Assembly (NCBI GenBank): GCA_017506865.1
Contig: JAFCMP010000543.1
Coordinates: 372,001 to 436,000, forward strand
Source of the DNA: Tribonema minus
Taxonomy: Eukaryota; Sar; Xanthophyceae; Tribonematales; Tribonemataceae
DNA: 64,000 bases
Reading direction: 5' to 3'
Position 1 is the first letter of the stretch; the number at the start of each line of letters is the position of its first letter. The position numbers and the translations under genes were made by a program. This document shows positions 1-64,000 of the stretch, piece after piece. Under the pieces are notes generated by a model that ran no database searches, had not been told where the DNA came from, and saw only the letters and a list, made by a program, of their open reading frames with translations.

Positions 1-68
1 TGTAACTGACCGGGGGCTCTTTTGTGTTGCACTTGTCATGTACTTGTGTGTTGTACCTGTGGCCGCAG

Positions 69-1048
69 AGGAGCACGGCGCTGTTTGAGCAGCTGCGAGG
101 CGACGCCACGGTGGACAACAAGCTTTACGGTGAGCTGAGTGCGATGGCAATTCCCCGCTTTGATCTCTGCTTAGATCTTGCAGCAGGGACCAACAACAGA
201 TGTGCACAAGAATACACACAGCTGCTTGACAGCACTTCTGACAGCAAGATTTGGGATGCGGTGCGTGCGCATGGCTTGCAGCATGTGCGTGCTTGTGGAT
301 CACGTGCCCAAAACCGCTGCACTCTTTCGCGTTCGTTCAGCATGCACTTACCCTAATTCTTGACCCTTGCCCTAATCCCGTTGCGAGCAGGCTTCCTGGA
401 CCCCAAGATGCAGCCCGTGCCCATCTATGCGGGCCCCGGCCTCAAGTCCAAGCCGACGGGTGAGCACTCGATGACTGTCTACAATGATGCTAATTTGCAG
501 CATAGTTTACCTCACACGAATGGGGAAGTACAGCAGCAGAGCCAGCTTGAGCGCTAAACGACCATAGACGACGCTGCCTGATGGCTGGCTCGCACAGTTG
601 AAGATTGGAAGGGCAAACAGCCCTCTAGCTCAAGCCATTGTCGGAGTCGGGTGGCGTTGCCACTGTGCAGGCAAGTCGATGGAACGTCACTCTCCTGCAT
701 TGAGAACCTCAAGTGCTGATGAGATGGACCACTTTTCTGCGCAGCGCCACATGTACAGCTCCAGGACTGGCAATCACTCTGGAACCGTACTCCGCTTGTA
801 TTTCTGCCCAACAACACAGTGCGCGTCATCACATGGGTGTGCCTGCCTTGAAGTTGCAGAGAGGACCAACCTGAGGTTACCGACACCTACTTACCCCCCC
901 CCCCCCCCACATTTCCCCAGGCGACTCGCTCACCCCCGGCTGCAAGGTCCAGGCCGCCATGCGCTTCCTGCCGTACGACCTCTCCGGCATGATGTTCATC
1001 AAGCTCGCCGACGGGCGCGGGTGGGTGCCCGTCAGGAGGAACCTCTGA
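69..1048 (+). CDS. 3' end of an unrecognised gene, C-terminal SH3-like segment
   Basis: Three exons, 69-129, 391-459 and 921-1048, join in phase (1 and 1) and end in TGA at 1046-1048; the gene starts before the window. All introns are GT-AG. The readable C-terminus is 86 residues and runs from RSTALFEQLRGD through GFLDPKMQPVPIYAGPG to DGRGWVPVRRNL. The end, a short beta-rich stretch with G-R-G-W-V-P, resembles the last strand of SH3-like or 'bacterial SH3' folds, but I do not recognise the family and assign no function. The second intron ends in a long C run (about 897-908), and the first ends with a CCCTAA-like tract just before the acceptor at 390, a pattern repeated across the window. Coding status is well supported by the three phase-compatible exons; identity is unknown. 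Confidence 0.6.
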
Positions 1049-2370
1049 GCGCTGCCGCAGCCCTCCCCCCTCCCAACGTACCCCATCGTCGCATAGACCA
1101 ATCAACACAGAGGACAGCAGAGCCCGGCTGCTTTCCGTCCCCTCTCTCCCCCCCCCCCCCCCCTTCAAACGAGCTGGGAGTCTGCTGGCTCAGGGCCCCC
1201 GCGCCTCTGTGCCCATAGTTTCCGCCACTGTTCCTTGAGGAGGGACCCCCGCCTGGGGGGGTTGCGATCACGGCTCAGCTGCAGTGCTGCCATGCGGGTC
1301 AGTGCGCCCCCTTCTCGCAGCCCCCCCCCCCCCCCCCCCCCCTTTGCCTTGCGGGAGTGAGCCGGTAGTACGGCCCCCCCGTCGCAGCCCCTGAGCGGTT
1401 TGCGCGCCCCCTCCAGGTGGCGCTGCGCTCAGGGCGCGGCGCCCGTGTGTTTTCCGTTGTGTGTTTTGGGGGCCGGTGAGTGTGTGGCAGAGGGGGGGAG
1501 GGGGGGCAGCGCTGCGCACAGCGGCGTCTGCTTCGACAGTCGTAATTACGCCCCCTTGCTCCCCCTGGCAGCACTGCCGGCTCTCGTTGTCCGCGCGCGA
1601 GTCTTACCGCTTCCACGCCGCCGCCGTCACACACACCACTGGACCGAATCCATGCCCTTTTCTTTGTGCGCGCGGGCGCGCGCGGGGGGCGACATGCCCC
1701 GCCGCTGCCTGCGCCGCTGCCCCCTTGCAGTTGTCTCTAAGATGTGCGCTTCTTCAGGTTCCATAGTGCGCGCGCGCGAGTGTTGTTCAGAGAGGTAATC
1801 GAGAGAGGAAACAAGAGGGGAGCGGCCGCTGCGGCAGACGTCTGCAGCGGCGGCGTTTTTTGGGCCGAGGGGGCATGCTGCCGCAGGGCAGCAGCGCTCG
1901 TCCGTGTGCCGCACAACTGTTTATTCGGGGGTACCCTACTTTTACAGCATGTAAGAGCACGGTCGGCGCTTGCTGGCACACGTGCGGGCCATCAGTGGAC
2001 ATGTCGTTTTCCGTGATAATACAAGCACCACGCCTCTCAACTTCAATTTTCTCCAGTTTCAACGATGATGTTGTCCAGTGTTTGCTGGCTTGAGCTGCAT
2101 GTTCGCCTGATTGCCTTTGAGGCCGTGTGGCCAACGCTTGTTGCTGGATGATGCACGGTGGCACTGTGTTTTGTGATGCTGTGCTGTCCCCACGCTTGCT
2201 GAGGGTTAGCTGAGCTTACCAAACCTCCACTGCATGCTGCAAATATATTCATGTGGTCTAGTATGCTGCAGTCAGTAGTGCTGCAAAGTATTGCTTGAAT
2301 TTGTACTACATCTACATGAAGCAGACACGTGAGGGCGGCATATCACGTGTGTGCTTCTCACACTTCAGCA

Positions 2371-2481
2371 GACTCCGCGCTGGGCGCGGAGGTCGAGGCC
2401 GACCTCGCAGCGCTGGCCAAGTACATGACGTTCCTGGAGGAGAAGAGGGCGATCGGCGGCGCTGCGCATGCGAGTGCGTGA
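2371..2481 (+). CDS. possible isolated terminal exon
   Basis: After a pyrimidine-rich stretch and a CAG at about 2366-2368, an open frame reads DSALGAEVEADLAALAKYM then TFLEEKRAIGG and stops at TGA 2479-2481. The composition (acidic, helical, GC-rich third positions) is like real exons in this window. No upstream exon could be tied to it: it lies after the stop of the gene at 1048 and before the start of the next gene at 3025. It could be an alternative last exon of the first gene, the end of a small gene between them, or chance. Confidence 0.3.
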   Translation, partial: DSALGAEVEADLAALAKYMTFLEEKRAIGGAAHASA

Positions 2482-3024
2482 GCGGCAGCGGCGGCGGCGG
2501 GGCCGCGCGCGCTGCGGATTTATGAAGGGGCGGAGGAGAGGAGGGGACTCGCGGCTTAGGCGGAAGGATTCAATCACAACACACACACGCCCGACACTCA
2601 CCGACTCAGCACTCATGTTTTGCGTGCGCTGTTGCGCTGTGTGTGTCGCTGCATGGTGCTTGCTATGCATTCGCTCGCGCCGCCGCGGCATGCGGTTCTT
2701 CTGCTGTGCTGCGCCTTGAGCACGTGTCCGTACTTCAAGTACTTGTATATGGATTCTCAGCAAGTGATCTGTGTGCGCACGTCATTGCATTGCCCTCGTG
2801 TACAGACGACGCGATATGCAAGCAAAGTCTCCTCGCGAGTGAAATGTCATGGCAGTAAATGCCCGTCTGGCTGCTCAGGATGATGCCAATACCAAAATCA
2901 TATGGTGTGCTTCATCCGGATATCCACACCGTCAACTGTGAGAGAGAGTGAGTAACGGCAACCAGTCAAACCAGGGTCCCAAGAAACGGGCGACAGTTCT
3001 CTCGCTGCGCGTACAAGTGTGAAG

Positions 3025-3989
3025 ATGGAAGGTGATCCTCATGACGAGGACATCGCAAATGCGCCTGGCTCCGTCATCAGCGATAATCACGCAGGTGACA
3101 TGAATGATGGAGCAGCTGAGGACACGGGTCGCGAAAGTGCAGAAGCAGATGCCCAAAGCAGTAGCGGGATCGACAACGAAGACGGAGCTGCAGGCTCAGG
3201 AGCTGCTGCGGGCACGCAAGTGGCTACTGATGGTGAGTGCCGTGGCTCAGCAGGCCGGCTCTAATCGCCGAAGTCGACAACGCCCTGTGAGCTTCGTTGC
3301 GAGTGCTGCTTGCGAAATCCCGGGCCAACATGTCGATCCTGCCAAGTGAAATAACCATTAAGGTTCCGATCTTATAAATAAACGAATAAGCAAGAACAGC
3401 GATAATATATGCGTGAAGTACCATGCTGAGAGGTGTATGTGACCATGAAGTACTGTGCTTAGCACTGTATGTGACCATGTGCTGACTTGAGTCATCCTGT
3501 GTTCGTGACATTTGCGAGCACAATGGATACTCTGCCATCTCCGCTGCTTGCGGAGAATAAGGACATGGCCTTCGATCACGACGTGGTGATGCGTTTTCAC
3601 AATGACTCGATGGGTAGAAAACTTTGATCGATCCTCGGCAGCATGCGCCAGCAGTAGGCACCCAAGTGGCGTTCCCACTCGCCCGGTCCGCACGGTGCTG
3701 CAGACACAGCCATGAACTCTCAAATCGCGCTTTGGTTAGGGTTAAGTTAGGGTAAAACTACAAGTCAGGGTTAGCATTAAGGTTAGAGTCTCTCAGCACC
3801 ACCTCCAATCTCACACGCAAAAAAACTGCATCGCCAGAGGGCGACGCCCCTGCAGCAGCAGCGAGCAGCGATGCCGCGCCGCGCGACGCCGACGACGCCA
3901 ACGCCGTAAACTCCATCAGAAGCGGGTCTGATCATGGCGACGAGGAGCGCGATGAAGGAGCGGAGGGCAGCGGCGGCGGCAGCGGTGGC

Positions 3990-4082
<93 letters not shown>

Positions 4083-7000
4083 AGAACGGCGGCGTTTCCG
4101 CAGGAGTCCATGGGGGAGGAGGGGGACGAGGAGGGGGGGTATGGTGATGGCGACGATGGCGAGGAGGGGATGGAGGAGGACGTGTACGCGCCCGTGTGCC
4201 AGAGCCTGCTCGACAGGCTGAATGAGGTGAGGGCCTAGCCCCTGGTCTTGAGGTAGGGCTCGATTCGGGGGTACCCGCAGGACCACGCACCATGTGCTGC
4301 GCATTGCGCAATGCCGACATTTGTTGATTTCCAAGTAGCTCGACGCTCTCCGCTCAGCCCCGATGCAGGCACGCTCCTTCTCGCATTGACGCAACACCGC
4401 GTGTCTTATCTGAACCGATGCGACGCCGGTGCAGCACGCTGATTGCGCGCTCGTACGTTCACCTCCTCGCGGCGACTGTGATGCGACTGGGTGCTGTGTC
4501 GTGTGGCCTGCACCGACATGGTGTGTGCCTGCGCGCGTTGCACGACTGTAGGCAACACTGCTGACCCTTGTTACCTCTAGCGAATTCAGTCGGGCTGCTG
4601 CAACTCTAAGACACCTCTGCCCGCCATGAACCTGGGGGCGCAACGGGCTTGCAAGGCGACATGTTGCTTGCGCCCTGACCGCTCTTCATTCTCACCGTCC
4701 CCCCATCAGCACCTCTGAACTTCAATGCCTGTACTGCGGTCTGAACTTCGAACGCCACTTTTTGTCACAATCGCACATCTGCTAGTTTCGTCATTTGCTA
4801 TCATCAATATCGTTACTAGACTACTTCGTCCTTTTCCTGGAGTCTTGTTCTTGAGGTGCTGCAATGGGCCCCTTAGGGTTAGGGTTAGGGTTTAGAATTA
4901 GCTTTAGGGTTAGGATTAGGGTTAGGGTTAGTTCTGAAGCACCTCAAAACGTTGGAAGCGTGTATACCCTCTTCCCAAACAGTGTACCTATGAATGCATA
5001 CGTACTGCACCTGACGCCAGGTATGCTTTCTTCTCAATGTATACAACTGCATATGTACTGCAACTGTTACGTGCCCCCGCAGGCGCGCCAGATGGAGGGG
5101 CTCGCGCCGCTGGAGTACGACGACGCGCTGGCAGAGGCAGCCGCGGCACACTGCAGGTATGAATTCTGCAATGCTGCACATACCTACCTACCTACAGGAG
5201 GTATGCATGTATTCTGCACCGCTGGAGTACGACGACGCGCTGGTGGAGGCGGCTGCGGCACACTGCAGGTATGCATGCGTGTTGCGCATTGCACGTACCT
5301 ACGTACCTACAGGCGGTATGCACGCATTCTGCGCTACCGGAGTACGACGACACGCTGGCGGAGGCGGCCGCGGCGCACTGCAGGTAGGCATGTATTCTGC
5401 ACCTTGCGTGTACCTACGTACCTACAGGCGCTGGCGTACGACGACGCGCTGGCGGAGGCAGCCGCGGCACACTGCAGGTAGGCATGTATACTGCCCCTTG
5501 CATGTACGAACGTGCTTACAGACGAGGTATCCATGCATTCTGCGCTGCGGTTCAGCGAGCCACGCCAGCCGCGACGGGCATACTATCAGTACGTGCGGAC
5601 GCTGCCATTTGCCGCCCCCAAGTGCTACAAACCTGCGCGCCATCCACAAGCGCGCGTTGTGTCGCTGACCGTGACCGCACGCGCCGCGGGGACATGGTGG
5701 ACGGCGGCTTGGTGAGCCGCGTCGGCCGCGACAGGCGCACGGGCATTGCCTTTTGCACCTCCCATTTCAAACTGTTTAGTAGACGCATGCGCGCCTCCCA
5801 CAAGCGCACGTTCACATCGGGCCGCAGGGACATGGTGGACGGCGGTTTCGTGAGCCACGTCGGCCGCGACGGGCGGAAGCCCTACCAGCGCTACTGCGAC
5901 AGCGCCGCCGGCTGCCACGTGGCGGAGGTGCTCACCGGCGGCGAGGCGCGCGCGGAGTCGGCGCCGGAGGTGCGTCATCACCACTCGAAGTTTTTAACTT
6001 AGGTCAAGGTGTGTGATGAAACAGTGGTATTGGGCTTTTGTGGCATGTAGCTGCCATAGTCTCTTCAACGTCATGCGTACGTGCACATATTCTAATGCGG
6101 GGCGCATCTGGTTCAACATTTTTTTACAAATTCATCATTGACTGCAGCAACCGATAGCCTCACCGCCTAGATTCCGCTCTGAACTGTAATTGTTCCCCTC
6201 TAGCTCTTGTGTCCTGACGTGCAATTATAACTTGTCACCCCCCCCCCCCCCCTCCCCTCTTCCGTCGCCTCTGCCCCAGGCCATCCAAGTGCTCGTTGGC
6301 GCACTCGCTGAGAGCCTTGAAGAGCAGCCGGGGGGGTACGACCGGCAGCAGCTGCTGCACCGGTGAGTTGAAGTTGCTGTGCCGCATGCTGCGCTGAACT
6401 TCATCTGAACTGTGATGAACTTCTCCTGAACTGTGAGCCAGCCGCTCACGCCGGTGAATGAACGTTTGAGGAGGTAACCACTTACTTTGGACGTATACGG
6501 TACGTACACGGCGTGGGCGAGAGAGTTGCGGTGCCGCACGGCGCATCGGCCCTCTCCTGAACTTTGCGTCACACGCTCGCGCTGATGACATGAGACTGTG
6601 ATAAGGTGTTTAAACGAGTCTTGTTCTTGCCATCTGACGGCGGTGCTGCGTCAGTGATGCCGTACATGGAGCGAACGTGGCAAGGAATTAGGGTTAAAGT
6701 TAGGATTAGGGCTGACCCTAATCTAACCCTTGACCTTCACCCAAAGGTGCGCTGCGCCCTCATTGCCTCCAACCCTAACCCTACTGTGGGCTCAGGCTTA
6801 TGAGCACCACGCAGTGACGTCACAACACATGAGAAACCCCTCAAAATGTGCAGATACGATGGTGGAGCGTCTCACATGAACTTGTGGCGCCGCGTCGCCT
6901 CCCCCTGCCACCGCGCCGCGGCAGCGAGCACGCGCACGTCGGCATCGGCGTCGCCGTGGATACTATTGTGGAGCGTCTCACATGAAGTTGTGGCGCTGAG

Positions 7001-10000
7001 CCGTGCCGCCTCTCCCTGCAACCGCGTGCGCACCGCAACAGCGAGCACACGCACGTCGGCATTGGCGTCGCCATGGACGGCAGCACCGAGCAGTGGCATC
7101 AGGCACAGCACGCGTAGGAGTCACCATGCAGAATGTGCAGATGCAAAAATGATGGAGCGTCTCACATGAAGTTGCGCTTCCCCCCAGCAATCGCGTGCGC
7201 GCCGCGGCAGCGAGCACACGCACGTCGGCATCAGCGTCGCCGTAAATACAATTGTGGAGCGTCTCACATAAAGTTCTGCCGCTGCGCCGCGCCGCCTCCC
7301 CCCCCGCCACCGCGCCGCGGCAGCGAGCACACGCACGTCGGCATCGGCGTCGCCATGGACGGCGGCGCGCTGCGCTGCGCGCACGTCCTGTGCACGCGCC
7401 TGGTCGAGCTCGACGCGCTGCCGACCGCGCTCCCCGCCCCTGCCGCCGCCGCCGCCGCCGCTGCTGAAGCTGCCGACAGCGGCAGCAGCGGCGGCAGCGG
7501 CGGGGGCGGCGGCGGCAGCGGTGGCAGCGGCGGCGGCGGCGGCGGCGGCGACGGCGGCGACGGCGGCGACGGCGGCGACGACAAAGATGGTCATCGATTG
7601 ACGGGCAGGGTTCTTGCGCAGGAGCTGGGGCCGCTGGCGTGCCTGGTGTTCCGAGATGCGTGCCCTGCGCGCATCGGCGTGGAGGACATCGCGGACCGCT
7701 TCCCGCCGCACGTCCACGCGTTTGCCGAGGAGCAGGTATGTATGTAGGGCGTAGATTTCGGGGGATATGGCGTAGGGGGGGCACGGGGAAGATGTGGGGG
7801 TGTAGCGTTTGCCGGTGAGCGGGTATGTATGGGTAGATCTGGGGGGGGGCACGGCGGGGGGGGATGGGGAGGGAGTGGGGGGGTGGGTTGGGGGTGGCGG
7901 GGGGGGGGGGGGGGGGGGGCGCTGCACGGTGGTGTGCGGTGGGGGGGGGGGTACGAGCCGCGGGTGCTAGACGCAGGGGTTTGACTGCCCCCATACACAT
8001 GAATGTCTGCAGGAGCACGTGCTGAGCCGGGGTTGGCCAAACGTGCAAGAATGAAATGAGGCGGTGGATTCAAGTCGAACGTTGGAGTGGAGCATGGCGG
8101 CGGTATGGGGCGCTTGGGCGCGGCGCGCATGACACTACGACGCCTGCTCTCTGCAGCACGCTGCGCGCATGTACGAATGAACGCGGGGGGGGGGGTAGGC
8201 GCGTGTTCGCTGAATTGCTTCCGAACCCCAGCCCCAGTGCTCACCACCACAGTCACCCATGTCGCGCTCCAGAGAGCAGCGAGTGCCGCTCACCGCCGTC
8301 ACCGCTCACCGCCTCTCTCGCTCGCCTACCGCCGCCATCCCGCTCCGCAGGTAGCGGTCGTCTGGCCCTGGGAGATCACTTTTGACAAAGAGACCGGCGC
8401 ATTCTCCGTGCCGCTGCCGCGCGACCCGCGCGCCGCCGCAGCCGCTGCGGACGCCGCCGCCGCCGCCGCCGACGCTGCGCGCGGCGCCTGCTACCGCCTG
8501 CAGTTGCTGCTGCGTGGCGATGTCGCCACGATACCGTACGCGGCGGCGGCGCCCGAGTTTGAGCTGCCGGGGCCCGGGGCGATTGCGGCGACGGCGGTGG
8601 CGGTCGTGCGCGAGCCGACGCGGCGCGCTTCCAGGTATGTATGTATGTAATGCTGGTGACACTGCACACACCGGCGTGCGCATGTCGTGTTCCCCGGCCC
8701 GCTGCGCACCGGCATGACGAGCCCGGGAGCTCTTGCATGCCATGAGAATGACCTGAGAGTGGATCTGTGTGTGCTTCCAGGCGACGTTTGCTACATTGAT
8801 GTGCGAGACAGGTGGTCGACAGCCCTCGGGAGCGTCATCACAACTTCAACTGATTCTGATCGAGGAGCGCTGCTGCTGCCAAATGTTGCTTTTGCGTGTG
8901 CTGCAGGACCGGCTCTGTGGGAGCCGCGGCCCCCATGAAGACCGCTGCCAGTGCAGAGGTGAGGCACCTGAGTGCACGTCCGGTATTGATGATTGCGATG
9001 ATACCCCGATCGTGTTTTACGAGTATTTCACTCGACGGTACGCCCTTCGATGTTGCCAGACTACAGGGAAGGCCGGTGGTCTGGTGCAAGGTTAGGGTTA
9101 GCCTAACCCTAACCCTAACCCTGCACCGGATGAAGTGCGCGTGCATTCTTCCCCACCTCCCCTCCAAAACAGCGTCCACCAGCTCAGGTGCCAGTCGGTG
9201 ACGCTCACACACTTGAACGTCCCCTCTCAGCTCCCTGCGCTCTCGCCACCGAAAACAGAGACTCACATCCTGATATACTCCCCTATTCTCTACTGCCTCA
9301 CACATCTGCGCGCTCCCGCCGCGCCGCCGCTGCCGCCGCAGTGGGAGGACGACGGCGCGGACGCCGCCGCCGCCGCCGACGCCGACGCCGCCGCCACGCC
9401 CGAGGAGCGCCACGCGCTGCAGATGGCGGCGGCGGCAGCGCTCGACCAGGACGCGCTGCCGCTGGCGCGCGTCGCCGTCGTGCGCCGCCGCGGCGCGCTG
9501 CCGCTGGGCGAGCCCGGCCTTGAGCAGAAGGTGACTCTCCCACTCCGTTGCCTGAGCAGGCGACTCTCCGCTGTTGAAGTTGAAGTGAAGCAGGTGACTC
9601 TCGACTTTTGACCGCCGTGGCGCGTGCTGCTGCTGGGCGAGCCCGGCCTCGAGCAGAAGGTGAAGCTCTCTCCGCTGGTGAAGTGTAGGTGACACTCCAC
9701 TGTTGAACGGTGGTGCGCAATGCCGTCGTGCGCCGCCGCGGCGCGCTGCCGCTGGGCAAGCCCGGCCTCGAGCAGAAGGTGACTCTCCGCTGAAGTTGAA
9801 GTGAAGTAGGTGACTCTTCACTGTTGCACGCTGGCGCGCCGCCGTCGTTCGCCGCCGCGGCGCGCAGCCGCTGGGCGCCAGCTGAGGGGCAATCCCCGCT
9901 TCTGTCGACATGCACACGCGCTTTTCCCAAAATTTCAGGACTGTTGCACTCGACGCGTCATACAACGTCGCGCGACATACGTCAGTGCGAGCGGTACATC

Positions 10001-13000
10001 TGAGATGATGGGGACATGTCCGGAGTTCACATGCTCGCTGCCGCAGGCGCCGTGTGTGACGCTCAACTGGTACTTCCGGAGCGCCGTCCTCGTCCGGATG
10101 CTGTTGGAATCCTGCAATGCCTCGAGCACCTGTCGCTGGCTGCACGGTACGCGCCTGCTGCTGAAGCTTCGCCCTCATCATAACCCTCAACTGTCATTCT
10201 GACCCTAACACTAATCCTGAGCCCCCCCCCCCTCCCATTTGCGCCCCCGCTTCAGCTGTTCATCCCGCCGGAGCGCACAGAGGGCATGACAGCGCTCAAC
10301 CTGACGGTCCAGTATGCGCGTGTCTCGTCGGAGCGGCTCGCTGCTGTCGACACGGAGGTGAGCAGGCATTACTCTGTTCATGAATGCCTGCCCGCAAATC
10401 ATGAATATGAATTGTGGGGAGGGCACATCAGCGACTTACTCACTCGTTCACTTTCTCAGTTGCTCCTTTGTTCATCTCTGTTCGTCGCCTCACTCTCACG
10501 CACTCGCCACCACCAACCCCCAACCATAACCCTACCTCTAACCCTACTCCTAACCCTAACCCCCCCAACTTCGAACCCGCAGGGACCGCCCAAAAATCAC
10601 TACTAGTAGAACATCCCAGCCCTACCCCTTTCTCCAACCCTACTCTCAACCCCAACCCCAACTTCGACCCGCAGGAACCGCCCGCACAAATACTAGTAGA
10701 ATGTCCCAACGTTAAAACCCCTACCTCTGATCCAACTCCGAACCCTACCCCCCCCAACTCCGAACCTGCAGGGATCGCCCGAACCACTACTAGCAGAACG
10801 TCCCAACCCTAACCCTACCTCCAACTCTGACGCTTACCCCAATCCTAACTCTCAATTCTGACCCGCAGGGACCGCCCGAAGTTGTGACGGGGGCGACGTT
10901 CCTGCACGTACCCCCCCTCACTGAGCCATGCCCACCCCCCGGCTACACCATCATCGGCCCCGACCTGGCCTCCGCAGACGACGATGACACCGCCGCCGAT
11001 GCCGCTGCTGAACATGCGGAAACGGCAGAGAGCCCCCCCGCATCCCCCCTCCCAGCTGAGCGTTGTGACACGCTCGAGGCCGAGAGAGGAGGGGGGGGCG
11101 AGACTGCAGCGGAGGGCGCGGGGGCAAAGGAGGGGGGGGATGGGGGGGCGGAGGAGGAGGGGGAGGGGGGGGACACGGGGGGCAGCGGGGAGGGTGCCGA
11201 GGGGGAGAGCAGTGAGGGCGGGGGCGACGCGGCGGGGGAGGGGGGCGGTGATACGAGCGCTGCTGCCGATGATGGTGATGGCGGTGATGGTGCTGCTGCT
11301 GCGGAGCCGGCGAAGGCGCGCGGCGAGCGCGTGTTCCTGTGCGTGCGGCTGGAGCTGCTGGGCGAGGGCGTGGTGCCGCTCACGGACCTCGCGGTGAGCG
11401 CTGGCGCAGATGTGGCACCAGCCCTACTTGCGTGTGCTAGCCCTAGGTTGTGCCTTTTGTGCTGATGATCTTGATGCTATTATACCTGTCCCCGACAGGG
11501 TGGTGCCGCATGTCGCCCTAGGAGATTCAACGCGACCTGCGCGCTTAGAATGGCTACTTCAAGTGTTGCTGCATCTTCAAGTGGACGCTTAACTGCGGCA
11601 CGGCCCAAGGCATTGCATCTCTCAGAAATATGGCCCGCGGCGCAGCTACACCTCTTACTGTCACCTAGTTGTGAATGATCGTGGTGCGTGGAGAGATGCA
11701 TTCCTGACAGCCCTTGCCTAACCCTAACCCTAACCCTACCCTAAACCTAACCCTAAACCCTAACCCTAACCCTAGCCCTAAGATGTAGCGCCAGGTGAAG
11801 TTGCATGCGCGCACGGTACAAACGCCTGCAGCGGCGTCGCACATTCTGGACTGCATCAGGGTGCTACCAGCTAATAAGGCTGACACTGAGAGCGGGGTGT
11901 GACGTGGAGTAGTGGCCTGGGCACTTGAAGTCTGCACGTTGTGGCTCAGGCTTGCAGATGGTAGCGCACACTGGTTGCCCGTGTCTGCAGCGATGCTCAG
12001 CAGTCTGCTGAAGTGATGACATCAGGTCATCCGTAGTGCTGGGCCTGAACAAAGCATGCCCTTTCTCTGCTTGCGTGCGCAGCAGCAGCAGTGCTCTCGT
12101 TGTCCTCTACTCCTGATCGATGATGATTCACAGCAATTACTCTCCACATGCCTCCGCATGCTGCTGCCTTCTTGAACAGCGTGTGACTCTCCCCCCTTTG
12201 CTGCGATCGCGCAGATCGCGTACGGGAGCGAGCGCTTCGACATGCACATACCTGCTACTTCAACATGCACATTACATGCTAAAACTGCGCGTGTAACTCT
12301 CCTCGTCTGCTGCAAATCGCCCAGATCGTGTACGGCAGTGAGCGCTTCGACATGCGCATACATGCTACTTCAACATGCACATTACATGCTAAAACTGCAC
12401 GTGTGACTCTCCTCAACTTCTGCGATCGCGCAGATTGTGTACGGCAGTGAGCGCTTTGACATGCGCTACGGCTACGAAACGGAGGCCGCGCCGGCGGCGG
12501 TGGCGCGCCTGCTCGGCGCGCAGGTGCTGCTGTGCACCAAACGCGCCGACGCGTCGCGGCAGGTATGTACGCTTCGAGCGCAAAGGGTAGGTATACGCCT
12601 TCAATTCTGGGTGGCAAGGGGTAATGTAGGCTCAGCATATCATGTCAGGTGCGTGGGCACCTGCGCGCCGGCGCGTTGAGTGGACGCTTTGGAGTACAGA
12701 GGGATATGTATGTGAGCGCAGCAGCGCAACGCGCAGATGCTGCTGTGCACCAAGCGCGCCGACGCGTCGCGGCAGGTATGTATGTACGCTTCAAGTGCCG
12801 GGGGGGGGGGGGGGGGGGGTATTTCTCCGTTTCTGGGGGGCAAGGGTGTGTAAGCTCACTGCGCTTGCTTCTCCTTTCCTGGGTGGCAAGGGTACAGGGT
12901 GCAGGTATGAATTTTTTTTGTATAGGGTCACCGTATCGCGCGTGTTGTGCACAGGAGCAAAGCCTACGCGGTTGATTCAGGTAAGCTGTGGGGCACAGCA

Positions 13001-16000
13001 GGTAGGCTGGTGACAAGGAGGTATGCATGTCAGCGCGGCCGCGCGCCGCGCAGGCGCTGCTGTGCACTTAGCGCGCCGACGCCTCGCAGCCGAGGGACGC
13101 AGTGAGTGCAGTGGGGATATGTATGTACTTCAGAAGTACATGACAAGCACAGTTGTGTGCGGCCCTCTTGTGTCAATCAACGCACCAGACAGGCACGCCC
13201 GTACTGCTCTTGAACTGTGCTGGTGAATACGAGTTCACCGAAACCCCGCGCCTGTACTCCGGTGCACTGTGCTAGGTGGCAGAGGCCCTGTTGAAGCACG
13301 CGGCCATGCAACGTCATCTAGTGCACTGGAGCTTCACCACGCATGTACTACTTGCATTGCACTGTGCTGGGTGGGAGATACCCTGGTACATAAAGCGTGC
13401 AGCCCTCGCGTGTTCAACGTTCACTGAGAATTCGTGCCTGTACTGCGTTTAACCGTGCCAGGTGGCAGTGGCCCTGGTAAAGCACGCAATCCTCGCGTTT
13501 TTAACGAGTTCACCAAGCATTCACGTCTGTACTGCGTTGAACTGTGCCAGGTGGCAGAAGCCCTGGCGGAGCGCGCGGCCCTCGCCACGGCAGAGGAGGT
13601 CGAGCGAGAGCTCGATGCGGCTGCCGGTGGTGCGGGGGGTCGGTCCAGGCGATCCAGCAGCATAGGGCGGCGCAGGAGCAGAGGTATTTATGTGTTGCTC
13701 TGGTGCCGTTCAACACAATGCTTGAACTTCAAGCGTCCATATACATTCATCACGTAGTGTGCTGCGGCGATCCAGCAGCATAGGACGGCGCAGGAGCAGA
13801 GGTACTTTATGTGTTGCTCTGGCGCCTGTATAGACAAAGCTTCAAGTTCAAGTTTCTACATATGCTCATCAGTAAAGTGCTGGGACTTTCATGGAATCGG
13901 CGAGCGACACCGAGTCGGAGATCGGAGGAGGCAAACCGGCAACCTGGCACGTACCTGCTCATTTGGTTTTCAAGCCCACTTTCTTCGTGGCACTGATCCG
14001 CCCTGCCAGGATCGCATTTGCTATTTGCTGCTGAGCTGTAGCGGGTGCAACCACTTCAAGTTTAAAGTGCAACAGATGCAGCCCTTTCGTCTATGTCAAA
14101 AATTAGTTGTTATATTGCTGTCCTCCGGGCCACCCAAAGAGCATGTCAGTACAGCACCAGTACACTAAGAGTATACCGCGCACCGTAATGCTCACGCAGA
14201 GCTGCCTTATTCACCTCGGCTCAGCAGTTCCCTGACCCTCATCGCAACTGTAATTTTCATCCCAGCATTAAATACAGCGCCCCCTTCCCCGCCTGCCGCC
14301 GAGCCGTGCAACAGATCAAACGCGCCACAACGCTCAGTCCCAAGCGGACAACTACGCCGTGGACGCGGCCTTGCCGCGGCAGTTCCCTAACCCTAACCCC
14401 AACTCTCAACCCAACTCTAATACAGCGCCCGCTTCCGCCGCCTGCTGCTGAGCCGTGCCACAGATCAAACACGACACAACGCTCAGTCCCAAGTGGATGA
14501 CTACGCCGTGGACGCCACCATGACGCCCGATGAAGTTCGGGAATGGGAGGTGAGTCTTGTGTGGCGTGACGAGAAATTCAATGCGTCAAAATGATCTGTA
14601 GTAGAATCCTGAATGTCTTGTTCCCGTGTACATGCGTGAGGGTCTGGAATGCAACCCTTACGGGCTGTGTGCAACGCTCAGCGGCAGCAGCAGCAGCACT
14701 AGGACATGTGTGGCAGTGCTCCGAGTGTGTTGCAGCGCTCAACTTGATCGTTTACGGCCGCTGCCAGGCGCGATGCGCTGCATGGCACGCAGTCACACAG
14801 TGCTCCTGTTTCTGGTATAACGTTGCAGTGCTCAGCAAGCCTGTTGACGTTGGCTGCAGGCGCGGTGTGCGGTGCACGCGGCACAGCGACAGCGTACAAT
14901 GCGCCAGACGCAGTCTTGCGGGAGGCTGTGAGCAATGCTCCGCAGCAGCAGCAACAGCAGCAGCAGTACGGCAAGTGTGCTCTGAGCGTGTAGCAGTGCT
15001 CGACCTGCCTGTTCACGTTGGCCGCAGGCATAACACGCGGCCGAGGCGGCGCAAGCGACAGCGGCAGCGTGCGATATGCCAGACACGAACTTATACGGCT
15101 GTGTGCAGCGCTCAGCAGCAGCAGGACACGTGTGACAGTGCTCTGAGTGTGCTGCAGTGCTCAACTGAATAAGCAACGGCTGCTTTCAGGCGCAGTGCGC
15201 GGCAGAGGCGGCGCGCGCGGTGCATGTGACGGCGATATGTATGCTCACAAACTTCAATACTGTGTGCAGTGCTCAACAGCAGCAGCAGCAAACATGTGTG
15301 GCAGTCCTCCGAGTGTGCTGCAGTGTTCAACTTAATCATTGACTAATGCTTTCAGGCGCGGCGCGCGGCGGAGGCGGCGCGCGTGGCGCACGAGGCGGAG
15401 GAGGAGGACGCGCACGCGCGGCGGCGCGCGGCGGCGGCCGCCAGGGCAGCACGTCTCAACGATGCCGCCGCCGCACGCGACAAACTGCTGACGGAGAATC
15501 AGGTGAGAGTTAGGGCTAGAGTGGGGAGCGCGGTAAGGGTTGTGAGGACAACAAGTTGCTGGTGGAGCGTCAGGTGACGGTTGGGGCTAGGGTAGGGTTT
15601 CACAACAAGGGTTAGAGGGGCAGCAAGGCTCAGCGAGGCCGCTGCTGCACGTGACACGTTGCCTGCAGAGAATCAGGCAAGGGTCTCAGGGTCAAGTTCG
15701 CTTCTGAACTTGGGGTTAAAGACTTGAAAGTATAGTGCTGGGTACAGTGTTGAAGTTTTCTGCTGTACCATTGTGTGAGTGGTGACACGTGGGGCGTTAA
15801 ATCTAAGTGCCATGCAACAAGAGGGATGTCTCCGGTGGGCGATGCTATCACAGATCAAAGAGCATTGCGATACGCTACTGACTTGCGAATGCGACCCCGC
15901 CACTAGGCAAGCACCCGGTCACATGGCATGAGGCAAAGACGGCTCTCAGCGCCAATCTCCCGGTAAACGCGCAGAGCGTCTGGCAAGTGACTAGAGATGA

Positions 16001-19000
16001 AATACACACATACCCGCACGTGCGACTAACGCCGTCTCCATATACTTGACAGTACGTAAACCGCCCTGCCGGTGCCGCGCACGCGCCAACCTCTCGGTAC
16101 ACGCGCAGAGCGTCTGGCATATGACTGCTTGAAAAACACTCACACCGGCACGTGCGTCTGACACTTTTGCCACATACTTGACAGTTACGTAACCGCCCTG
16201 CCAATGCCGCACTTTTGCGCTTCCGCAGGAGTGGCAGAAGAAGGTGGCAGCGCTCATGGTGCTGCAGGCCAAGCGCCGCGAAGAGGCCCGCGCCGAACAG
16301 CAACACGGGGGTCACAGGGGAGGGGGTGCCCCCGGCTCCCCCCCCCTGCCCCCCCCGCCCGCAGCGGGGGATCCCTCCGCGCCCCCCCACGAAACCGAAA
16401 AGCGCTACTCGGAGGCGCTCTCGGGGATCATGGCGTCGCGCGAGGCGCTGCGCAAGCAGCAGGCGGAGTAAGTGACTCTCCTGCGGAAGACTTGAACTTT
16501 GCCAGTGTGTGTACTTCAAAGCATGTTGATGGTGCGGAAGGAGGCTACCTGGGAAGGAAAGGGGTCGACCGTTGCAATCAGCGATACCGCTCTTTCCGCA
16601 CGGAATCATCCTTGCGTTCCGTATGTCATGTGGCTTACCGCTAGGGCCAGGGCACGGTGGGCAACTTCAACCGCAGATGATCGCTCACGCGCCCCCCACT
16701 TCGTCGTCCTGTGACCCTGCTGCGACAGGTACGATGACGTGGCAGTTGGCCTGCAGACGCGGCTCAACGAAAAGGAGTACAAGGCGCGGGAGATCGCCGA
16801 CTTCTTCAGGGACTTCAAGCGGGAGGTGAGGGTGCGCGTTGCCGCGGACGGTGACGAGCGTGTGCAACAAAGTGGGTCGCATCGATCAAGGTCGCCGGTG
16901 CACTGAATTGTTGGCGCGCGTCGCATCTAACCCTTTCCCTAGCCCTAACCCTTGCGCTGACCCTAATCCTAACCTCACCCTGGTCCTAACTGTAACCCGC
17001 CTGCAGAGGGCCTATGACGCGGATGCAGCGTCACACGGCATGTATAGCAGTTCAAACTTCAAGCTCAAATGTATGTGCAAAATTTGCTTGCGAAGCAGTG
17101 ATGTAATATGCTCTCAGGTCCAGCAGCTAGGCAAATGCAGTAGCGCCACCTGCTTACCAGGCGCATGCCACGGCTTTTGCGCACGCCACAGAGGACGCGC
17201 GCACACGATCTCCGCAGGCGTGCGGCTGTCACTTCACTGTCCACAGCAAACGCAGGCGGGGCACTTCATCCGCAAACACGCGTTCCAATGCTTCTTCTCA
17301 CCAACTTACGTCGGCACTGCTTGACCATCAACTGTCCACCTTATGTGACGCTGACAGCGTGCAGCAATCTGCTGCTGCGCTGCACTGCGGCAAGTGCATT
17401 GCTGGAGCGCTTCTCGTTTGAAAAACACGCTGATGCTGACTGGTGTCGGCAGCACCGCCACAGCTTCTCCATGATCGGCACCGCCATAATATCAACGAAT
17501 CGATCGCGCGCTGCTCACCGCGCAGCAATGCTCAACACGGCCGCACGCCAGTAATGCGCCCCTCATCGCAGAGCGCTGCGGCGGGCACCGTAATGGCAAT
17601 AGACGCAATTGATCCATGCTGACCGCCGTGAATCATGGGTATCCTTGCGCGCGTGCGCAGATCGCGCGGACCGCGGAGAAAACCATGGGTATGTGTGTGG
17701 GCATGTATAATGTAGGTATAATTCAATAACGGGGTATGTATGTACTGTACGTATCATTGCGTGCACGTGCAGATCGCGCGGACCGCGGAGAACAGCCGCA
17801 CGTCGCGCCCCATACCCAAGCGCGTCATCGCTCAGTTCGAGGCGGCAGAGGCAGCCAAGGACGAAGAGGTGGAAAAGGTGCGTACGTCATGGTAAACCAG
17901 TGCCACCAGCGCTGTTGCAAAGAATTAGAACAGATGAAGTCTGCTACGCTATGATGAGCTCAATAACAATTTATATATACTTCAAAGTATACCCACATAC
18001 CCAAGCGCGTCATCGCTCAGTCCGAGGCGGCAGAGGCGGCCAAGGACGAGGAGGTGGTAAAAGTGCGTACCTCAGCTGTTGTGTCGAACTAGAACAGAGT
18101 ATGCCTGCCACGCTATGATGAGCTCAATAACAGCTGATTTATATACTTACATACCCAAGCGCGTCATCGCTCAGTTCGAGGCCGCCGCGGCGGCAAAGGA
18201 CGAGGAGGTGGAAAAGGTGCGTACCTCATTACCAGTGGCGCCAGTGCTGTTGCGGCGAACTAGAGCAGATGAGGCCTGCTACGCCATGATGCGCTCAATA
18301 CCGACTCGCGTATATACCCACATACCCGAGCGCGTCATTGCTCAGTACGAGGCGGCGAAGGCGGCTAAGGGCAAAGAAGTGGAAAAGGTCACCGCATCGC
18401 TTGAAGCACTTCGTCGCACAAGTCGCGTGGGAGCACTGCAGAGCAACCAGCCGCATGAAACAGACGAACAAGTTTTCCACGTGATCCGCAGTGTACCCTT
18501 GCCCCAATTGTAACGCTGACCACTGCCCCAACCTCAACTCTAGCCACAGCCGTAAACGCTAAGGCAGCAGCAGCAGGCATACCCTATTTACATGCAAAAC
18601 TGCGTCCTGGATTGTGATGTTTTTTACCTGTGTTGCGCCGCATGTCCGCTGTGCTCAAGTCTGCTGCTGCTGGCTCTACACAGCTTGACGGAGAATGACA
18701 AGGTGCACACGGCACTAAAAAGAGTTTCATCCAGGACTGATTCATTCACTTCAGAGGCAACAATGAGTGCACGTTGTCGCACACCTACTTTTTGTGTGAA
18801 GAACAAACTCCGAGGCAATGAATTCTGACGTTGACAGCCCCCTGAGCCTCTGCTTACTTCAACAACTCTGCGTCGACGCCGCGCGCGTGACTACGCACAT
18901 CAAGAAAGACAGCACCCGTCTCCTAACTAAACTTCAACAATTCAATCCCCACAGGTGCGCCTGCGCAACAAAACCTGTGCATGGTGCTGCGCAAGCTGAA

Positions 19001-22000
19001 CTTTGTCTTCAACAACTCAATGTCCCAACTTCAACAATGAAATTCCCCAGGTGCGCCTGCGCAACATCAACTTGCGCATGGTGCTGCGCAAGCTGGAGGC
19101 GCGGCTGCGCGCCAAAGAGCAGCTGGCGGAGGGCCTGCACCTGATAGACTTTGAGCAGCTCAAGATTGAGAATCAGACTCTCAATGAGAAGGCGAGTCCC
19201 AGCACTGTAAAGTGATGCAAGTGATGCTTACATGCAGTGCTGACTCTTTGGAAGTTTCAAGTGTACTGCATGTGATGGGCTTCAAAGTGTACTGCATGTG
19301 ATACACCTGAAGCAGCCCAAGATCGAGAATCAGACTCTCAATGAGAAGGCGAGTCCTGGCACTGCGATGTGATGCTCAATGCAGTGCTGCTGCTGCCAAG
19401 GTGCACTGCATGTGAGCGGCTTTGAGCAGCTCAAGATTGAGAGCCAGACTCTCGATGAGAAGAGGAGTCCCAGCACTGCGCTGCTGCTGATATACAGTGC
19501 CGGCATTCTTAAGATGCTCTGCATGCAATTGATGTCATCGCTGATATGCACATCCGCAGCCTGCGCCTACCATTCTGAGCAAACAAAAATAGATATACTC
19601 GCCTGACATGTTTGGTCATGTTTGATGCATGCTATGCACCTTGACAGATCGAGGAGCGCAATGAGGACCTGCACAAGCTGCGCAAGAAAAATACCACCAC
19701 CGTGCAGGTGATGCCCGTGCTTGTGAACACACCCGAGGCGCTTCGCGAAGCAGTTACAGACGTGTTTTTTAGACACTGATTAATGACCCCAAGGGAGACA
19801 GGGTGTTCTATGCAATCGCGTAGTTTACTCCTACAGCAGCGATGTACACTTACTTGGAAAGTGCATGCTCCATGTGTCAACTTATGCGCGCATGAGGGAA
19901 CAGCGCTGCGAAGCTCGCACATCTGCTGCACCAGCACCACACAGGCACGGCAAATGGAATGAAACGGTTTTATAAACGTACAGTACCCCCGCGCTGACAC
20001 GCCTCCGTGGTAGTCAGTGACGTCATTCCTGCGCACAGCTGTACTATTGTGCGAGTAGCTTCATGCTCGAAGTACACGAGTGTGTACACTTAAAGGTTAT
20101 GAAGCGTCGTGCATGATGCAACTCATCTCATGGTTTTTCACGCGCCGTCCGTGCATGTGCACTCTGCAACGCTAGCTAATGACAAGCCGTTCATTCTCGC
20201 CCCCCCCCCCCCCCCTTAATGGCACCACGCACATATAGCCGGCCATACACTTGCGTGTCAGCCGCCTGCTGTCCCCATGCCGCGAGCCCCCACAGTTCCA
20301 TCCGACGCACGCACTCCCGCCACAACGCTGAGCCGCGCTGTCCCCGACGCCACCCGTGCGGCGCGTGCTGCAGGCGTTGACGCGCACCAAGGAGAAGCAA
20401 CACATCGGCAACAGTCACTCTGTAACCTCCCACAAAACTCACATCGACGTCTGCCCCAGCAAGCGCTGACACTGACATCTCGGCCCCTCCGCGGCGCATG
20501 CAGGTGCTCACGCACGTCAAGGAGAAGCAACACATCGGCAACAGTCACTCTGTAACCTCCCACAAAACTCACATCGACGTCTGCCCCAGCAAGCGCTGAC
20601 ACTGACATCTCGGCCCCTCCGCGGCGCATGCAGGTGCTCACGCACGTCAAGGACCAGCAACGCATCGGCAACAGTCATTCTGTAACCTCCCACAAAACTC
20701 ACCTCGACTTCCGTTCCAGCAAGTCATCAAACCGCCACCTCTCGACCCCTCCGCGGCGCGCCCGCTGCAGGTGCTGACGCACGTCAAGGAGAAGCAACGC
20801 GTTGCCAACAGTCATTCTGTGGCCTATTACAAACCCCACCACCACGTCTGCGCAAGCCCTTACATGGACATCTCGAATGCTGACAACTCGCGCAGGTGCT
20901 CACGCACGTCAAAGAGAAGCTGCAGTTTGTCGCGGCGGAGAACGGCGGCACGCGCGGCCGCCTTGGCGAGCTGGAGGCGCGCGTCGCCGCGGGGCGCGAC
21001 GCCCTCGCACGCGCCAAGGGCGAGCGCGAGGCGCTGCGCGCGCAGGCCGGCGCGCTGCGCCAGAATCAGGGACTGGCGAGCAAGTGAGTCGCATGCTGTA
21101 GTTTCATGCAAAAAACCATGGAGTGTGCTTCTATCAACCCACGCTACCACGCTGGTGAAGTCAGTACTAGGTTCGATGTAGAGTTGAAATTGGAGTTGAT
21201 GTCAGCGCCAAGGGCGAGCGCGAGGCGCTGCGCGCGCAGGCCGGCGCGCTGCGCCAGAACCAGGGACTGGCCAGCAAGTGAGTTGCATACTGTACTTCCC
21301 TGCAGGGACATTGAACGTGCTACCAGCCGGCGCTACCACGCTGTTGAAGTCGGTAACCTACCACGCTGTTCAAGTCAGTACCCAGGGTTGATGTAAAGTA
21401 GAGGGCAGGAGGGGTCGCCAGAACCAGGGCCTGGCGAGCAAGTCAGTGGTGTGGCAGTCGGCGGCGCATGCACCAGTGGTGAAGTTGAAGTTGAAGTTGT
21501 CATCAGCGCAAGGGCGAGCGCGAGGCGCAGGCCGGCGCGCTGCGCCAGAACTAGGGCTTGGCAAGCAAGTGAGTGATGCTGTGTGCTGTTCATTTTAAGG
21601 GTTATTTGGGTACTCGCCGCCGATGGCAGTGTACGAGCTGCGTCATCTGCACCATCAGGACGGCCTGTCAGGAGTTGCAGCACAAGCAGTTCACGGCTCG
21701 CTTAATTATTCGAGCTTGATGAGGTTTGAAGGGCCTCAAGCGGCGCCGTCAGCAGACACTGCAGCGCCCGATGAAATGCCTTGCCCGCCGTGCAGGTACC
21801 GCTGACAGCTGCCGATGCAGCGGCACCTTGGCAGGCTTTCAAATTTTTCCTGCCTGCAGGTCTGCATGCACGTTTCCTCAAATGAGGCTGCTCAATTACA
21901 AAAACGCTGCTTCGATCAACCGCTTGATGCTGCACGTGCCGCCGCCGCGCCGTGCCCCGCAGCGAGCTCCTGGTCCTGGACTTTGAGGGGCGGCGGCAGG

Positions 22001-22149
22001 AGCTGAAGCGCATGCAGCGGCGGCTCAGCGAGCTGCACGACAGGCACGCAACGCTCAGCAAGGAGCAGGCGCGCCTGCGGCAGGCAGCGGCGCGCGGCGG
22101 CGGCGGCGGCGGCGGCCACGACGATGGCGCACTCTACACCGGTGCCTAG
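3025..22149 (+). CDS. CAP-domain / MABP-like / CFAP184 (CCDC96) coiled-coil fusion gene
   Basis: Proposed exons: 3025-3232, 3838-4226, 5083-5156, 5828-5969, 6280-6362, 7324-7735, 8351-8634, 8907-8958, 9342-9530, 10256-10357, 10869-11393, 12434-12562, 13551-13683, 14464-14549, 15356-15502, 16229-16467, 16729-16825, 17773-17877, 19051-19191, 19648-19707, 20896-21083, 21963-22149. They splice in phase throughout to 1,323 residues. The order is: acidic N-terminus; polyglycine; CAP domain; a Gly/Ala-rich beta region; an MABP-like stretch; then the coiled coil that defines CFAP184. The ATG at 3025 is the first in frame. Weak points are exon 8 and the 9531-10255 interval: an exon at 10047-10146 (starting APCVTLNWYF) is possible but does not fit the phase. 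Exon 19 uses a GC donor. An alternative is two adjacent genes, but no stop, or start codon in a good context, separates them, and exon 12 to 13 joins cleanly at phase 0. Confidence 0.6.
3988..4082 (+). repeat. GGC microsatellite coding for polyglycine
   Basis: About 30 uninterrupted GGC units inside exon 2 of the CAP-CFAP184 gene, following shorter GGC/AGC and GGT/GGC interruptions. In the coding frame it is polyglycine; the antisense reading gives alanine or arginine runs. Length is probably unstable, both biologically and in assembly. Confidence 0.9.
5210..5478 (+). repeat. three degenerate copies of the exon 3 donor junction
   Basis: Exon 3 ends at 5156 with CGGCACACTGCAG/gta. Copies of its last ~50 nt with the donor recur at about 5220-5268, 5337-5383 and 5429-5477, each followed by gtatgcatg or gtaggcatgta and each preceded by a cctacctac-type spacer. 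Any of the four donors could be used; the third copy is also preceded by a usable acceptor (cctacag), which would make a 49-nt cassette. Confidence 0.85.
5636..5850 (+). repeat. duplicated acceptor junction of exon 4
   Basis: The start of exon 4 (GGACATGGTGGACGGCGGTT at 5828) has an upstream copy at about 5690-5735 (GGACATGGTGGACGGCGGCT) that continues into GTCGGCCGCGACAGGCGC. The flanking sequence (CACAAGCGCGCGTT versus CACAAGCGCACGTT) is duplicated as well, so the repeat includes intron. In the upstream copy the equivalent of the exonic TTCGTGAGCC reads TTGGTGAGCC. Confidence 0.8.
6688..6786 (+). repeat. interstitial TTAGGG/CCCTAA-type tract, both orientations
   Basis: Imperfect telomere-like motifs in the intron after exon 5. 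GGGTTAAAGTTAGGATTAGGG is followed by CTAATCTAACCC and later CCAACCCTAACCCTAC, so the two halves can base-pair. Confidence 0.7.
6857..7370 (+). repeat. four-unit tandem array over the acceptor of exon 6
   Basis: Units contain 'tggagcgtctcacat', then a pyrimidine/GCC-rich stretch, CGCCGCGGCAG and GAGCACACGCACGTCGGCAT. They occur at about 6860-6960, 6969-7080, 7151-7250 and 7255-7370. Only the last unit continues into a long open exon (exon 6, from 7324). In earlier units the frame is lost within about 40 nt. Confidence 0.88.
7430..7580 (+). repeat. Ala and Gly triplet runs within exon 6
   Basis: GCC runs (polyalanine) are followed by GGC/AGC and GAC/GGC runs (Gly-Ser and Gly-Asp linkers) between the CAP domain and the next folded segment. 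No stop interrupts them. Confidence 0.8.
9080..9131. repeat. palindromic telomere-like hairpin
   Basis: GGTTAGGGTTAG is directly followed by CCTAACCCTAACCCTAACCC. The outer flanks GGTGCA and TGCACC are also complementary, giving a near-perfect inverted repeat of about 45 nt in the intron between exons 8 and 9. Confidence 0.85.
9480..9890 (+). repeat. copies of the exon 9 donor junction
   Basis: Exon 9 ends at 9530 with GAGCCCGGCCTTGAGCAGAAG then gtgact. Copies of its final 40-55 nt end at 9660 (gtgaag) and 9779 (gtgact). A fourth, at about 9830-9880, keeps GTCGT-CGCCGCCGCGGCGCG but has lost the donor. Intron sequence after each donor (ctctccgctg, gttgaagttgaag) is repeated too. Confidence 0.88.
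10520..10890 (+). repeat. acceptor array of exon 11 with embedded CCCTAA tracts
   Basis: Four units end in (g)aacccgcagGGACCGCCC-type acceptors at about 10582, 10672, 10769 and 10868. Three continue with an ACTAGTAGAA/ACTAGCAGAA motif and CGTCCCAACCCTAACCC, and only the last opens into exon 11. Spacing is 90-99 bp. Each pyrimidine tract is built from CCCTAA/CCCCAA telomere-like repeats. Confidence 0.88.
11716..11776 (+). repeat. interstitial CCCTAA tract
   Basis: Nearly continuous CCCTAA repeats in the intron between exons 11 and 12 of the CAP-CFAP184 gene, C-rich on the sense strand. Confidence 0.9.
12205..12480 (+). repeat. acceptor array of exon 12
   Basis: Three units carry (gcgcag or gcccag) ATCGTGTACGGCAGTGAGCG followed by CTTCGACATGCGC. 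Acceptors are near 12215, 12326 and 12433. Between them lie repeated intron blocks (ctacttcaacatgcacattacatgctaaaactgc). Only the third continues as coding. Confidence 0.9.
12520..13095 (+). repeat. donor copies of exon 12
   Basis: The end of exon 12 (CTGCTGTGCACCAAACGCGCC then GACGCGTCGCGGCAG/gtatgta at 12562) is repeated at about 12737-12776 with an intact donor. It is repeated again at 13045-13092, where a TAG has arisen and the donor is lost. A G run of about 18 follows the second copy's donor. Confidence 0.88.
13265..13565 (+). repeat. acceptor array of exon 13
   Basis: Four units with GTGC(C/T)AGGTGGCAGA(A/G)GCCCTG have acceptor-equivalent positions at about 13275, 13367, 13460 and 13550, 90-93 bp apart. 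Each is preceded by 'tgtactgcgtt(g/t)aac' type sequence. In the first two the AG is altered (ctagg, ctggg), so only the last two keep a usable cag. Confidence 0.88.
13640..13815 (+). repeat. donor copy of exon 13
   Basis: GGCGATCCAGCAGCATAGG-CGGCGCAGGAGCAGAG with the donor occurs at 13648-13683 and again at 13766-13801. Each is followed by gtatttatgtgttgctctgg or gtactttatgtgttgctctg. Confidence 0.9.
14300..14520 (+). repeat. acceptor copy of exon 14
   Basis: GAGCCGTGC(A/C)ACAG then ATCAAACxCGxCACAACGC occurs at about 14309-14370 and 14450-14515. The first copy is followed by a CCCTAACCCCAACTCTCAAC tract leading to the second, functional acceptor. Confidence 0.85.
14755..15400 (+). repeat. 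five-copy acceptor array of exon 15
   Basis: (t/c)(t/g)cagGCGCGGCGCGCGGC-like acceptor units occur near 14767, 14860, 15026, 15190 and 15355. Between them are repeated blocks with 'tgtgtgcagcgctcagcagcagca', 'gacatgtgtggcagtgctccgagtgtg' and 'gcagtgctcaac'. The last three intervals are about 165 bp. Identity to exon 15 rises towards the functional copy: the penultimate unit matches about 28 nt of exon. Confidence 0.9.
15480..15685 (+). repeat. donor copies of exon 15 with G-rich TTAGGG-like intron starts
   Basis: GACAAACTGCTGACGGAGAATCAG/gtgaga at 15502 is echoed by ACAACAAGTTGCTGGTGGAGCG-CAG/gtgacg (about 15575) and GACACGTTGCCTGCAGAGAATCAG/gcaagg (about 15677). The intron starts contain GGTTAGGG-type words. 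Confidence 0.8.
15905..16228 (+). repeat. tandem intronic repeat before exon 16
   Basis: A unit of about 135 bp is present about twice, with a partial third. It contains 'ccaa(t)ctc(t)cggta(a/c)acgcgcagagcgtctggca' and 'ttgacagt(t)acgtaa(a)ccgccctgcc'. The last unit runs into the acceptor at 16228. Confidence 0.8.
16928..17006 (+). repeat. degenerate CCCTAA tract ending in a decoy acceptor
   Basis: Mixed CCCTAA/CCCTGA/TCCTAA words directly precede cctgcag at about 17006 within the intron between exons 17 and 18. No in-phase exon follows. Confidence 0.75.
17650..18392 (+). repeat. acceptor and donor copies around exon 18
   Basis: An acceptor copy (cgcagATCGCGCGGACCGCGGAGA) lies at 17658-17682, 112 bp before the functional one. 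The last ~65 nt of exon 18 (from CCCAAGCGCGTCATCGCTCAG through GAGGTGGAAAAG/gtgcgta) recurs at about 17999-18064, 18152-18217 and 18324-18389. The three donor copies are 150-172 bp apart, each followed by the same intron block with 'tatgatgagctcaataac'. The second copy is nearly identical to the exon and keeps gtgcgta. Confidence 0.92.
18945..19480 (+). repeat. acceptor and GC-donor copies around exon 19
   Basis: An acceptor copy (ccacagGTGCGCCTGCGCAACA) sits at about 18950, 97 bp before the real one at 19050. The donor end (AATCAGACTCTCAATGAGAAG/gcgagtcc at 19191) recurs at about 19319-19353 with the same GC donor, and again at about 19430-19472, where the sequence is agaggagtcc. Confidence 0.9.
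20355..20935 (+). repeat. five-copy acceptor array of exon 21
   Basis: gcaggt(g)ctcacgcacgtcaaggagaagcaa-type units start near 20369, 20502, 20630, 20769 and 20895. The first four are followed by 'cacatcggcaacagtcactctgtaacctcccacaaaactcac' intron and a new pyrimidine-rich acceptor stretch. The two middle units are almost identical over 128 bp. Only the fifth reads on as AAGCTGCAGTTTGTCGCG, the conserved CFAP184 block. Confidence 0.93.
21000..21575 (+). repeat. donor copies of exon 21
   Basis: The end of exon 21 (GGCGCGCTGCGCCAGAATCAG then GGACTGGCGAGCAA/gtgagt at 21083) recurs at about 21208-21280, 21417-21443 and 21507-21570. The last copy carries an in-frame TAG (AACTAGGGC). Confidence 0.92.
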
Positions 22150-24042
22150 ATGTGGTATCGGGATTACCGGCATTGTATTTCAAGCGCTCCTGTTGAATGA
22201 TAAGAATACTCTATGCTATTTCACATATACACTTGTATGCATCTGCAATGTGGCTGTTATGTCGCGAGTGGCACCTGTCAACGTGTGCGGTCGTCATTTG
22301 CTTGATTATGCTGCTGGCCGTCCGCTGATGCGCGGGCTGATGATCAGATTAGTCAAAAGGTCAGCGTGCATCGTCTGCGGCCAAACCGCTGCGCTAAGGT
22401 CCACAGGTGCGGTTCATTTTCTTTTTTCAGCGCCAGAACTCCATGTAGGCGACGGAGACATGGACGCCTGTCCGGCACAAGGGTGCGCGGACAGCGTTGC
22501 GTATCCCCTGCCCTGCAGTCTAATCCGCGTTGTGCCGTGTTCCCATGACAATCTTGCTGCCAATCCTCATCATTGCGGAAGCAGCAGACGTTGGTGTCAT
22601 GGTCTACCGCTTGGGTACAATCGGGAAGCGACATGTGAAGGCAGTGCGCAGACCTAGACGGGCAGCTCCTGAAATGCGAGCTGATGAACACTGCGTCAAT
22701 GATATGCCGTGCGCTGCTGATGCCACAAGTGGCACAGGACCACCCCAGGCAGGCCCACCAATGTGCTGCAACAGGCGCTCGATGAGGAAACTTGTGTTTT
22801 GTCGGGATTACCTGTAACACAAGGGGTTTGTACATAGCCACGTCAAGCTGTGGCGACGCAGTGGGGCAAGGCACAGGCCCTAGCCTTTGTGCTTGTGAAT
22901 TACGCTGATAAATATATACACAGAAGTCTTTTTGCCTACTGTGGTTACGGTGGCACTGTTTGACTCATGGCCAATGACTGCAGCAGCGGCAACCACGGTT
23001 ATTGGTGGAAGGCACTTGCGGCTAACCCTCCCTTGTCACCTAGAGCTCAACGATCTTTTTGATTCGTTTTTCATATAGTATACTAAACATGGTTCAGACT
23101 CTACCCCGCGTACGAGGGCAATTTGCCTTGCTTCCAAGTGTGCATTCACAAGTGCAGGAACAAAAAGGGATTTGAGGCACTTGGCTTTTTACTTGGTGCA
23201 CGTTCACACGCCGACCAATGCCTGAAAGGCACCGACCCTGGGCTGACTCGACGCGCGACCTTTCGATTGCAAGCATAAGTTGAATCCCAACAAGCCACCG
23301 GGGGGACCGAAGCTCTGGCCAAACTTGCGCTTCTATGCAGGTAGTGCACCTAGATGCACAATGTACGCATGACTGTACGCGCGCGACAGCAATGGTGGCG
23401 TACTGGTGGCGTAAACCAATTTGCTGGCTGGCGTTAGATATGAAGCAAAAAGCCAAGATGCTGCGGCAAGTGGCGCCGCTGCAATCATTGTTCTTTGTTT
23501 TGACACAGACTGAGCGCCACCGTGTGCCGTGCAAGCGCGCAAGTGTGTGCCCCCGAGCTGACGTTCAGCTCCTGTGCAGGTGTGCTAGCTGCAAACATCG
23601 AGGTGCCGATGCACCAGGCCAACGGTTGTCCACTGGATCCATCCCTTATATGTATATTGTTCCTGAAGCAAATTTGCAATCAGGAATGAGGCAGCCACTG
23701 TGGCCTCAGCAAGCCTCAAGCTCTCAGCCTCGCCTCGAGCCGCGAAGGTTAAGGGGTAAGTTCAAAGTTTTCAAGTTGGCACGTCCCCACTTGATCTTTG
23801 GACGTACGTACGTACACACAGAAAATGAGAACGAGAACAAAAAAGAGAAAAGAGCAAGCAAGTCAGCTGCTGCGCCCTGTGCTGTTACGAGGAGCTGACT
23901 TGATTGAAGCAGGACCTTCTTCCTTCAGCGCGAACCTGCTGGGCACGGTCCAATAGTGAGTGAAAGCCCAGAAAACTGAAAACGCTTTTTGGGTGAGCTG
24001 CTCGAAGTTTGATTCCTCACTCTGCCTCTCCTGCTGCTGCAG
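22150..24042. other. intergenic interval with one dispersed repeat copy
   Basis: Between the CFAP184 stop and the STI1-like start I see no open frame with coding character. It holds copy A of the dispersed element (22951-23075) and otherwise AT-richer, unstructured sequence. Confidence 0.5.
22951..23075 (+). repeat. dispersed element, copy A
   Basis: About 120 bp shared with 43745-43862 (inverted) and 52113-52207. The diagnostic cores are CCACGGTTATTGG, GGCACTTGCGGC and CTTGTCACCTAGAGCTC, ending near GATTCGTTTT. All copies translate in one frame around TTVIGGxHLR and PCHLEL. Confidence 0.85.
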
Positions 24043-27000
24043 ATGCCGGCGAAGGGCAGCAAGAAGAAAACCAGCAAGTCGCCGACTCGCAAGTCAAATG
24101 CGGCCAACAAGGTGCGTGTGAGCGCTCTTGGCATGCCTTGCGAAACAGTTTTGTATGCATGACATACTGTCGCAAGTTGTTTCCAAGCTCGAACAGCAAC
24201 CCTTTCCAAAAGCAAAGACTCTCTTGTACTTTCAAGTCTTCGGCAGCGCCGTTGCCTGCACTTGCACGGCGCACATCGTCAGCGAAGCCGAAGCGAAGCA
24301 CCAACACACAACATGGACATGAGGGGGGCCATGCACACGAAGTTCTGCAATCATGTTAGCCCTGTCCTCGCTGGTGGCTGCAAGGCTGACATCCCCGCAA
24401 ACGCACACACAGTCGAGTATAGCATTGCGTTGCCATTGACATAACCTAAAGTCGCTCGCAGTGACGAGTACATTCTTTGTGGAAACTGGACTTGGGAAAT
24501 TCAGAGTGAATGTCTCCCATTGCAGCAGCAAAATCATCACAGACTTTGACGTCAACACCTGCTGAAGCTACCCATTGCCGAAGGACGGTCTGGATGAGCT
24601 GCTGGCACACTCTGCGTGGATGCCAATCCTGACACCAAGCAATACCAACTCTGAGTCAAACCCCATCACTGTGGAGGGATGTAAATGATGCCAAAGAGGC
24701 TGACCGCGCTCTTATTTATAATCATGTTGAACTTAAACCCTCAGGAGGACTTGGACGGACTGGATGAGCTGCTGGCGGACCCGGCGCTGATGAAGCAGTT
24801 TGAGGACAAGACGGTGCCGCCGGCCAAGAAGAAGACAGGGGCGGAGAATGCGCGCATTGGCATGGAGGGCTTCTCGCAGGCGACTAAGAACCCCGCCATG
24901 TTCGCGGAGGCCATGAGCATGCTCAGCGACCCCAACGCCGTCAAGGAGGCGCAGGTTCGTGATGCTGTGCGCTTCAGGAAGTACTGTACTGAGCATCCCT
25001 ATAGCATAGAGCTACTCCTGAAATCCTATCAAGTAGCTCGTTAACAGCCCAAGTAGCTGTAATCAGCCCTGGTTGGGGTTTGCACTACTTTGTCAATCGC
25101 CTTTGTCAGTTATCTGCCCTTGCTCGGGGTGCATGCGACCTGCGTCCAAGCACTACATGGTCATGAGGTCGTATGCCCTTTACAAGCCGCAGAGGCACTT
25201 GCTATGCCGACATTCAAATTGCATACATACATGTGACAGATCTCTGTCAGCTTTCCCTTTGAGTGAGTCTGATTCATGAGCGTGGTTTAGCGCTGAAGCT
25301 TTCCCTTCGAGTGAGTCTGATTCAAATTTGTGGTTTGGCGCTCACGTGGTGGCAGCTGTGCACTGAAATCATACCCTGCACAACCTGGGAGAGCCTGCGT
25401 TTCAAAGTCTACACGCAAGGGCCGACTTCTGCTGAAGCCAGCCCATTCGACCCTTTCAGGGTCTTCATCAGTGAGGCCATTTTCAGCTCCGCCATAACCC
25501 CACCTAAATCGGTCGAATGTCAAGTGGTAACGGAAGCTGAGCCCATCTCATTGTAGCGCTTCAACAGCTTTGGACTTGCTCACTTCAACATTTTACTTCA
25601 ACATTATTTGCCGCGTGCGCTGCCGTGGTTGCATGCAGTCCATGATGGAGGACCCGGAGTTCAAGCGCGAAATCCAGCGACACATGGCGAGCTTGAAAAT
25701 GGTGAGCGCCAGACATCCAATAAATTCTTAAGCGCAGCCGCACGGCGGCTGCTGATTGGTTTGCTGACTGCATGGCACAGGGGGTGCGGTGACAAACTGA
25801 GTAGGATCTTGGAACAACAGTTGAAGTTGAAGTTTCAAGCCCATCGCACCGCCATGACTGACCTGGTACCACATACAGTACGTACATCGTCACGTCTATT
25901 GCGGTGTGATGTCGACCGCATACGACTCCAACGCTCACGCGGCACACCACGGTGCACGCCGCACCAAGGCTGCCCTTGGTTCAAGATATTAGGATGTGTG
26001 ACGGGTGCGCAGCCCTAGGGTTAGGGTTGGCACGGGTTAGCAAGATGCGCGCCCTCTTGACACACCGGGCACGCGTGATGACGGCGCTCGTGCAGGTGTC
26101 AGCGCGCATGCGACATCCACCTGCCCACAGTACGGTGCATGATCACGTACGTGTATCAAAGAGAACGCGCTCGATGGAGCTGCGGTGCCAAGTGGAAGTT
26201 TTCCCACTGAATTCATGCATCGTCTGCAGGGACAATTGAGATCTCAATGCCGTAGGCTTGTTGTGCTTGCGCCGCTTACTTGCGGCATCATCGAGGTGGT
26301 TGCATCACGCTTGCGCTTGTAGCACCACCATCGTTGTAGAAGTACTTGAAGTACTCCATCTGTACGCCACGCAGCTGTTCGTATGTTGCATTTCATCTGT
26401 ACCTCAGAATTCTCCTGTGCGCAGCATACGAACTCCTTTGCAACCTCAATTTACTGTTTTCAAGAAGTGCCTCGAGCTGCTGCGCACCTGACGCACGTCA
26501 CACAGCCCACTGACAGCACGCTAGGCAGGACTGATACATACGCCTTGTTGAGATGGTGTCCCTACCCCCTCCAAGAAATAATGACCTGTATCGAATTGCG
26601 GCAGCCAACAACAGCTCACACGCCACGCACCGCTACCGACTCATCGCAGGACCCTTCCTTCCAAGAGGCCATGCAGACTGCCCAGAGCAAGTTCCAGGAG
26701 CTCATGCAGGTGAGCATCTTCCTGACTCCTAGAGCATTTACCCCCCCCATGCCCTGCTTCCACTCGCGGGAGCCGCAGAACAGCTGTTGCCTGTGCCACT
26801 GCGGCCTGCCAGGTGTCGCTGCAGCGGATTGCAGTGCGTGTAGGGTACACGAGTGCTCTTCAAGTATGCCCCCTATCGCGGGCGCGCCGCAATGCCACGT
26901 TATAATTAGGGAGGGTTAGGATTGAAAAATCTTTCCGTGCTTCGTCAGGATGTGTTCCTTCTTCAGCCCGTGCTGCGCCCTGCACATGACCCATCAGCCG

Positions 27001-27255
27001 GTCCGGTCAACGCAATGCGCACGAGCGCACGAGCAGAATCGCATAAGTTGACCCCCCCGCGATTCCACTCCCCCCCCCCCGCCCCCCCAAACACACACAC
27101 AGGACCCGGAGAAGCTGCAGCAGCTGCAGGCGCAGGTGCAGGAGAACGGCCTCGCGGCGCTGGCTGCGGCACCCCCCGCAGACGCGGACGCAGCGGGGGG
27201 CGCCCCCGTGTCAGCGCTCGCCGATCTGGGCATCGACGAGGAGTCAACGGCGTAA
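24043..27255 (+). CDS. STI1-type helical-repeat co-chaperone-like protein
   Basis: Five phase-0 exons: 24043-24111, 24745-24954, 25639-25701, 26650-26709 and 27103-27255, giving 184 residues. The ATG directly follows ctgctgctgcag, so the start may lie just inside an exon preceded by a 5' UTR intron. The order is a basic Lys/Ser/Thr N-terminus (MPAKGSKKKTSKSPTRKS); an acidic stretch with LDELLADPALMKQFED; then NPAMFAEAMSMLSDPNAVKE and SMMEDPEFKREIQRHM, DPSFQEAMQTAQSKFQELMQ and DPEKLQQLQAQV; and an Ala-rich tail ending LGIDEESTA. The repeated 'DP-x(2)-F/K...M' amphipathic helices match the STI1 (heat-shock chaperonin-binding) repeats of Sti1/Hop, ubiquilin and Tic40-like proteins. No TPR, UBA or transmembrane segment is present, so it is a minimal protein. 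A role as an Hsp70/Hsp90 co-factor is inferred only. Each helix block is its own exon. Confidence 0.75.
24580..24800 (+). repeat. degenerate acceptor copy of STI1-like exon 2
   Basis: GGTCTGGATGAGCTGCTGGC at about 24594 copies GGACTGGATGAGCTGCTGGC of exon 2 (24757), 163 bp upstream. It is preceded by GAAGGAC in place of the real GAGGACTTGGAC, and its frame is lost soon after. Confidence 0.75.
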
Positions 27256-29640
27256 CGGTTGTTCGTTCTCGCAGGCTTAGAGAGACGTATTCGAGTTCAA
27301 GGTCGCACTCCCCTGTCTTTCTGCGGGCCTTCTGCACAGTGATCATGTAGCGGTGGATTCAGCAGACCCCCCTCTTCCCCCCCTCCCCCCCCATTCTGTG
27401 ACCCGCACGCGCCCTCATGGCTGAATTGGGGACGGTTTGGGAGGAGCTGGGTGGATCCCGCCTTATTCAAGGGGATCTAAGAAGGGGGGGAGGGGGGTGA
27501 AAGGCATCAGGGAGCTGGCATAAACTGACGGGGCGCTTTGTCCCATTACAGTACACTTTGCTGGTGGTTTATAGACGTTTGGACCATGGTCGTTCGTGCA
27601 CGCATTGGGGGGGGGGGGGGGAGGAGGGGGCAAGGGGACGCTGACTGACCGCCTTTTCAACAGCCGCATCATCATCAGCGCGGCGCTCTATATTGGCGTT
27701 TACAAGGCCTCTCTGTCCGCCACCTCCTTCTGTCTCGCGCTGTCTCTGCAGTCCAAGCACACGGCAGTGGGGGGGCTGAGGTGCTGTCCGCACACATTAC
27801 AAATACTGACGCTCATTCTGATGGTCCCTCTCTGGTGTTATATTGGCAATAATGAACCGTCGTCGTGCCTATGAAGCTAGTTCCCGGCTGGGCTCTTGTC
27901 AAGACCAGCTGCTTTTCGTGTTTTGAGTGCGTGTGGACCGCTTCATATATGCAGCCGTTCAGCGCGAAGCCTGGCTCAGGGCCGAACACCACCTGTTTGC
28001 AGCGCCGTGCGTGTCAACAATCCTGCTCTGTGCATGTGTGGCATCGGTCATCATGTGCGTGATGTTCTGTGTCACTCGTTGCGCCTTGCGTTGCATGGCG
28101 GCCAGCATCGCATTATCTGTCGCTTGTCTTGGCAGGTTGAGCGCTTGTGCTGTGGTGCAGAATTGACCTGGCGGGGGCTGATGAAATTTGGTATTCTCCA
28201 GAGAAGGCAGAGGCTGCCATTGGCTCACGTGCACTTTGAATCCTACAATGTGGGCTCTGTCACGCCCTAAAGCAAGAATTAGTACTGAATATAATTAATT
28301 GGAGAGATGCCATCTGACGATGTCGTTCACAGTGATTGATGGTCAGGGCACTTTGAGACACTTTCAAGTGTCACAAGAATCTGACAAGATGCATGTTGAC
28401 TCTGGCGGCAGGCTTGACTTGCACATCTGGGGTTTTGCGCTCCTTAACTAAGCGAGCGTCCAGATCTTTGTACTGCTCCAATACCTTGTGACGCCCCAGT
28501 TGGTAGCACTTCCTAAGTATTACTCTGGAATTTAGCTTCAGATGCATACTCACAACCTGTATGAGAGGCTGCAGACGAGGCGATGACATTAGGTTCAGAG
28601 GCTGGTTGGCAGGAGCCGCGCTGTAAGAGCTGCAGCACTCGCCAACGTCTGCTTTCAAGCAGGCACAGGTGTGCGCTGCATGTGTCCAGCGCACCAGCGC
28701 ACGAGCGATAAGGAGAGCATGCTCACAGCGTTGGGGTATACAAGGGCAAGACATTGCAATGTGCGCCACCGCGCTGGCAGCAGGCGGGCGCGTACGCCGA
28801 CTGCACATGGCAGCGCAGAACACAAATGCGCGCACACACAGACAGACTGCCATCCACTGTTTACATGACAAAATTGTTGTATTGCACATGCTGCCCCGTG
28901 TGCTCGCTCAACAAGTCCTGTGTTGCAACGTTCGAGTTTTGTGCTGCGTCTGCAGGCGCGTGCCAAAGCACTGCCGCAAACTAACAGAATAACGCCTGGT
29001 CAATGTCAACAGAGGCATATGTAATGTGCGGGGCAAACTTCAAATTGAATGCGGAGCGCCAACGCCGGAAAGTCTATGTCGCTTTGCGCCAGACGAAGCC
29101 CGTTGTGAGCTGCAGATCGCCGTTGGGGTCATTGATCTGAGATGCGAGCAGGTCAGCAACAGAGAGAGACGGCAGCGGCGCATGAGCACTGCTGCGTCAC
29201 TAAGCCCTTGCAACAACAACAGAAATGGGTGGCACTGGCCAGCGTATCTCACTTTTCATGCTGCAGCTTGCCATGCAAAATGTCAGCGAGTACTGCTAGA
29301 TATTGCTACCCTTATGCAGCGCGATCGTGTATGCCACATGGTGCGTTCTGTCCAACTCTGCTATGCATTGCTGTTGTGACCTATGTATACTTCGAGAATA
29401 CACTTATCAAAAACTTTCAAGTATACCGGCTATGAGTGATGATGACTAATGTTGAGGACAGGCACTGTCCACTGCGCTGCGCACATATGATCAGGCACCG
29501 GTTATTAGTGAAGCAGCGCACGCCGGCACTTGCCGTGCCTGATGAGTGGCTCAACCAGGTAGCCATAGTGCCGCGAGTTGCTGCGTTGGCGCGAACACGT
29601 TGCGAAATGAACCGCAGGACACGCAGAGCCGACCATGACG
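27256..29640. other. intergenic interval, no gene recognised
   Basis: Contains a C-rich stretch just after the STI1-like stop (27368-27391), a G run of 14-15 near 27606, and otherwise unstructured sequence. Open frames here lack coding bias or splice-compatible partners. Confidence 0.4.
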
Positions 29641-29652
29641 TTGCTACTGCAT

Positions 29653-29690
29653 CGTAACCCTAACCCTAACCCTAACCCTAGCCCTAACTA
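29653..29690 (+). repeat. interstitial CCCTAA tract
   Basis: Four to five CCCTAA units downstream of the minus-strand methyltransferase gene. Confidence 0.9.
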
Positions 29691-29728
29691 CAGTAGGCGT
29701 TCGCGCACGCAGTCTAAAGCGGCAGGCG

Positions 29729-29889
29729 CTACTGACAAGGTATGTACCACTGATGCGCGTGGCTACCAGCGGCTACTGCAGCAGGTTCTTGGTCGTCTGG
29801 GCGCTGGGTACTAGGCGAGAGAGTGCTAGGCTGCTGTACAGGATCAATCTTCGCGATTTCATAGGACACCCGGCCTCCCCTGGCATCTT
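29729..29889 (-). CDS. candidate last exon of the methyltransferase gene
   Basis: On the minus strand, after atgccag, a frame reads GGRVSYEIAKIDPVQQPS and ends in TAG at 29729-29731. 'GG-VSYEI' resembles the final strand of DOT1-like methyltransferases. The acceptor needs phase 2 whereas the exon at 30126-30189 ends in phase 0, so either an intermediate exon is missing or the exon is not real. Confidence 0.3.
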
Positions 29890-29949
29890 CATAGACACAG
29901 GTTCACAAGTACTACAGTGCTGAACCAACGCACGATCGTGTGTTGTCTG

Positions 29950-30015
29950 CAGATGCAGAAGCAGCGGCAGCAGCGGCAGCAGCTGCAGCAGCAGCGGCGG
30001 CGGCGGCAGCACCAG

Positions 30016-30074
<59 letters not shown>

Positions 30075-30075
30075 G
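29950..30075. repeat. CAG/CTG triplet run
   Basis: GCAGCGGCAG repeats run into about 17 uninterrupted CAG units. The tract lies just downstream of the exon at 30126-30189 of the minus-strand methyltransferase, so its CTG/GCTG strand is sense in that transcript, probably in the last intron. Confidence 0.9.
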
Positions 30076-30125
30076 GACACGACTACGGCAGCAGCAGCGG
30101 CAGCAGCATCAGGACACCGGCGCAC

Positions 30126-33100
30126 CTGCTTGATGAGCTGGAAGTCGGGCGCACGGAGCCTGCGGTCCGTGGTGATGACGCGCGCCCCCCTGCGGAACGA
30201 CAGGGGGCAAGAAGTCAGCGCTCAGCAAATGAGCAGAGCCTTGACAGGTGCGGTGCACCCTGCGGGTGGCGTGATGTGAACTGACGCTGCGACGCATGGC
30301 CCAAGTGCCTCAAGGTAGAATCTAGCGTGTTGCAACGTAAAGAGCTGCTGCCACTGGCCTGTTGCTCCACAATGACAGAGGTAGTCGGCAAGGTGACCAA
30401 TGCAACGGAAGACAGACGCCAGTCGAGTGTTGCTCGGCAGGCGCGGTGCACCGTGTTTTAGGGTTAGGTTAGGGTTAGGTGATGTGATGTGAGCTGATAC
30501 TGCGGCGCCCAGCATAGGGCCTCCATGTGGAATAAATTGTACTGAAGGAACCGCTCGTCAACACACGCACGACTAAGCGGCAAGCCAGGCCTGCATCGCG
30601 CGAGATGCGCATGGTCGTGCGGAAGCGGTACGCTTGAAGTATGGAAAGAACTTCAAACGCGCTTTGTGACAGCAACGTCTGCGCATCTGCTGCATCGACA
30701 CACTAGCTGCGGCAGCACACCTTCCGTTCAACGCTTCTGATGAGGCTCCTACCATTGCTCGACACACCTATCACGCGGCACATCATTCGAACGGCTCGAG
30801 CACGACCTGTGTGTTGTCACTCGTCAAGCCACTGTGAGTATCCTCACGGCGTCACTGCGTGTGACATTTGCAGGCGCACAGAGCATACATGCTGCTGACA
30901 GGCAGCACTCTCCAACACAATATGGCGTACTTGCAATGGCTGAGCACTCACTTTGGCAACTCCTTGAGCTTCTCGCCGAGCTCTGTGAGTGTGATGCCGT
31001 CGCTGGCTGTCGCGTATCTGCAGCAAGGAAAAGCGTAGCATCCAGGTGACAGGAGACGCAGAGGGGTGGGGTCAACCTACGACTCGTAAATATATGTACA
31101 TACACATGCATATAAGTTGTATGCATGTATGTATGTATGCATGTACGTATGTATACACGCATGTACGCATGTATATACAGTGGTGTGATGCCTCAGCATA
31201 GTGCTGCGGCATGATGTGCCGCTGCACGCGCAATTATGATGATTACGTGCAGTTGAGGTTGCTCAATTGATGTCATGCCAGCCGTGACGCAAGGTCGCAA
31301 TGACAAAAGGGTTAGGGTTAGGGTTAGGCTGAGAGCGCATGCGCTCCCATCAAGGCTCTCGTGCATGCCGCTGCAACATCTGACCGACGCTTGCGCTCAC
31401 ACTTGGTCCGCTTACGTTGGAACGACGGACACTACAGCAGTATAAATCATGGTCATGCATGCTCAGAGCAACAGGCGACGTCGCCAGTCGGCCGAATTCC
31501 GCAGCGCCACACTGCGCACTATCACTCCAATACATACCCCCCTCCCCCCCCCCCCCCTGTCCACACACGCGTACTGCACGTCGCACATGCGGGTTGTCTG
31601 CTCTCCCCTCCCCCCCCTCACACAAGCGTACTGTACGCCGCACAGATGTGCTCCTTGACAAAGCGAGTCAACGGCGGCACGCACCTGGTGCTGTAGGCGA
31701 AGACGATGCCCGCATTGCTGATGTCCACGCTGGGGTCGCAGAAGTCAGCGTTGACGAGGCGCACCGGCGCGGCGCGCGGCACCGCGCGCGAGAGCTTGCT
31801 GGCGTACCCCTGGGCCTGTTGGTTGTGGGGGACGGCGGAGTGTTGCGGCAGGGGGGCGTTACCGATTGGATTTGCACGCACTGCGGTGCCCCCATTCAAG
31901 AACAGTCGTCACAGCTGGTAGCGACGGAGATCGCACCAGATTAGGACGAGAGACTGGGCTTACCAAGAAAACGCGACATTGCACTTGCTGGCATACCCCC
32001 GGGGCTGTTGACTGTTGGCGCGTTGCGGGGCGTCACCATTTGAACTTGTACGACCAAGTTCGCTGACAAAGTGCGGCATGGCACTTGCTGGCGTACCCAA
32101 GGGCCTGTTCACTGTGGCGTGGCGCATCGCGCAGCATCGCCGCCTCGACAAACCGATGCGCTCGCGCTTTGCGTCGTCGCTTCCATGAACCCGAGCGACA
32201 CGGTGATGCTGATGATGGCGGCAGTACTACCCCTCCTCACGGGCGCGCATGTCAGCGTGCGTGTCAGCTTACTGCGGCGAATCAGACTCTTATTAATAAT
32301 ATAATAATTACTCATTTGCCTGCTGCTGCAGCCATCAGTGCTCAGCATCCACCCCTTAGACTAGACCAGGCGTCAACAGTGCGGAGCAGCAGCAGAGCCA
32401 TCTGTGATCCGCAACAGCAGAGCCATCAGTGCTCAGCAACAGCAGAGCCATCGTACTCGGCAGCAGCAGAGACACCTGTGCACTACGACAGCAGTCACCA
32501 GTGCTCAGTAACAGCCATCAGTGCTCTGCTGCAGCGGAGCCTGCGCGCGGTTCAGCCGAGCTGCTTGAGGATGCCGCCCGGTTTGCATCGAGTCATGCCC
32601 CCGGGGGGCAATGCTTTTGCGCCACTTGCTAGCCACCGCACATTGAAGCCTCCGCCTTGGCACTAACCCTAACCCTAACTCCTCCTTGGCACTCATCCCC
32701 CCCGCCCCCCCCCCCCCCCCCCGCTTGTGCACCCACCCCCAAGAAGTCCACTGCCACAGCAAGCCAAACAAATGTGCGCAGACCCCCCCTCCCCCACCTG
32801 CTTGTGCAGCACGGTCAGGAACCTTACCCCCACGCACTACCCGAGGCCCGGGTGGAGCGCTGCTGCGGCGGACAGCAGCGCTCGGCCCATGCTGCTGCCC
32901 TGGTCAAAGAACCTGCCGCACATCAATCCGCAACCGACACAAAGAGGATGTCTGCGGGTGCGCATACCCCCCCCCCCCACCTCACCAGCTTGTGCAGCCT
33001 CCCCAGGAACTCCACCCCCACAGCAAACTCAATGAAAATGTGTGCGCGTGCTCAGACCCCCCCCCCCCCCCCCTCACCTGCTCCTGCAGCCCCCTCAGGA

Positions 33101-35682
33101 ACTCCAATCTATCAGCACACCCAAAGCAAATGGGTGGGTGCCCCCCTTACCTGCTTGTGCAGCCCCGCCAGAAACTCCACCCCCACGCACTCCCCCAGCT
33201 CCGGGTGGAGCGCTGCCGCGGACAGCAGTGCTCGACCCATGCCGCTGCCCAGGTCAAAGAAGACCTCGCCCTCCTGCGGCGCTGCTGCGCGGAGCAGCGC
33301 TGCTAGGAGCGCCCCCTCTACCTCCGCGTACGCCAGTGTCTTGTCGCGGACCTTTGAGGGGGCGACAGGGGGGGGGGTAAGTGTGGGAGGGAGGGGGGGG
33401 GGGGGGGGGGGGAGGCTGATGTTGGCAGCTTGCGCTCGTGGGTGTGTTTGTGCGCAGGATGAATAGGCGCGCGCGCGCGCGTGTGAGTATGCAGTGCTAG
33501 CCCCCAGGGTTACTACTCCAACTGGTCGCTGGACTTTGTCGTGCACAAGCAAGTGTCTGCGCATCTACATGTACTTGTGAGTGCCCCATGTATAAAACCC
33601 AGTCGGCGACAGCTTGGCACAAAGTCGTCTGCTTGCAGCGCTCAGGGCCTACCGCTGCTTGGTGACTGGATTGCTCTGTCATTTGACTCATTGAGTGTCT
33701 GCGCAACTGCAATGTCGCTTGACGTGGTGTGACGCGAAGCCCGTACCCCCCCTGAAGGAGGCTACAACACTCAACGCACAGGCACGCGCGGCACCGGGCA
33801 GGTTACGAGCATGGCGCATGCTGAGCACTGCTGCATGTGAGGACTGAGCGCCGCTGCACGCAGCTCTGCCGAGCACTGCTTTGCGTGGACAATGAGATGA
33901 GCGCTGCTGAGCACTGACGCGAGCGCGCACCTCGCGCACGTCCTTGCCCCTCTGGTAGTCCAGCTTGAACTTCTCGGCCGCCTGCTTGCGCTTCACCTCG
34001 CCCGCCGTGCCCCTCTCCGTGACCGCCTGCACAAGCAGACACAACATGAATCGCGGCAGTTACAGATGGTGAAACCGCCGCTCCGTCGCAGGCGGCGGGC
34101 GCGTTGCCTCGTTTGGCGTGCGCGCGCCAAGAGCCAGTGCGCCCGAGATCACATTCAACCGGCGGCGTTAAGGCGTTGTCGGCTGTACGCAACAGTACGC
34201 CTTTCGACGAGGGCACCACTGAGCTCGCGCTCCTGCACTGCGCCGAACGACAACATCTGCCCATGCAGAGCCAGGGGCGCGCCCATGCAAGCATGCAAGG
34301 CAAGGAACCAATGCTGTGCATGCCCATGGTACGTGGCACCACAATCGAAGCGCATTTCAGGACACCACATTTATTTGACGGCCTCCCAACCTGGCGGCGT
34401 TGGTGGCAACTTGGAGAGCGGCCACCACCTTCTGCGCGCTGCCCTTTCCTGTGCATTACGTCTCTGTAGTACATGAACATGTCACGAGATGGTCAAAAGC
34501 TGACAGCCAGCGGCGCCGTCGACATGAGCAGTCAGCTCAGGGTCAGTCTACATGAGCCCGTCACCAGCAGCTCAGCTTCATTTTAGCCGAAGGCTAGGTC
34601 GAGGGTAGACCATCCTCACCTTGTCGGCGTCGGTTACATCATACAGGCTGGAAACTGCTTCCAGCGCGCTCGCCTCCTCCTCGCTCAGCGCGATCTTGCC
34701 CGTGCCCGGCTTGGTCAGCAGCAGACCCAGCGCGCCAAAGAGCCCCAGCGTGAGCGCCGACGTGATGCCTATGGCAGCAGTGCTCAGCTGTGATAGGGCG
34801 AAGGACGAAGCGCGGCGGTGTGCGGGTGACGCGATTGGGCAAGAGCTGTGGAGGACTGCGCTGCGATGTGGGGGGTCCGGCCTACGGTTTTGACAGTGGC
34901 GTCTGCTTGCCCTAGTTCTATTGGCCTCTCGGCATATTTTGTTGGCAGCAGATGCGTCTGTCTGCTCCTTATGCGGGGAATGATTTCTTCTGGGAGCACA
35001 TGATGTATGTCGGCGCCTGAAGCGACAATTAATACTTGAGAGTCCAAGTTGATGACGCATGCGATCTTACCAGCATGAAATGAAGCTTCTTTAAGCTGCG
35101 GCTTCTCACTGTTCGGCATGCTGGCTTGTCTCAGCGCCACAAGCTGAGGGTGCTCTGTGCAGCGCCTCGCAATGCGTTGCATGCTTGGCCAGTCCACATC
35201 ATCATGTGCATACTTGCCAAGTACCTGTTTCTGCAGAGCTACTACTCGGTGTTCAGATGCACACATTCACGGTTCCTTGCTGTCGAGTTCAAATTCGAAC
35301 AGGATAACCACACGCTCATGCAAGCCCACTAGCACGGTGTGACCACAAAGACACTTGTTGCAGAGATCTGCTATGGCAAAACCACAAGAATGTCAGCGAA
35401 GGAAGGCTGGGGCAATTGTTCGGAATTTGTTGTAATGATTCTAACCTGTACTGTGGGCTTGGCGCCACCAATAGTGAATTCATCGCTGTAGGCAAGCAAC
35501 TGGCTTCCAAAGTTCACTGCAGCCTCGATGTGCTCCGCCTGCATGCGCAGGACTCCACCACAGCTCCTCCTGCTTCTTGCTGATAAGCTCTGCGGCCGCA
35601 CGGGCAGGCTTGCCGGCGCAAAGGCCTGCGCTAGGTGTGCGCTGCAGTAGAGCACAGCAACCGTTGTTGCAGAGCCTTTCAT
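30126..35682 (-). CDS. plastid-targeted DOT1-like SAM-dependent methyltransferase
   Basis: Seven exons on the minus strand join in phase: 35682-35446, 34787-34620, 34026-33931, 33351-33151, 31815-31632, 30982-30952 and 30189-30126 (327 codons), with the 3' end unresolved. The start MKGSATTVAVLYCSAHLAQ gives a short hydrophobic signal, then A-F-A-P and an Arg/Ser-rich stretch (SLSARSRR). This is the bipartite presequence typical of secondary red plastids. A hydrophobic helix (AIGITSALTLGLFGALGLLL) follows. The catalytic part has TLAYAEVEGALLAALL, motif I VFFDLGSGMGRALL, the acidic motif CVGVEFLAGLHKQ, VRLVNADFCD and SNAGIVFAYST, then LGEKLKELPKGARVITTD. The order resembles the DOT1 fold (class I), but nothing identifies the substrate; a plastid location argues against histone H3. 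The exon 4 acceptor is AAG rather than CAG. The first ATG in frame is further upstream (about 35904); I chose 35682 for the signal peptide. Confidence 0.7.
31083..31182. repeat. alternating purine-pyrimidine ATGT/ATGC repeat
   Basis: About 100 bp of tatgtac/atgcatgtatg repeats, nearly all alternating purine and pyrimidine, with several internal palindromes. It lies in an intron of the minus-strand methyltransferase gene. Confidence 0.85.
31307..31330 (-). repeat. interstitial TTAGGG tract
   Basis: GGGTTAGGGTTAGGGTTAGG on the plus strand. It is CCCTAA in the sense of the minus-strand methyltransferase and lies in the intron between its fifth and sixth exons. Confidence 0.85.
31540..31660 (-). 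repeat. donor copy of methyltransferase exon 5
   Basis: In minus sense, the exon 5 end CTGTGCGGCGTACA/gtacgcttgtgtgag (31632) is echoed by ATGTGCGACGTGCA/gtacgcgtgtgtgga about 60-70 bp downstream. A G run follows each. Confidence 0.7.
31790..32125 (-). repeat. acceptor copies of methyltransferase exon 5
   Basis: The acceptor region, on the plus strand CTTGCTGGCGTACCCCTGGGC then CTGTTggttg (31795-31825), recurs at about 31985-32015 and 32083-32113 (CTTGCTGGC-TACCC...GGG-CTGTT). The copies lie upstream in the sense of transcription. Confidence 0.85.
32340..32540. repeat. CAGCAGAGCCATCAGTGCTC minisatellite
   Basis: About five imperfect units of 30-40 bp built on 'cagcagcagagccatcagtgctcagcaa', inside an intron of the methyltransferase gene. 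Confidence 0.75.
32700..33200 (-). repeat. donor array of methyltransferase exon 4
   Basis: The exon 4 donor (plus-strand ttac/CTGCTTGTGCAGCCCC at 33151) has four further copies. Their donor edges lie at about 33077 (cac/CTGCTCCTGCAG), 32995 (cac/CAGCTTGTGCAG), 32797 (cac/CTGCTTGTGCAG) and 32720 (CGCTTGTGCACCC). A C run (G in sense) flanks each. The copy at 32797-32910 is the longest and repeats over 100 nt of exon. Confidence 0.9.
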
Positions 35683-36660
35683 GATGTCGTTGGTGGCTGA
35701 GTAAAAGACTGGTGTAGATTCTCCGAGGTCCCTCTCATTGCTGACTGGATTTCCCTCTGACATCGAGAAGGTGACTCGCCGAGCAGTTGAAGTGGCAGAT
35801 AGTTTTTGGCAGTTGGGCATTTTATTTTGAGTGCCAACACACACACAAGCACTGGAAGCGGAGGAGCTGCACAGGAAGGAGGGTACGCTGGCGTTGTAGA
35901 GCATTAGTAGTTACACGTGAGCACCAGCAACAGCAGCAATGCCCCCTCTCGTGGCAGGCAGGGACAGTGCTGCAGCCAGCGAACGGCGACCTCTGGGAAA
36001 TGCAACCAATACTCTGGCGGCAGGGGGGGCGTCGCGAATGCGATCGAAGGTGAGATACAAGTGAGCCGTAAGAGCACTGGTCTGGTAAACTTATGGCCTC
36101 GCAGCTGCTGTCATCGGCGCTGCGTTGTCACGTTGGCCTGCGATTACGAAAATCGAGGTGGGCAAGCTGCACAACGAGCATCCTTGGAGATACCCGCAGC
36201 TAGTGTCATTAACGCTGTACGGGCACTTTTTTGCCATAACGTGAACCGACTGGTGTAGGCCGTAACGAAGAGCCTAACGGGATCGAAGGTTCAAGGAATT
36301 TGTGCAGAACAGGAACCAGCCGCAGGTTTGAAACAGCTTCATAATCTATTGCTCTACCTCCACGTACCACTTGGCCTGCAGTAATTACTGTGACCATCCA
36401 TATGTACATCACTTGTATTCACTACTGGTGTCTATGCCTCTCACAATGCCCTGCTGCCGCCAACTTGCCATGCCGTTGGCTATGAAACTAAGGCAGGCGA
36501 AAGTATTCTAGCCCATGTGAATGCAATCGCGAGATTCGCTGTGGCTTGCCAGCTAAAATAATGCAGTGACTGCACCTCACTTCTGCTGCCCAATCAAAAC
36601 CACCTGCCAGACACCCACAAGCTTGCCACCGCTCACATTCACGGCATCAGCGCATCTGTG
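35683..36660. promoter_or_regulatory. divergent intergenic region, methyltransferase / Aurora kinase
   Basis: About 1 kb separates the minus-strand methyltransferase start from the first sequence associated with the plus-strand Aurora gene. A shared promoter is plausible from the head-to-head layout. I see no TATA box or repeated site that would fix its position. Confidence 0.3.
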
Positions 36661-36957
36661 ATGCCGGCATTGCATGCTACTTTTATCAGAGCGCTGCTGC
36701 TGTGTGAGACCAGTGCACGGCGCGGCCCGCTCATATCGAGCAAAAGCGCAACTCAGACGCCACGGTCACGCGGCCAACGTCGCACGCGCAATCCGTGCCT
36801 GTCTGCACCGCCCGCGCTGCATTGTACTTTCATTAGCGCGCTGCTGCTGTGTGAGACCAGTGCATCGCGCGGCCCATTTCAAGCACAAGCGCAACTCTGT
36901 CGCCACGGTCACGCGGCCAACGTCCCACATTCCGTGCCTGTCTGCCCGCGTGCGCAG
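36661..36957 (+). repeat. two-unit tandem repeat before the Aurora kinase core
   Basis: Units of about 145 bp share GCGCTGCTGCTGTGTGAGACC, GCGCGGCCC, GCGCAACTC, GCCACGGTCACGCGGCCAAC and CCGTGCCTGTCTGC. The second unit ends at the exon acceptor (36957). The frame is open from an ATG at 36661 into the kinase exon, so the repeat could code an N-terminal extension. I think a duplicated intron 3' end is more likely, given the pattern elsewhere in the window. Confidence 0.75.
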
Positions 36958-39900
36958 CCCGGTGAAGGACGCAAGCCCTCCACGTGGACGCTGGCAAACT
37001 TTGAGATTGGGCGGCCGCTGGGGGCGGGCAAGTTCGGCCGCGTGTACCTCGCGCGCGAGCGCAAGTCCAAGTACATTGTTGCGCTGAAGGTGCTGGAGAA
37101 GAAGCAGCTGCTCAAGGTAAGGTGAAGCTGAACGTTCAGCAAGATGAAGTTGAACGCGGGGTGTCGTGGCGGATGCGCGTGAACCGCTGTGAACCGCGTG
37201 CAGCGCCGCTGTGTACTGTACCCGCCGTGAAGTTTGGCCTGCAGGTAGTGGCTCGCATCGCTCGAGAGTGGAGGTCCGCTGGCATTGTGCTCACAATGCT
37301 GTAAGAGTGGCTGGGCAAACAATTGTTGAAATTTCAGGCAGTGCTTAACAGGCAGATTGTTCAGTTTGCTCAGGCAGCAAAAGTGGTGATGCTGGCGGGA
37401 TTTATGCGCTCAGCAAAACCGTTGCAACGTCCAACTCTGACACCGCCGCCACCGCTGCCACCCCTCAGCTGACATTGCACAGCCCACGGAATGCGTGCGT
37501 GAGTGTGTGTTCACCACCGCGGCAGACGCTGAGCAGCACCAGCTCGTGCTGCCACTCCGCATTATGTGGAGCGAAGCGCGCATGGGGGGCGCAGATGTGT
37601 GTCACTGCTCAGGCGGGTGCGCAGCGCCAGCCGATGCTCGAGCGCTGCCATTACGCCATTACAGTATTAGGATGCTGTCACTCGCGTGACAAGGGGTGCT
37701 GCACGCAGAGCACAACTGACGTCGCGCGCGCGCGCCACCGTCGCCGCGAGACGTGGGCGCACAGCACCGCCACATCTATCGGCAAGCGCGCCGAACGGAG
37801 GATGCCGCCGCGAACAGCGGCAGAGCAAGCAGACGACAGAGCTCATGGTATGCGCCCAGGCATGCGTGCATGCGCGTGTACCATCGCTCACGGGGCAAGC
37901 AGCTGCGGAGCAAGGGAACATGGAGGTTTGAATTGAAAATGTACGCGTGCTACCATCGCTCACGGGGCATGCAGCTGGAGGAAGGGGAAATAGAGCTTTA
38001 AAAGCAAGAATGTGTAAGCCTAATTATATGTGTGTGTGCGTATGTGTGCGTGTTTCGTGTACCATAGCCGCAGAATAAGATGACATAACGTTAATTGCGT
38101 GGCGCAATGTGTCACCGCTCGCAGGCGGGCGTCGAGCACCAGCTGCGGCGCGAGGTGGAGATCCAGACGCAGCTGCGCCACCGCAGCGTCCTGCGCCTGT
38201 TTGGCTTCTTCTACGACGAGCGCCGCATCTACCTCATACTCGAGTTTGCGCCCGGCGGCGAGCTGTACAAGCGCCTCACCGCCGCGCACCGCTTCGCGGA
38301 GCCGCTCGCGGCGCGCTACGTGCTGGAGATGGCGCAGGCGCTGCAGGTGATGGCATTTTTCAAGTGACATCGGCGTGCGCTGCATGATTATTGCTTATTT
38401 TTAGTCAATATCGCGTGTGTTGTTGTTTTAGTCGTCGCGATGGCATCCCTCAAGGGGGGTACCACGTCCGAGCAATGACCGCCTCGTAGAGCTGCGCTGC
38501 TCGCGGCGTGCTACGTGCTTGAGATGGCACGTTCGCTGCAGGCAGCGGCATCGGTTCTACAGGGTGATCGTGAGATCGCTTGCCATGACTGCAGCTGCTG
38601 GTGCAGCTTTGTTCTTCAGAAGACAATGTGCTCGCAGCGTCGTTTGCGCTACGTGCTCAAGATGACGCAGGCGCTGCTGGTGATGGCAACCCCCACTCCC
38701 CAATGGCGCACTGGTGGACATCGGTCGCGCAACTGGCGGCTGGGCTACTCGGCAAAAAAGGGGGTTGTGGGGGTGGACTGCGTCTCTCTGGTCAGTTAGT
38801 TGAACTGACGGCCGCTACTGGCACCTCAAGGGCCGCACGAGTTCCCCAGCCATTGAGGTCATCGTCAACAGCTCTGTTGCGCGGCATTGCTGGCAGTTTC
38901 CCTACACGAAAGGAGTGGTTGTGACGTCCCTTAACGTCAGCGGCTGACGATATTGCGCTGTCGCGGCCGCATTTGCCTCGTATTTGAGGTCTTCGTGCAC
39001 AGCGGCGAGGCTGCGCGCGAGTCAATGGTGATGATGCTCAACAAGCTGTTGAGGCACCACGCCCTGCGCTCCAATGAATGCCACAGGCGCTCCCAGCAAG
39101 TACGTCCATCCATTTCAGAACACCATCACCGCCTCAGGCTCTGCAGCAGCTTCACCTCCGCCCTCTTCTGCCATGCCCCTGAGCACTGCCCCCCTCCCCC
39201 GGTCCATGTCGCACAGTACTGCCACAGCAAGCACGTCATCCACCGCGACATCAAGCCGGAGAACCTGCTCGTCGGCGCGCAGGGCGAGTTGAAGATTGCC
39301 GACTTTGGCTGGTCCGTGCACGCGCCGTCCTCGCGTCGCCACACGCTGTGCGGGACCCTCGACTACCTGCCGCCCGAGATGGTGGAGGGCCGGCCGCACG
39401 ACCACGCAGGTAATCAGATTCTGGTGTGGCCGCGTAGGTAGGCTCTTCCCGCTGTGTGGGGCATGTAGGGGGGGGCGGGGAGAGGGGCATGGCGTTGCAG
39501 TCTATTGATAGAGTCTATTGAAAGCGCGGCGTCACACGCTGTGCGGGACCCTCGACTCCCTGCCGCCCGAGATGGCGGAGGGCTGGCCGCACGACCGCGC
39601 AGGTAATTGAATTCACCGATGAATTCACTGTTTGTGGGAGGGAATGGTAGGGGACTGGGTGCGTGGGTAGAGCTTTCTTCTTGTGGGTGTGTATTGAGGG
39701 GGCGGGGGGGGGTGGTGGTGTTGGAGTCGGTTGACAACGTGGCGTCACAGGCTGTGCGGGACCCCGGACTGCCTGCCGCCCAGAATGGTGGCCGCACGAC
39801 CACGCAGGTGTGTAGGCTCTCCATATGCTGGGTGTGCGTGGTATGGTGGGGGGATGTGCCCATGCTGTGCGGGATCCTTCACGCACATGAAGGTTTTTGT

Positions 39901-40290
39901 CAGACTTGCCGCCGCCATCTGCTTCACACTCGCGACCTTCTCCTTGTGCTGTAGCCAACCCCCTTCCCTCCCCCCCTCCCCCTCGCCCCCCCCCCCCAAC
40001 CAGTCGACATCTGGTCCCTCGGCATCCTCATGTACGAGTTCCTCGTAGGCGCGCCGCCGTTTGAGACGGAGAGCCACAGCGCGACGTGGCGCCGCATCTC
40101 GCGCGTCGACCTGCACTTCCCGCCGCACGTCTCCGAGGACGCGCGCGACCTCATCACGCGCCTCCTCCAGAAGGAGCCCGCCGCGCGCCTGCCGCTGCCG
40201 CAGGTGCCGCTGCACCCGTGGATCGTGCGCAACACGGCGGCGAGCGCTGCTGCCGCCGCGGCGCCGCCCGCCGCCGCCGCCAAGCGGTAG
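36958..40290 (+). CDS. AURK: Aurora-family Ser/Thr kinase
   Basis: Exons 36958-37116, 38125-38346, 39217-39409 and 40004-40290 join in phase (0, 0, 1) into 286 residues ending at TAG 40288-40290. Seen in order: [20 protein letters not shown] (glycine loop); [10 protein letters not shown] (ATP lysine); QLRREVEIQ (helix C Glu); [38 protein letters not shown] (catalytic loop); [28 protein letters not shown] (activation loop); [49 protein letters not shown] and [13 protein letters not shown] are Aurora signatures, and all catalytic residues are present. Auroras drive centrosome, spindle and cytokinesis events in mitosis. The 286 residues cover the complete catalytic domain, with an Ala/Pro-rich tail. 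The usual N-terminal extension and the start codon were not located; an upstream exon or the open frame from 36661 could supply them. Confidence 0.93.
38500..38680 (+). repeat. donor copies of Aurora exon 2
   Basis: The end of the 38125-38346 exon (CGCTACGTGCTGGAGATGGCG then CAGGCGCTGCAG/gtgatgg) recurs at about 38509-38541 (TGCTACGTGCTTGAGATGGC ... CTGCAG/gcagcg). It recurs again at about 38646-38678 (CGCTACGTGCTCAAGATGAC ... CTGCTG/gtgatggc). Confidence 0.88.
39330..39815 (+). repeat. donor copies of Aurora exon 3
   Basis: The last ~75 nt of the activation-loop exon (CGTCGCCACACGCTGTGCGG through CACGACCACGCAG/gtaatc at 39409) are repeated at 39528-39602 (gtaatt) and 39742-39807 (gtgtgt). 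Copy 2 replaces the conserved Tyr of DYLPPEM (Ser codon). Copy 3 has a short deletion that shifts the frame. Use of either would change the protein. Confidence 0.92.
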
Positions 40291-41820
40291 CCGCTGCGTC
40301 CGCCGCCGCTGCTGCTGCGGGGGGCAGCGGCGGCAGCGGAGCGTGCTTGCGGTGCGCTTCTGCCGCCGCTGGGGACTCGTTGCGCCGTCGCCGCAGCGGC
40401 GGCAGCGCCAGCGACGCTGGGCTAGTACTGTTGTTGCCGGGTGCTGCTGCCGCCGGTTTGGCAGCGGTGGCGGCAGCACCTGCGTGTTGGGCGTCGGTCG
40501 CACCTGTGCTCACCGCTGCATGTGGATGCCGCTCCTCTCAGCCCGGCGACAACTCTTGTAGGCCTAGATGCTGCCGAACCGAAGCCTGGTAGAGACTGCT
40601 GGTGCCGTATCGGGCGTGCTGTCGCAGGGCTTGCGCTGCCAGACCAGATGATGTTGTGATGTCATAATGAGCATCAATGTTCACAGCCTGTGCAGGCAGG
40701 CGGGTTGCTGCGCTATGATTGAGGCTGGGGCCTGTTGTTGCTGCTGCTGCTGAGCCTGGCTGCAGCAGCACGCTTGTCAGCGGTGTCAGACACACGGGCT
40801 TTGATGAGTACACAGTGAGTGCGTAAGGCACAGCGAGGATCCCGCTGTGTGTGCGCTCACTCGGTATTATTTTGTGGCAGCAGTGCATTCAAATATATTG
40901 GTGCAGTAATCAAGTGATGGACTCATTTTCAATGCGCTGCTGCTCCCATTCACCTGTACATGCAGTTTTTGCCTGTGCGTTCTTTCTCTGCTCGTTAGCA
41001 CCGAGAGGTGCGGCAGCGCTCGCGGTGGCGCTGATGGTGGCGAGGGTGCATCAGGCAGCAAGGGGATGGGAGATGCTGGCTGTGAGCAGGAGCTGCGGAG
41101 TCGCGTGTGGTGAGGATACGGCTTTGGGCAGCAGCAGGGGATATTGGAACATGGGGATACGGATAGCATCAGGGCACACTGTAGATCGTTTGCTTGAACA
41201 CGCAAGAAAGAGAACCTCGGCCAGGCACGTCAGCGGCGTGCTTAGGCAAGAAATCGAGGACCGGGCGCCTCTGGCCCAAATGTATACTAGAGGCATAACC
41301 GCGGTCCTCCAGCGTTTTCGCTCAAGAGATGGAGACATCGGCTACGATAGGTGTGGCTCAGACTGGGTGCCGCTGTGTCTGCCCCCATGAGTCTAGTACA
41401 AGCCTGCAACGCAGGGCTCTAAGGGCCCGTCCGAATTTAGTTTTTTGCAATCTTATCCAACGCATCAAGCCCACCTTGGGGCTGCTATAAGTACAGGCAG
41501 CGTCCCAAGCTCGTTAACGCCGAAAGGCGTGGCAGCGAATGCGGCTGGTTTGGTGGGTGGGCTGGGCTGCAGGGCTTGCAGGAGCTAGCACCAGCGGCCC
41601 CCAGGTGATGCCAGCGTGCGTAGCCCCTTCGAGAGAACTTCAAACGTGTGGTGGTGTCTCGGAAGCCCTGGCTGGCGTGCGGAGGAGGGACAGGGAGCGG
41701 CTTGGCGTGCTTGGAGAGCAAGCGGAGTCGGCTGCACGCCACGGCACCAACCACAAGTTACTCGCAGCGGTAAATGGCAATATCTTGTCAGGCTTGCAGC
41801 CTGCGGTGAGCCGTGACCTC
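40291..41820. other. intergenic interval, no gene recognised
   Basis: GCN-rich sequence continues past the Aurora stop to about 40470, then becomes ordinary. An open plus-strand frame begins at 41539 and runs into the 330-bp repeats; its first 90 codons resemble no family I know. Confidence 0.4.
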
Positions 41821-42470
41821 GCTCATCAAGGAGGCGATGCTTTACTTAGTTATATAGCCTTTCTCTCTAGCGTCAGCGCCTGGCGCCCAGTGACTCCCTC
41901 TGCTTATCTCTATGATATCGGGGTTCACGTAGATAGCCACAATCTCCAGTTCAGGGCCCATCATGGTGACCTTGGCCTGCATGAAAACTTTGAGATGGAG
42001 TCTGCGTGGAGCTGGGTGGCCCTTAGAAGGGTCTGTCTGTGGGGGGAGAGTCTTGCAGCTTTGTTTGGTATCCCTGCTAGTGTGTGGGGGACAGTCGCTT
42101 GCGGATGCTTTGTTGGGGGTGATATGGGAGGCCCGGTGAACCACCGTCCCGCTCATCAAGGAGGCGATGCTTTGCTTAGTTATATAGCCTTTCTTTCTAG
42201 CGTCAGCGCCTGGCGCCCAGTGACTCCCTCTGCTTATCTTTATGATATCGGGGTTCACGTAGATAGCCACAATCTCCAGTTCAGGGCCCATTATGGTGAC
42301 CTTGGCCTGCATGAAAACTTTGAGATGGAGTCTGCGTGGAGCTGGGTGGCCCTAAGACGGGTCTGTCTGTGGGGGGAGAGTCTTGTAGCTTTGTTTGGTA
42401 TCCCTGCTAGTATGTGGGGGACAGTCGCTTGCGGGTGCTTTGTTGGGGGTGATGTGGGGGGCGGGGTGTG
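41821..42470. repeat. in-frame 330-bp tandem duplication, possibly retroelement-derived
   Basis: Two head-to-tail copies, 41821-42150 and 42151 to about 42470, are nearly identical. The unit is exactly 110 codons, and both strands stay open. In the plus frame the unit reads GGDALLSYIAFLSSVSAWRP and later LRRVCLWGESL. In the minus frame it reads KVFMQAKVTMMGPELEIVAI then YVNPDIIEISRG. The pattern V-x-L/I-x-x-P-x-x-E-I-V-(A/S)-I/V-Y-V resembles the endonuclease core of non-LTR retrotransposons. Family assignment is tentative and no complete element is present. Confidence 0.55.
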
Positions 42471-43150
42471 GCGTGCAAGCTTTGCATGCTACATCCAAGA
42501 GTGAGAACAAGGCGACACACCTACAACATGGCATTTCCACAGCCACAAGTGGAATATAATAAAAGTACAAGATCATAAGTACATGCAGTCTTGAAGAAAA
42601 TGCTTTTGATCGATCATATGCGTCTTTAGTTTGAGCCACTCTTGCTTTGCAGTAGACTCCAGTGACTGCCTTGCTCAACAACTGGTGTTGAATCAGCTGC
42701 CGCTCTGCAGCATATGAAAACCCTGGTTCACTGCAAGTACACAAGTAGTGTGCATGCAAGAAGAACACCGTACACCTGAACACCATTGCGCTGCTGAGCT
42801 GTTGTATCACAATGATCATGAGTGTTCGCGAGGGAAAAAGGATAAAAACATTGAGCTGCAATGCCTTGCAATGCTGACACGAGTCCCATACTGTTTGCTG
42901 TACAAGCACGTTGTGAGGCACCAGTTCCTGTAACGCCAAGAAACGGCTGAGCGCTGAGGTGGTTGTGGTGCTGCAGAAGTTTCTGAGCCCTCGGGGAGAG
43001 AGCATGACCGGCACACCATGGCGTCGGCAGCTTCGCCACAGCGTTGCCACAGCGCCGAGCAAGTCATGGCGGCAGCTGATGCTTCATGACCGGTCGACCT
43101 GAAGGCACAGAAGCTTCACACTTTGCAGTCGCCTCAACCTCACCAACAAC

Positions 43151-43414
43151 ATGAACGCCAGCGCACTCCTCGCCCTGCTCATGGCCGTGTGCCTTGCCCT
43201 GCTGAGCGGCGCTTCCGAGGCTCACGGCAACCTCAGGGGCGATGTTGAGAACAGGGAGCTGAGCAGCGGCAGCAGCAGCAGCAGCAGCGGCAGCAGCAGC
43301 AGCAGCCACCACAAGCACCACCCGCACCACAAGAAGCACCACAGCAGCTCCTCCAGCGGCAGCAGCAGCAGCAGCAACGGCAGCAGCTCCAGCAGCGGCG
43401 GCTACTGTGAGTGA
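43151..43414 (+). CDS. small secreted Ser/His-rich protein
   Basis: The ATG at 43151 opens an 87-codon frame. Its N-terminus (MNASALLALLMAVCLALLSG then ASEAHG) is a textbook signal peptide with a cleavage site near SEA/HG. The mature part is NLRGDVENREL followed by serine-glycine runs around HHKHHPHHKKHH and a second serine run ending GGYCE at TGA 43412-43414. A strong donor (ACT/gtgagt) at 43406/43407 suggests that the frame instead continues by splicing, so the apparent stop may be intronic. His clusters suggest metal binding and poly-Ser suggests a cell-wall or matrix role, both inferred only. I do not recognise the family. The reading frame bias, with AGC-only serine runs, fits the coding style of the window. 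Confidence 0.6.
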   Translation: MNASALLALLMAVCLALLSGASEAHGNLRGDVENRELSSGSSSSSSGSSSSSHHKHHPHHKKHHSSSSSGSSSSSNGSSSSSGGYCE

Positions 43415-43744
43415 CGCTGCTAATGCTCGATAGGCAGACATTGGACAACGCTGCATCAGCTGTTTAGACAATATGTCGTCATGAGAGCTTCTGGATTTAC
43501 GAAGGGTCTAGCAATGGATGTGTCTCCAAACTACTTATGTACATGCATGTTCCGTCGGGCACCGGTAATATTTGGACACCATATGACCGATACCAATGTC
43601 TGAGCATCGTGACCGCTGTTTCATTACATGCAGAAATTCTGCCCTGGGCGCCATCATCCTGCCGCCAGTGCCCCCTTCGCCATGGCTGCACGCAATCGAG
43701 CTGGCAGGGAGGTAAGCACTCATGAAGCTGCCAGCGGGGTTGAT

Positions 43745-43862
43745 GAAAACGAATCAAAAGATCATAGAGCTCTAGGTGACAAGGAGTGGTTAGCCGCAAG
43801 TGCCCTCCACCAATAACCGTGATCGCCATTGCTGCAGTCATTGGCCACGAGTCAAACGGTGC
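43745..43862 (-). repeat. dispersed element, copy C (inverted)
   Basis: Reverse complement of copy A at 22951-23075 with about 90% visual identity, including GGCACTTGCGGCTAACCACTC and TTGTCACCTAGAGCTC. The translated frame (TVIGGGHLRLTTPCHLELYD) stays open through the copy. Confidence 0.85.
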
Positions 43863-44480
43863 CATCATATCCTCAGTAGTTGAAATGACTTCTGTGTGCA
43901 AGGTTTTCAGCGTTCGAGGCATGGGTCGTCAGTATGGAAGGTCTCACGTGTTCGGTAGACCAGCTCCAGCTGGTAGCTCAACACAGGAGGCACTACTGGC
44001 AGAGCCTGCGAGCACTGCTCAATGCTTTTGCTAGCACTGTCTTGCTCAGGTCTATGATCCTGGTGCTGATTTACTGCAGCTGAAAGGAGCATTATGTTGT
44101 TAGGCAGTCAATTGCATTTGAAGTTGTGCACTTGACCTTTTTGTTTGTACAAATGTGTTGGAGAGCAGGTTCAGATTTACGCTGCTGGTGACCCGGAGAA
44201 GGTGACGCCACCTGCAAGTCGCTGTTGCATGCAAGTTTCAGGTGGCATACATGTTCACAACTAGGTGCAAACATGAACTTCGAGTAGGCTGAAACAGAGG
44301 CTGACTGGCTGGCTTGCACACGCTGCAGTGTGGCGTGCTGGGACAGTGTTCCCTTGTGCAGCGATGCACAGTGAGTCAGATTGACACGGGTGGCACAGCC
44401 ATGTAGAGAACTGCAGAAACGAATGTACTTGAAGTATATGTTAGTACTGTGTACTTCAAAGTTTTTATCTTAATTTTAAA

Positions 44481-45109
44481 ATTCTCGCTCAGGGCGCGAA
44501 AAAGCCCAGATGATTGGCATCTAGCTGTACGGAATCTACATGTCGTACGACAGTCTGAAAGTGTCGCAACGACAACCACTCAAACGCCGCCGCCGCCAAA
44601 TGGCATCTCGGGATCCTCCCCTACGTCCTCCTCCATGTGCCCCCCTCCCCTGGATTCTGCCATGTGTGTCATGACACGGCCAGAGTACGCCATGTGGAGC
44701 GCAGCCGACAGACCGATGTGGAGCGCTTCCGACAGAGCCGAGCGTAAGCGTGCCAGGGCGATGCCCTTAAGAGCTTTGGGGCGCGCTCCTCCGGGCACTG
44801 ACATCCTGCTGGCATACTCCGTCGCCACAGCCTCCAGCAGCTTCCGCCCCTGCTCCCCGATGCTGCCAAATGACCCTATTGCCAAAGTGGCAAGTTTAGA
44901 GCAATTCTGGTCATAATGACCAGAACTGTGTACGTGCTGATGTGCTATTAGGTACTTTCTAATATTTCTCGGTCAGGACGCGAAAAAGCCCAGATGAATG
45001 GCATCTATGTAACTGAAGCTTGCTGTACGGAATCCACATGTCGTGCGACAGTCTGAAAGTGTCTCAATGACAACCACTCAAACGCCGCCGCCGCCAAATG
45101 GCATCTCGA
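44481..45109. repeat. direct repeats spanning a terminal exon tail
   Basis: 44481-44610 and 44962-45109 share CGCGAAAAAGCCCAGATGA, GCTGTACGGAATC-ACATGTCGT and CAACCACTCAAACGCCGCCG then CCGCCAAATGGCATCTCG. The second copy has an extra ~12 bp. In minus-strand sense, each copy holds the last ~10 codons of the exon at 44580-44875, its stop and the sequence after it. Confidence 0.9.
44580..44875 (-). CDS. probable terminal exon of an unrecognised minus-strand gene
   Basis: After caatag at 44876-44881 (minus sense), the frame reads SFGSIGEQGRKLLEAVATEY and ASRMSVPGGARPKALKGIAL, then ARLRSALSEALHIGLSAALH, an MTHMAESRGGGHMEEDVGED stretch and a PFGGGGV end at TGA 44582-44580. The acceptor is TAG. The amphipathic Ala/Leu helices look coding, and a duplicate of its tail lies upstream at 45080-45109. 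Upstream exons between 45110 and 48400 could not be found, and no family is recognised. Confidence 0.45.
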
Positions 45110-48100
45110 CTAGGTACCAGTATCTGCTGATGCTACAGTATGATATGCTTGCCTATCCATGCCTCAAGTGGCTGTCTTGGCCTTCTGTCAGCATAGCTTG
45201 TTGTCACCCAAAGTCAAAGCCTTGTTGCTTATTGCTTGCTTTTTATGATCCCCACACACTCCCGCTGCAGGCAGCGGCAATGGTTGTTCTACGGCCACCA
45301 GGGAAGCTGCTAATCCACGACTTTTAGTGGGTTCAGCAGCCCATCTGAGCGAGTGAAGGCTATCATCAGCACTTAGTCTAGGGGGCATATGCTTCACAGA
45401 GCGCGAGTGATGGCTGTACTCGGCTTGGCCCAACACAACACAGTCTGTAAACAGATGCGATCGACTGCAGTTGGACCTGCCCCCCATTTCAGTACTTCTG
45501 CCGCATCGCGGCACCCGATTTCTCTGTATGAGAGAGCTTTGCAGTGAAGTCGCAATTGACGGTTGCTGTGCACCTGAGCACAGGAGTGGTCAAGTCACAT
45601 GCAGCAGGTGGCAGTACAGCACGTCACAGATGTGATCAGCTCAGTACGCCAAGTCACATCGCCCTTCTACAGAGGGTATTTGCAATGTTTCACAGTGTCT
45701 GCGCAGGTGATCGTTGCTGCAGAAGCGGCAGCGTTGCCAGTGCCAACGGACAACCCAATACAGCATTCACATTCTACCACATCCATGCTTGAATTGTCTC
45801 TTTTCTGCGTCGTTTATGCCTGGTGTGCCAGTTAAAATGCACCTCCATGTGTCACTTGTCAACCATACCATTCATTTATCGCCATGCGCTTTGTTCCCCA
45901 TGCCTTTGCAATGTACTAGACTCCAGCGACTGTAATATATAGCATGTCGCTGCCTCAATTGGGCCAGTCAGAACATATATTGTCACATGATTGTCCAAAC
46001 TTGCGTCCATGGCGAAGTGTCAGTGAGAGCAGGAGTGTCATCTGGTTGACCATACGCACATTCATGACGAAGTGCCATGTTCCCCATCTGGTTCAAAACG
46101 CCGTTGCAAACATTGCATCTTAAATGTAGTTCTGCTGCAGGTGCCAGTTTGAATGTATACATGTTTGTCATACTTATAATGTGTGTGTCCACAAGTCGCC
46201 TATGCAAGCATATGTCATGTCACAATGATACAGTACTTCCAGCATGTTCCCCATCTGGTTGCACAGCTGAGTTGAGGATCAATGACTGACTGAATGAGTG
46301 GGATGTTATTACCATTGAAGGCGCCAAGGGCTTTCGTCAGGCTATACTGGCGAGCGCGGGTATTCTGCATGAATTGCGTCTTTTCCCAGGCCCAGGGTCA
46401 TTTTCCCTACTGCATGGGTCACTCAGCCGACTCGACTCGTCACTCAGATGACTCGCCTCGTCACGGCATTCACAGGGGAGTTGTGAGCGTCTGCAAAGTT
46501 GTCTGGCGACTTGGTCTAGACTTCAAGCAGCCTTGAAGTGCTTTTGTCAGTAAGAAACATTTGATTTTGGGATGCATCTTCCTTCTCATTGCTGTAGTGC
46601 CATGCTCATGTTCATGCATGTATGTCATGCCAGACATGCAGCCTGATTTGCTAGCACTTGCGCGCTCGCTGATGGGTCATTATTGTGACTGTGCTTATTA
46701 GACACCAGCTCTGGTTTTCACATGCGACTTGACTCTCCACATGCCCATGACGGGCATTCACGACCAGACAAACACGTTTCAACTCAGCGACGGATGTGCG
46801 CATGTCACCGGTTTCTAAACCCTAATGTGCTTGATGACAGAAACTGATACATCTCATTCAGCCCCCATGGCTCTGCAAATATTGAGCATCGCTTGAAGAA
46901 GAGCAGGACACAAATTCAAGAAGCGGTTCAAGTTGGAGCAATCAGGAGCTCCCGATGCATTATCCAACTTGGACAGTATGTTGTCCGCTGACATCACATC
47001 TATGTGCAATCCACGCTGCCGTTACGATGGTGATCAACGCAAACGCTACTGCAAGTCTTGCACGGCCGACGCTCACCCTCTTGCATCATATGGCAGGCGA
47101 CCAGGTCGTGGCACTTCAACTCGAAGCAAGTTCAATTGGTCTGGTCAAGCACTGTTAACGCGCTCGCTCCGCATCGACTGATTACGGCACTTTAGCAACT
47201 TACTCCCCCCCCCCCCCCGCCCCCCGCACAATATGCTTCCACCATCATGGTATGAACGCTTGTACAGCGAAGCGGCGACGAATCGACGCCAGAGCGCCAT
47301 GTGAGGTCATGCAAGTCTTGTGAGTCCTCCTGTGCCTGCCCTCTTGGCGAGCTGAGCGCATGACCTGAGCAGAGGGCGCAAGGAAATGCAGCGTAGCAAG
47401 GCATCAGAAAGGTGCAAAGTGAAACCGTGCATCTTACATCCCAGTTCTTTCCCATGCAAGTGAAATCTTGTGAGGTTTCTGTTCCTTGAGATGTTGTCGC
47501 TGCACAAGGCGGAGCTGATTCGGATCGCGAGGACATGTAATGAAGCGTTAGAAAGGTGCATGGCTGCGCATCGCCCGTCTTGATCACAGCCTGGCATTCG
47601 CAGTTGCGAGTCACCTCCTCAAGCCATCTGCTACGAGGGGGCACTAACCCTAACCCTAACCCTAACCCTACGAGCTAGCACCTCGTCATGCGATGGCGAA
47701 TCTGAATGCTTCTGCCTCTAATGAAATCGATTGCTGCAGGAGCACATACTTCAAGCATGATGTGCGCCCTTGCCACATATGGTTCCCCTGTTCTATGTGC
47801 GTGCCACCAAGGGGGCAGTTACATGTACATCCCTCATGACGATCATCACCTGAGCATAGCGCTGCTGCATTTCGACCGTGATCCTGCAACAGTGCCCATG
47901 TCAGCTGACGCTCCCGCATTTTGAGTTCTTTGAACTTTGTGCAACACTTGAGGTGCATGGCTGGTGCTGTGAAAATCAAAGCTTTCAAGAAGGCAGACCG
48001 CACCGTATTTGGAAGTTGAATTATATGCGCACACGGTGCCAACATGTAACACTGCACAATTGGTGGTGTATATTGCGCTGTTGGGAGGCAGCGGATGCTC

Positions 48101-48421
48101 AGATATGCGTGGAGCGTGTTCTACTGGATTGTGCGCACATGCGACTGGTCGCTTTGGGGCTGCGTGGCGAACTCCACATCAGCAAATACAGACTGTACCT
48201 GCACACCGGTCACATCAAAGGGCAAGCTTACATCTTCAAGTTTACCGCTGCGCACCTCAAGTTGAGGTCACCAAGTAGAATCGTCTTCAAACGCGCGCGC
48301 TGAGCGCTGCTGCTGACCCCTGCTGCTGAGTGCTGCTGCTGCTGAGCGCTGCTGCTGAGCGTCGTCCTGTTGTCACCCCACTCTGAAGTGCTCATGTGAA
48401 GCGCCGCGCCGCAGTCTCATT
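45110..48421. other. interval without recognised genes
   Basis: Apart from a CCCTAA tract at 47644-47671 and a C run near 47205-47218, I find no motif, splice-linked exon or repeat array here. Upstream exons of the minus-strand gene at 44580 should lie in this interval but were not identified. Confidence 0.35.
47644..47671 (+). repeat. interstitial CCCTAA tract
   Basis: Four perfect CCCTAA units. Confidence 0.9.
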
Positions 48422-51400
48422 TCACAGCGCCTCCTGCTGCAGCAGCGGCTGGTGGTTGTGCTGCAGCGCGATGGTGTCCAGGAGCCTGCGTGGGAGGATG
48501 TGCAGGCATGTGCAGGGAAAATGAGCGCAATGCGAAAGCCCAAGCATAGTCTAAAGAAGTAAGTGTACTACTTGGGGAGCTGAACGTGCGCCAACGCAGG
48601 TATGAAGAGCGCGCTACTGCGGGCGCTTGTGACAATCCGCCTGTTCTGGGGTGTTGCGAAGGGCACAAAAACACTTACTGCATCGACAGCATAGAGAAGC
48701 GCGCGTTGTGACCGATCGAGCACAAAAGCAGGCGTGCTGCGACATGGCGGGGAGAGAGGCGAGATGCGCGATCGCGTGTACATGCATGACTCATGCAGCA
48801 GCAGCAGCAGCCATTTGCGGAGTAATATGTGCCCATGTATGGTCACGTGTTTCCCGCGGTGGCATACGTTTACCGCAAATGCATCCCGCCTGTGTGAAGG
48901 AGCCTCGAAGCGGTGGAACCCTGGACACTGTGTAGGTGTTGGCACCCACTGAAGCACACTCCAAGTACGCAAACAACAGATGGCAGTGGCCGCCCCCGGT
49001 CGGGGTAGATCACGGCTGCACACTGCGCCTCTATGACATGCATCAAAGCAAATACTTGACAACTCACATCGTCATGTAAAAAAAAACTGAGCCAATGTTA
49101 CGTGGCATGTGCGTGCGCGCGGCTTTCAACGAACCCTGTGCAGAAAGCTATGAAGGCGCATGGAGCAAGCACCCTAATGCAGTCAAGAATACTACTGCTG
49201 CTGCAATTGTGCCCATGAAAGCACCTCAGCGTGCTCAATGGCACTACGCTGATGTAGACAGCCTGCTGGCTGCAAAACACGACCACCCTTGCAGAAGAAG
49301 TGACACGGTAACAGCTCAGCAGTTTTTCTGCTGTCAAAGCCTAACCCTAACCCTAACCCTAACCCTAACCCTAAGCAAGAATAAACGAGGAGCACTCTTT
49401 GAGGTCAGATGCTTATAAATATTCTGGCCTAGACTGCAAGTTGAGCGGAGTTGTTTCTTGTCTCACCGCTTGCTGGCCGCGTCGGAGCACTGCTGCAGGA
49501 TGGCGTCGCTGGGGTGCGCGGCCTGAGCAAGCAGCAGCGCTCAACCACATGCAACAGCGGCGCAGAACACGTCAGCGAATTCCACACCCGAAATCACTTG
49601 ATCGCCTGGCATATCTGACCCCAAGGCCTGTGCAAGCAGCAGCGTTCAACGACATGGCATTGCGACAGCGGCGCAAAACGCGGCAGCGGCTGCGATGCCT
49701 GGAACCACTGCATCGCCTGGCATGTGCTGTTGGAGCTGCACGAAGCTCAAGAGAGGGTGAACAGGAGGGGTGAACCTCAGCAGACAGCGCATGCATCAGC
49801 GCTGCACCGCTGGGCCTCTCGCCATCAGCTGTAGCGCGCTGCAGAGGCAACACCGGCCGTCAGACAATCAGTTGCAGCGCCACACAGGCGCAACAGGGCG
49901 CGTAGCATCAAGCGTGAGTGGGGCGGACTGCTCGTGCAAGGCACGCTTCAGAGCAGGCGGTGAGCTGAACCCTAATTCTGCCCTGACCCCAACCCTCACC
50001 CTAACCCTCAGTGCAAGTAAGGACAACCGCATGCACCCACACACATGAGTTTCGTGTGTTTCAGACAGCGCGCGCGGCACCCGACCTTCGCCCTTTCTGT
50101 CCCTCAAACTCATCATCCCCTACGCGCACACACGGTGCGCACACCCTGCCCATCCTCAGCCTTCATCAGACTGTAACAAACCCACAAGTCGCTGCGCCAC
50201 GGGTCGTCTCAACTTCACTTGGGGGCAGAGCAGCGCACACCCCCTGCAAAACTGGCGACTACCATTACAGTGCGGGGCTACAACCACTTCTGGAATGATG
50301 CCGCCTTATCAATCATGTACTTGAAGGCAGCAGCGCTCGGCGCGCAGTGCTCAGCGCGCTCGCTCACCTTGGCCGCGGCGAGGCTCGGCAGCACGCCGGC
50401 CGCGACCATACTCGCGTGGCGCCTGCACACACACACACACACACACACACAGAGACACGTCGCACGCGCACACACATCAGGATTCACTCCACCATGTCCG
50501 GCGATCATGAACGAGTACGTGCAGACAGTAATGGCGGGCTTCATGAGCGGAGGTTGTGGCACAGCAGCAGCGACCGCGGACCAGCGGCATCACGAGTCAG
50601 CGGGACGGCTGTCGGCGATCGCGGCGCAAGTGCCGCAGGTGATGTATGAATGGAATGTACGCAGGCAGGTGCGTATGTGTGCAGCAGGAACAGAGGGAGC
50701 GTCTCCCATACGCTGCGATGCACTTATGATGCGCCGTACGTGAGAGCGCGCACAATGTACAAAGGTAATGTATGCGTGTAATATAATGTACGAGGGCAGG
50801 TGCGTGAGATTCTCCTCCCATACTCCGCGAAGTACTGTCAATGTATAGTACGTAAGAGTGAGCACTCACGTGGGGTCCATCGCCAGGTTGTGCAGCAGCA
50901 GGCATGCTCGGCTCGCCACCGGCTTATGCCTGAAGGAAGGCGCAACAAACAGAACAGGATCGCCGCGCAAATCACAGACCGTTTGTAGAAGCAGGCGTAC
51001 AACAGCACGTGCACATGCGGTGAGGACTGCCGAAGTACACCAGCGTAGGGTTAGGGTTTGGGTTAGGCGAGCAGGCAACCGCAGCTCATGAGGGTCAGAC
51101 GGAGGCCACGTCAGTTGCGGGGGGCCAGGTGCTCAAGCAGCGTTTTGAGCGGGCCAGCTTGCGCATGGACCACTTCAGCTTGTAGGACTTGAGGTGGAAG
51201 ATACTGCTGCGACCTGTACTGTGGAAGTCATGTCTCTTGCGCATGTCTGCCACGCTGAAGCCGGAACCCCAACTGCTTCTATACATTTCAGGGTTTCAGT
51301 GACACAATTGAATACACTGCTAGCTTTCACTCACTTTGGGAAGGCGGCCATGGCCTGAACGGCAAGGAGCACTGCCTCGCGCTTCCACTCCTCGCTGCCC

Positions 51401-54400
51401 GCGTGCGTAGCTGCCAGGGCCACAGAGCACAGCACACGCGTCATGCGCGTCAGTGTCGATTCTCATGGTGTACCTCTGATATCCAGCGCAGGCCACCACC
51501 GAGGCGCTATGACCGCTGCTGTCGTACACTCTTATTTACTTGCGCTTGAGGGGGTGAAAACTCTAGGCAAAAGAGCTAGATATGCAACTGTCGTACCCGT
51601 GTCAAGCGTATGCACATGCGCATTTGTGACTGCAATGGAACACAGCTGTCGTGCACAGCACCCTGACTTAGCTAAGGTTAGCGTTCGGGTTAGGGTCGTG
51701 GACCAAACTCTTGGTTAGGGCCCTAGCCCCCAAGTCTAGCCCTAGCAGCAGCATACAACTCCTCGCACCGACGACGCGGCACCCCAGGATATCACGAAAC
51801 AACCGGACACGGTCAACCGTGCACGCGTGTGCAGTACGCGTTGCGCGTACGTACGAACCCCAGTACAGGAGCGTCGCCGCCGCTGCCGACGTCCCGCGCA
51901 CGCGCACCGAGATTACAGCACGCGTTGCACATACGTCACCAGGATCACAGCACGCGTTGCGCGTACGTACGTACCAGGGGCGGGAGCGTCACCGCCGCCG
52001 CCGCCGGCGTCCTGCGCGCGCACGCTAGCACTACAGCACGCGTTTGCGCATACATACGTACCCGGGACGGGAGCGGGAGCGTCACCGCCGGCGTCCCGCA
52101 CGCGCACGCTAAGGTTACCAATGACTGCAACAGCGGCAACCACGGTTATTGGGGGAAGGCACTTGCGGCAAACCACTCCTTGTCACCTAGAGCTCTACGA
52201 CCTTTTGATTCGTTTCATTACAGCACTCGTTGCGCATACATGTACGTACGTACCCGGGACTGGAGCGGGAGCGTCACCGCCGGCGTCCCGCGCGCGCACG
52301 CTGAGGTTGACGAGCGCGAAGAGCGCGCGGTGCTGCACGTCGGCGCTCCGCGCGTGCGCGCGCATCGCGGCGAGCACTGCCGCGGGGCCCTCCGCGCTCA
52401 GCAGGCGCTCCTGTGCGGGCTCAGGCGCACGCGCAGCAGCAGTGGCCGCGTTTTGAATGATGAAGGTAAAGGTTCTTGCTCAAACGCAGCAGCTCTTGAA
52501 CAATGGGGCATGAGCGTGGCTCAAGAAGTGACCCGTGGCTTGGCGAACAACGCGCTGGGCGAACGGTGTGAATGTGATTGCAGCTCAGCAGGAGGCGCGT
52601 CGGCATACGGAGGAAGCTTCACGAACGGCGGGCACACAGGGGTGGCTTCGGTGACCGAAAGTGCATTGAAGCACATTTGCGATACTGAAGGGGGGGAGAG
52701 GGGGTGACATCACTGCATGCAGTTCTGATCAAATTTTGCCATGCACTTCCGAAAATTTGGAGATGATGAGCGGGCTTGCGCAAGCATAAAACCTCACTGT
52801 CAGCCAAAGACTGGGTGCAGCATTGCTCACCTTTTGCGCGCGAACCAGGCCCAGGTTAACCATTGCCCAGCATGCCATGGCCTGCGCACACATCACAGGT
52901 TGAGCATTGATGCAGCGCGGGGGGGGGGGGGGCAAAGGTGAACAGAATGACAGGGTTGGCCGCATCACACTTGCAATGTACTGCAACAAAGGCACATCTT
53001 TCAAGCAAATGTGTGTGCGCGTGTACGTCAAAAGTTGGGTACGTGCTACATGTCAGGGTCTGCTGAGAGCACCTGCGCATGGCGCGGACGACGGCGTGCG
53101 ACCCCTCGCCGAATCTCGACCAACATCTGAATTGCATGTACTGCAAGCGCGATTTACATTATGTGCGCACGCTCAGGGGCGCATTGTACAGAAACCGCTA
53201 CAATTGCGCGTGACAGGTTGTGCGCGCGCTCCCAGGGGCAAGTTCGTGCCTGTACATCAGGGTCTGCTGAGCGTCTGCGCATGGCGCGGACGACGGCGCG
53301 CGACACCTCGGCTACCCTCCTATCGCGTGTGCGCGCTGCGAGCACTGCGCAGCGCTGCCTAGTGGCACATCCGAGCACTTGCGTGTACGAATGCACGGCC
53401 CTAGCCCTAAACCTACCCCTATCCCTGCCACTGCACGCCGGCAGAAAGCCCCCGGCACCACAGGGCTCAGTTGAAAGCTGAGCGCGCACCTGTATGTCAG
53501 GGTCTGCCGAGCGTCTGCGCATGGCGCGGACGACGGCGCGCGCTACCTCTCCGCGCGCCGCGCCCATCCCGCCCTCCACGGCGCTGTACGCGTCGCGCGG
53601 CGCGCTGCAGACTCGCGCGATCGGCAGAAGCGGCAGCAGCAGCAGCAGCAACGGTTGAGAACGGACTCACGAGTCATGAACACGGTGGCCTACATATATA
53701 AGCATGCGTGCAGGAGGACTCCACGAGTGAATGCTCGTGAGAGAAAGATTTTGCGCGAGCGTACTCCGCAGTGCATGAGGGCGGCGGTTTGCATGCCGCT
53801 GCACGCATCCTGCAATGCGCTGCAACATGATCGGCGGCAGCGACGGCAACAACTACTGCAATCAGCACAGTGGCCCATGGCAGGTCCGGAACAAGTGACT
53901 CCACGGTGGCGGCTGCAGCGACTCCTGGAGAGGACAGAATGCGTGGTGATGGGTGGGTATATACCTTAATCCCAAACCTCGCCCTATGGCAACTCACGAT
54001 TGGTATACGGTGGTTGCGTCGCTGCATCAACTTCAACGTCAACTTTGAAGTTCAAAAGAACCCTCCCCGACTGAAAGCAATCTTGCTTTTAAGAACTCCG
54101 CACCTCTCCGCAGCGGTGCCGACGCGCGCGATGGAGCCCTCCAACGACAACGAAGGTGAAGAATACCGCAGGGAACCAAAAACACGAGCACATGTACACC
54201 GTTGCCGCAACTCCACCATAGCCAAACCCGGCTCCTGACCCTTGCCCCCATGGCAACTGATGATCAGTACACTGCTTCAACTTCAACATCAAATTTGAAG
54301 TAAAAACATTTCCCCAACTGACAACATCTGCGTTCAGAAACTCCGTACCTCTCCGCAGCGGTGCCGGCGCGCGCGATGGAGCCCTCCAGCGCCCCCGCCG

Positions 54401-57400
54401 GGCGCCCCGCCAGCATGACGCACCTGAGGCACGCCACCTGCAGCTGCAGCGGCAGCGGCAGTAGCGGCGGCGGAGGCGGCAGCAGCAGCAGCGGCAGCAG
54501 CAGCAGAGGCAGCAGCAGCAGCGAGGTTTCAGCGTCAGCGCGCAACAGACACCTGCAAGAAGCATTGCTCGACAGCGGCCGGCACGTTCGTGCGCTCTGA
54601 GAACTGTCACATGCCGCCAAGCAAGCGCGAGTGACAGGGCGTGCCCACCAGCTCACCGCTTCACTGATGCTGCCCCGGTGAAGAAATTGGCGTTCCTGAA
54701 CGTGCCGCGCGTGGGCTGCGGAGGGGTGACCTGAAACGCGATGCCCTCAGGTAGAGCCCGCTAAAGGCATTGGCGGCGTCTGGGGGGGATGGGGGGGGGG
54801 TCCGTACAAACTGACGAGCGTTCGCTATGCCTGCTGAGCTCTCGTTGAGTTGCTGAGCGCTGGTGCTGCAAAAGCTGCTGCGCGCTGATGTATCATGCGC
54901 CCCCCTGTTGCGCACTGCCTGCGCACAAACAATGTGAAAATTGAATGATGCATCGCGCGCTCACCTGTGGGCATGTGGAGCCCTGTGTGCGTCACGCACT
55001 CGCCTAACCCTAACCTAACCCTGACCCTAACCCTAACCCTGACCCTGACCCTACCTCTCACTCTAACCCTAACCCCTAAGCCTAGGTGCGTGTGTACCAC
55101 CTGTGCGCCTATTGCGCTCGCCCCCCCCCCCCCCCCCGTCCCCGATCCTATCATGAAGGTCATCATCGAGCTGCGGGTCCCTGACTCTTTGTGCATCAAT
55201 AAATGCACAGTGATCCGCACCGGAAGCTGATACTTGCGCCATCGACACCGAGCCTTGAAGTACGCACGAGTACGCACGGCATGCGGGAAAGACCTGCAGA
55301 GTGTATGCAGTTTGGACTTTGAGAACACATAAGCATGTGCAGATGCGTACCTCTGAGTCCTGCGGGTGCTGATCCAGGACGCACATGACGCCCGTCAGCG
55401 CATCGATGCCCGTAGTGCGTGCCACCTGAGGCATCATCGCAACGACAGGGCGCGCAGCGCTCAGGGCAGAGAACATCGAGCTTCCTTGAAAGCCTGTGCA
55501 ACTTTGTGCTGTGGAGTTGAAGTGACGCTGCCTGCACGCTGGCCACACGCAACCTAGTTTGCACACGGGGTGACAGAGCTGAGGCGTGCGAGTGCCTGCC
55601 ATGCCCTAGTGCGGCCGGTGTCAAGCATCAGAAGCGCGACGACTGCAGTAGCGCGAGGGCGCTCCAATGTTAGGGTTAGGGTTAGGGTTAGGGTGAAAAA
55701 CCTCACAAGCATCAGAAGCGATGCAACGCAGGGGCACAACGGTGCTCCGGGTGCGCCCTGCTGCAGCTTACGACCGCGCTTGGTACTCACAGCTATGTGA
55801 GGATTGATGAGCAGTGACCACACTGTGGATGGGGCAACAACAGAACTTTGAGCAGCGCTCAGCGCTAAGCCACAACGGATAATGCGGACCTATGTCACAG
55901 TGAAAGCACAAGCACTTGTGCTTGTATTTTTTTATCAAAAGTGCCACTGCGCTGCAAGCTGCGCTACGCTCCGATGCACGTCTTCATTTCTCAGCAATGC
56001 TTGCGGAGGAGGACCGTGGACATTTCTGCTACACGTGCAGCAATCGTGCGGCGCACGTACCATGTGGGTGCCATTTGTGTTATGAACTGCCTGATCTGTC
56101 CCATTGCGCCCCCGCCGTGACATTGCTTGCAAACAAGGCGAGCCGCTCAGTGTGTGCTGGCCTGGACGAGACGTCAGACATCAACTTCAAGTTGTAAACT
56201 TGAAGTACGCACCTCGCGCGCCTCGTCGTGCTCGAGCAGCAAGCTGAGCCGTGCGGCAGCCAGGCGTGCCACCACGGCCACGTGCCGGAACTGCCGCAGC
56301 GCCGCCGCCACCGCCATCACCTGCCGCCATCGCAACGGCGCGGGAACGGAGGGCACACGACAGGTTGGCGAAACACTCTGAACAGTCCACAATTGACATT
56401 TTGGTGGGGTGTCACCAGCAACTTGTGAAGGGGCCGCACTGAACATGGCCAGGTGGCCGATGCGTGCAGATGAACTTCACAAAAAAAATTTGCGCGCGCG
56501 CATGTATGTCGCAGGTGCGGCCCAGCGGAATGCTGGCCGCGCTGCGCACGCGCACTCCTCACATGGGCTGCGCGTGCTCAAAAGTGGTGCCTACCTACCT
56601 ACCCTATACGCTCTAAACAGCCGACACTTGACCCTAACTCTCACCCTAAACCTACCCTAACCCTAACCCTCACTCTAGCCCTAACCCCAACCCTCATCAT
56701 GGCCCATCCCTGGGTAGCCCCTGATGCGCCGCCACTCCATTGCCCTGAGGCGCGACCGAGGTGCGCGCCGGACGCCAGTTGGAGTTGAAGCTGCGTTAGC
56801 TGTGGGTCTCACCTGCTCGTCGACGGTGAACAGGTCCACGTCCACGTCGCTCATCGCCTCCAGCGCGCGCACGAGCTGCATGTGCAGCACACGCCACCTG
56901 CACCGTGTGCGCGTGGAAGCGCAACAGGGAAAGGCGCGCCAAAGCAGCTGTCAGCCGTCGCTGCACGGCTGGCACGCAAGAGGGAGGGCTCGCGTCGGCG
57001 CGCACTCACCACGGCTCAGGGCCACACACACACACATGCACGAGACACGGCGTATGCAACGATGTCTTTCTGCCGCCGCGTTGTGCGCGTGCTGCGATTG
57101 CCGCGGCGTGCGCGAGCGCTGCGCTTACTTGGGCCGAACGTGTCAGCGCCCATCATGGCGCAGCCAGCCCACAGGCTGTTTCCGGGCGTCACGGAGCGAG
57201 CACGCTGCCCGTGACTGCGCAGCTCGCGCTGCACGCGGCGTGTGGCGCGCCGAGCGTGTCAGCGCTCGTCAGCACGCACAGATCCCCCAATGGGGTGAGC
57301 AGCGCGGCTCACGCTGAGCATCCGTGCAGCGCCGCGCGGGGCCACTCGTAAAGCGCGCAGCCGGCGCGGCATCTGTCGGCGTCGCCCCACACGGGCCGGA

Positions 57401-60240
57401 GAGTCACCTCCTGCACTGTGAAGTACGGTCGGTGACCTCAAGTTCTGTGAGGGGGCGCGCTGCTCCGCTCTTGCGTCCACCTGTGCACATGCCGGGTATG
57501 TAGTTGCGCAGGGCGGTGACTTCAACATCATGCGGTGACGCACCTGCCGACGCTCGCCGCGGAGGACGGGAGGGAGAACGGCGCAGACAGGCAGCGCGCC
57601 TTCCACGTCTCGTCGCTGCGCCGATACGGACCAGCAGGCGACAGCAACAGACAGCAAGTATCAGTACGAGCATTTGCCGTCAGAGGCTTGGTGGTCATGT
57701 AACACTCTGCGCACAAGCAAATGTTTGCTTGCCAGCAAGCGACGAGTGCCGTGCCTGCCTGCCTGCCTGTCTGTCCCTGTCAGCTAAGTAGAGTGCGCGA
57801 GCAGGCCAGATTCTGACGCGCTGTCGCAGCGCGCTGTTGAGGTCAACTCCAGCGCTGTTGAAGTTAACAGACTGTCCACACAAAGCCCCCTCCCCATCAC
57901 AATGGTCTGCCATAAGCAGGTACCGAGTTGACATAGCAATGTCACCCACACAAGACCGGTGATCTTGCCGTTGTTGGTACGCCGCCACCATACACGGCTG
58001 CCAGGACTGCTGCCGCCTGTACCTGGCTGCGTCGCCACCAAACTCACATCTGCACAAAATGAACTTTGTCATCGTCCTGCATCGCCTCATCGAACTGCGC
58101 GTGTCCATCGCCGCAAACCGCCGCCGCACACAGTTTACGTGCGCGTTCCAGGCAATGGCGGTCGCGCCTGAAGCAATGCACGCGTGGCCTGCTTGCACTT
58201 TGCAACCACGTCCTCTGCTCGCTGAGGCCACAGCTCGCATCTGACGTGTACCAACACGCCGCACAGTGACTTTGATACTGACGGCACTGACGGCACGCAG
58301 CACACTGAGCGTCACCCCCTGACTGCCTGTGTGGAAGTAGCAAGTGGCTGCAACTGGCAGCGCGCCGCCGCATTACAAGCGCCCTTCCCCCCCTCCCCCC
58401 TCTCTCCCCCCCCCCCCAACGTAACAGGCGCGACGCGTGTGTTGAAGCTGCACTTCGCACACGTCTGCATGGTTTAGTTTTCAGACAGCATGCCATACTT
58501 GCATACCTGCATGTGACGCTCTGGTGGAAGTGACGGCTCAGCGGCATGTGCAGCAGCTGCTGCGCCTGCAGGGCGATAGAGATGAAACACATGAGGTTGG
58601 TGAGTGAAACGCGCGTGTGTGCATACGCGGGCCCCGGATGCACAGCAGGAAAATAGTGGTATACACCAGCAGACCTATTTACTGCATTGGCTTTAAACCA
58701 TGCTGATGATGCGAGTCTGTTCTGGCCACTGTGGCTGTACCACATGAGATGAAGAGCACTGGGTTTCAATTCGCAACGATTCACGCAGCGTGCGTGTGCG
58801 ACGCAACGGCCACAACGCGTTTGACTCGCGGCAAGTGCCTAGTATTCACGGATGCCTTTGACTACGTGTGGCGACGTTCGCATAAAAGTTTATGATAAAG
58901 CACCTGCTTGTAGCGCACGCGATGCTCGTTACATTACGCGGTAATGCCAGCCGAGCGCGTTGCAAGTCACGTGTACCAGAGCAGGCAACAAAGCATATAC
59001 AGCGCTGAACAAATGCTTTCGGACCGCCAGCGAATTGTCGCCCAGCCCTGGCCCAGATATTGGCCTAACATGGCCGCTCTTGATGCAAATATATACGCAG
59101 TAACCTGCCGCAGAACGGCGGGGACTTCAATCTCAGCAAGCCTGCCTGCCTGCCTTGAACAGTCATGTTCATGCATTCAAGCCCGCATCGTCCTCACCTC
59201 GGCAGGCGAAAAGAAGCGCAGGAAATGTGAGAGCACGTCATCCAGGTACAGGATGCAGTCATCAACCCTGCCGCCTTGCATCTGCGGTGCACGCCTCGGC
59301 ATTTTGCGTGTTGACGCGCCTGCCTGGTCGGTAGCTGAGTGAAGAGGTTACACCTGTCGCAGCAGGTCGCAACGACCTAAATACCCAGACCGCAGCCGTG
59401 CCGCAGCATCATCTATCAAATCGCCACTCACTCTTGATCGTGCCAACACTTGGTCGTGCAACACTTGGTCACATCACGAAGCAATTTCTTCACAGGTCAA
59501 GATTCGCCACTTGAACTAACAACTTGCCTACGAAAAGAGTTGAGGCCGCCAGCTGCCCGCGTGCGCTTTCTCGACGTTACTCGATGAGGAAGATTGCAAT
59601 GGAGGAGCTGCAGGAGCTGCAGCTTTCATGCGGCTGTCATTTGCGTGGCATCACTGGTTGCTACTACGCGCGCGTTTGATCTGATGATCTGAGTTGAAGC
59701 CGCACACATACGCCTAGACAAACAGGCCGCACTGTTCACTGTGGCTTCTGCTGCCGTCGCGGCCACGGCTGAAGGCTCCTGCTGCTCCTGCGACCGCTGG
59801 TATAACGCCGCCACAGGTGCCGATTGTTGCTGTATGCCACAGGTGTGGAGAGGAGAGGTCTCCGCCGCCTTCACACTGGGTGCTTTGTACGTGCGTGCTG
59901 GGCGTCTTACTGCCACACTCTTTTCGTTCTGGCTCACAGCTGCGCTACGCAACCTTGTGGCAGCTGTAAGGATTTAATGTTGGAGTGGCACACATGCCGA
60001 GCAGCGCTCCAACTTGAAAGAAGCGGCAGCGCTCCGAAGAAAGGCAGCCGCACCAGCGGCGGCAGCGGCGGCGCTGCGGCCGGCGAGGCCGAAGTACCAC
60101 AGCAGTATTGCCATCAGCCACTTGCCTCTTGTGTAGCATCGTGAGGGACTCACCCAAACACGCAGCAGCCGCAGCCGCGCCAGCAGGGCTGCCGCGTGCT
60201 TGTGGCCTCTCTTCGCAATGCTGTCGTGAATGGCGTTCAT
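48422..60240 (-). CDS. armadillo-repeat protein
   Basis: Minus-strand exons: 60240-60154, 59267-59198, 58565-58507, 58094-58048, 57615-57544, 57175-57129, 56897-56813, 56320-56213, 55425-55351, 54437-54349, 53604-53490, 52881-52831, 52410-52254, 51410-51335, 50929-50870, 50422-50368, 49522-49467 and 48485-48422. From 56320 onward they are continuous in phase (301 residues plus stop). Repeats are evident: VARTTGIDALTGVMCVLDQH; RAVVRAMRRRSADPDIQ then AMACWAMVNLGLVRAQ; AAVLAAMRAHARSADVQ then HRALFALVNLSVRA; AVLLAVQAMAAFPK then ASRACLLLHNLAMDP; MVAAGVLPSLAAAKAAHPSD. This is the three-helix armadillo pattern with 'H/R-x-D-x-x-VQ ... A-x-ALxNL'. The end is LLDTIALQHNHQPLLQQEAL. The proposed start is MNAIHDSIAKRGHKHAAALL. 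Between the first and second exons, and near 56897, the phases do not fit, so small exons are missing there. These proteins are scaffolds; no partner can be inferred. Confidence 0.75.
49340..49372 (+). repeat. interstitial CCCTAA tract
   Basis: Five CCCTAA units, TTAGGG in the sense of the armadillo gene, about 95 bp after its penultimate exon's donor (49467). Confidence 0.9.
49460..49690 (-). repeat. acceptor copy of the penultimate armadillo exon
   Basis: The plus-strand block GCGGCCTGAGCAAGCAGCAGCG then CTCAAC-ACATG...GACAGCGGCGC surrounds the acceptor at 49522. It is repeated about 114 bp further upstream in transcription (AAGGCCTGTGCAAGCAGCAGCG from 49623). Confidence 0.8.
50423..50452 (-). 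repeat. CA/TG dinucleotide run serving as pyrimidine tract
   Basis: (CA)12-13 on the plus strand reads (TG)n ending in tgcag directly before the exon at 50422-50368 in the armadillo gene. Confidence 0.85.
51111..51213 (-). CDS. possible alternative terminal exon of the armadillo gene
   Basis: From acag (51214) in minus sense, entering in phase 2 as required after the 51410-51335 exon, the frame reads SQQYLPPQVLQAEVVHAQAG then PLKTLLEHLAPRN and stops at TGA. It looks coding, yet skipping it and splicing to 50929 continues the armadillo pattern just as well in the same phase. It may be an alternative end producing a shorter protein, or an old remnant. Confidence 0.35.
51860..52260 (-). repeat. 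donor array of the armadillo exon 52410-52254
   Basis: In minus sense the exon end (GTGCGCGCGCGGGACGCCGG then CGGTGACGCTCCCGCTCC...CCGG/gtacgtacg) recurs ending at about 52051, 51974 and 51855. Each copy is followed by gtacgtac. The first copy is almost perfect; the others carry GGC expansions or losses. A copy of the dispersed element (52113-52207) sits between the functional donor and the first copy. Confidence 0.92.
52113..52207 (+). repeat. dispersed element, copy B
   Basis: Shares CCACGGTTATTGG, GGCACTTGCGGCAAACCACTC and TTGTCACCTAGAGCTCTACG with copies A and C. It is shorter at its 5' side and abuts the end of a duplicated exon fragment. Confidence 0.85.
53040..53604 (-). repeat. donor copies of the armadillo exon 53604-53490
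   Basis: The exon end in minus sense (GCCGTCGTCCGCGCCATGCG, CAGACGCTCGGCAGACCCTG then ACATACAG/gtgcgc) recurs at about 53250-53310 (donor changed to gcacga) and 53044-53100 (ATGTAG/cacg). The exon is followed by gtgcgcgctca, so only the first donor remains canonical. Confidence 0.9.
54010..54400 (-). repeat. donor copy of the armadillo exon 54437-54349
   Basis: GAGGGCTCCATCGCGCGCG-C then GGCACCGCTGCGGAGAG/gt recurs at about 54096-54150. The ~100 bp beyond each donor are repeated too, including a (CTTCAACTTCAAC-TCAA) block, giving a unit near 250 bp. Confidence 0.88.
55003..55083 (+). repeat. degenerate CCCTAA/CCCTGA tract
   Basis: About twelve units in an intron of the armadillo gene, TTAGGG in its sense. 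A C run of about 17 follows near 55120-55136. Confidence 0.85.
55669..55695 (-). repeat. interstitial TTAGGG tract
   Basis: Four TTAGGG units on the plus strand, CCCTAA in the sense of the armadillo gene, about 245 bp before the exon at 55425. Confidence 0.9.
56632..56700 (+). repeat. degenerate CCCTAA tract
   Basis: About ten CCCTAA-like units between the exons 56813 and 56320 of the minus-strand armadillo gene. Confidence 0.85.
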
Positions 60241-61573
60241 AGTCGTCAACGAGGATGGGAAAAGTGTGGTGCTGCGCGAAATAAGGATACTTTCAGGTAC
60301 CAAAGTCTTGCGTGCGGACTGCGGCGAGCATAAGATGTGTCGTCCTCAGCCCCTTGGAGGATAGAGCAGAATTGGCACGATGGCTGCTTGCAAAACGAGA
60401 GGTGGCGATCATCAGGACGCAAAGGGCGCTAAAACGGGCAGAGCAGCATCAGCATGACCCAGTGTCAAGTACTACACTCCCGCAGTGTCAACACGGTGGC
60501 CAGGGCGCATCGTGTATCACCCACAGAGAATTAATAAAAAGTACACCACTCGGCGAGCGAATTTGTGGACAACTTCAGTTACTGTATACTATAGCCATAG
60601 CCAGATGCCCGCAAAGCCTGAAGTAACTCTCTACGGGGGCAAAGGCAACTGACCGGTGACGTTCTAGTTGGGTGTTTAGCTTGGTGTAGAAAGCTTACAG
60701 GTGAGGGCCCAGCTTCAACAAGTGAAGGTGCCTCTGAGGGGCGCTCTACGCGGCATCACCCAGCTTCCATGATCATCAATGATGATTCATCATGATGCTG
60801 CTGTCCTGGCGGTGATGGCACATGTGACATGACTTGCAAGTCACAACGCCTGTCATAAACCAAGGTCCATGCATGTTGCATCACAGGTGTTTAGATCAAG
60901 AGTTGAGCTTCGTTTGGCAGCTTGGGGTTGTATATTATGTGCTGGACCGCATGGGCTGAGCGCACGATAAAATGGCCCTTGCGATAACTATATCTATCTA
61001 CGGGGGGGGGCGGCGCTGGCCGGGCACCTGCAAGAGTGCGGTGTGGCCATAGGTGATGCCGGCGAGGGCCGCGGCACTGCAAACAGTGCGAGGCGGCGGT
61101 AAGCGCTGACGTCGCCAACAGGGGCTATGACTCCGTTCCAGTTGTCAATCACAACGCGTGTGAGCGCGCGCTGTAGCGCGAGGGAGGTGCGGTGTTGCCA
61201 GGTTCGTCACCACCCCCTTCCGACTGAGCCATGGGGGCCAAAAAAAAGTGAACTTTCGAACTGCAAGAGGCGAGTCTCCTGATTTTTTCATTTTCTTCAC
61301 ATTGGCTTGTTGTGCCGACACACGCTGGTCGACTGCGTGTGGCAGGCACAGGACAGCTTTGGAGTTTCGTTTCTGGTCTCAGCGTGGTGGCAGATTTTCC
61401 AGTAGGTCTGAACTGGTGCGCAGTAAGCCATCAGAAAATAATCAAAGGCCGACTCGACCCGGCCGCCGCCGCCCGCCGCCAATCCCACGCTGCTGAGGTC
61501 CGGGCTTTACGCAGGCTGCGCCCACTCGTTTCCACTGTATGTTTACAGCGCTGAGCTGCAGCATTTAGCTGGC
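60241..61573. promoter_or_regulatory. divergent intergenic region, armadillo / peroxidase-like genes
   Basis: About 1.3 kb between two predicted start codons pointing away from each other. I see no clear promoter element, gene or repeat apart from a G run near 61001-61010. Confidence 0.3.
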
Positions 61574-61798
61574 ATGAGTGGTATAGGTACAAGCGGAGCA
61601 TACAAGTTCGCGCTGGCACTCTTGCTTTTGGGACATGATTTGCTGATTGTTGGGGCTGCCACTTCCGTGAAGCTGAGGGAGTACTCCTTCGATGGGACCG
61701 GAAACAACGCGACGGACTTGGGAGCTGCTGGCAAGCCTTTTGCGAGGAATTACGATGCTGAGCCGATGGACTATGCTGACAGCCCATCAGCGAGGCAG
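61574..61798 (+). CDS. first exon of a secreted haem-peroxidase-like protein
   Basis: The ATG at 61574 opens 75 codons ending at a phase-0 donor (CGAGGCAG/gtgaga). The N-terminus has a hydrophobic core (FALALLLLGHDLLIVGAA) consistent with a signal peptide. It is followed by SVKLREYSFDGTGNN, LGAAGKPFARNYDAEPMDYA and DSPSARQ. The sequence R-x-(Y/I)-DGTGNN ... GAAG-P-(L/F)-x-R ... Y-A-D ... PSAR is the N-terminal signature of animal-type haem peroxidases (PF03098), where it precedes the catalytic domain. The following exons were not found before the window ends, so the catalytic histidines cannot be checked, and the call rests on this block alone. Confidence 0.5.
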
Positions 61799-63763
61799 GT
61801 GAGAGGAGTTGACGCCATGTACCAAAGGTGTCAAATAACAGTATCGAGTTTGCTCATCAACAGTGCTCAATATTTGATTCAGACTCTTCAATGGCCCGTG
61901 GACTGCTCCATGAACCGGAAAAAAGCGTGCAATAGCGTGTGAAGACTCAGACCCATCAAAGCTACGTAGTGTACTCAAGGGGGATGGGGGCGTGTGTTGG
62001 TTCATCTGCACAGTGGGCCTATAAACAGTGGGATAGACGCCATCAGCACAAGTGGTGCCCTGTGCATCAGTGATTCGGGCTTTAAATCAATATGATCAAT
62101 CAGGTGTATCATGTGCGTGATCGTAAGCTGCCTCGTCAGGTGGCTGCATGTACTCTGAAGCTGGTGTACTCTGAAGCTGGAGAAGTAGCTTTTTGGGCAT
62201 CACCACAGTACGCTCGCGTCATGATTTTGTGCCCGCTCTCGCTGCACAGCTAAAGGCTCCAGCGTGGCGCTGCACTGCTGTCCCTTGCCCTGTGTGGAGG
62301 GTTAGTTGAGGCGTGTGTTGCGTCGAGCACTTGAAGCAGCGCAGCGCTCCCATGCCCTCTTCTGCCCCAATGCAGGGATGATTTACTGATTCAAATTTGA
62401 AGTATGTGTCTCGAAGTAGTTCACTGCGCGACACTCGGTGCACAAGAAATAGTGAAGCGGAACAGTATTGTGCGCGGCACCAGCAGCAGCGATACAGCTG
62501 GTATCTACCGCACTTCACAGTGGGTTACAGCCGATACGTGCTGGCAACTGCGTGCAGCTGCCTGCACCCACACGCATGCACTGCCGCCGTGTGCAGCACC
62601 GCTTGCCGCTGCAGCGTAGCTTATGCTACTTTGGTGAGGTACATGTATGCACACGCGCATGCCTACGACTTGAGCTTGGTTATCGAATAAATATGCGCTG
62701 ATGGCGTTGCCCCCATGGGTGCGAAGGTCGGCTACACCGGCGGTTGTTGCATGTCAGATGAGACATGCTCCTTGCCTATGGCTGCAATTTGATTGCCAGG
62801 CCCCATGAGTACTGCCAAACTACGACCGGGGCCATCGCATCAGCAGCCAACTAAGTGTCTGCATTGCAATCATTTCTGCGCCAGTCTGCTCATGCTCACA
62901 GTACTGACGACAGCTGTGTTTGACACGGCGTGACCGTTGCATTGGTCTGACTGCCGGCGCCGGCGCGTTGTTGTGCATGTCAAGGACGGCTGTGCTGATA
63001 GCCATCAGTGTAGACACTTTGGGTACTTGCAACATTCACGTGTGAACTCTGTACCAAGTCAACCTTGGGTTGTTTGTAGTGCTTGTAGCATGTGAGGAGG
63101 ATTGGGTGCACCTGACAACGACTCTAAACGGACATTATGACCTGTAAGGAGCATCAGGCATAAATGGCAACAGCGGAAAACAGTCATGACGACAAGTATA
63201 CGCCTGGCATGTACACTTGGCGTGCGCCGCAGCCGTGACTGCACACGGCAGGCAGACTGCAAAGCCACAGCACCACATTGGCACGGCGCACGCCGGCCGT
63301 CTGGACACCAATAGTGGAGACTGCGTGTCGCGGAACGCCGCCGTCCCACAGTTTCTCTGCTGCATCAGCAAAGCCACGGAGGCGCACGCGCTTGTTCGTG
63401 TTCATCACACACACTACTCAACTTCACAAAGCAGCGCATACATATCGGAGGTGGTCCTGCTGTATAATACACCCAGAAGGAGTCTGCGCTCCATATACTC
63501 AGCCATTGCGCCAGGGGTATCTCGTGATCTGCACTAGTGCTACTCGTTCATAACCAGATCACTGCAGCCGTTGCTGAGCACTGCTTCACACGACCGTGGC
63601 AGCAGCGCACTCCCCGACTCTTGCACCTGCGTTGCCGCCTGCCGGAGGCTTGTGATCGCAGTGCCTCAGACCCCTGAATGCAGCAAGGGGGCCCCGCGGG
63701 AATGTATAACGCACCGTGCCTCACCTGTTGGCGCTCTCATGTTGGTCCGATTCTCTTGTCCAG
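61799..63763. other. interval with no further exons recognised
   Basis: It should hold the intron(s) of the peroxidase-like gene, but no phase-compatible exon with recognisable sequence was found. No repeat array or telomere-like tract is present either. Confidence 0.3.
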
Positions 63764-63823
63764 ATTCTGAGGGACGTGTATCTGGCGCACGAGTCGCCGC
63801 TGAGCGCGCGCGGCGTCAACCAG
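63764..63823 (+). CDS. single exon of a gene extending beyond the window
   Basis: A 60-nt exon between ccag and gtaagt reads ILRDVYLAHESPLSARGVNQ in phase 0. 'H-x-SPLSARGVNQ' recalls the 'D-x-PLTxxGxxQA' motif of histidine phosphatases (phosphoglycerate-mutase family), but the catalytic RHG motif is not visible. It could instead be a downstream exon of the peroxidase-like gene, since the phases are compatible. A G run of about 17 follows the donor after ~95 bp. Confidence 0.4.
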
Positions 63824-64000
63824 GTAAGTAGGGCTTGCTAAGGGTTGGGCTGCTGAGCGCGTGGGGTGTAGGGCAGGGTTAGACGGAGCACACGCAGGGG
63901 CGTAAAGCAGGCAGGAGGGGGGGGGGGGGGGGGGCGATAGTAGGGTTAGGGTCAGCGAACGGGGTGCGAATCAGGCACCGCAGCCGCCCTTGCCTACTGG

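Follow-up and report, generated by a model that had tools for sequence, protein, structure and literature searches.

Tandem copies of exon edges in introns of Tribonema minus and the old burst of local duplication that probably produced them

In Tribonema minus, the edges of exons recur together with their splice sites inside the adjoining introns, which raises the question of how these copies arise and whether they lengthen introns, provide alternative splice sites or give rise to new introns. The locus that raises it is a window of 64,000 nucleotides, the whole stretch of contig JAFCMP010000543.1 that was analysed. Self-alignment of the window yields 71 direct pairs, 63 of them at 1.6 kb or less, and two inverted pairs, both non-local, which bears out the tandem exon-edge copies of the preliminary description. 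Their extent had been drawn too wide, however, as the arrays were called window-wide and carried up to position 60240, whereas the last local pair lies at 54391 at most and the blocks at 24–32 kb and 56–64 kb lack any local direct BLAST pair; in these blocks a repeat finder detects only short or telomere-like arrays, plus a 48-bp two-copy repeat at 25249. Exon-edge copies were scored at 12 junctions, 11 on the plus strand and one on the minus strand (Table 1), including three donor edges (5156, 12562 and 33151) chosen from repeats and not randomly. The earlier count of at least 15 junctions in five genes is plausible; these 12 come from two fully modelled genes and the three picked edges.

Table 1. 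Exons, genes and duplicated edges in the window. A slash marks the exon–intron junction; controls are reverse controls unless stated.
Feature	Position	Strand	Copy scores	Control	Remarks
Coding exon 3' end (...YDDALAEAAAAHCR), CTGCAG/GTATGA	5096..5156	+			Provisional limits, based on frame and splice consensus
Donor-side array, three copies of 5156 exon end: 5216-5268, 5331-5383, 5429-5477	5216..5477	+	43, 39, 45	11.1 (upstream and reverse)	
Coding-like exon ending ADASRQ/GTATGT	12422..12562	+			Coding-like only, without homology confirmation
Donor-side array, two copies of 12562 exon end: 12716-12775, 13033-13090	12716..13090	+	44, 38	18.1; upstream 13	
CCDC96/113-like gene, 8 exons: 15362-15502, 16229-16467, 16729-16825, 17773-17877, 19051-19191, 19648-19707, 20896-21083, 21963-22092	15362..22092	+			Modelled with a profile of 47 relatives; Pfam family CCDC113/CCDC96; outer ends of first and last exon provisional
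Donor-side copy, exon 1 end, CCDC96/113-like	15618..15676	+	31	9.8	
Weak acceptor-side copy, exon 4 start, CCDC96/113-like	17661..17680	+	20	15	
Donor-side array, three copies of exon 4 end, CCDC96/113-like: 18003-18063, 18157-18216, 18329-18387	18003..18387	+	51.5, 48, 41	12.8	
Acceptor-side copy, exon 5 start, CCDC96/113-like	18955..18998	+	35.5	12.9	
Donor-side array, two copies of exon 5 end, CCDC96/113-like: 19292-19348, 19406-19462	19292..19462	+	41, 41	13.5	
Acceptor-side array 5' of exon 7, CCDC96/113-like: ..GCAG/GTGCTCACGCACGTCAAGGAGAAG.. repeated	20369..20895	+	19–23 (exon part, three copies)	11.4	Spacing ~130 nt; fourth copy by eye
Donor-side array, three copies of exon 7 end, CCDC96/113-like: 21218-21277, 21404-21441, 21506-21568	21218..21568	+	56, 23.5, 36.1	18.5	
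DOT1-like methyltransferase exon, donor AAGCAG/GTAAGG at minus-strand 3' end	33151..33354	-			Pfam DOT1 E 2.5e-5
Donor-side array, two copies of DOT1-like exon end: 32988-33025, 32798-32857	32798..33025	-	28.5, 38	9.5	Recalculated to plus-strand numbering
Aurora kinase gene, 5 exons: 35939-36049, 36958-37116, 38125-38346, 39217-39409, 40004-40287	35939..40287	+			
Intron-only tandem duplication, period 147, up to acceptor AG of Aurora exon 2	36663..36957	+			Self-alignment
Donor-side copies, Aurora exon 3 end: 38478-38541, 38646-38688	38478..38688	+	33.9 (first)	10.3	Second copy from self-alignment
Donor-side array, two copies of Aurora exon 4 end with GT: 39525-39607, 39743-39809	39525..39809	+	52 (best)	10.4	

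Within the window, the CCDC96/113-like gene carries copies at seven of its 14 junctions at a score of at least 18 and at six at a score of at least 22, the seventh being the weak copy at exon 4, while the Aurora kinase gene does so at two of eight (at least 18). The spliced translation of the latter is identical to the public Tribonema minus protein P0001, which uses the outer splice sites only. Its acceptor-side array at 36663-36958 contains no copy of the exon edge and halts at the AG. Pfam searches of 20 window reading frames gave two matches above cut-off, Rfam gave none at gathering scores, and the CCCTAA tracts of introns show no real strand bias (76 versus 62). The window also holds a dispersed element near 41.4–42.7 kb.

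The copies extend past the window to kinesin loci of the same genome, where 109 homology-defined introns from 29 loci, with 218 splice junctions, were surveyed; from the 114 modelled introns, five whose donor was GC-only and of low complexity had been excluded. Two low-scoring gene models (L051 and L029) were retained; nine of the 30 kinesin loci first listed were used; the others mostly fall in genes that the survey includes anyway, with L011, L014 and L015 set aside. At a score of at least 18, the adjoining intron repeats the junction's own exon edge once or more at 58 of the 218 junctions, against two in the reverse-complement control; at a score of at least 25, copies occur at 24 of the 109 donors and 22 of the 109 acceptors, and the reverse-complement, other-intron and shuffled controls are all zero. 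Junctions that have any carry from one to six copies, whereas 11 of the 29 loci have none. Self-alignment of 20 kinesin regions (145,818 bases) gives 147 local direct matches and no local inverted one. The sidedness claimed for the window, with acceptor arrays upstream and donor arrays downstream of the exon, holds in these genes, where wrong-side controls gave one of 48 and none of 48; moreover, in all 11 introns with both kinds every donor copy lies 5' of every acceptor copy. At the level of protein profiles, duplicated edges were also found at three chaperonin loci, and none was seen among 96 myosin matches.

The repeated unit is larger than the edge itself. For copies scoring at least 20 with spacers of 30–260 nt, 49 of 85 pairs from within an array have homologous spacers, as do 22 of 25 arrays, against two of 85 pairs in reverse complement; thus, whole head-to-tail units were duplicated. 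On this ground edge-only copying is rejected as a general mechanism. It also weighs against the proposal that edges alone are copied, or are refreshed from the exon by gene conversion, with the rest of the unit unrelated, and so does the mean identity of 30-nt edges, which is lower between copies (0.80 and 0.84) than between copy and exon (0.87 and 0.87), as independent decay would give, although this gap-free measure is badly calibrated for exon parts against flanks (unrelated flanks reach 0.68) and alignment-based tests are preferred. However, an alignable intron flank is lacking in five of the 15 copies with the best-conserved exon part (at least 95%) and in seven of the next 20 (90–95%), where simulation at 5–10% divergence per copy expects 99–100% of flanks to align. 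These five lie in L053 introns 4 and 6, L054 intron 2, L055 intron 3 and L017 intron 1, and in L053 intron 4 the most exon-like copy has a flank unlike the functional one. Such cases count against plain duplication and may reflect gene conversion, subsequent rearrangement or selection; as an account of the arrays at large, edge copying or conversion is unlikely.

Copies are spaced at 84–250 nt in 102 of 114 cases, with a median of about 150 and a maximum of 627, so that the range of about 90–165 bp first reported was too narrow. Introns with copies are longer, with a median of 915 nt (n = 47) versus 565.5 nt without (n = 62), and intron length rises with copy number (rho 0.46, p 5e-7). The highest score belongs to the nearest copy in 20 of 27 multi-copy arrays, against a chance expectation of 9.9; decay with distance from the exon is thus broadly upheld, though not in every array (L054 intron 2, for example), and together with the longer introns this pattern supports outward growth from the exon. 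Head-to-tail repetition of one unit is a property shared with minisatellites, whereas many near-identical copies are not seen, each affected junction having one to six diverged ones.

Exon edges are not clearly a special target, since windows of plain intron carry local copies at 0.12–0.26 in all distance bins and the exon edge at 0.28, a similar frequency. With the dispersed element set aside, the duplicated fraction of bases is 0.227 in introns and 0.07 outside, which, together with the 11 kinesin loci devoid of copies, is not what a simple genome-wide mutation bias predicts. Distance to coding-like sequence, with the dispersed element and low-complexity windows excluded, did not cleanly separate introns from intergenic DNA.

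We give a probability of about three in four to the reading that these copies stem from an old burst of tandem duplication, local, short and most frequent in introns, and that the events crossing a splice site survived since the outer site stays in use. Head-to-tail duplications of ~80–250 nt, produced perhaps by the repair of staggered breaks, would have piled up in introns, for the most part in an episode long past. A duplication across a donor would place an additional exon edge downstream, within the intron, and one across an acceptor would place it upstream, both being harmless while splicing stays on the site attached to the exon, a usage that the one public gene model, of Aurora kinase, suggests. 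Purifying selection would tolerate the duplications that preserve the outer site and purge those that change the protein, and the decoys themselves would be neutral. Each event would add one unit to the intron, the newest copy tending to lie nearest the exon and older ones decaying. In a rough test, with depth measured on the best copy and unit length on the nearest one, the exon depth of donor copies is consistent with uniform breakpoints (n = 26, p 0.26), and that of acceptor copies (n = 29) fits if 50 nt of the preceding intron are kept (p 0.115); nevertheless, acceptor-side depth is shallower than under a plain uniform model (p 0.005), which counts against this explanation. Of the preliminary interpretation, duplication across exon edges and outward intron growth are supported, while the special edge target, new introns and alternative sites are not.

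Copies decay nearly neutrally and without regard to reading frame. Among 108 copies scoring at least 20, 35 carry a frameshift, four a stop and 25 a lost splice dinucleotide, 50 having at least one of these. With the dispersed element again excluded, 178 nearest-partner pairs show substitution divergences below 5% in six, 5–10% in 33, 10–15% in 63, 15–20% in 53 and above that in 23. Ongoing duplication at a constant rate is rejected, given the scarcity of young pairs. An assembly artefact could account in part, through collapse, for the rarity of near-identical copies, but 169 of the 178 pairs differ by 5–25%, the copies bear private indels and the window contains no N; assembly error is therefore very unlikely.

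Tandem alternative splice sites present several candidate sites in series, and Tribonema introns likewise appear to hold multiple candidates in a row. Copies might be retained for splicing, either as inner pairs whose early excision would reduce the intron from within, or as regulated alternative sites. Some half of the copies, 58 of 108, are free of frameshift, stop and lost site, GT is retained in 28 of 44 copies and AG in 46 of 57, certain exon parts are 95–98% conserved beside unalignable flanks, and the consistent placement of donor copies 5' of acceptor copies forms nested pairs whose geometry would be compatible with recursive or nested splicing. However, tandem duplication by itself yields nesting, splice dinucleotides are retained no better than adjacent exon bases, and the spacing, mostly 84–250 nt, is blind to frame (11/7/9 and 12/9/10 modulo three), so that it is not frame-compatible as in tandem alternative sites. 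Moreover, use of the nearest copy would give an open frame and a multiple of three in six of 58 cases, which speaks against the alternative sites first envisaged. Retention for splicing is accordingly improbable, and equally so is a self-sustaining link between duplication and splicing, in which the duplication process would be bound to introns or splicing and not to DNA at large, nested inner pairs would be used to remove inside-out those introns that have become too long for the spliceosome, and each duplication would add the pair that makes the longer intron tolerable.

New introns created from duplicated AG/GT junctions, another early suggestion, found no support in a comparison of donor with acceptor junctions in kinesin introns: within the same intron their similarity does not exceed that of the reverse-complement control, bar one to three introns (top scores 25.5, 21 and 19 on the same strand versus 21.6 and 19.4, the remainder at background). 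Intron gain by intragenic tandem duplication, including the work of Hellsten et al. 2011, is described in PMC4974935; as set out there, the AGGT duplication is likewise intragenic and leaves the protein unaltered since the extra sequence is spliced out, whereas Tribonema introns lengthen and the expected similarity between junctions appears in no more than one to three of them. The same source describes the potato RdRp gene, where an upstream intron–exon structure was tandemly duplicated with acceptor, branch site and exon part to form a new intron, and mentions an intron-only duplication of 83 bp. The Tribonema arrays share the duplicated acceptor and exon part with potato, but the latter represents a single intron-creating event, while here copies occur in many genes as decayed remnants within introns. 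Novel intron positions in Drosophila, attributed to sliding or tandem duplication (PMC2891723), also involve regional duplication of exon sequence and splice motifs; according to that account the intron position shifts, in contrast to Tribonema, where positions are fixed and introns grow.

Local duplication, as preferred here, differs from the insertion beside exons of a transposable or introner-like element with target-site duplication. Introners and introner-like elements place similar sequence in many introns of different genes, and resemble the present case as genome-scale repeats tied to introns; here, each array is local and a family shared among introns was not found. A 125-bp dispersed element does lie within one array gap. 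However, the arrays at 5216..5477, 20369..20895 and 39525..39809 have no match elsewhere in the genome, and in a search confined to 32 sequences, with 61 exon-copy and 31 telomere-like hits set aside, matches to another gene occur in four of 58 array regions (one dispersed element, two telomere-like and one kinesin coding). On these searches introners are rejected, and insertion of an element in general is very improbable.

The few young copies raise the question of what turned duplication on and off. Exon-like decoys are common in Tribonema introns, which calls for caution in gene annotation and in tests of intron gain. With near-duplicate sites at about a quarter of the tested kinesin junctions and roughly one copy in two intact, these genes offer a natural experiment on how the spliceosome chooses its sites. 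At the level of sequence, they provide direct evidence that an intron can grow stepwise by single exon-edge units, without a shared transposon.

Of the direct self-alignments of the 64-kb window, which is part of contig C540 in a genome of 158 Mb and 554 contigs, 63/71 fall within 1.6 kb, and no local inverted alignment was found. The local repeats are thus real, but the preliminary description overstated them as window-wide, since the 24-32 kb and 56-64 kb blocks hold no local direct pair. The exons of the Aurora kinase gene, joined by hand, yielded a protein 100% identical to the public Tribonema minus protein over its 286 residues, and all 323 residues of the full-length public protein were recovered from five exons by spliced alignment. 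The splice sites of this gene are therefore known, and donor-side copies, namely extra exon edges with their splice site inside the adjoining intron, occur at two of its eight junctions. A profile built from 47 relatives served to model the CCDC96/113-like gene, where copies lie at 7 of 14 junctions, with at most three per junction by score. Three more donor edges in the window, including one on the minus strand, also have copies, although these edges were selected from the repeats themselves.

Features of the window and of loci (L) elsewhere in the genome
Feature	Position	Strand	Remarks
CCDC96/113-like gene	15362-22092	+	8 exons
Aurora kinase gene	35939-40287	+	5 exons
643-bp sequence	41820-42462		two 330-bp units
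~125-bp dispersed element	22955-23074	-	also loci L033, L040, L045, L058, L060
~125-bp dispersed element	43743-43857	+	
~125-bp dispersed element	52118-52218	-	
Telomere-like CCCTAA/TTAGGG runs	11717-11781; 49340-49374; 55003-55084		also in kinesin introns
Non-coding-like block	56000-64000		8 kb without coding-like segment or local direct BLAST pair, unlike the gene-rich part
Copies (>=95%) with chance-level flanks	L053 introns 4 and 6; L054 intron 2; L055 intron 3; L017 intron 1		
Innermost donor and acceptor copies	L053 intron 6, locus positions ~8511-8536		25 nt apart, mini-intron-like, at the heart of the array

The window holds other repeated sequences too. With 40 of 368 candidates scored, the 643-bp sequence, which has no Pfam or Rfam match, is present full-length at no fewer than 47 places in the genome with 99-100% identity and is matched in part at two more; at some places it is tandem, about 1.1 kb apart. 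The ~125-bp element is 86-93% similar to its L058 copy and looks like a short interspersed element. Telomere-like runs are frequent in introns, with 138 hexamers in 86 kb vs 1 in 26 kb of exons.

Kinesin genes, which were not picked for repeats, were located by Pfam profile (132 matches); 20 regions and 9 of the 30 loci from the profile search made up 29 distinct loci. Modelling with a purpose-written spliced aligner and a profile drawn from long exons of this genome gave 114 introns, of which 109 (median 724 nt) were retained. From each exon, the 60 nt at its end or start were compared with its own intron. At an alignment score of at least 25, copies were present at 24/109 donors and 22/109 acceptors, and none appeared in the reverse-complement, other-intron or shuffle controls of these introns. 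At a score of at least 18, there were 27 donors and 31 acceptors with a copy; the reverse complement gave 2 and 0, and the best of five other introns gave 2 and 5. Exon-edge similarity within introns therefore exceeds chance, with 114 copies in 58/218 junctions, 47/109 introns and 18/29 loci, and introns that carry copies are longer than those without (medians 915 and 565.5 nt).

The arrays are sided, as the preliminary description had it: on the wrong side, copies were seen in 1/48 cases for exon 3' ends (upstream intron) and in 0/48 for exon 5' ends (downstream intron), and in the 11 introns holding both kinds, all donor copies precede the acceptor copies. Its spacing of about 90-165 bp includes the medians (151 nt for donors, 157.5 nt for acceptors), but the range is wider, 84-250 nt in 102/114. 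Decay away from the functional site also broadly held, since the best copy adjoins the exon in 20/27 multi-copy arrays (9.9 expected), about three quarters, as outward growth predicts. Within arrays, spacers are alike: 49/85 pairs, from 22/25 arrays, exceed the 99th percentile found for unrelated ones, and this similarity is that of whole-unit tandem duplication. However, intron flanks are at chance level in 5/15 copies with an exon part at least 95% identical and in 7/20 of those at 90-95%, whereas a simulation with 5-10% divergence per copy expects 99-100% of flanks to be alignable. Such flanks do not fit simple whole-unit duplication; they could stem from gene conversion over short tracts, from selection acting on the copy or from a flank that was rearranged later.

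Under the leading account, an old burst of short head-to-tail duplications, the outer, exon-attached splice sites stay in use. If the nearest copy were used instead, the open frame would be kept in 6/58 cases, and a frameshift, stop or lost site affects 50/108 copies. GT is retained in 28/44 donor copies (30 with kept GC) and AG in 46/57 acceptor copies, these dinucleotides being preserved no better than adjoining exon bases. Mismatches between copy and exon amount to 0.12-0.18 at codon positions 1 and 2 and 0.24 at position 3, which fits near-neutral decay of the copy together with synonymous change in the exon.

Exon edges are probably not special targets of duplication. The local-copy rate of intron windows is 0.12-0.26 in all distance bins (0.12-0.34, higher towards the ends, in introns above 900 nt), while that of exon windows is 0.28 at the edge and drops to ~0.1 deeper in, where the reverse-complement background climbs too (0.056). 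The exon depth of donor copies is compatible with uniform breakpoints (p 0.26); that of acceptor copies is shallower than these predict (p 0.005), and a uniform model keeping ~50 nt of the preceding intron gives p 0.115. We infer that such a stretch must stay before the acceptor to accommodate a branch point and pyrimidine tract. The fraction of bases occupied by local repeats is 0.227 in introns, 0.128 in exons and 0.07 in the remainder, so that the process is commonest in introns, the remainder being not cleanly intergenic but still including other introns.

In the chaperonin family, one profile stretch was matched two to three times consecutively at three loci (C51, C5 and C135) among 56 matches, which, at the profile level, is what exon-edge copies would give. 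Among 96 myosin matches, no consecutive duplicates appeared, this approach detecting long, well-kept copies only. In a potato gene, a single tandem duplication across an intron-exon boundary is described as having created an intron (PMC4974935), and for Drosophila the duplication of exonic sequence that includes splice motifs is discussed (PMC2891723). Compared with the one potato event and its new intron, Tribonema minus has recurrent exon-edge copies left within introns, for which no description was found among the open-access matches listed.

Of 178 nearest-partner pairs, 116 differ by 10-20% and 6 by less than 5%. Assembly collapse of near-identical copies may in part lie behind the scarcity of young pairs. 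Under a constant rate, no class would outnumber the youngest, and thus, as far as pair divergence indicates, the wave of duplication seems to have ebbed.
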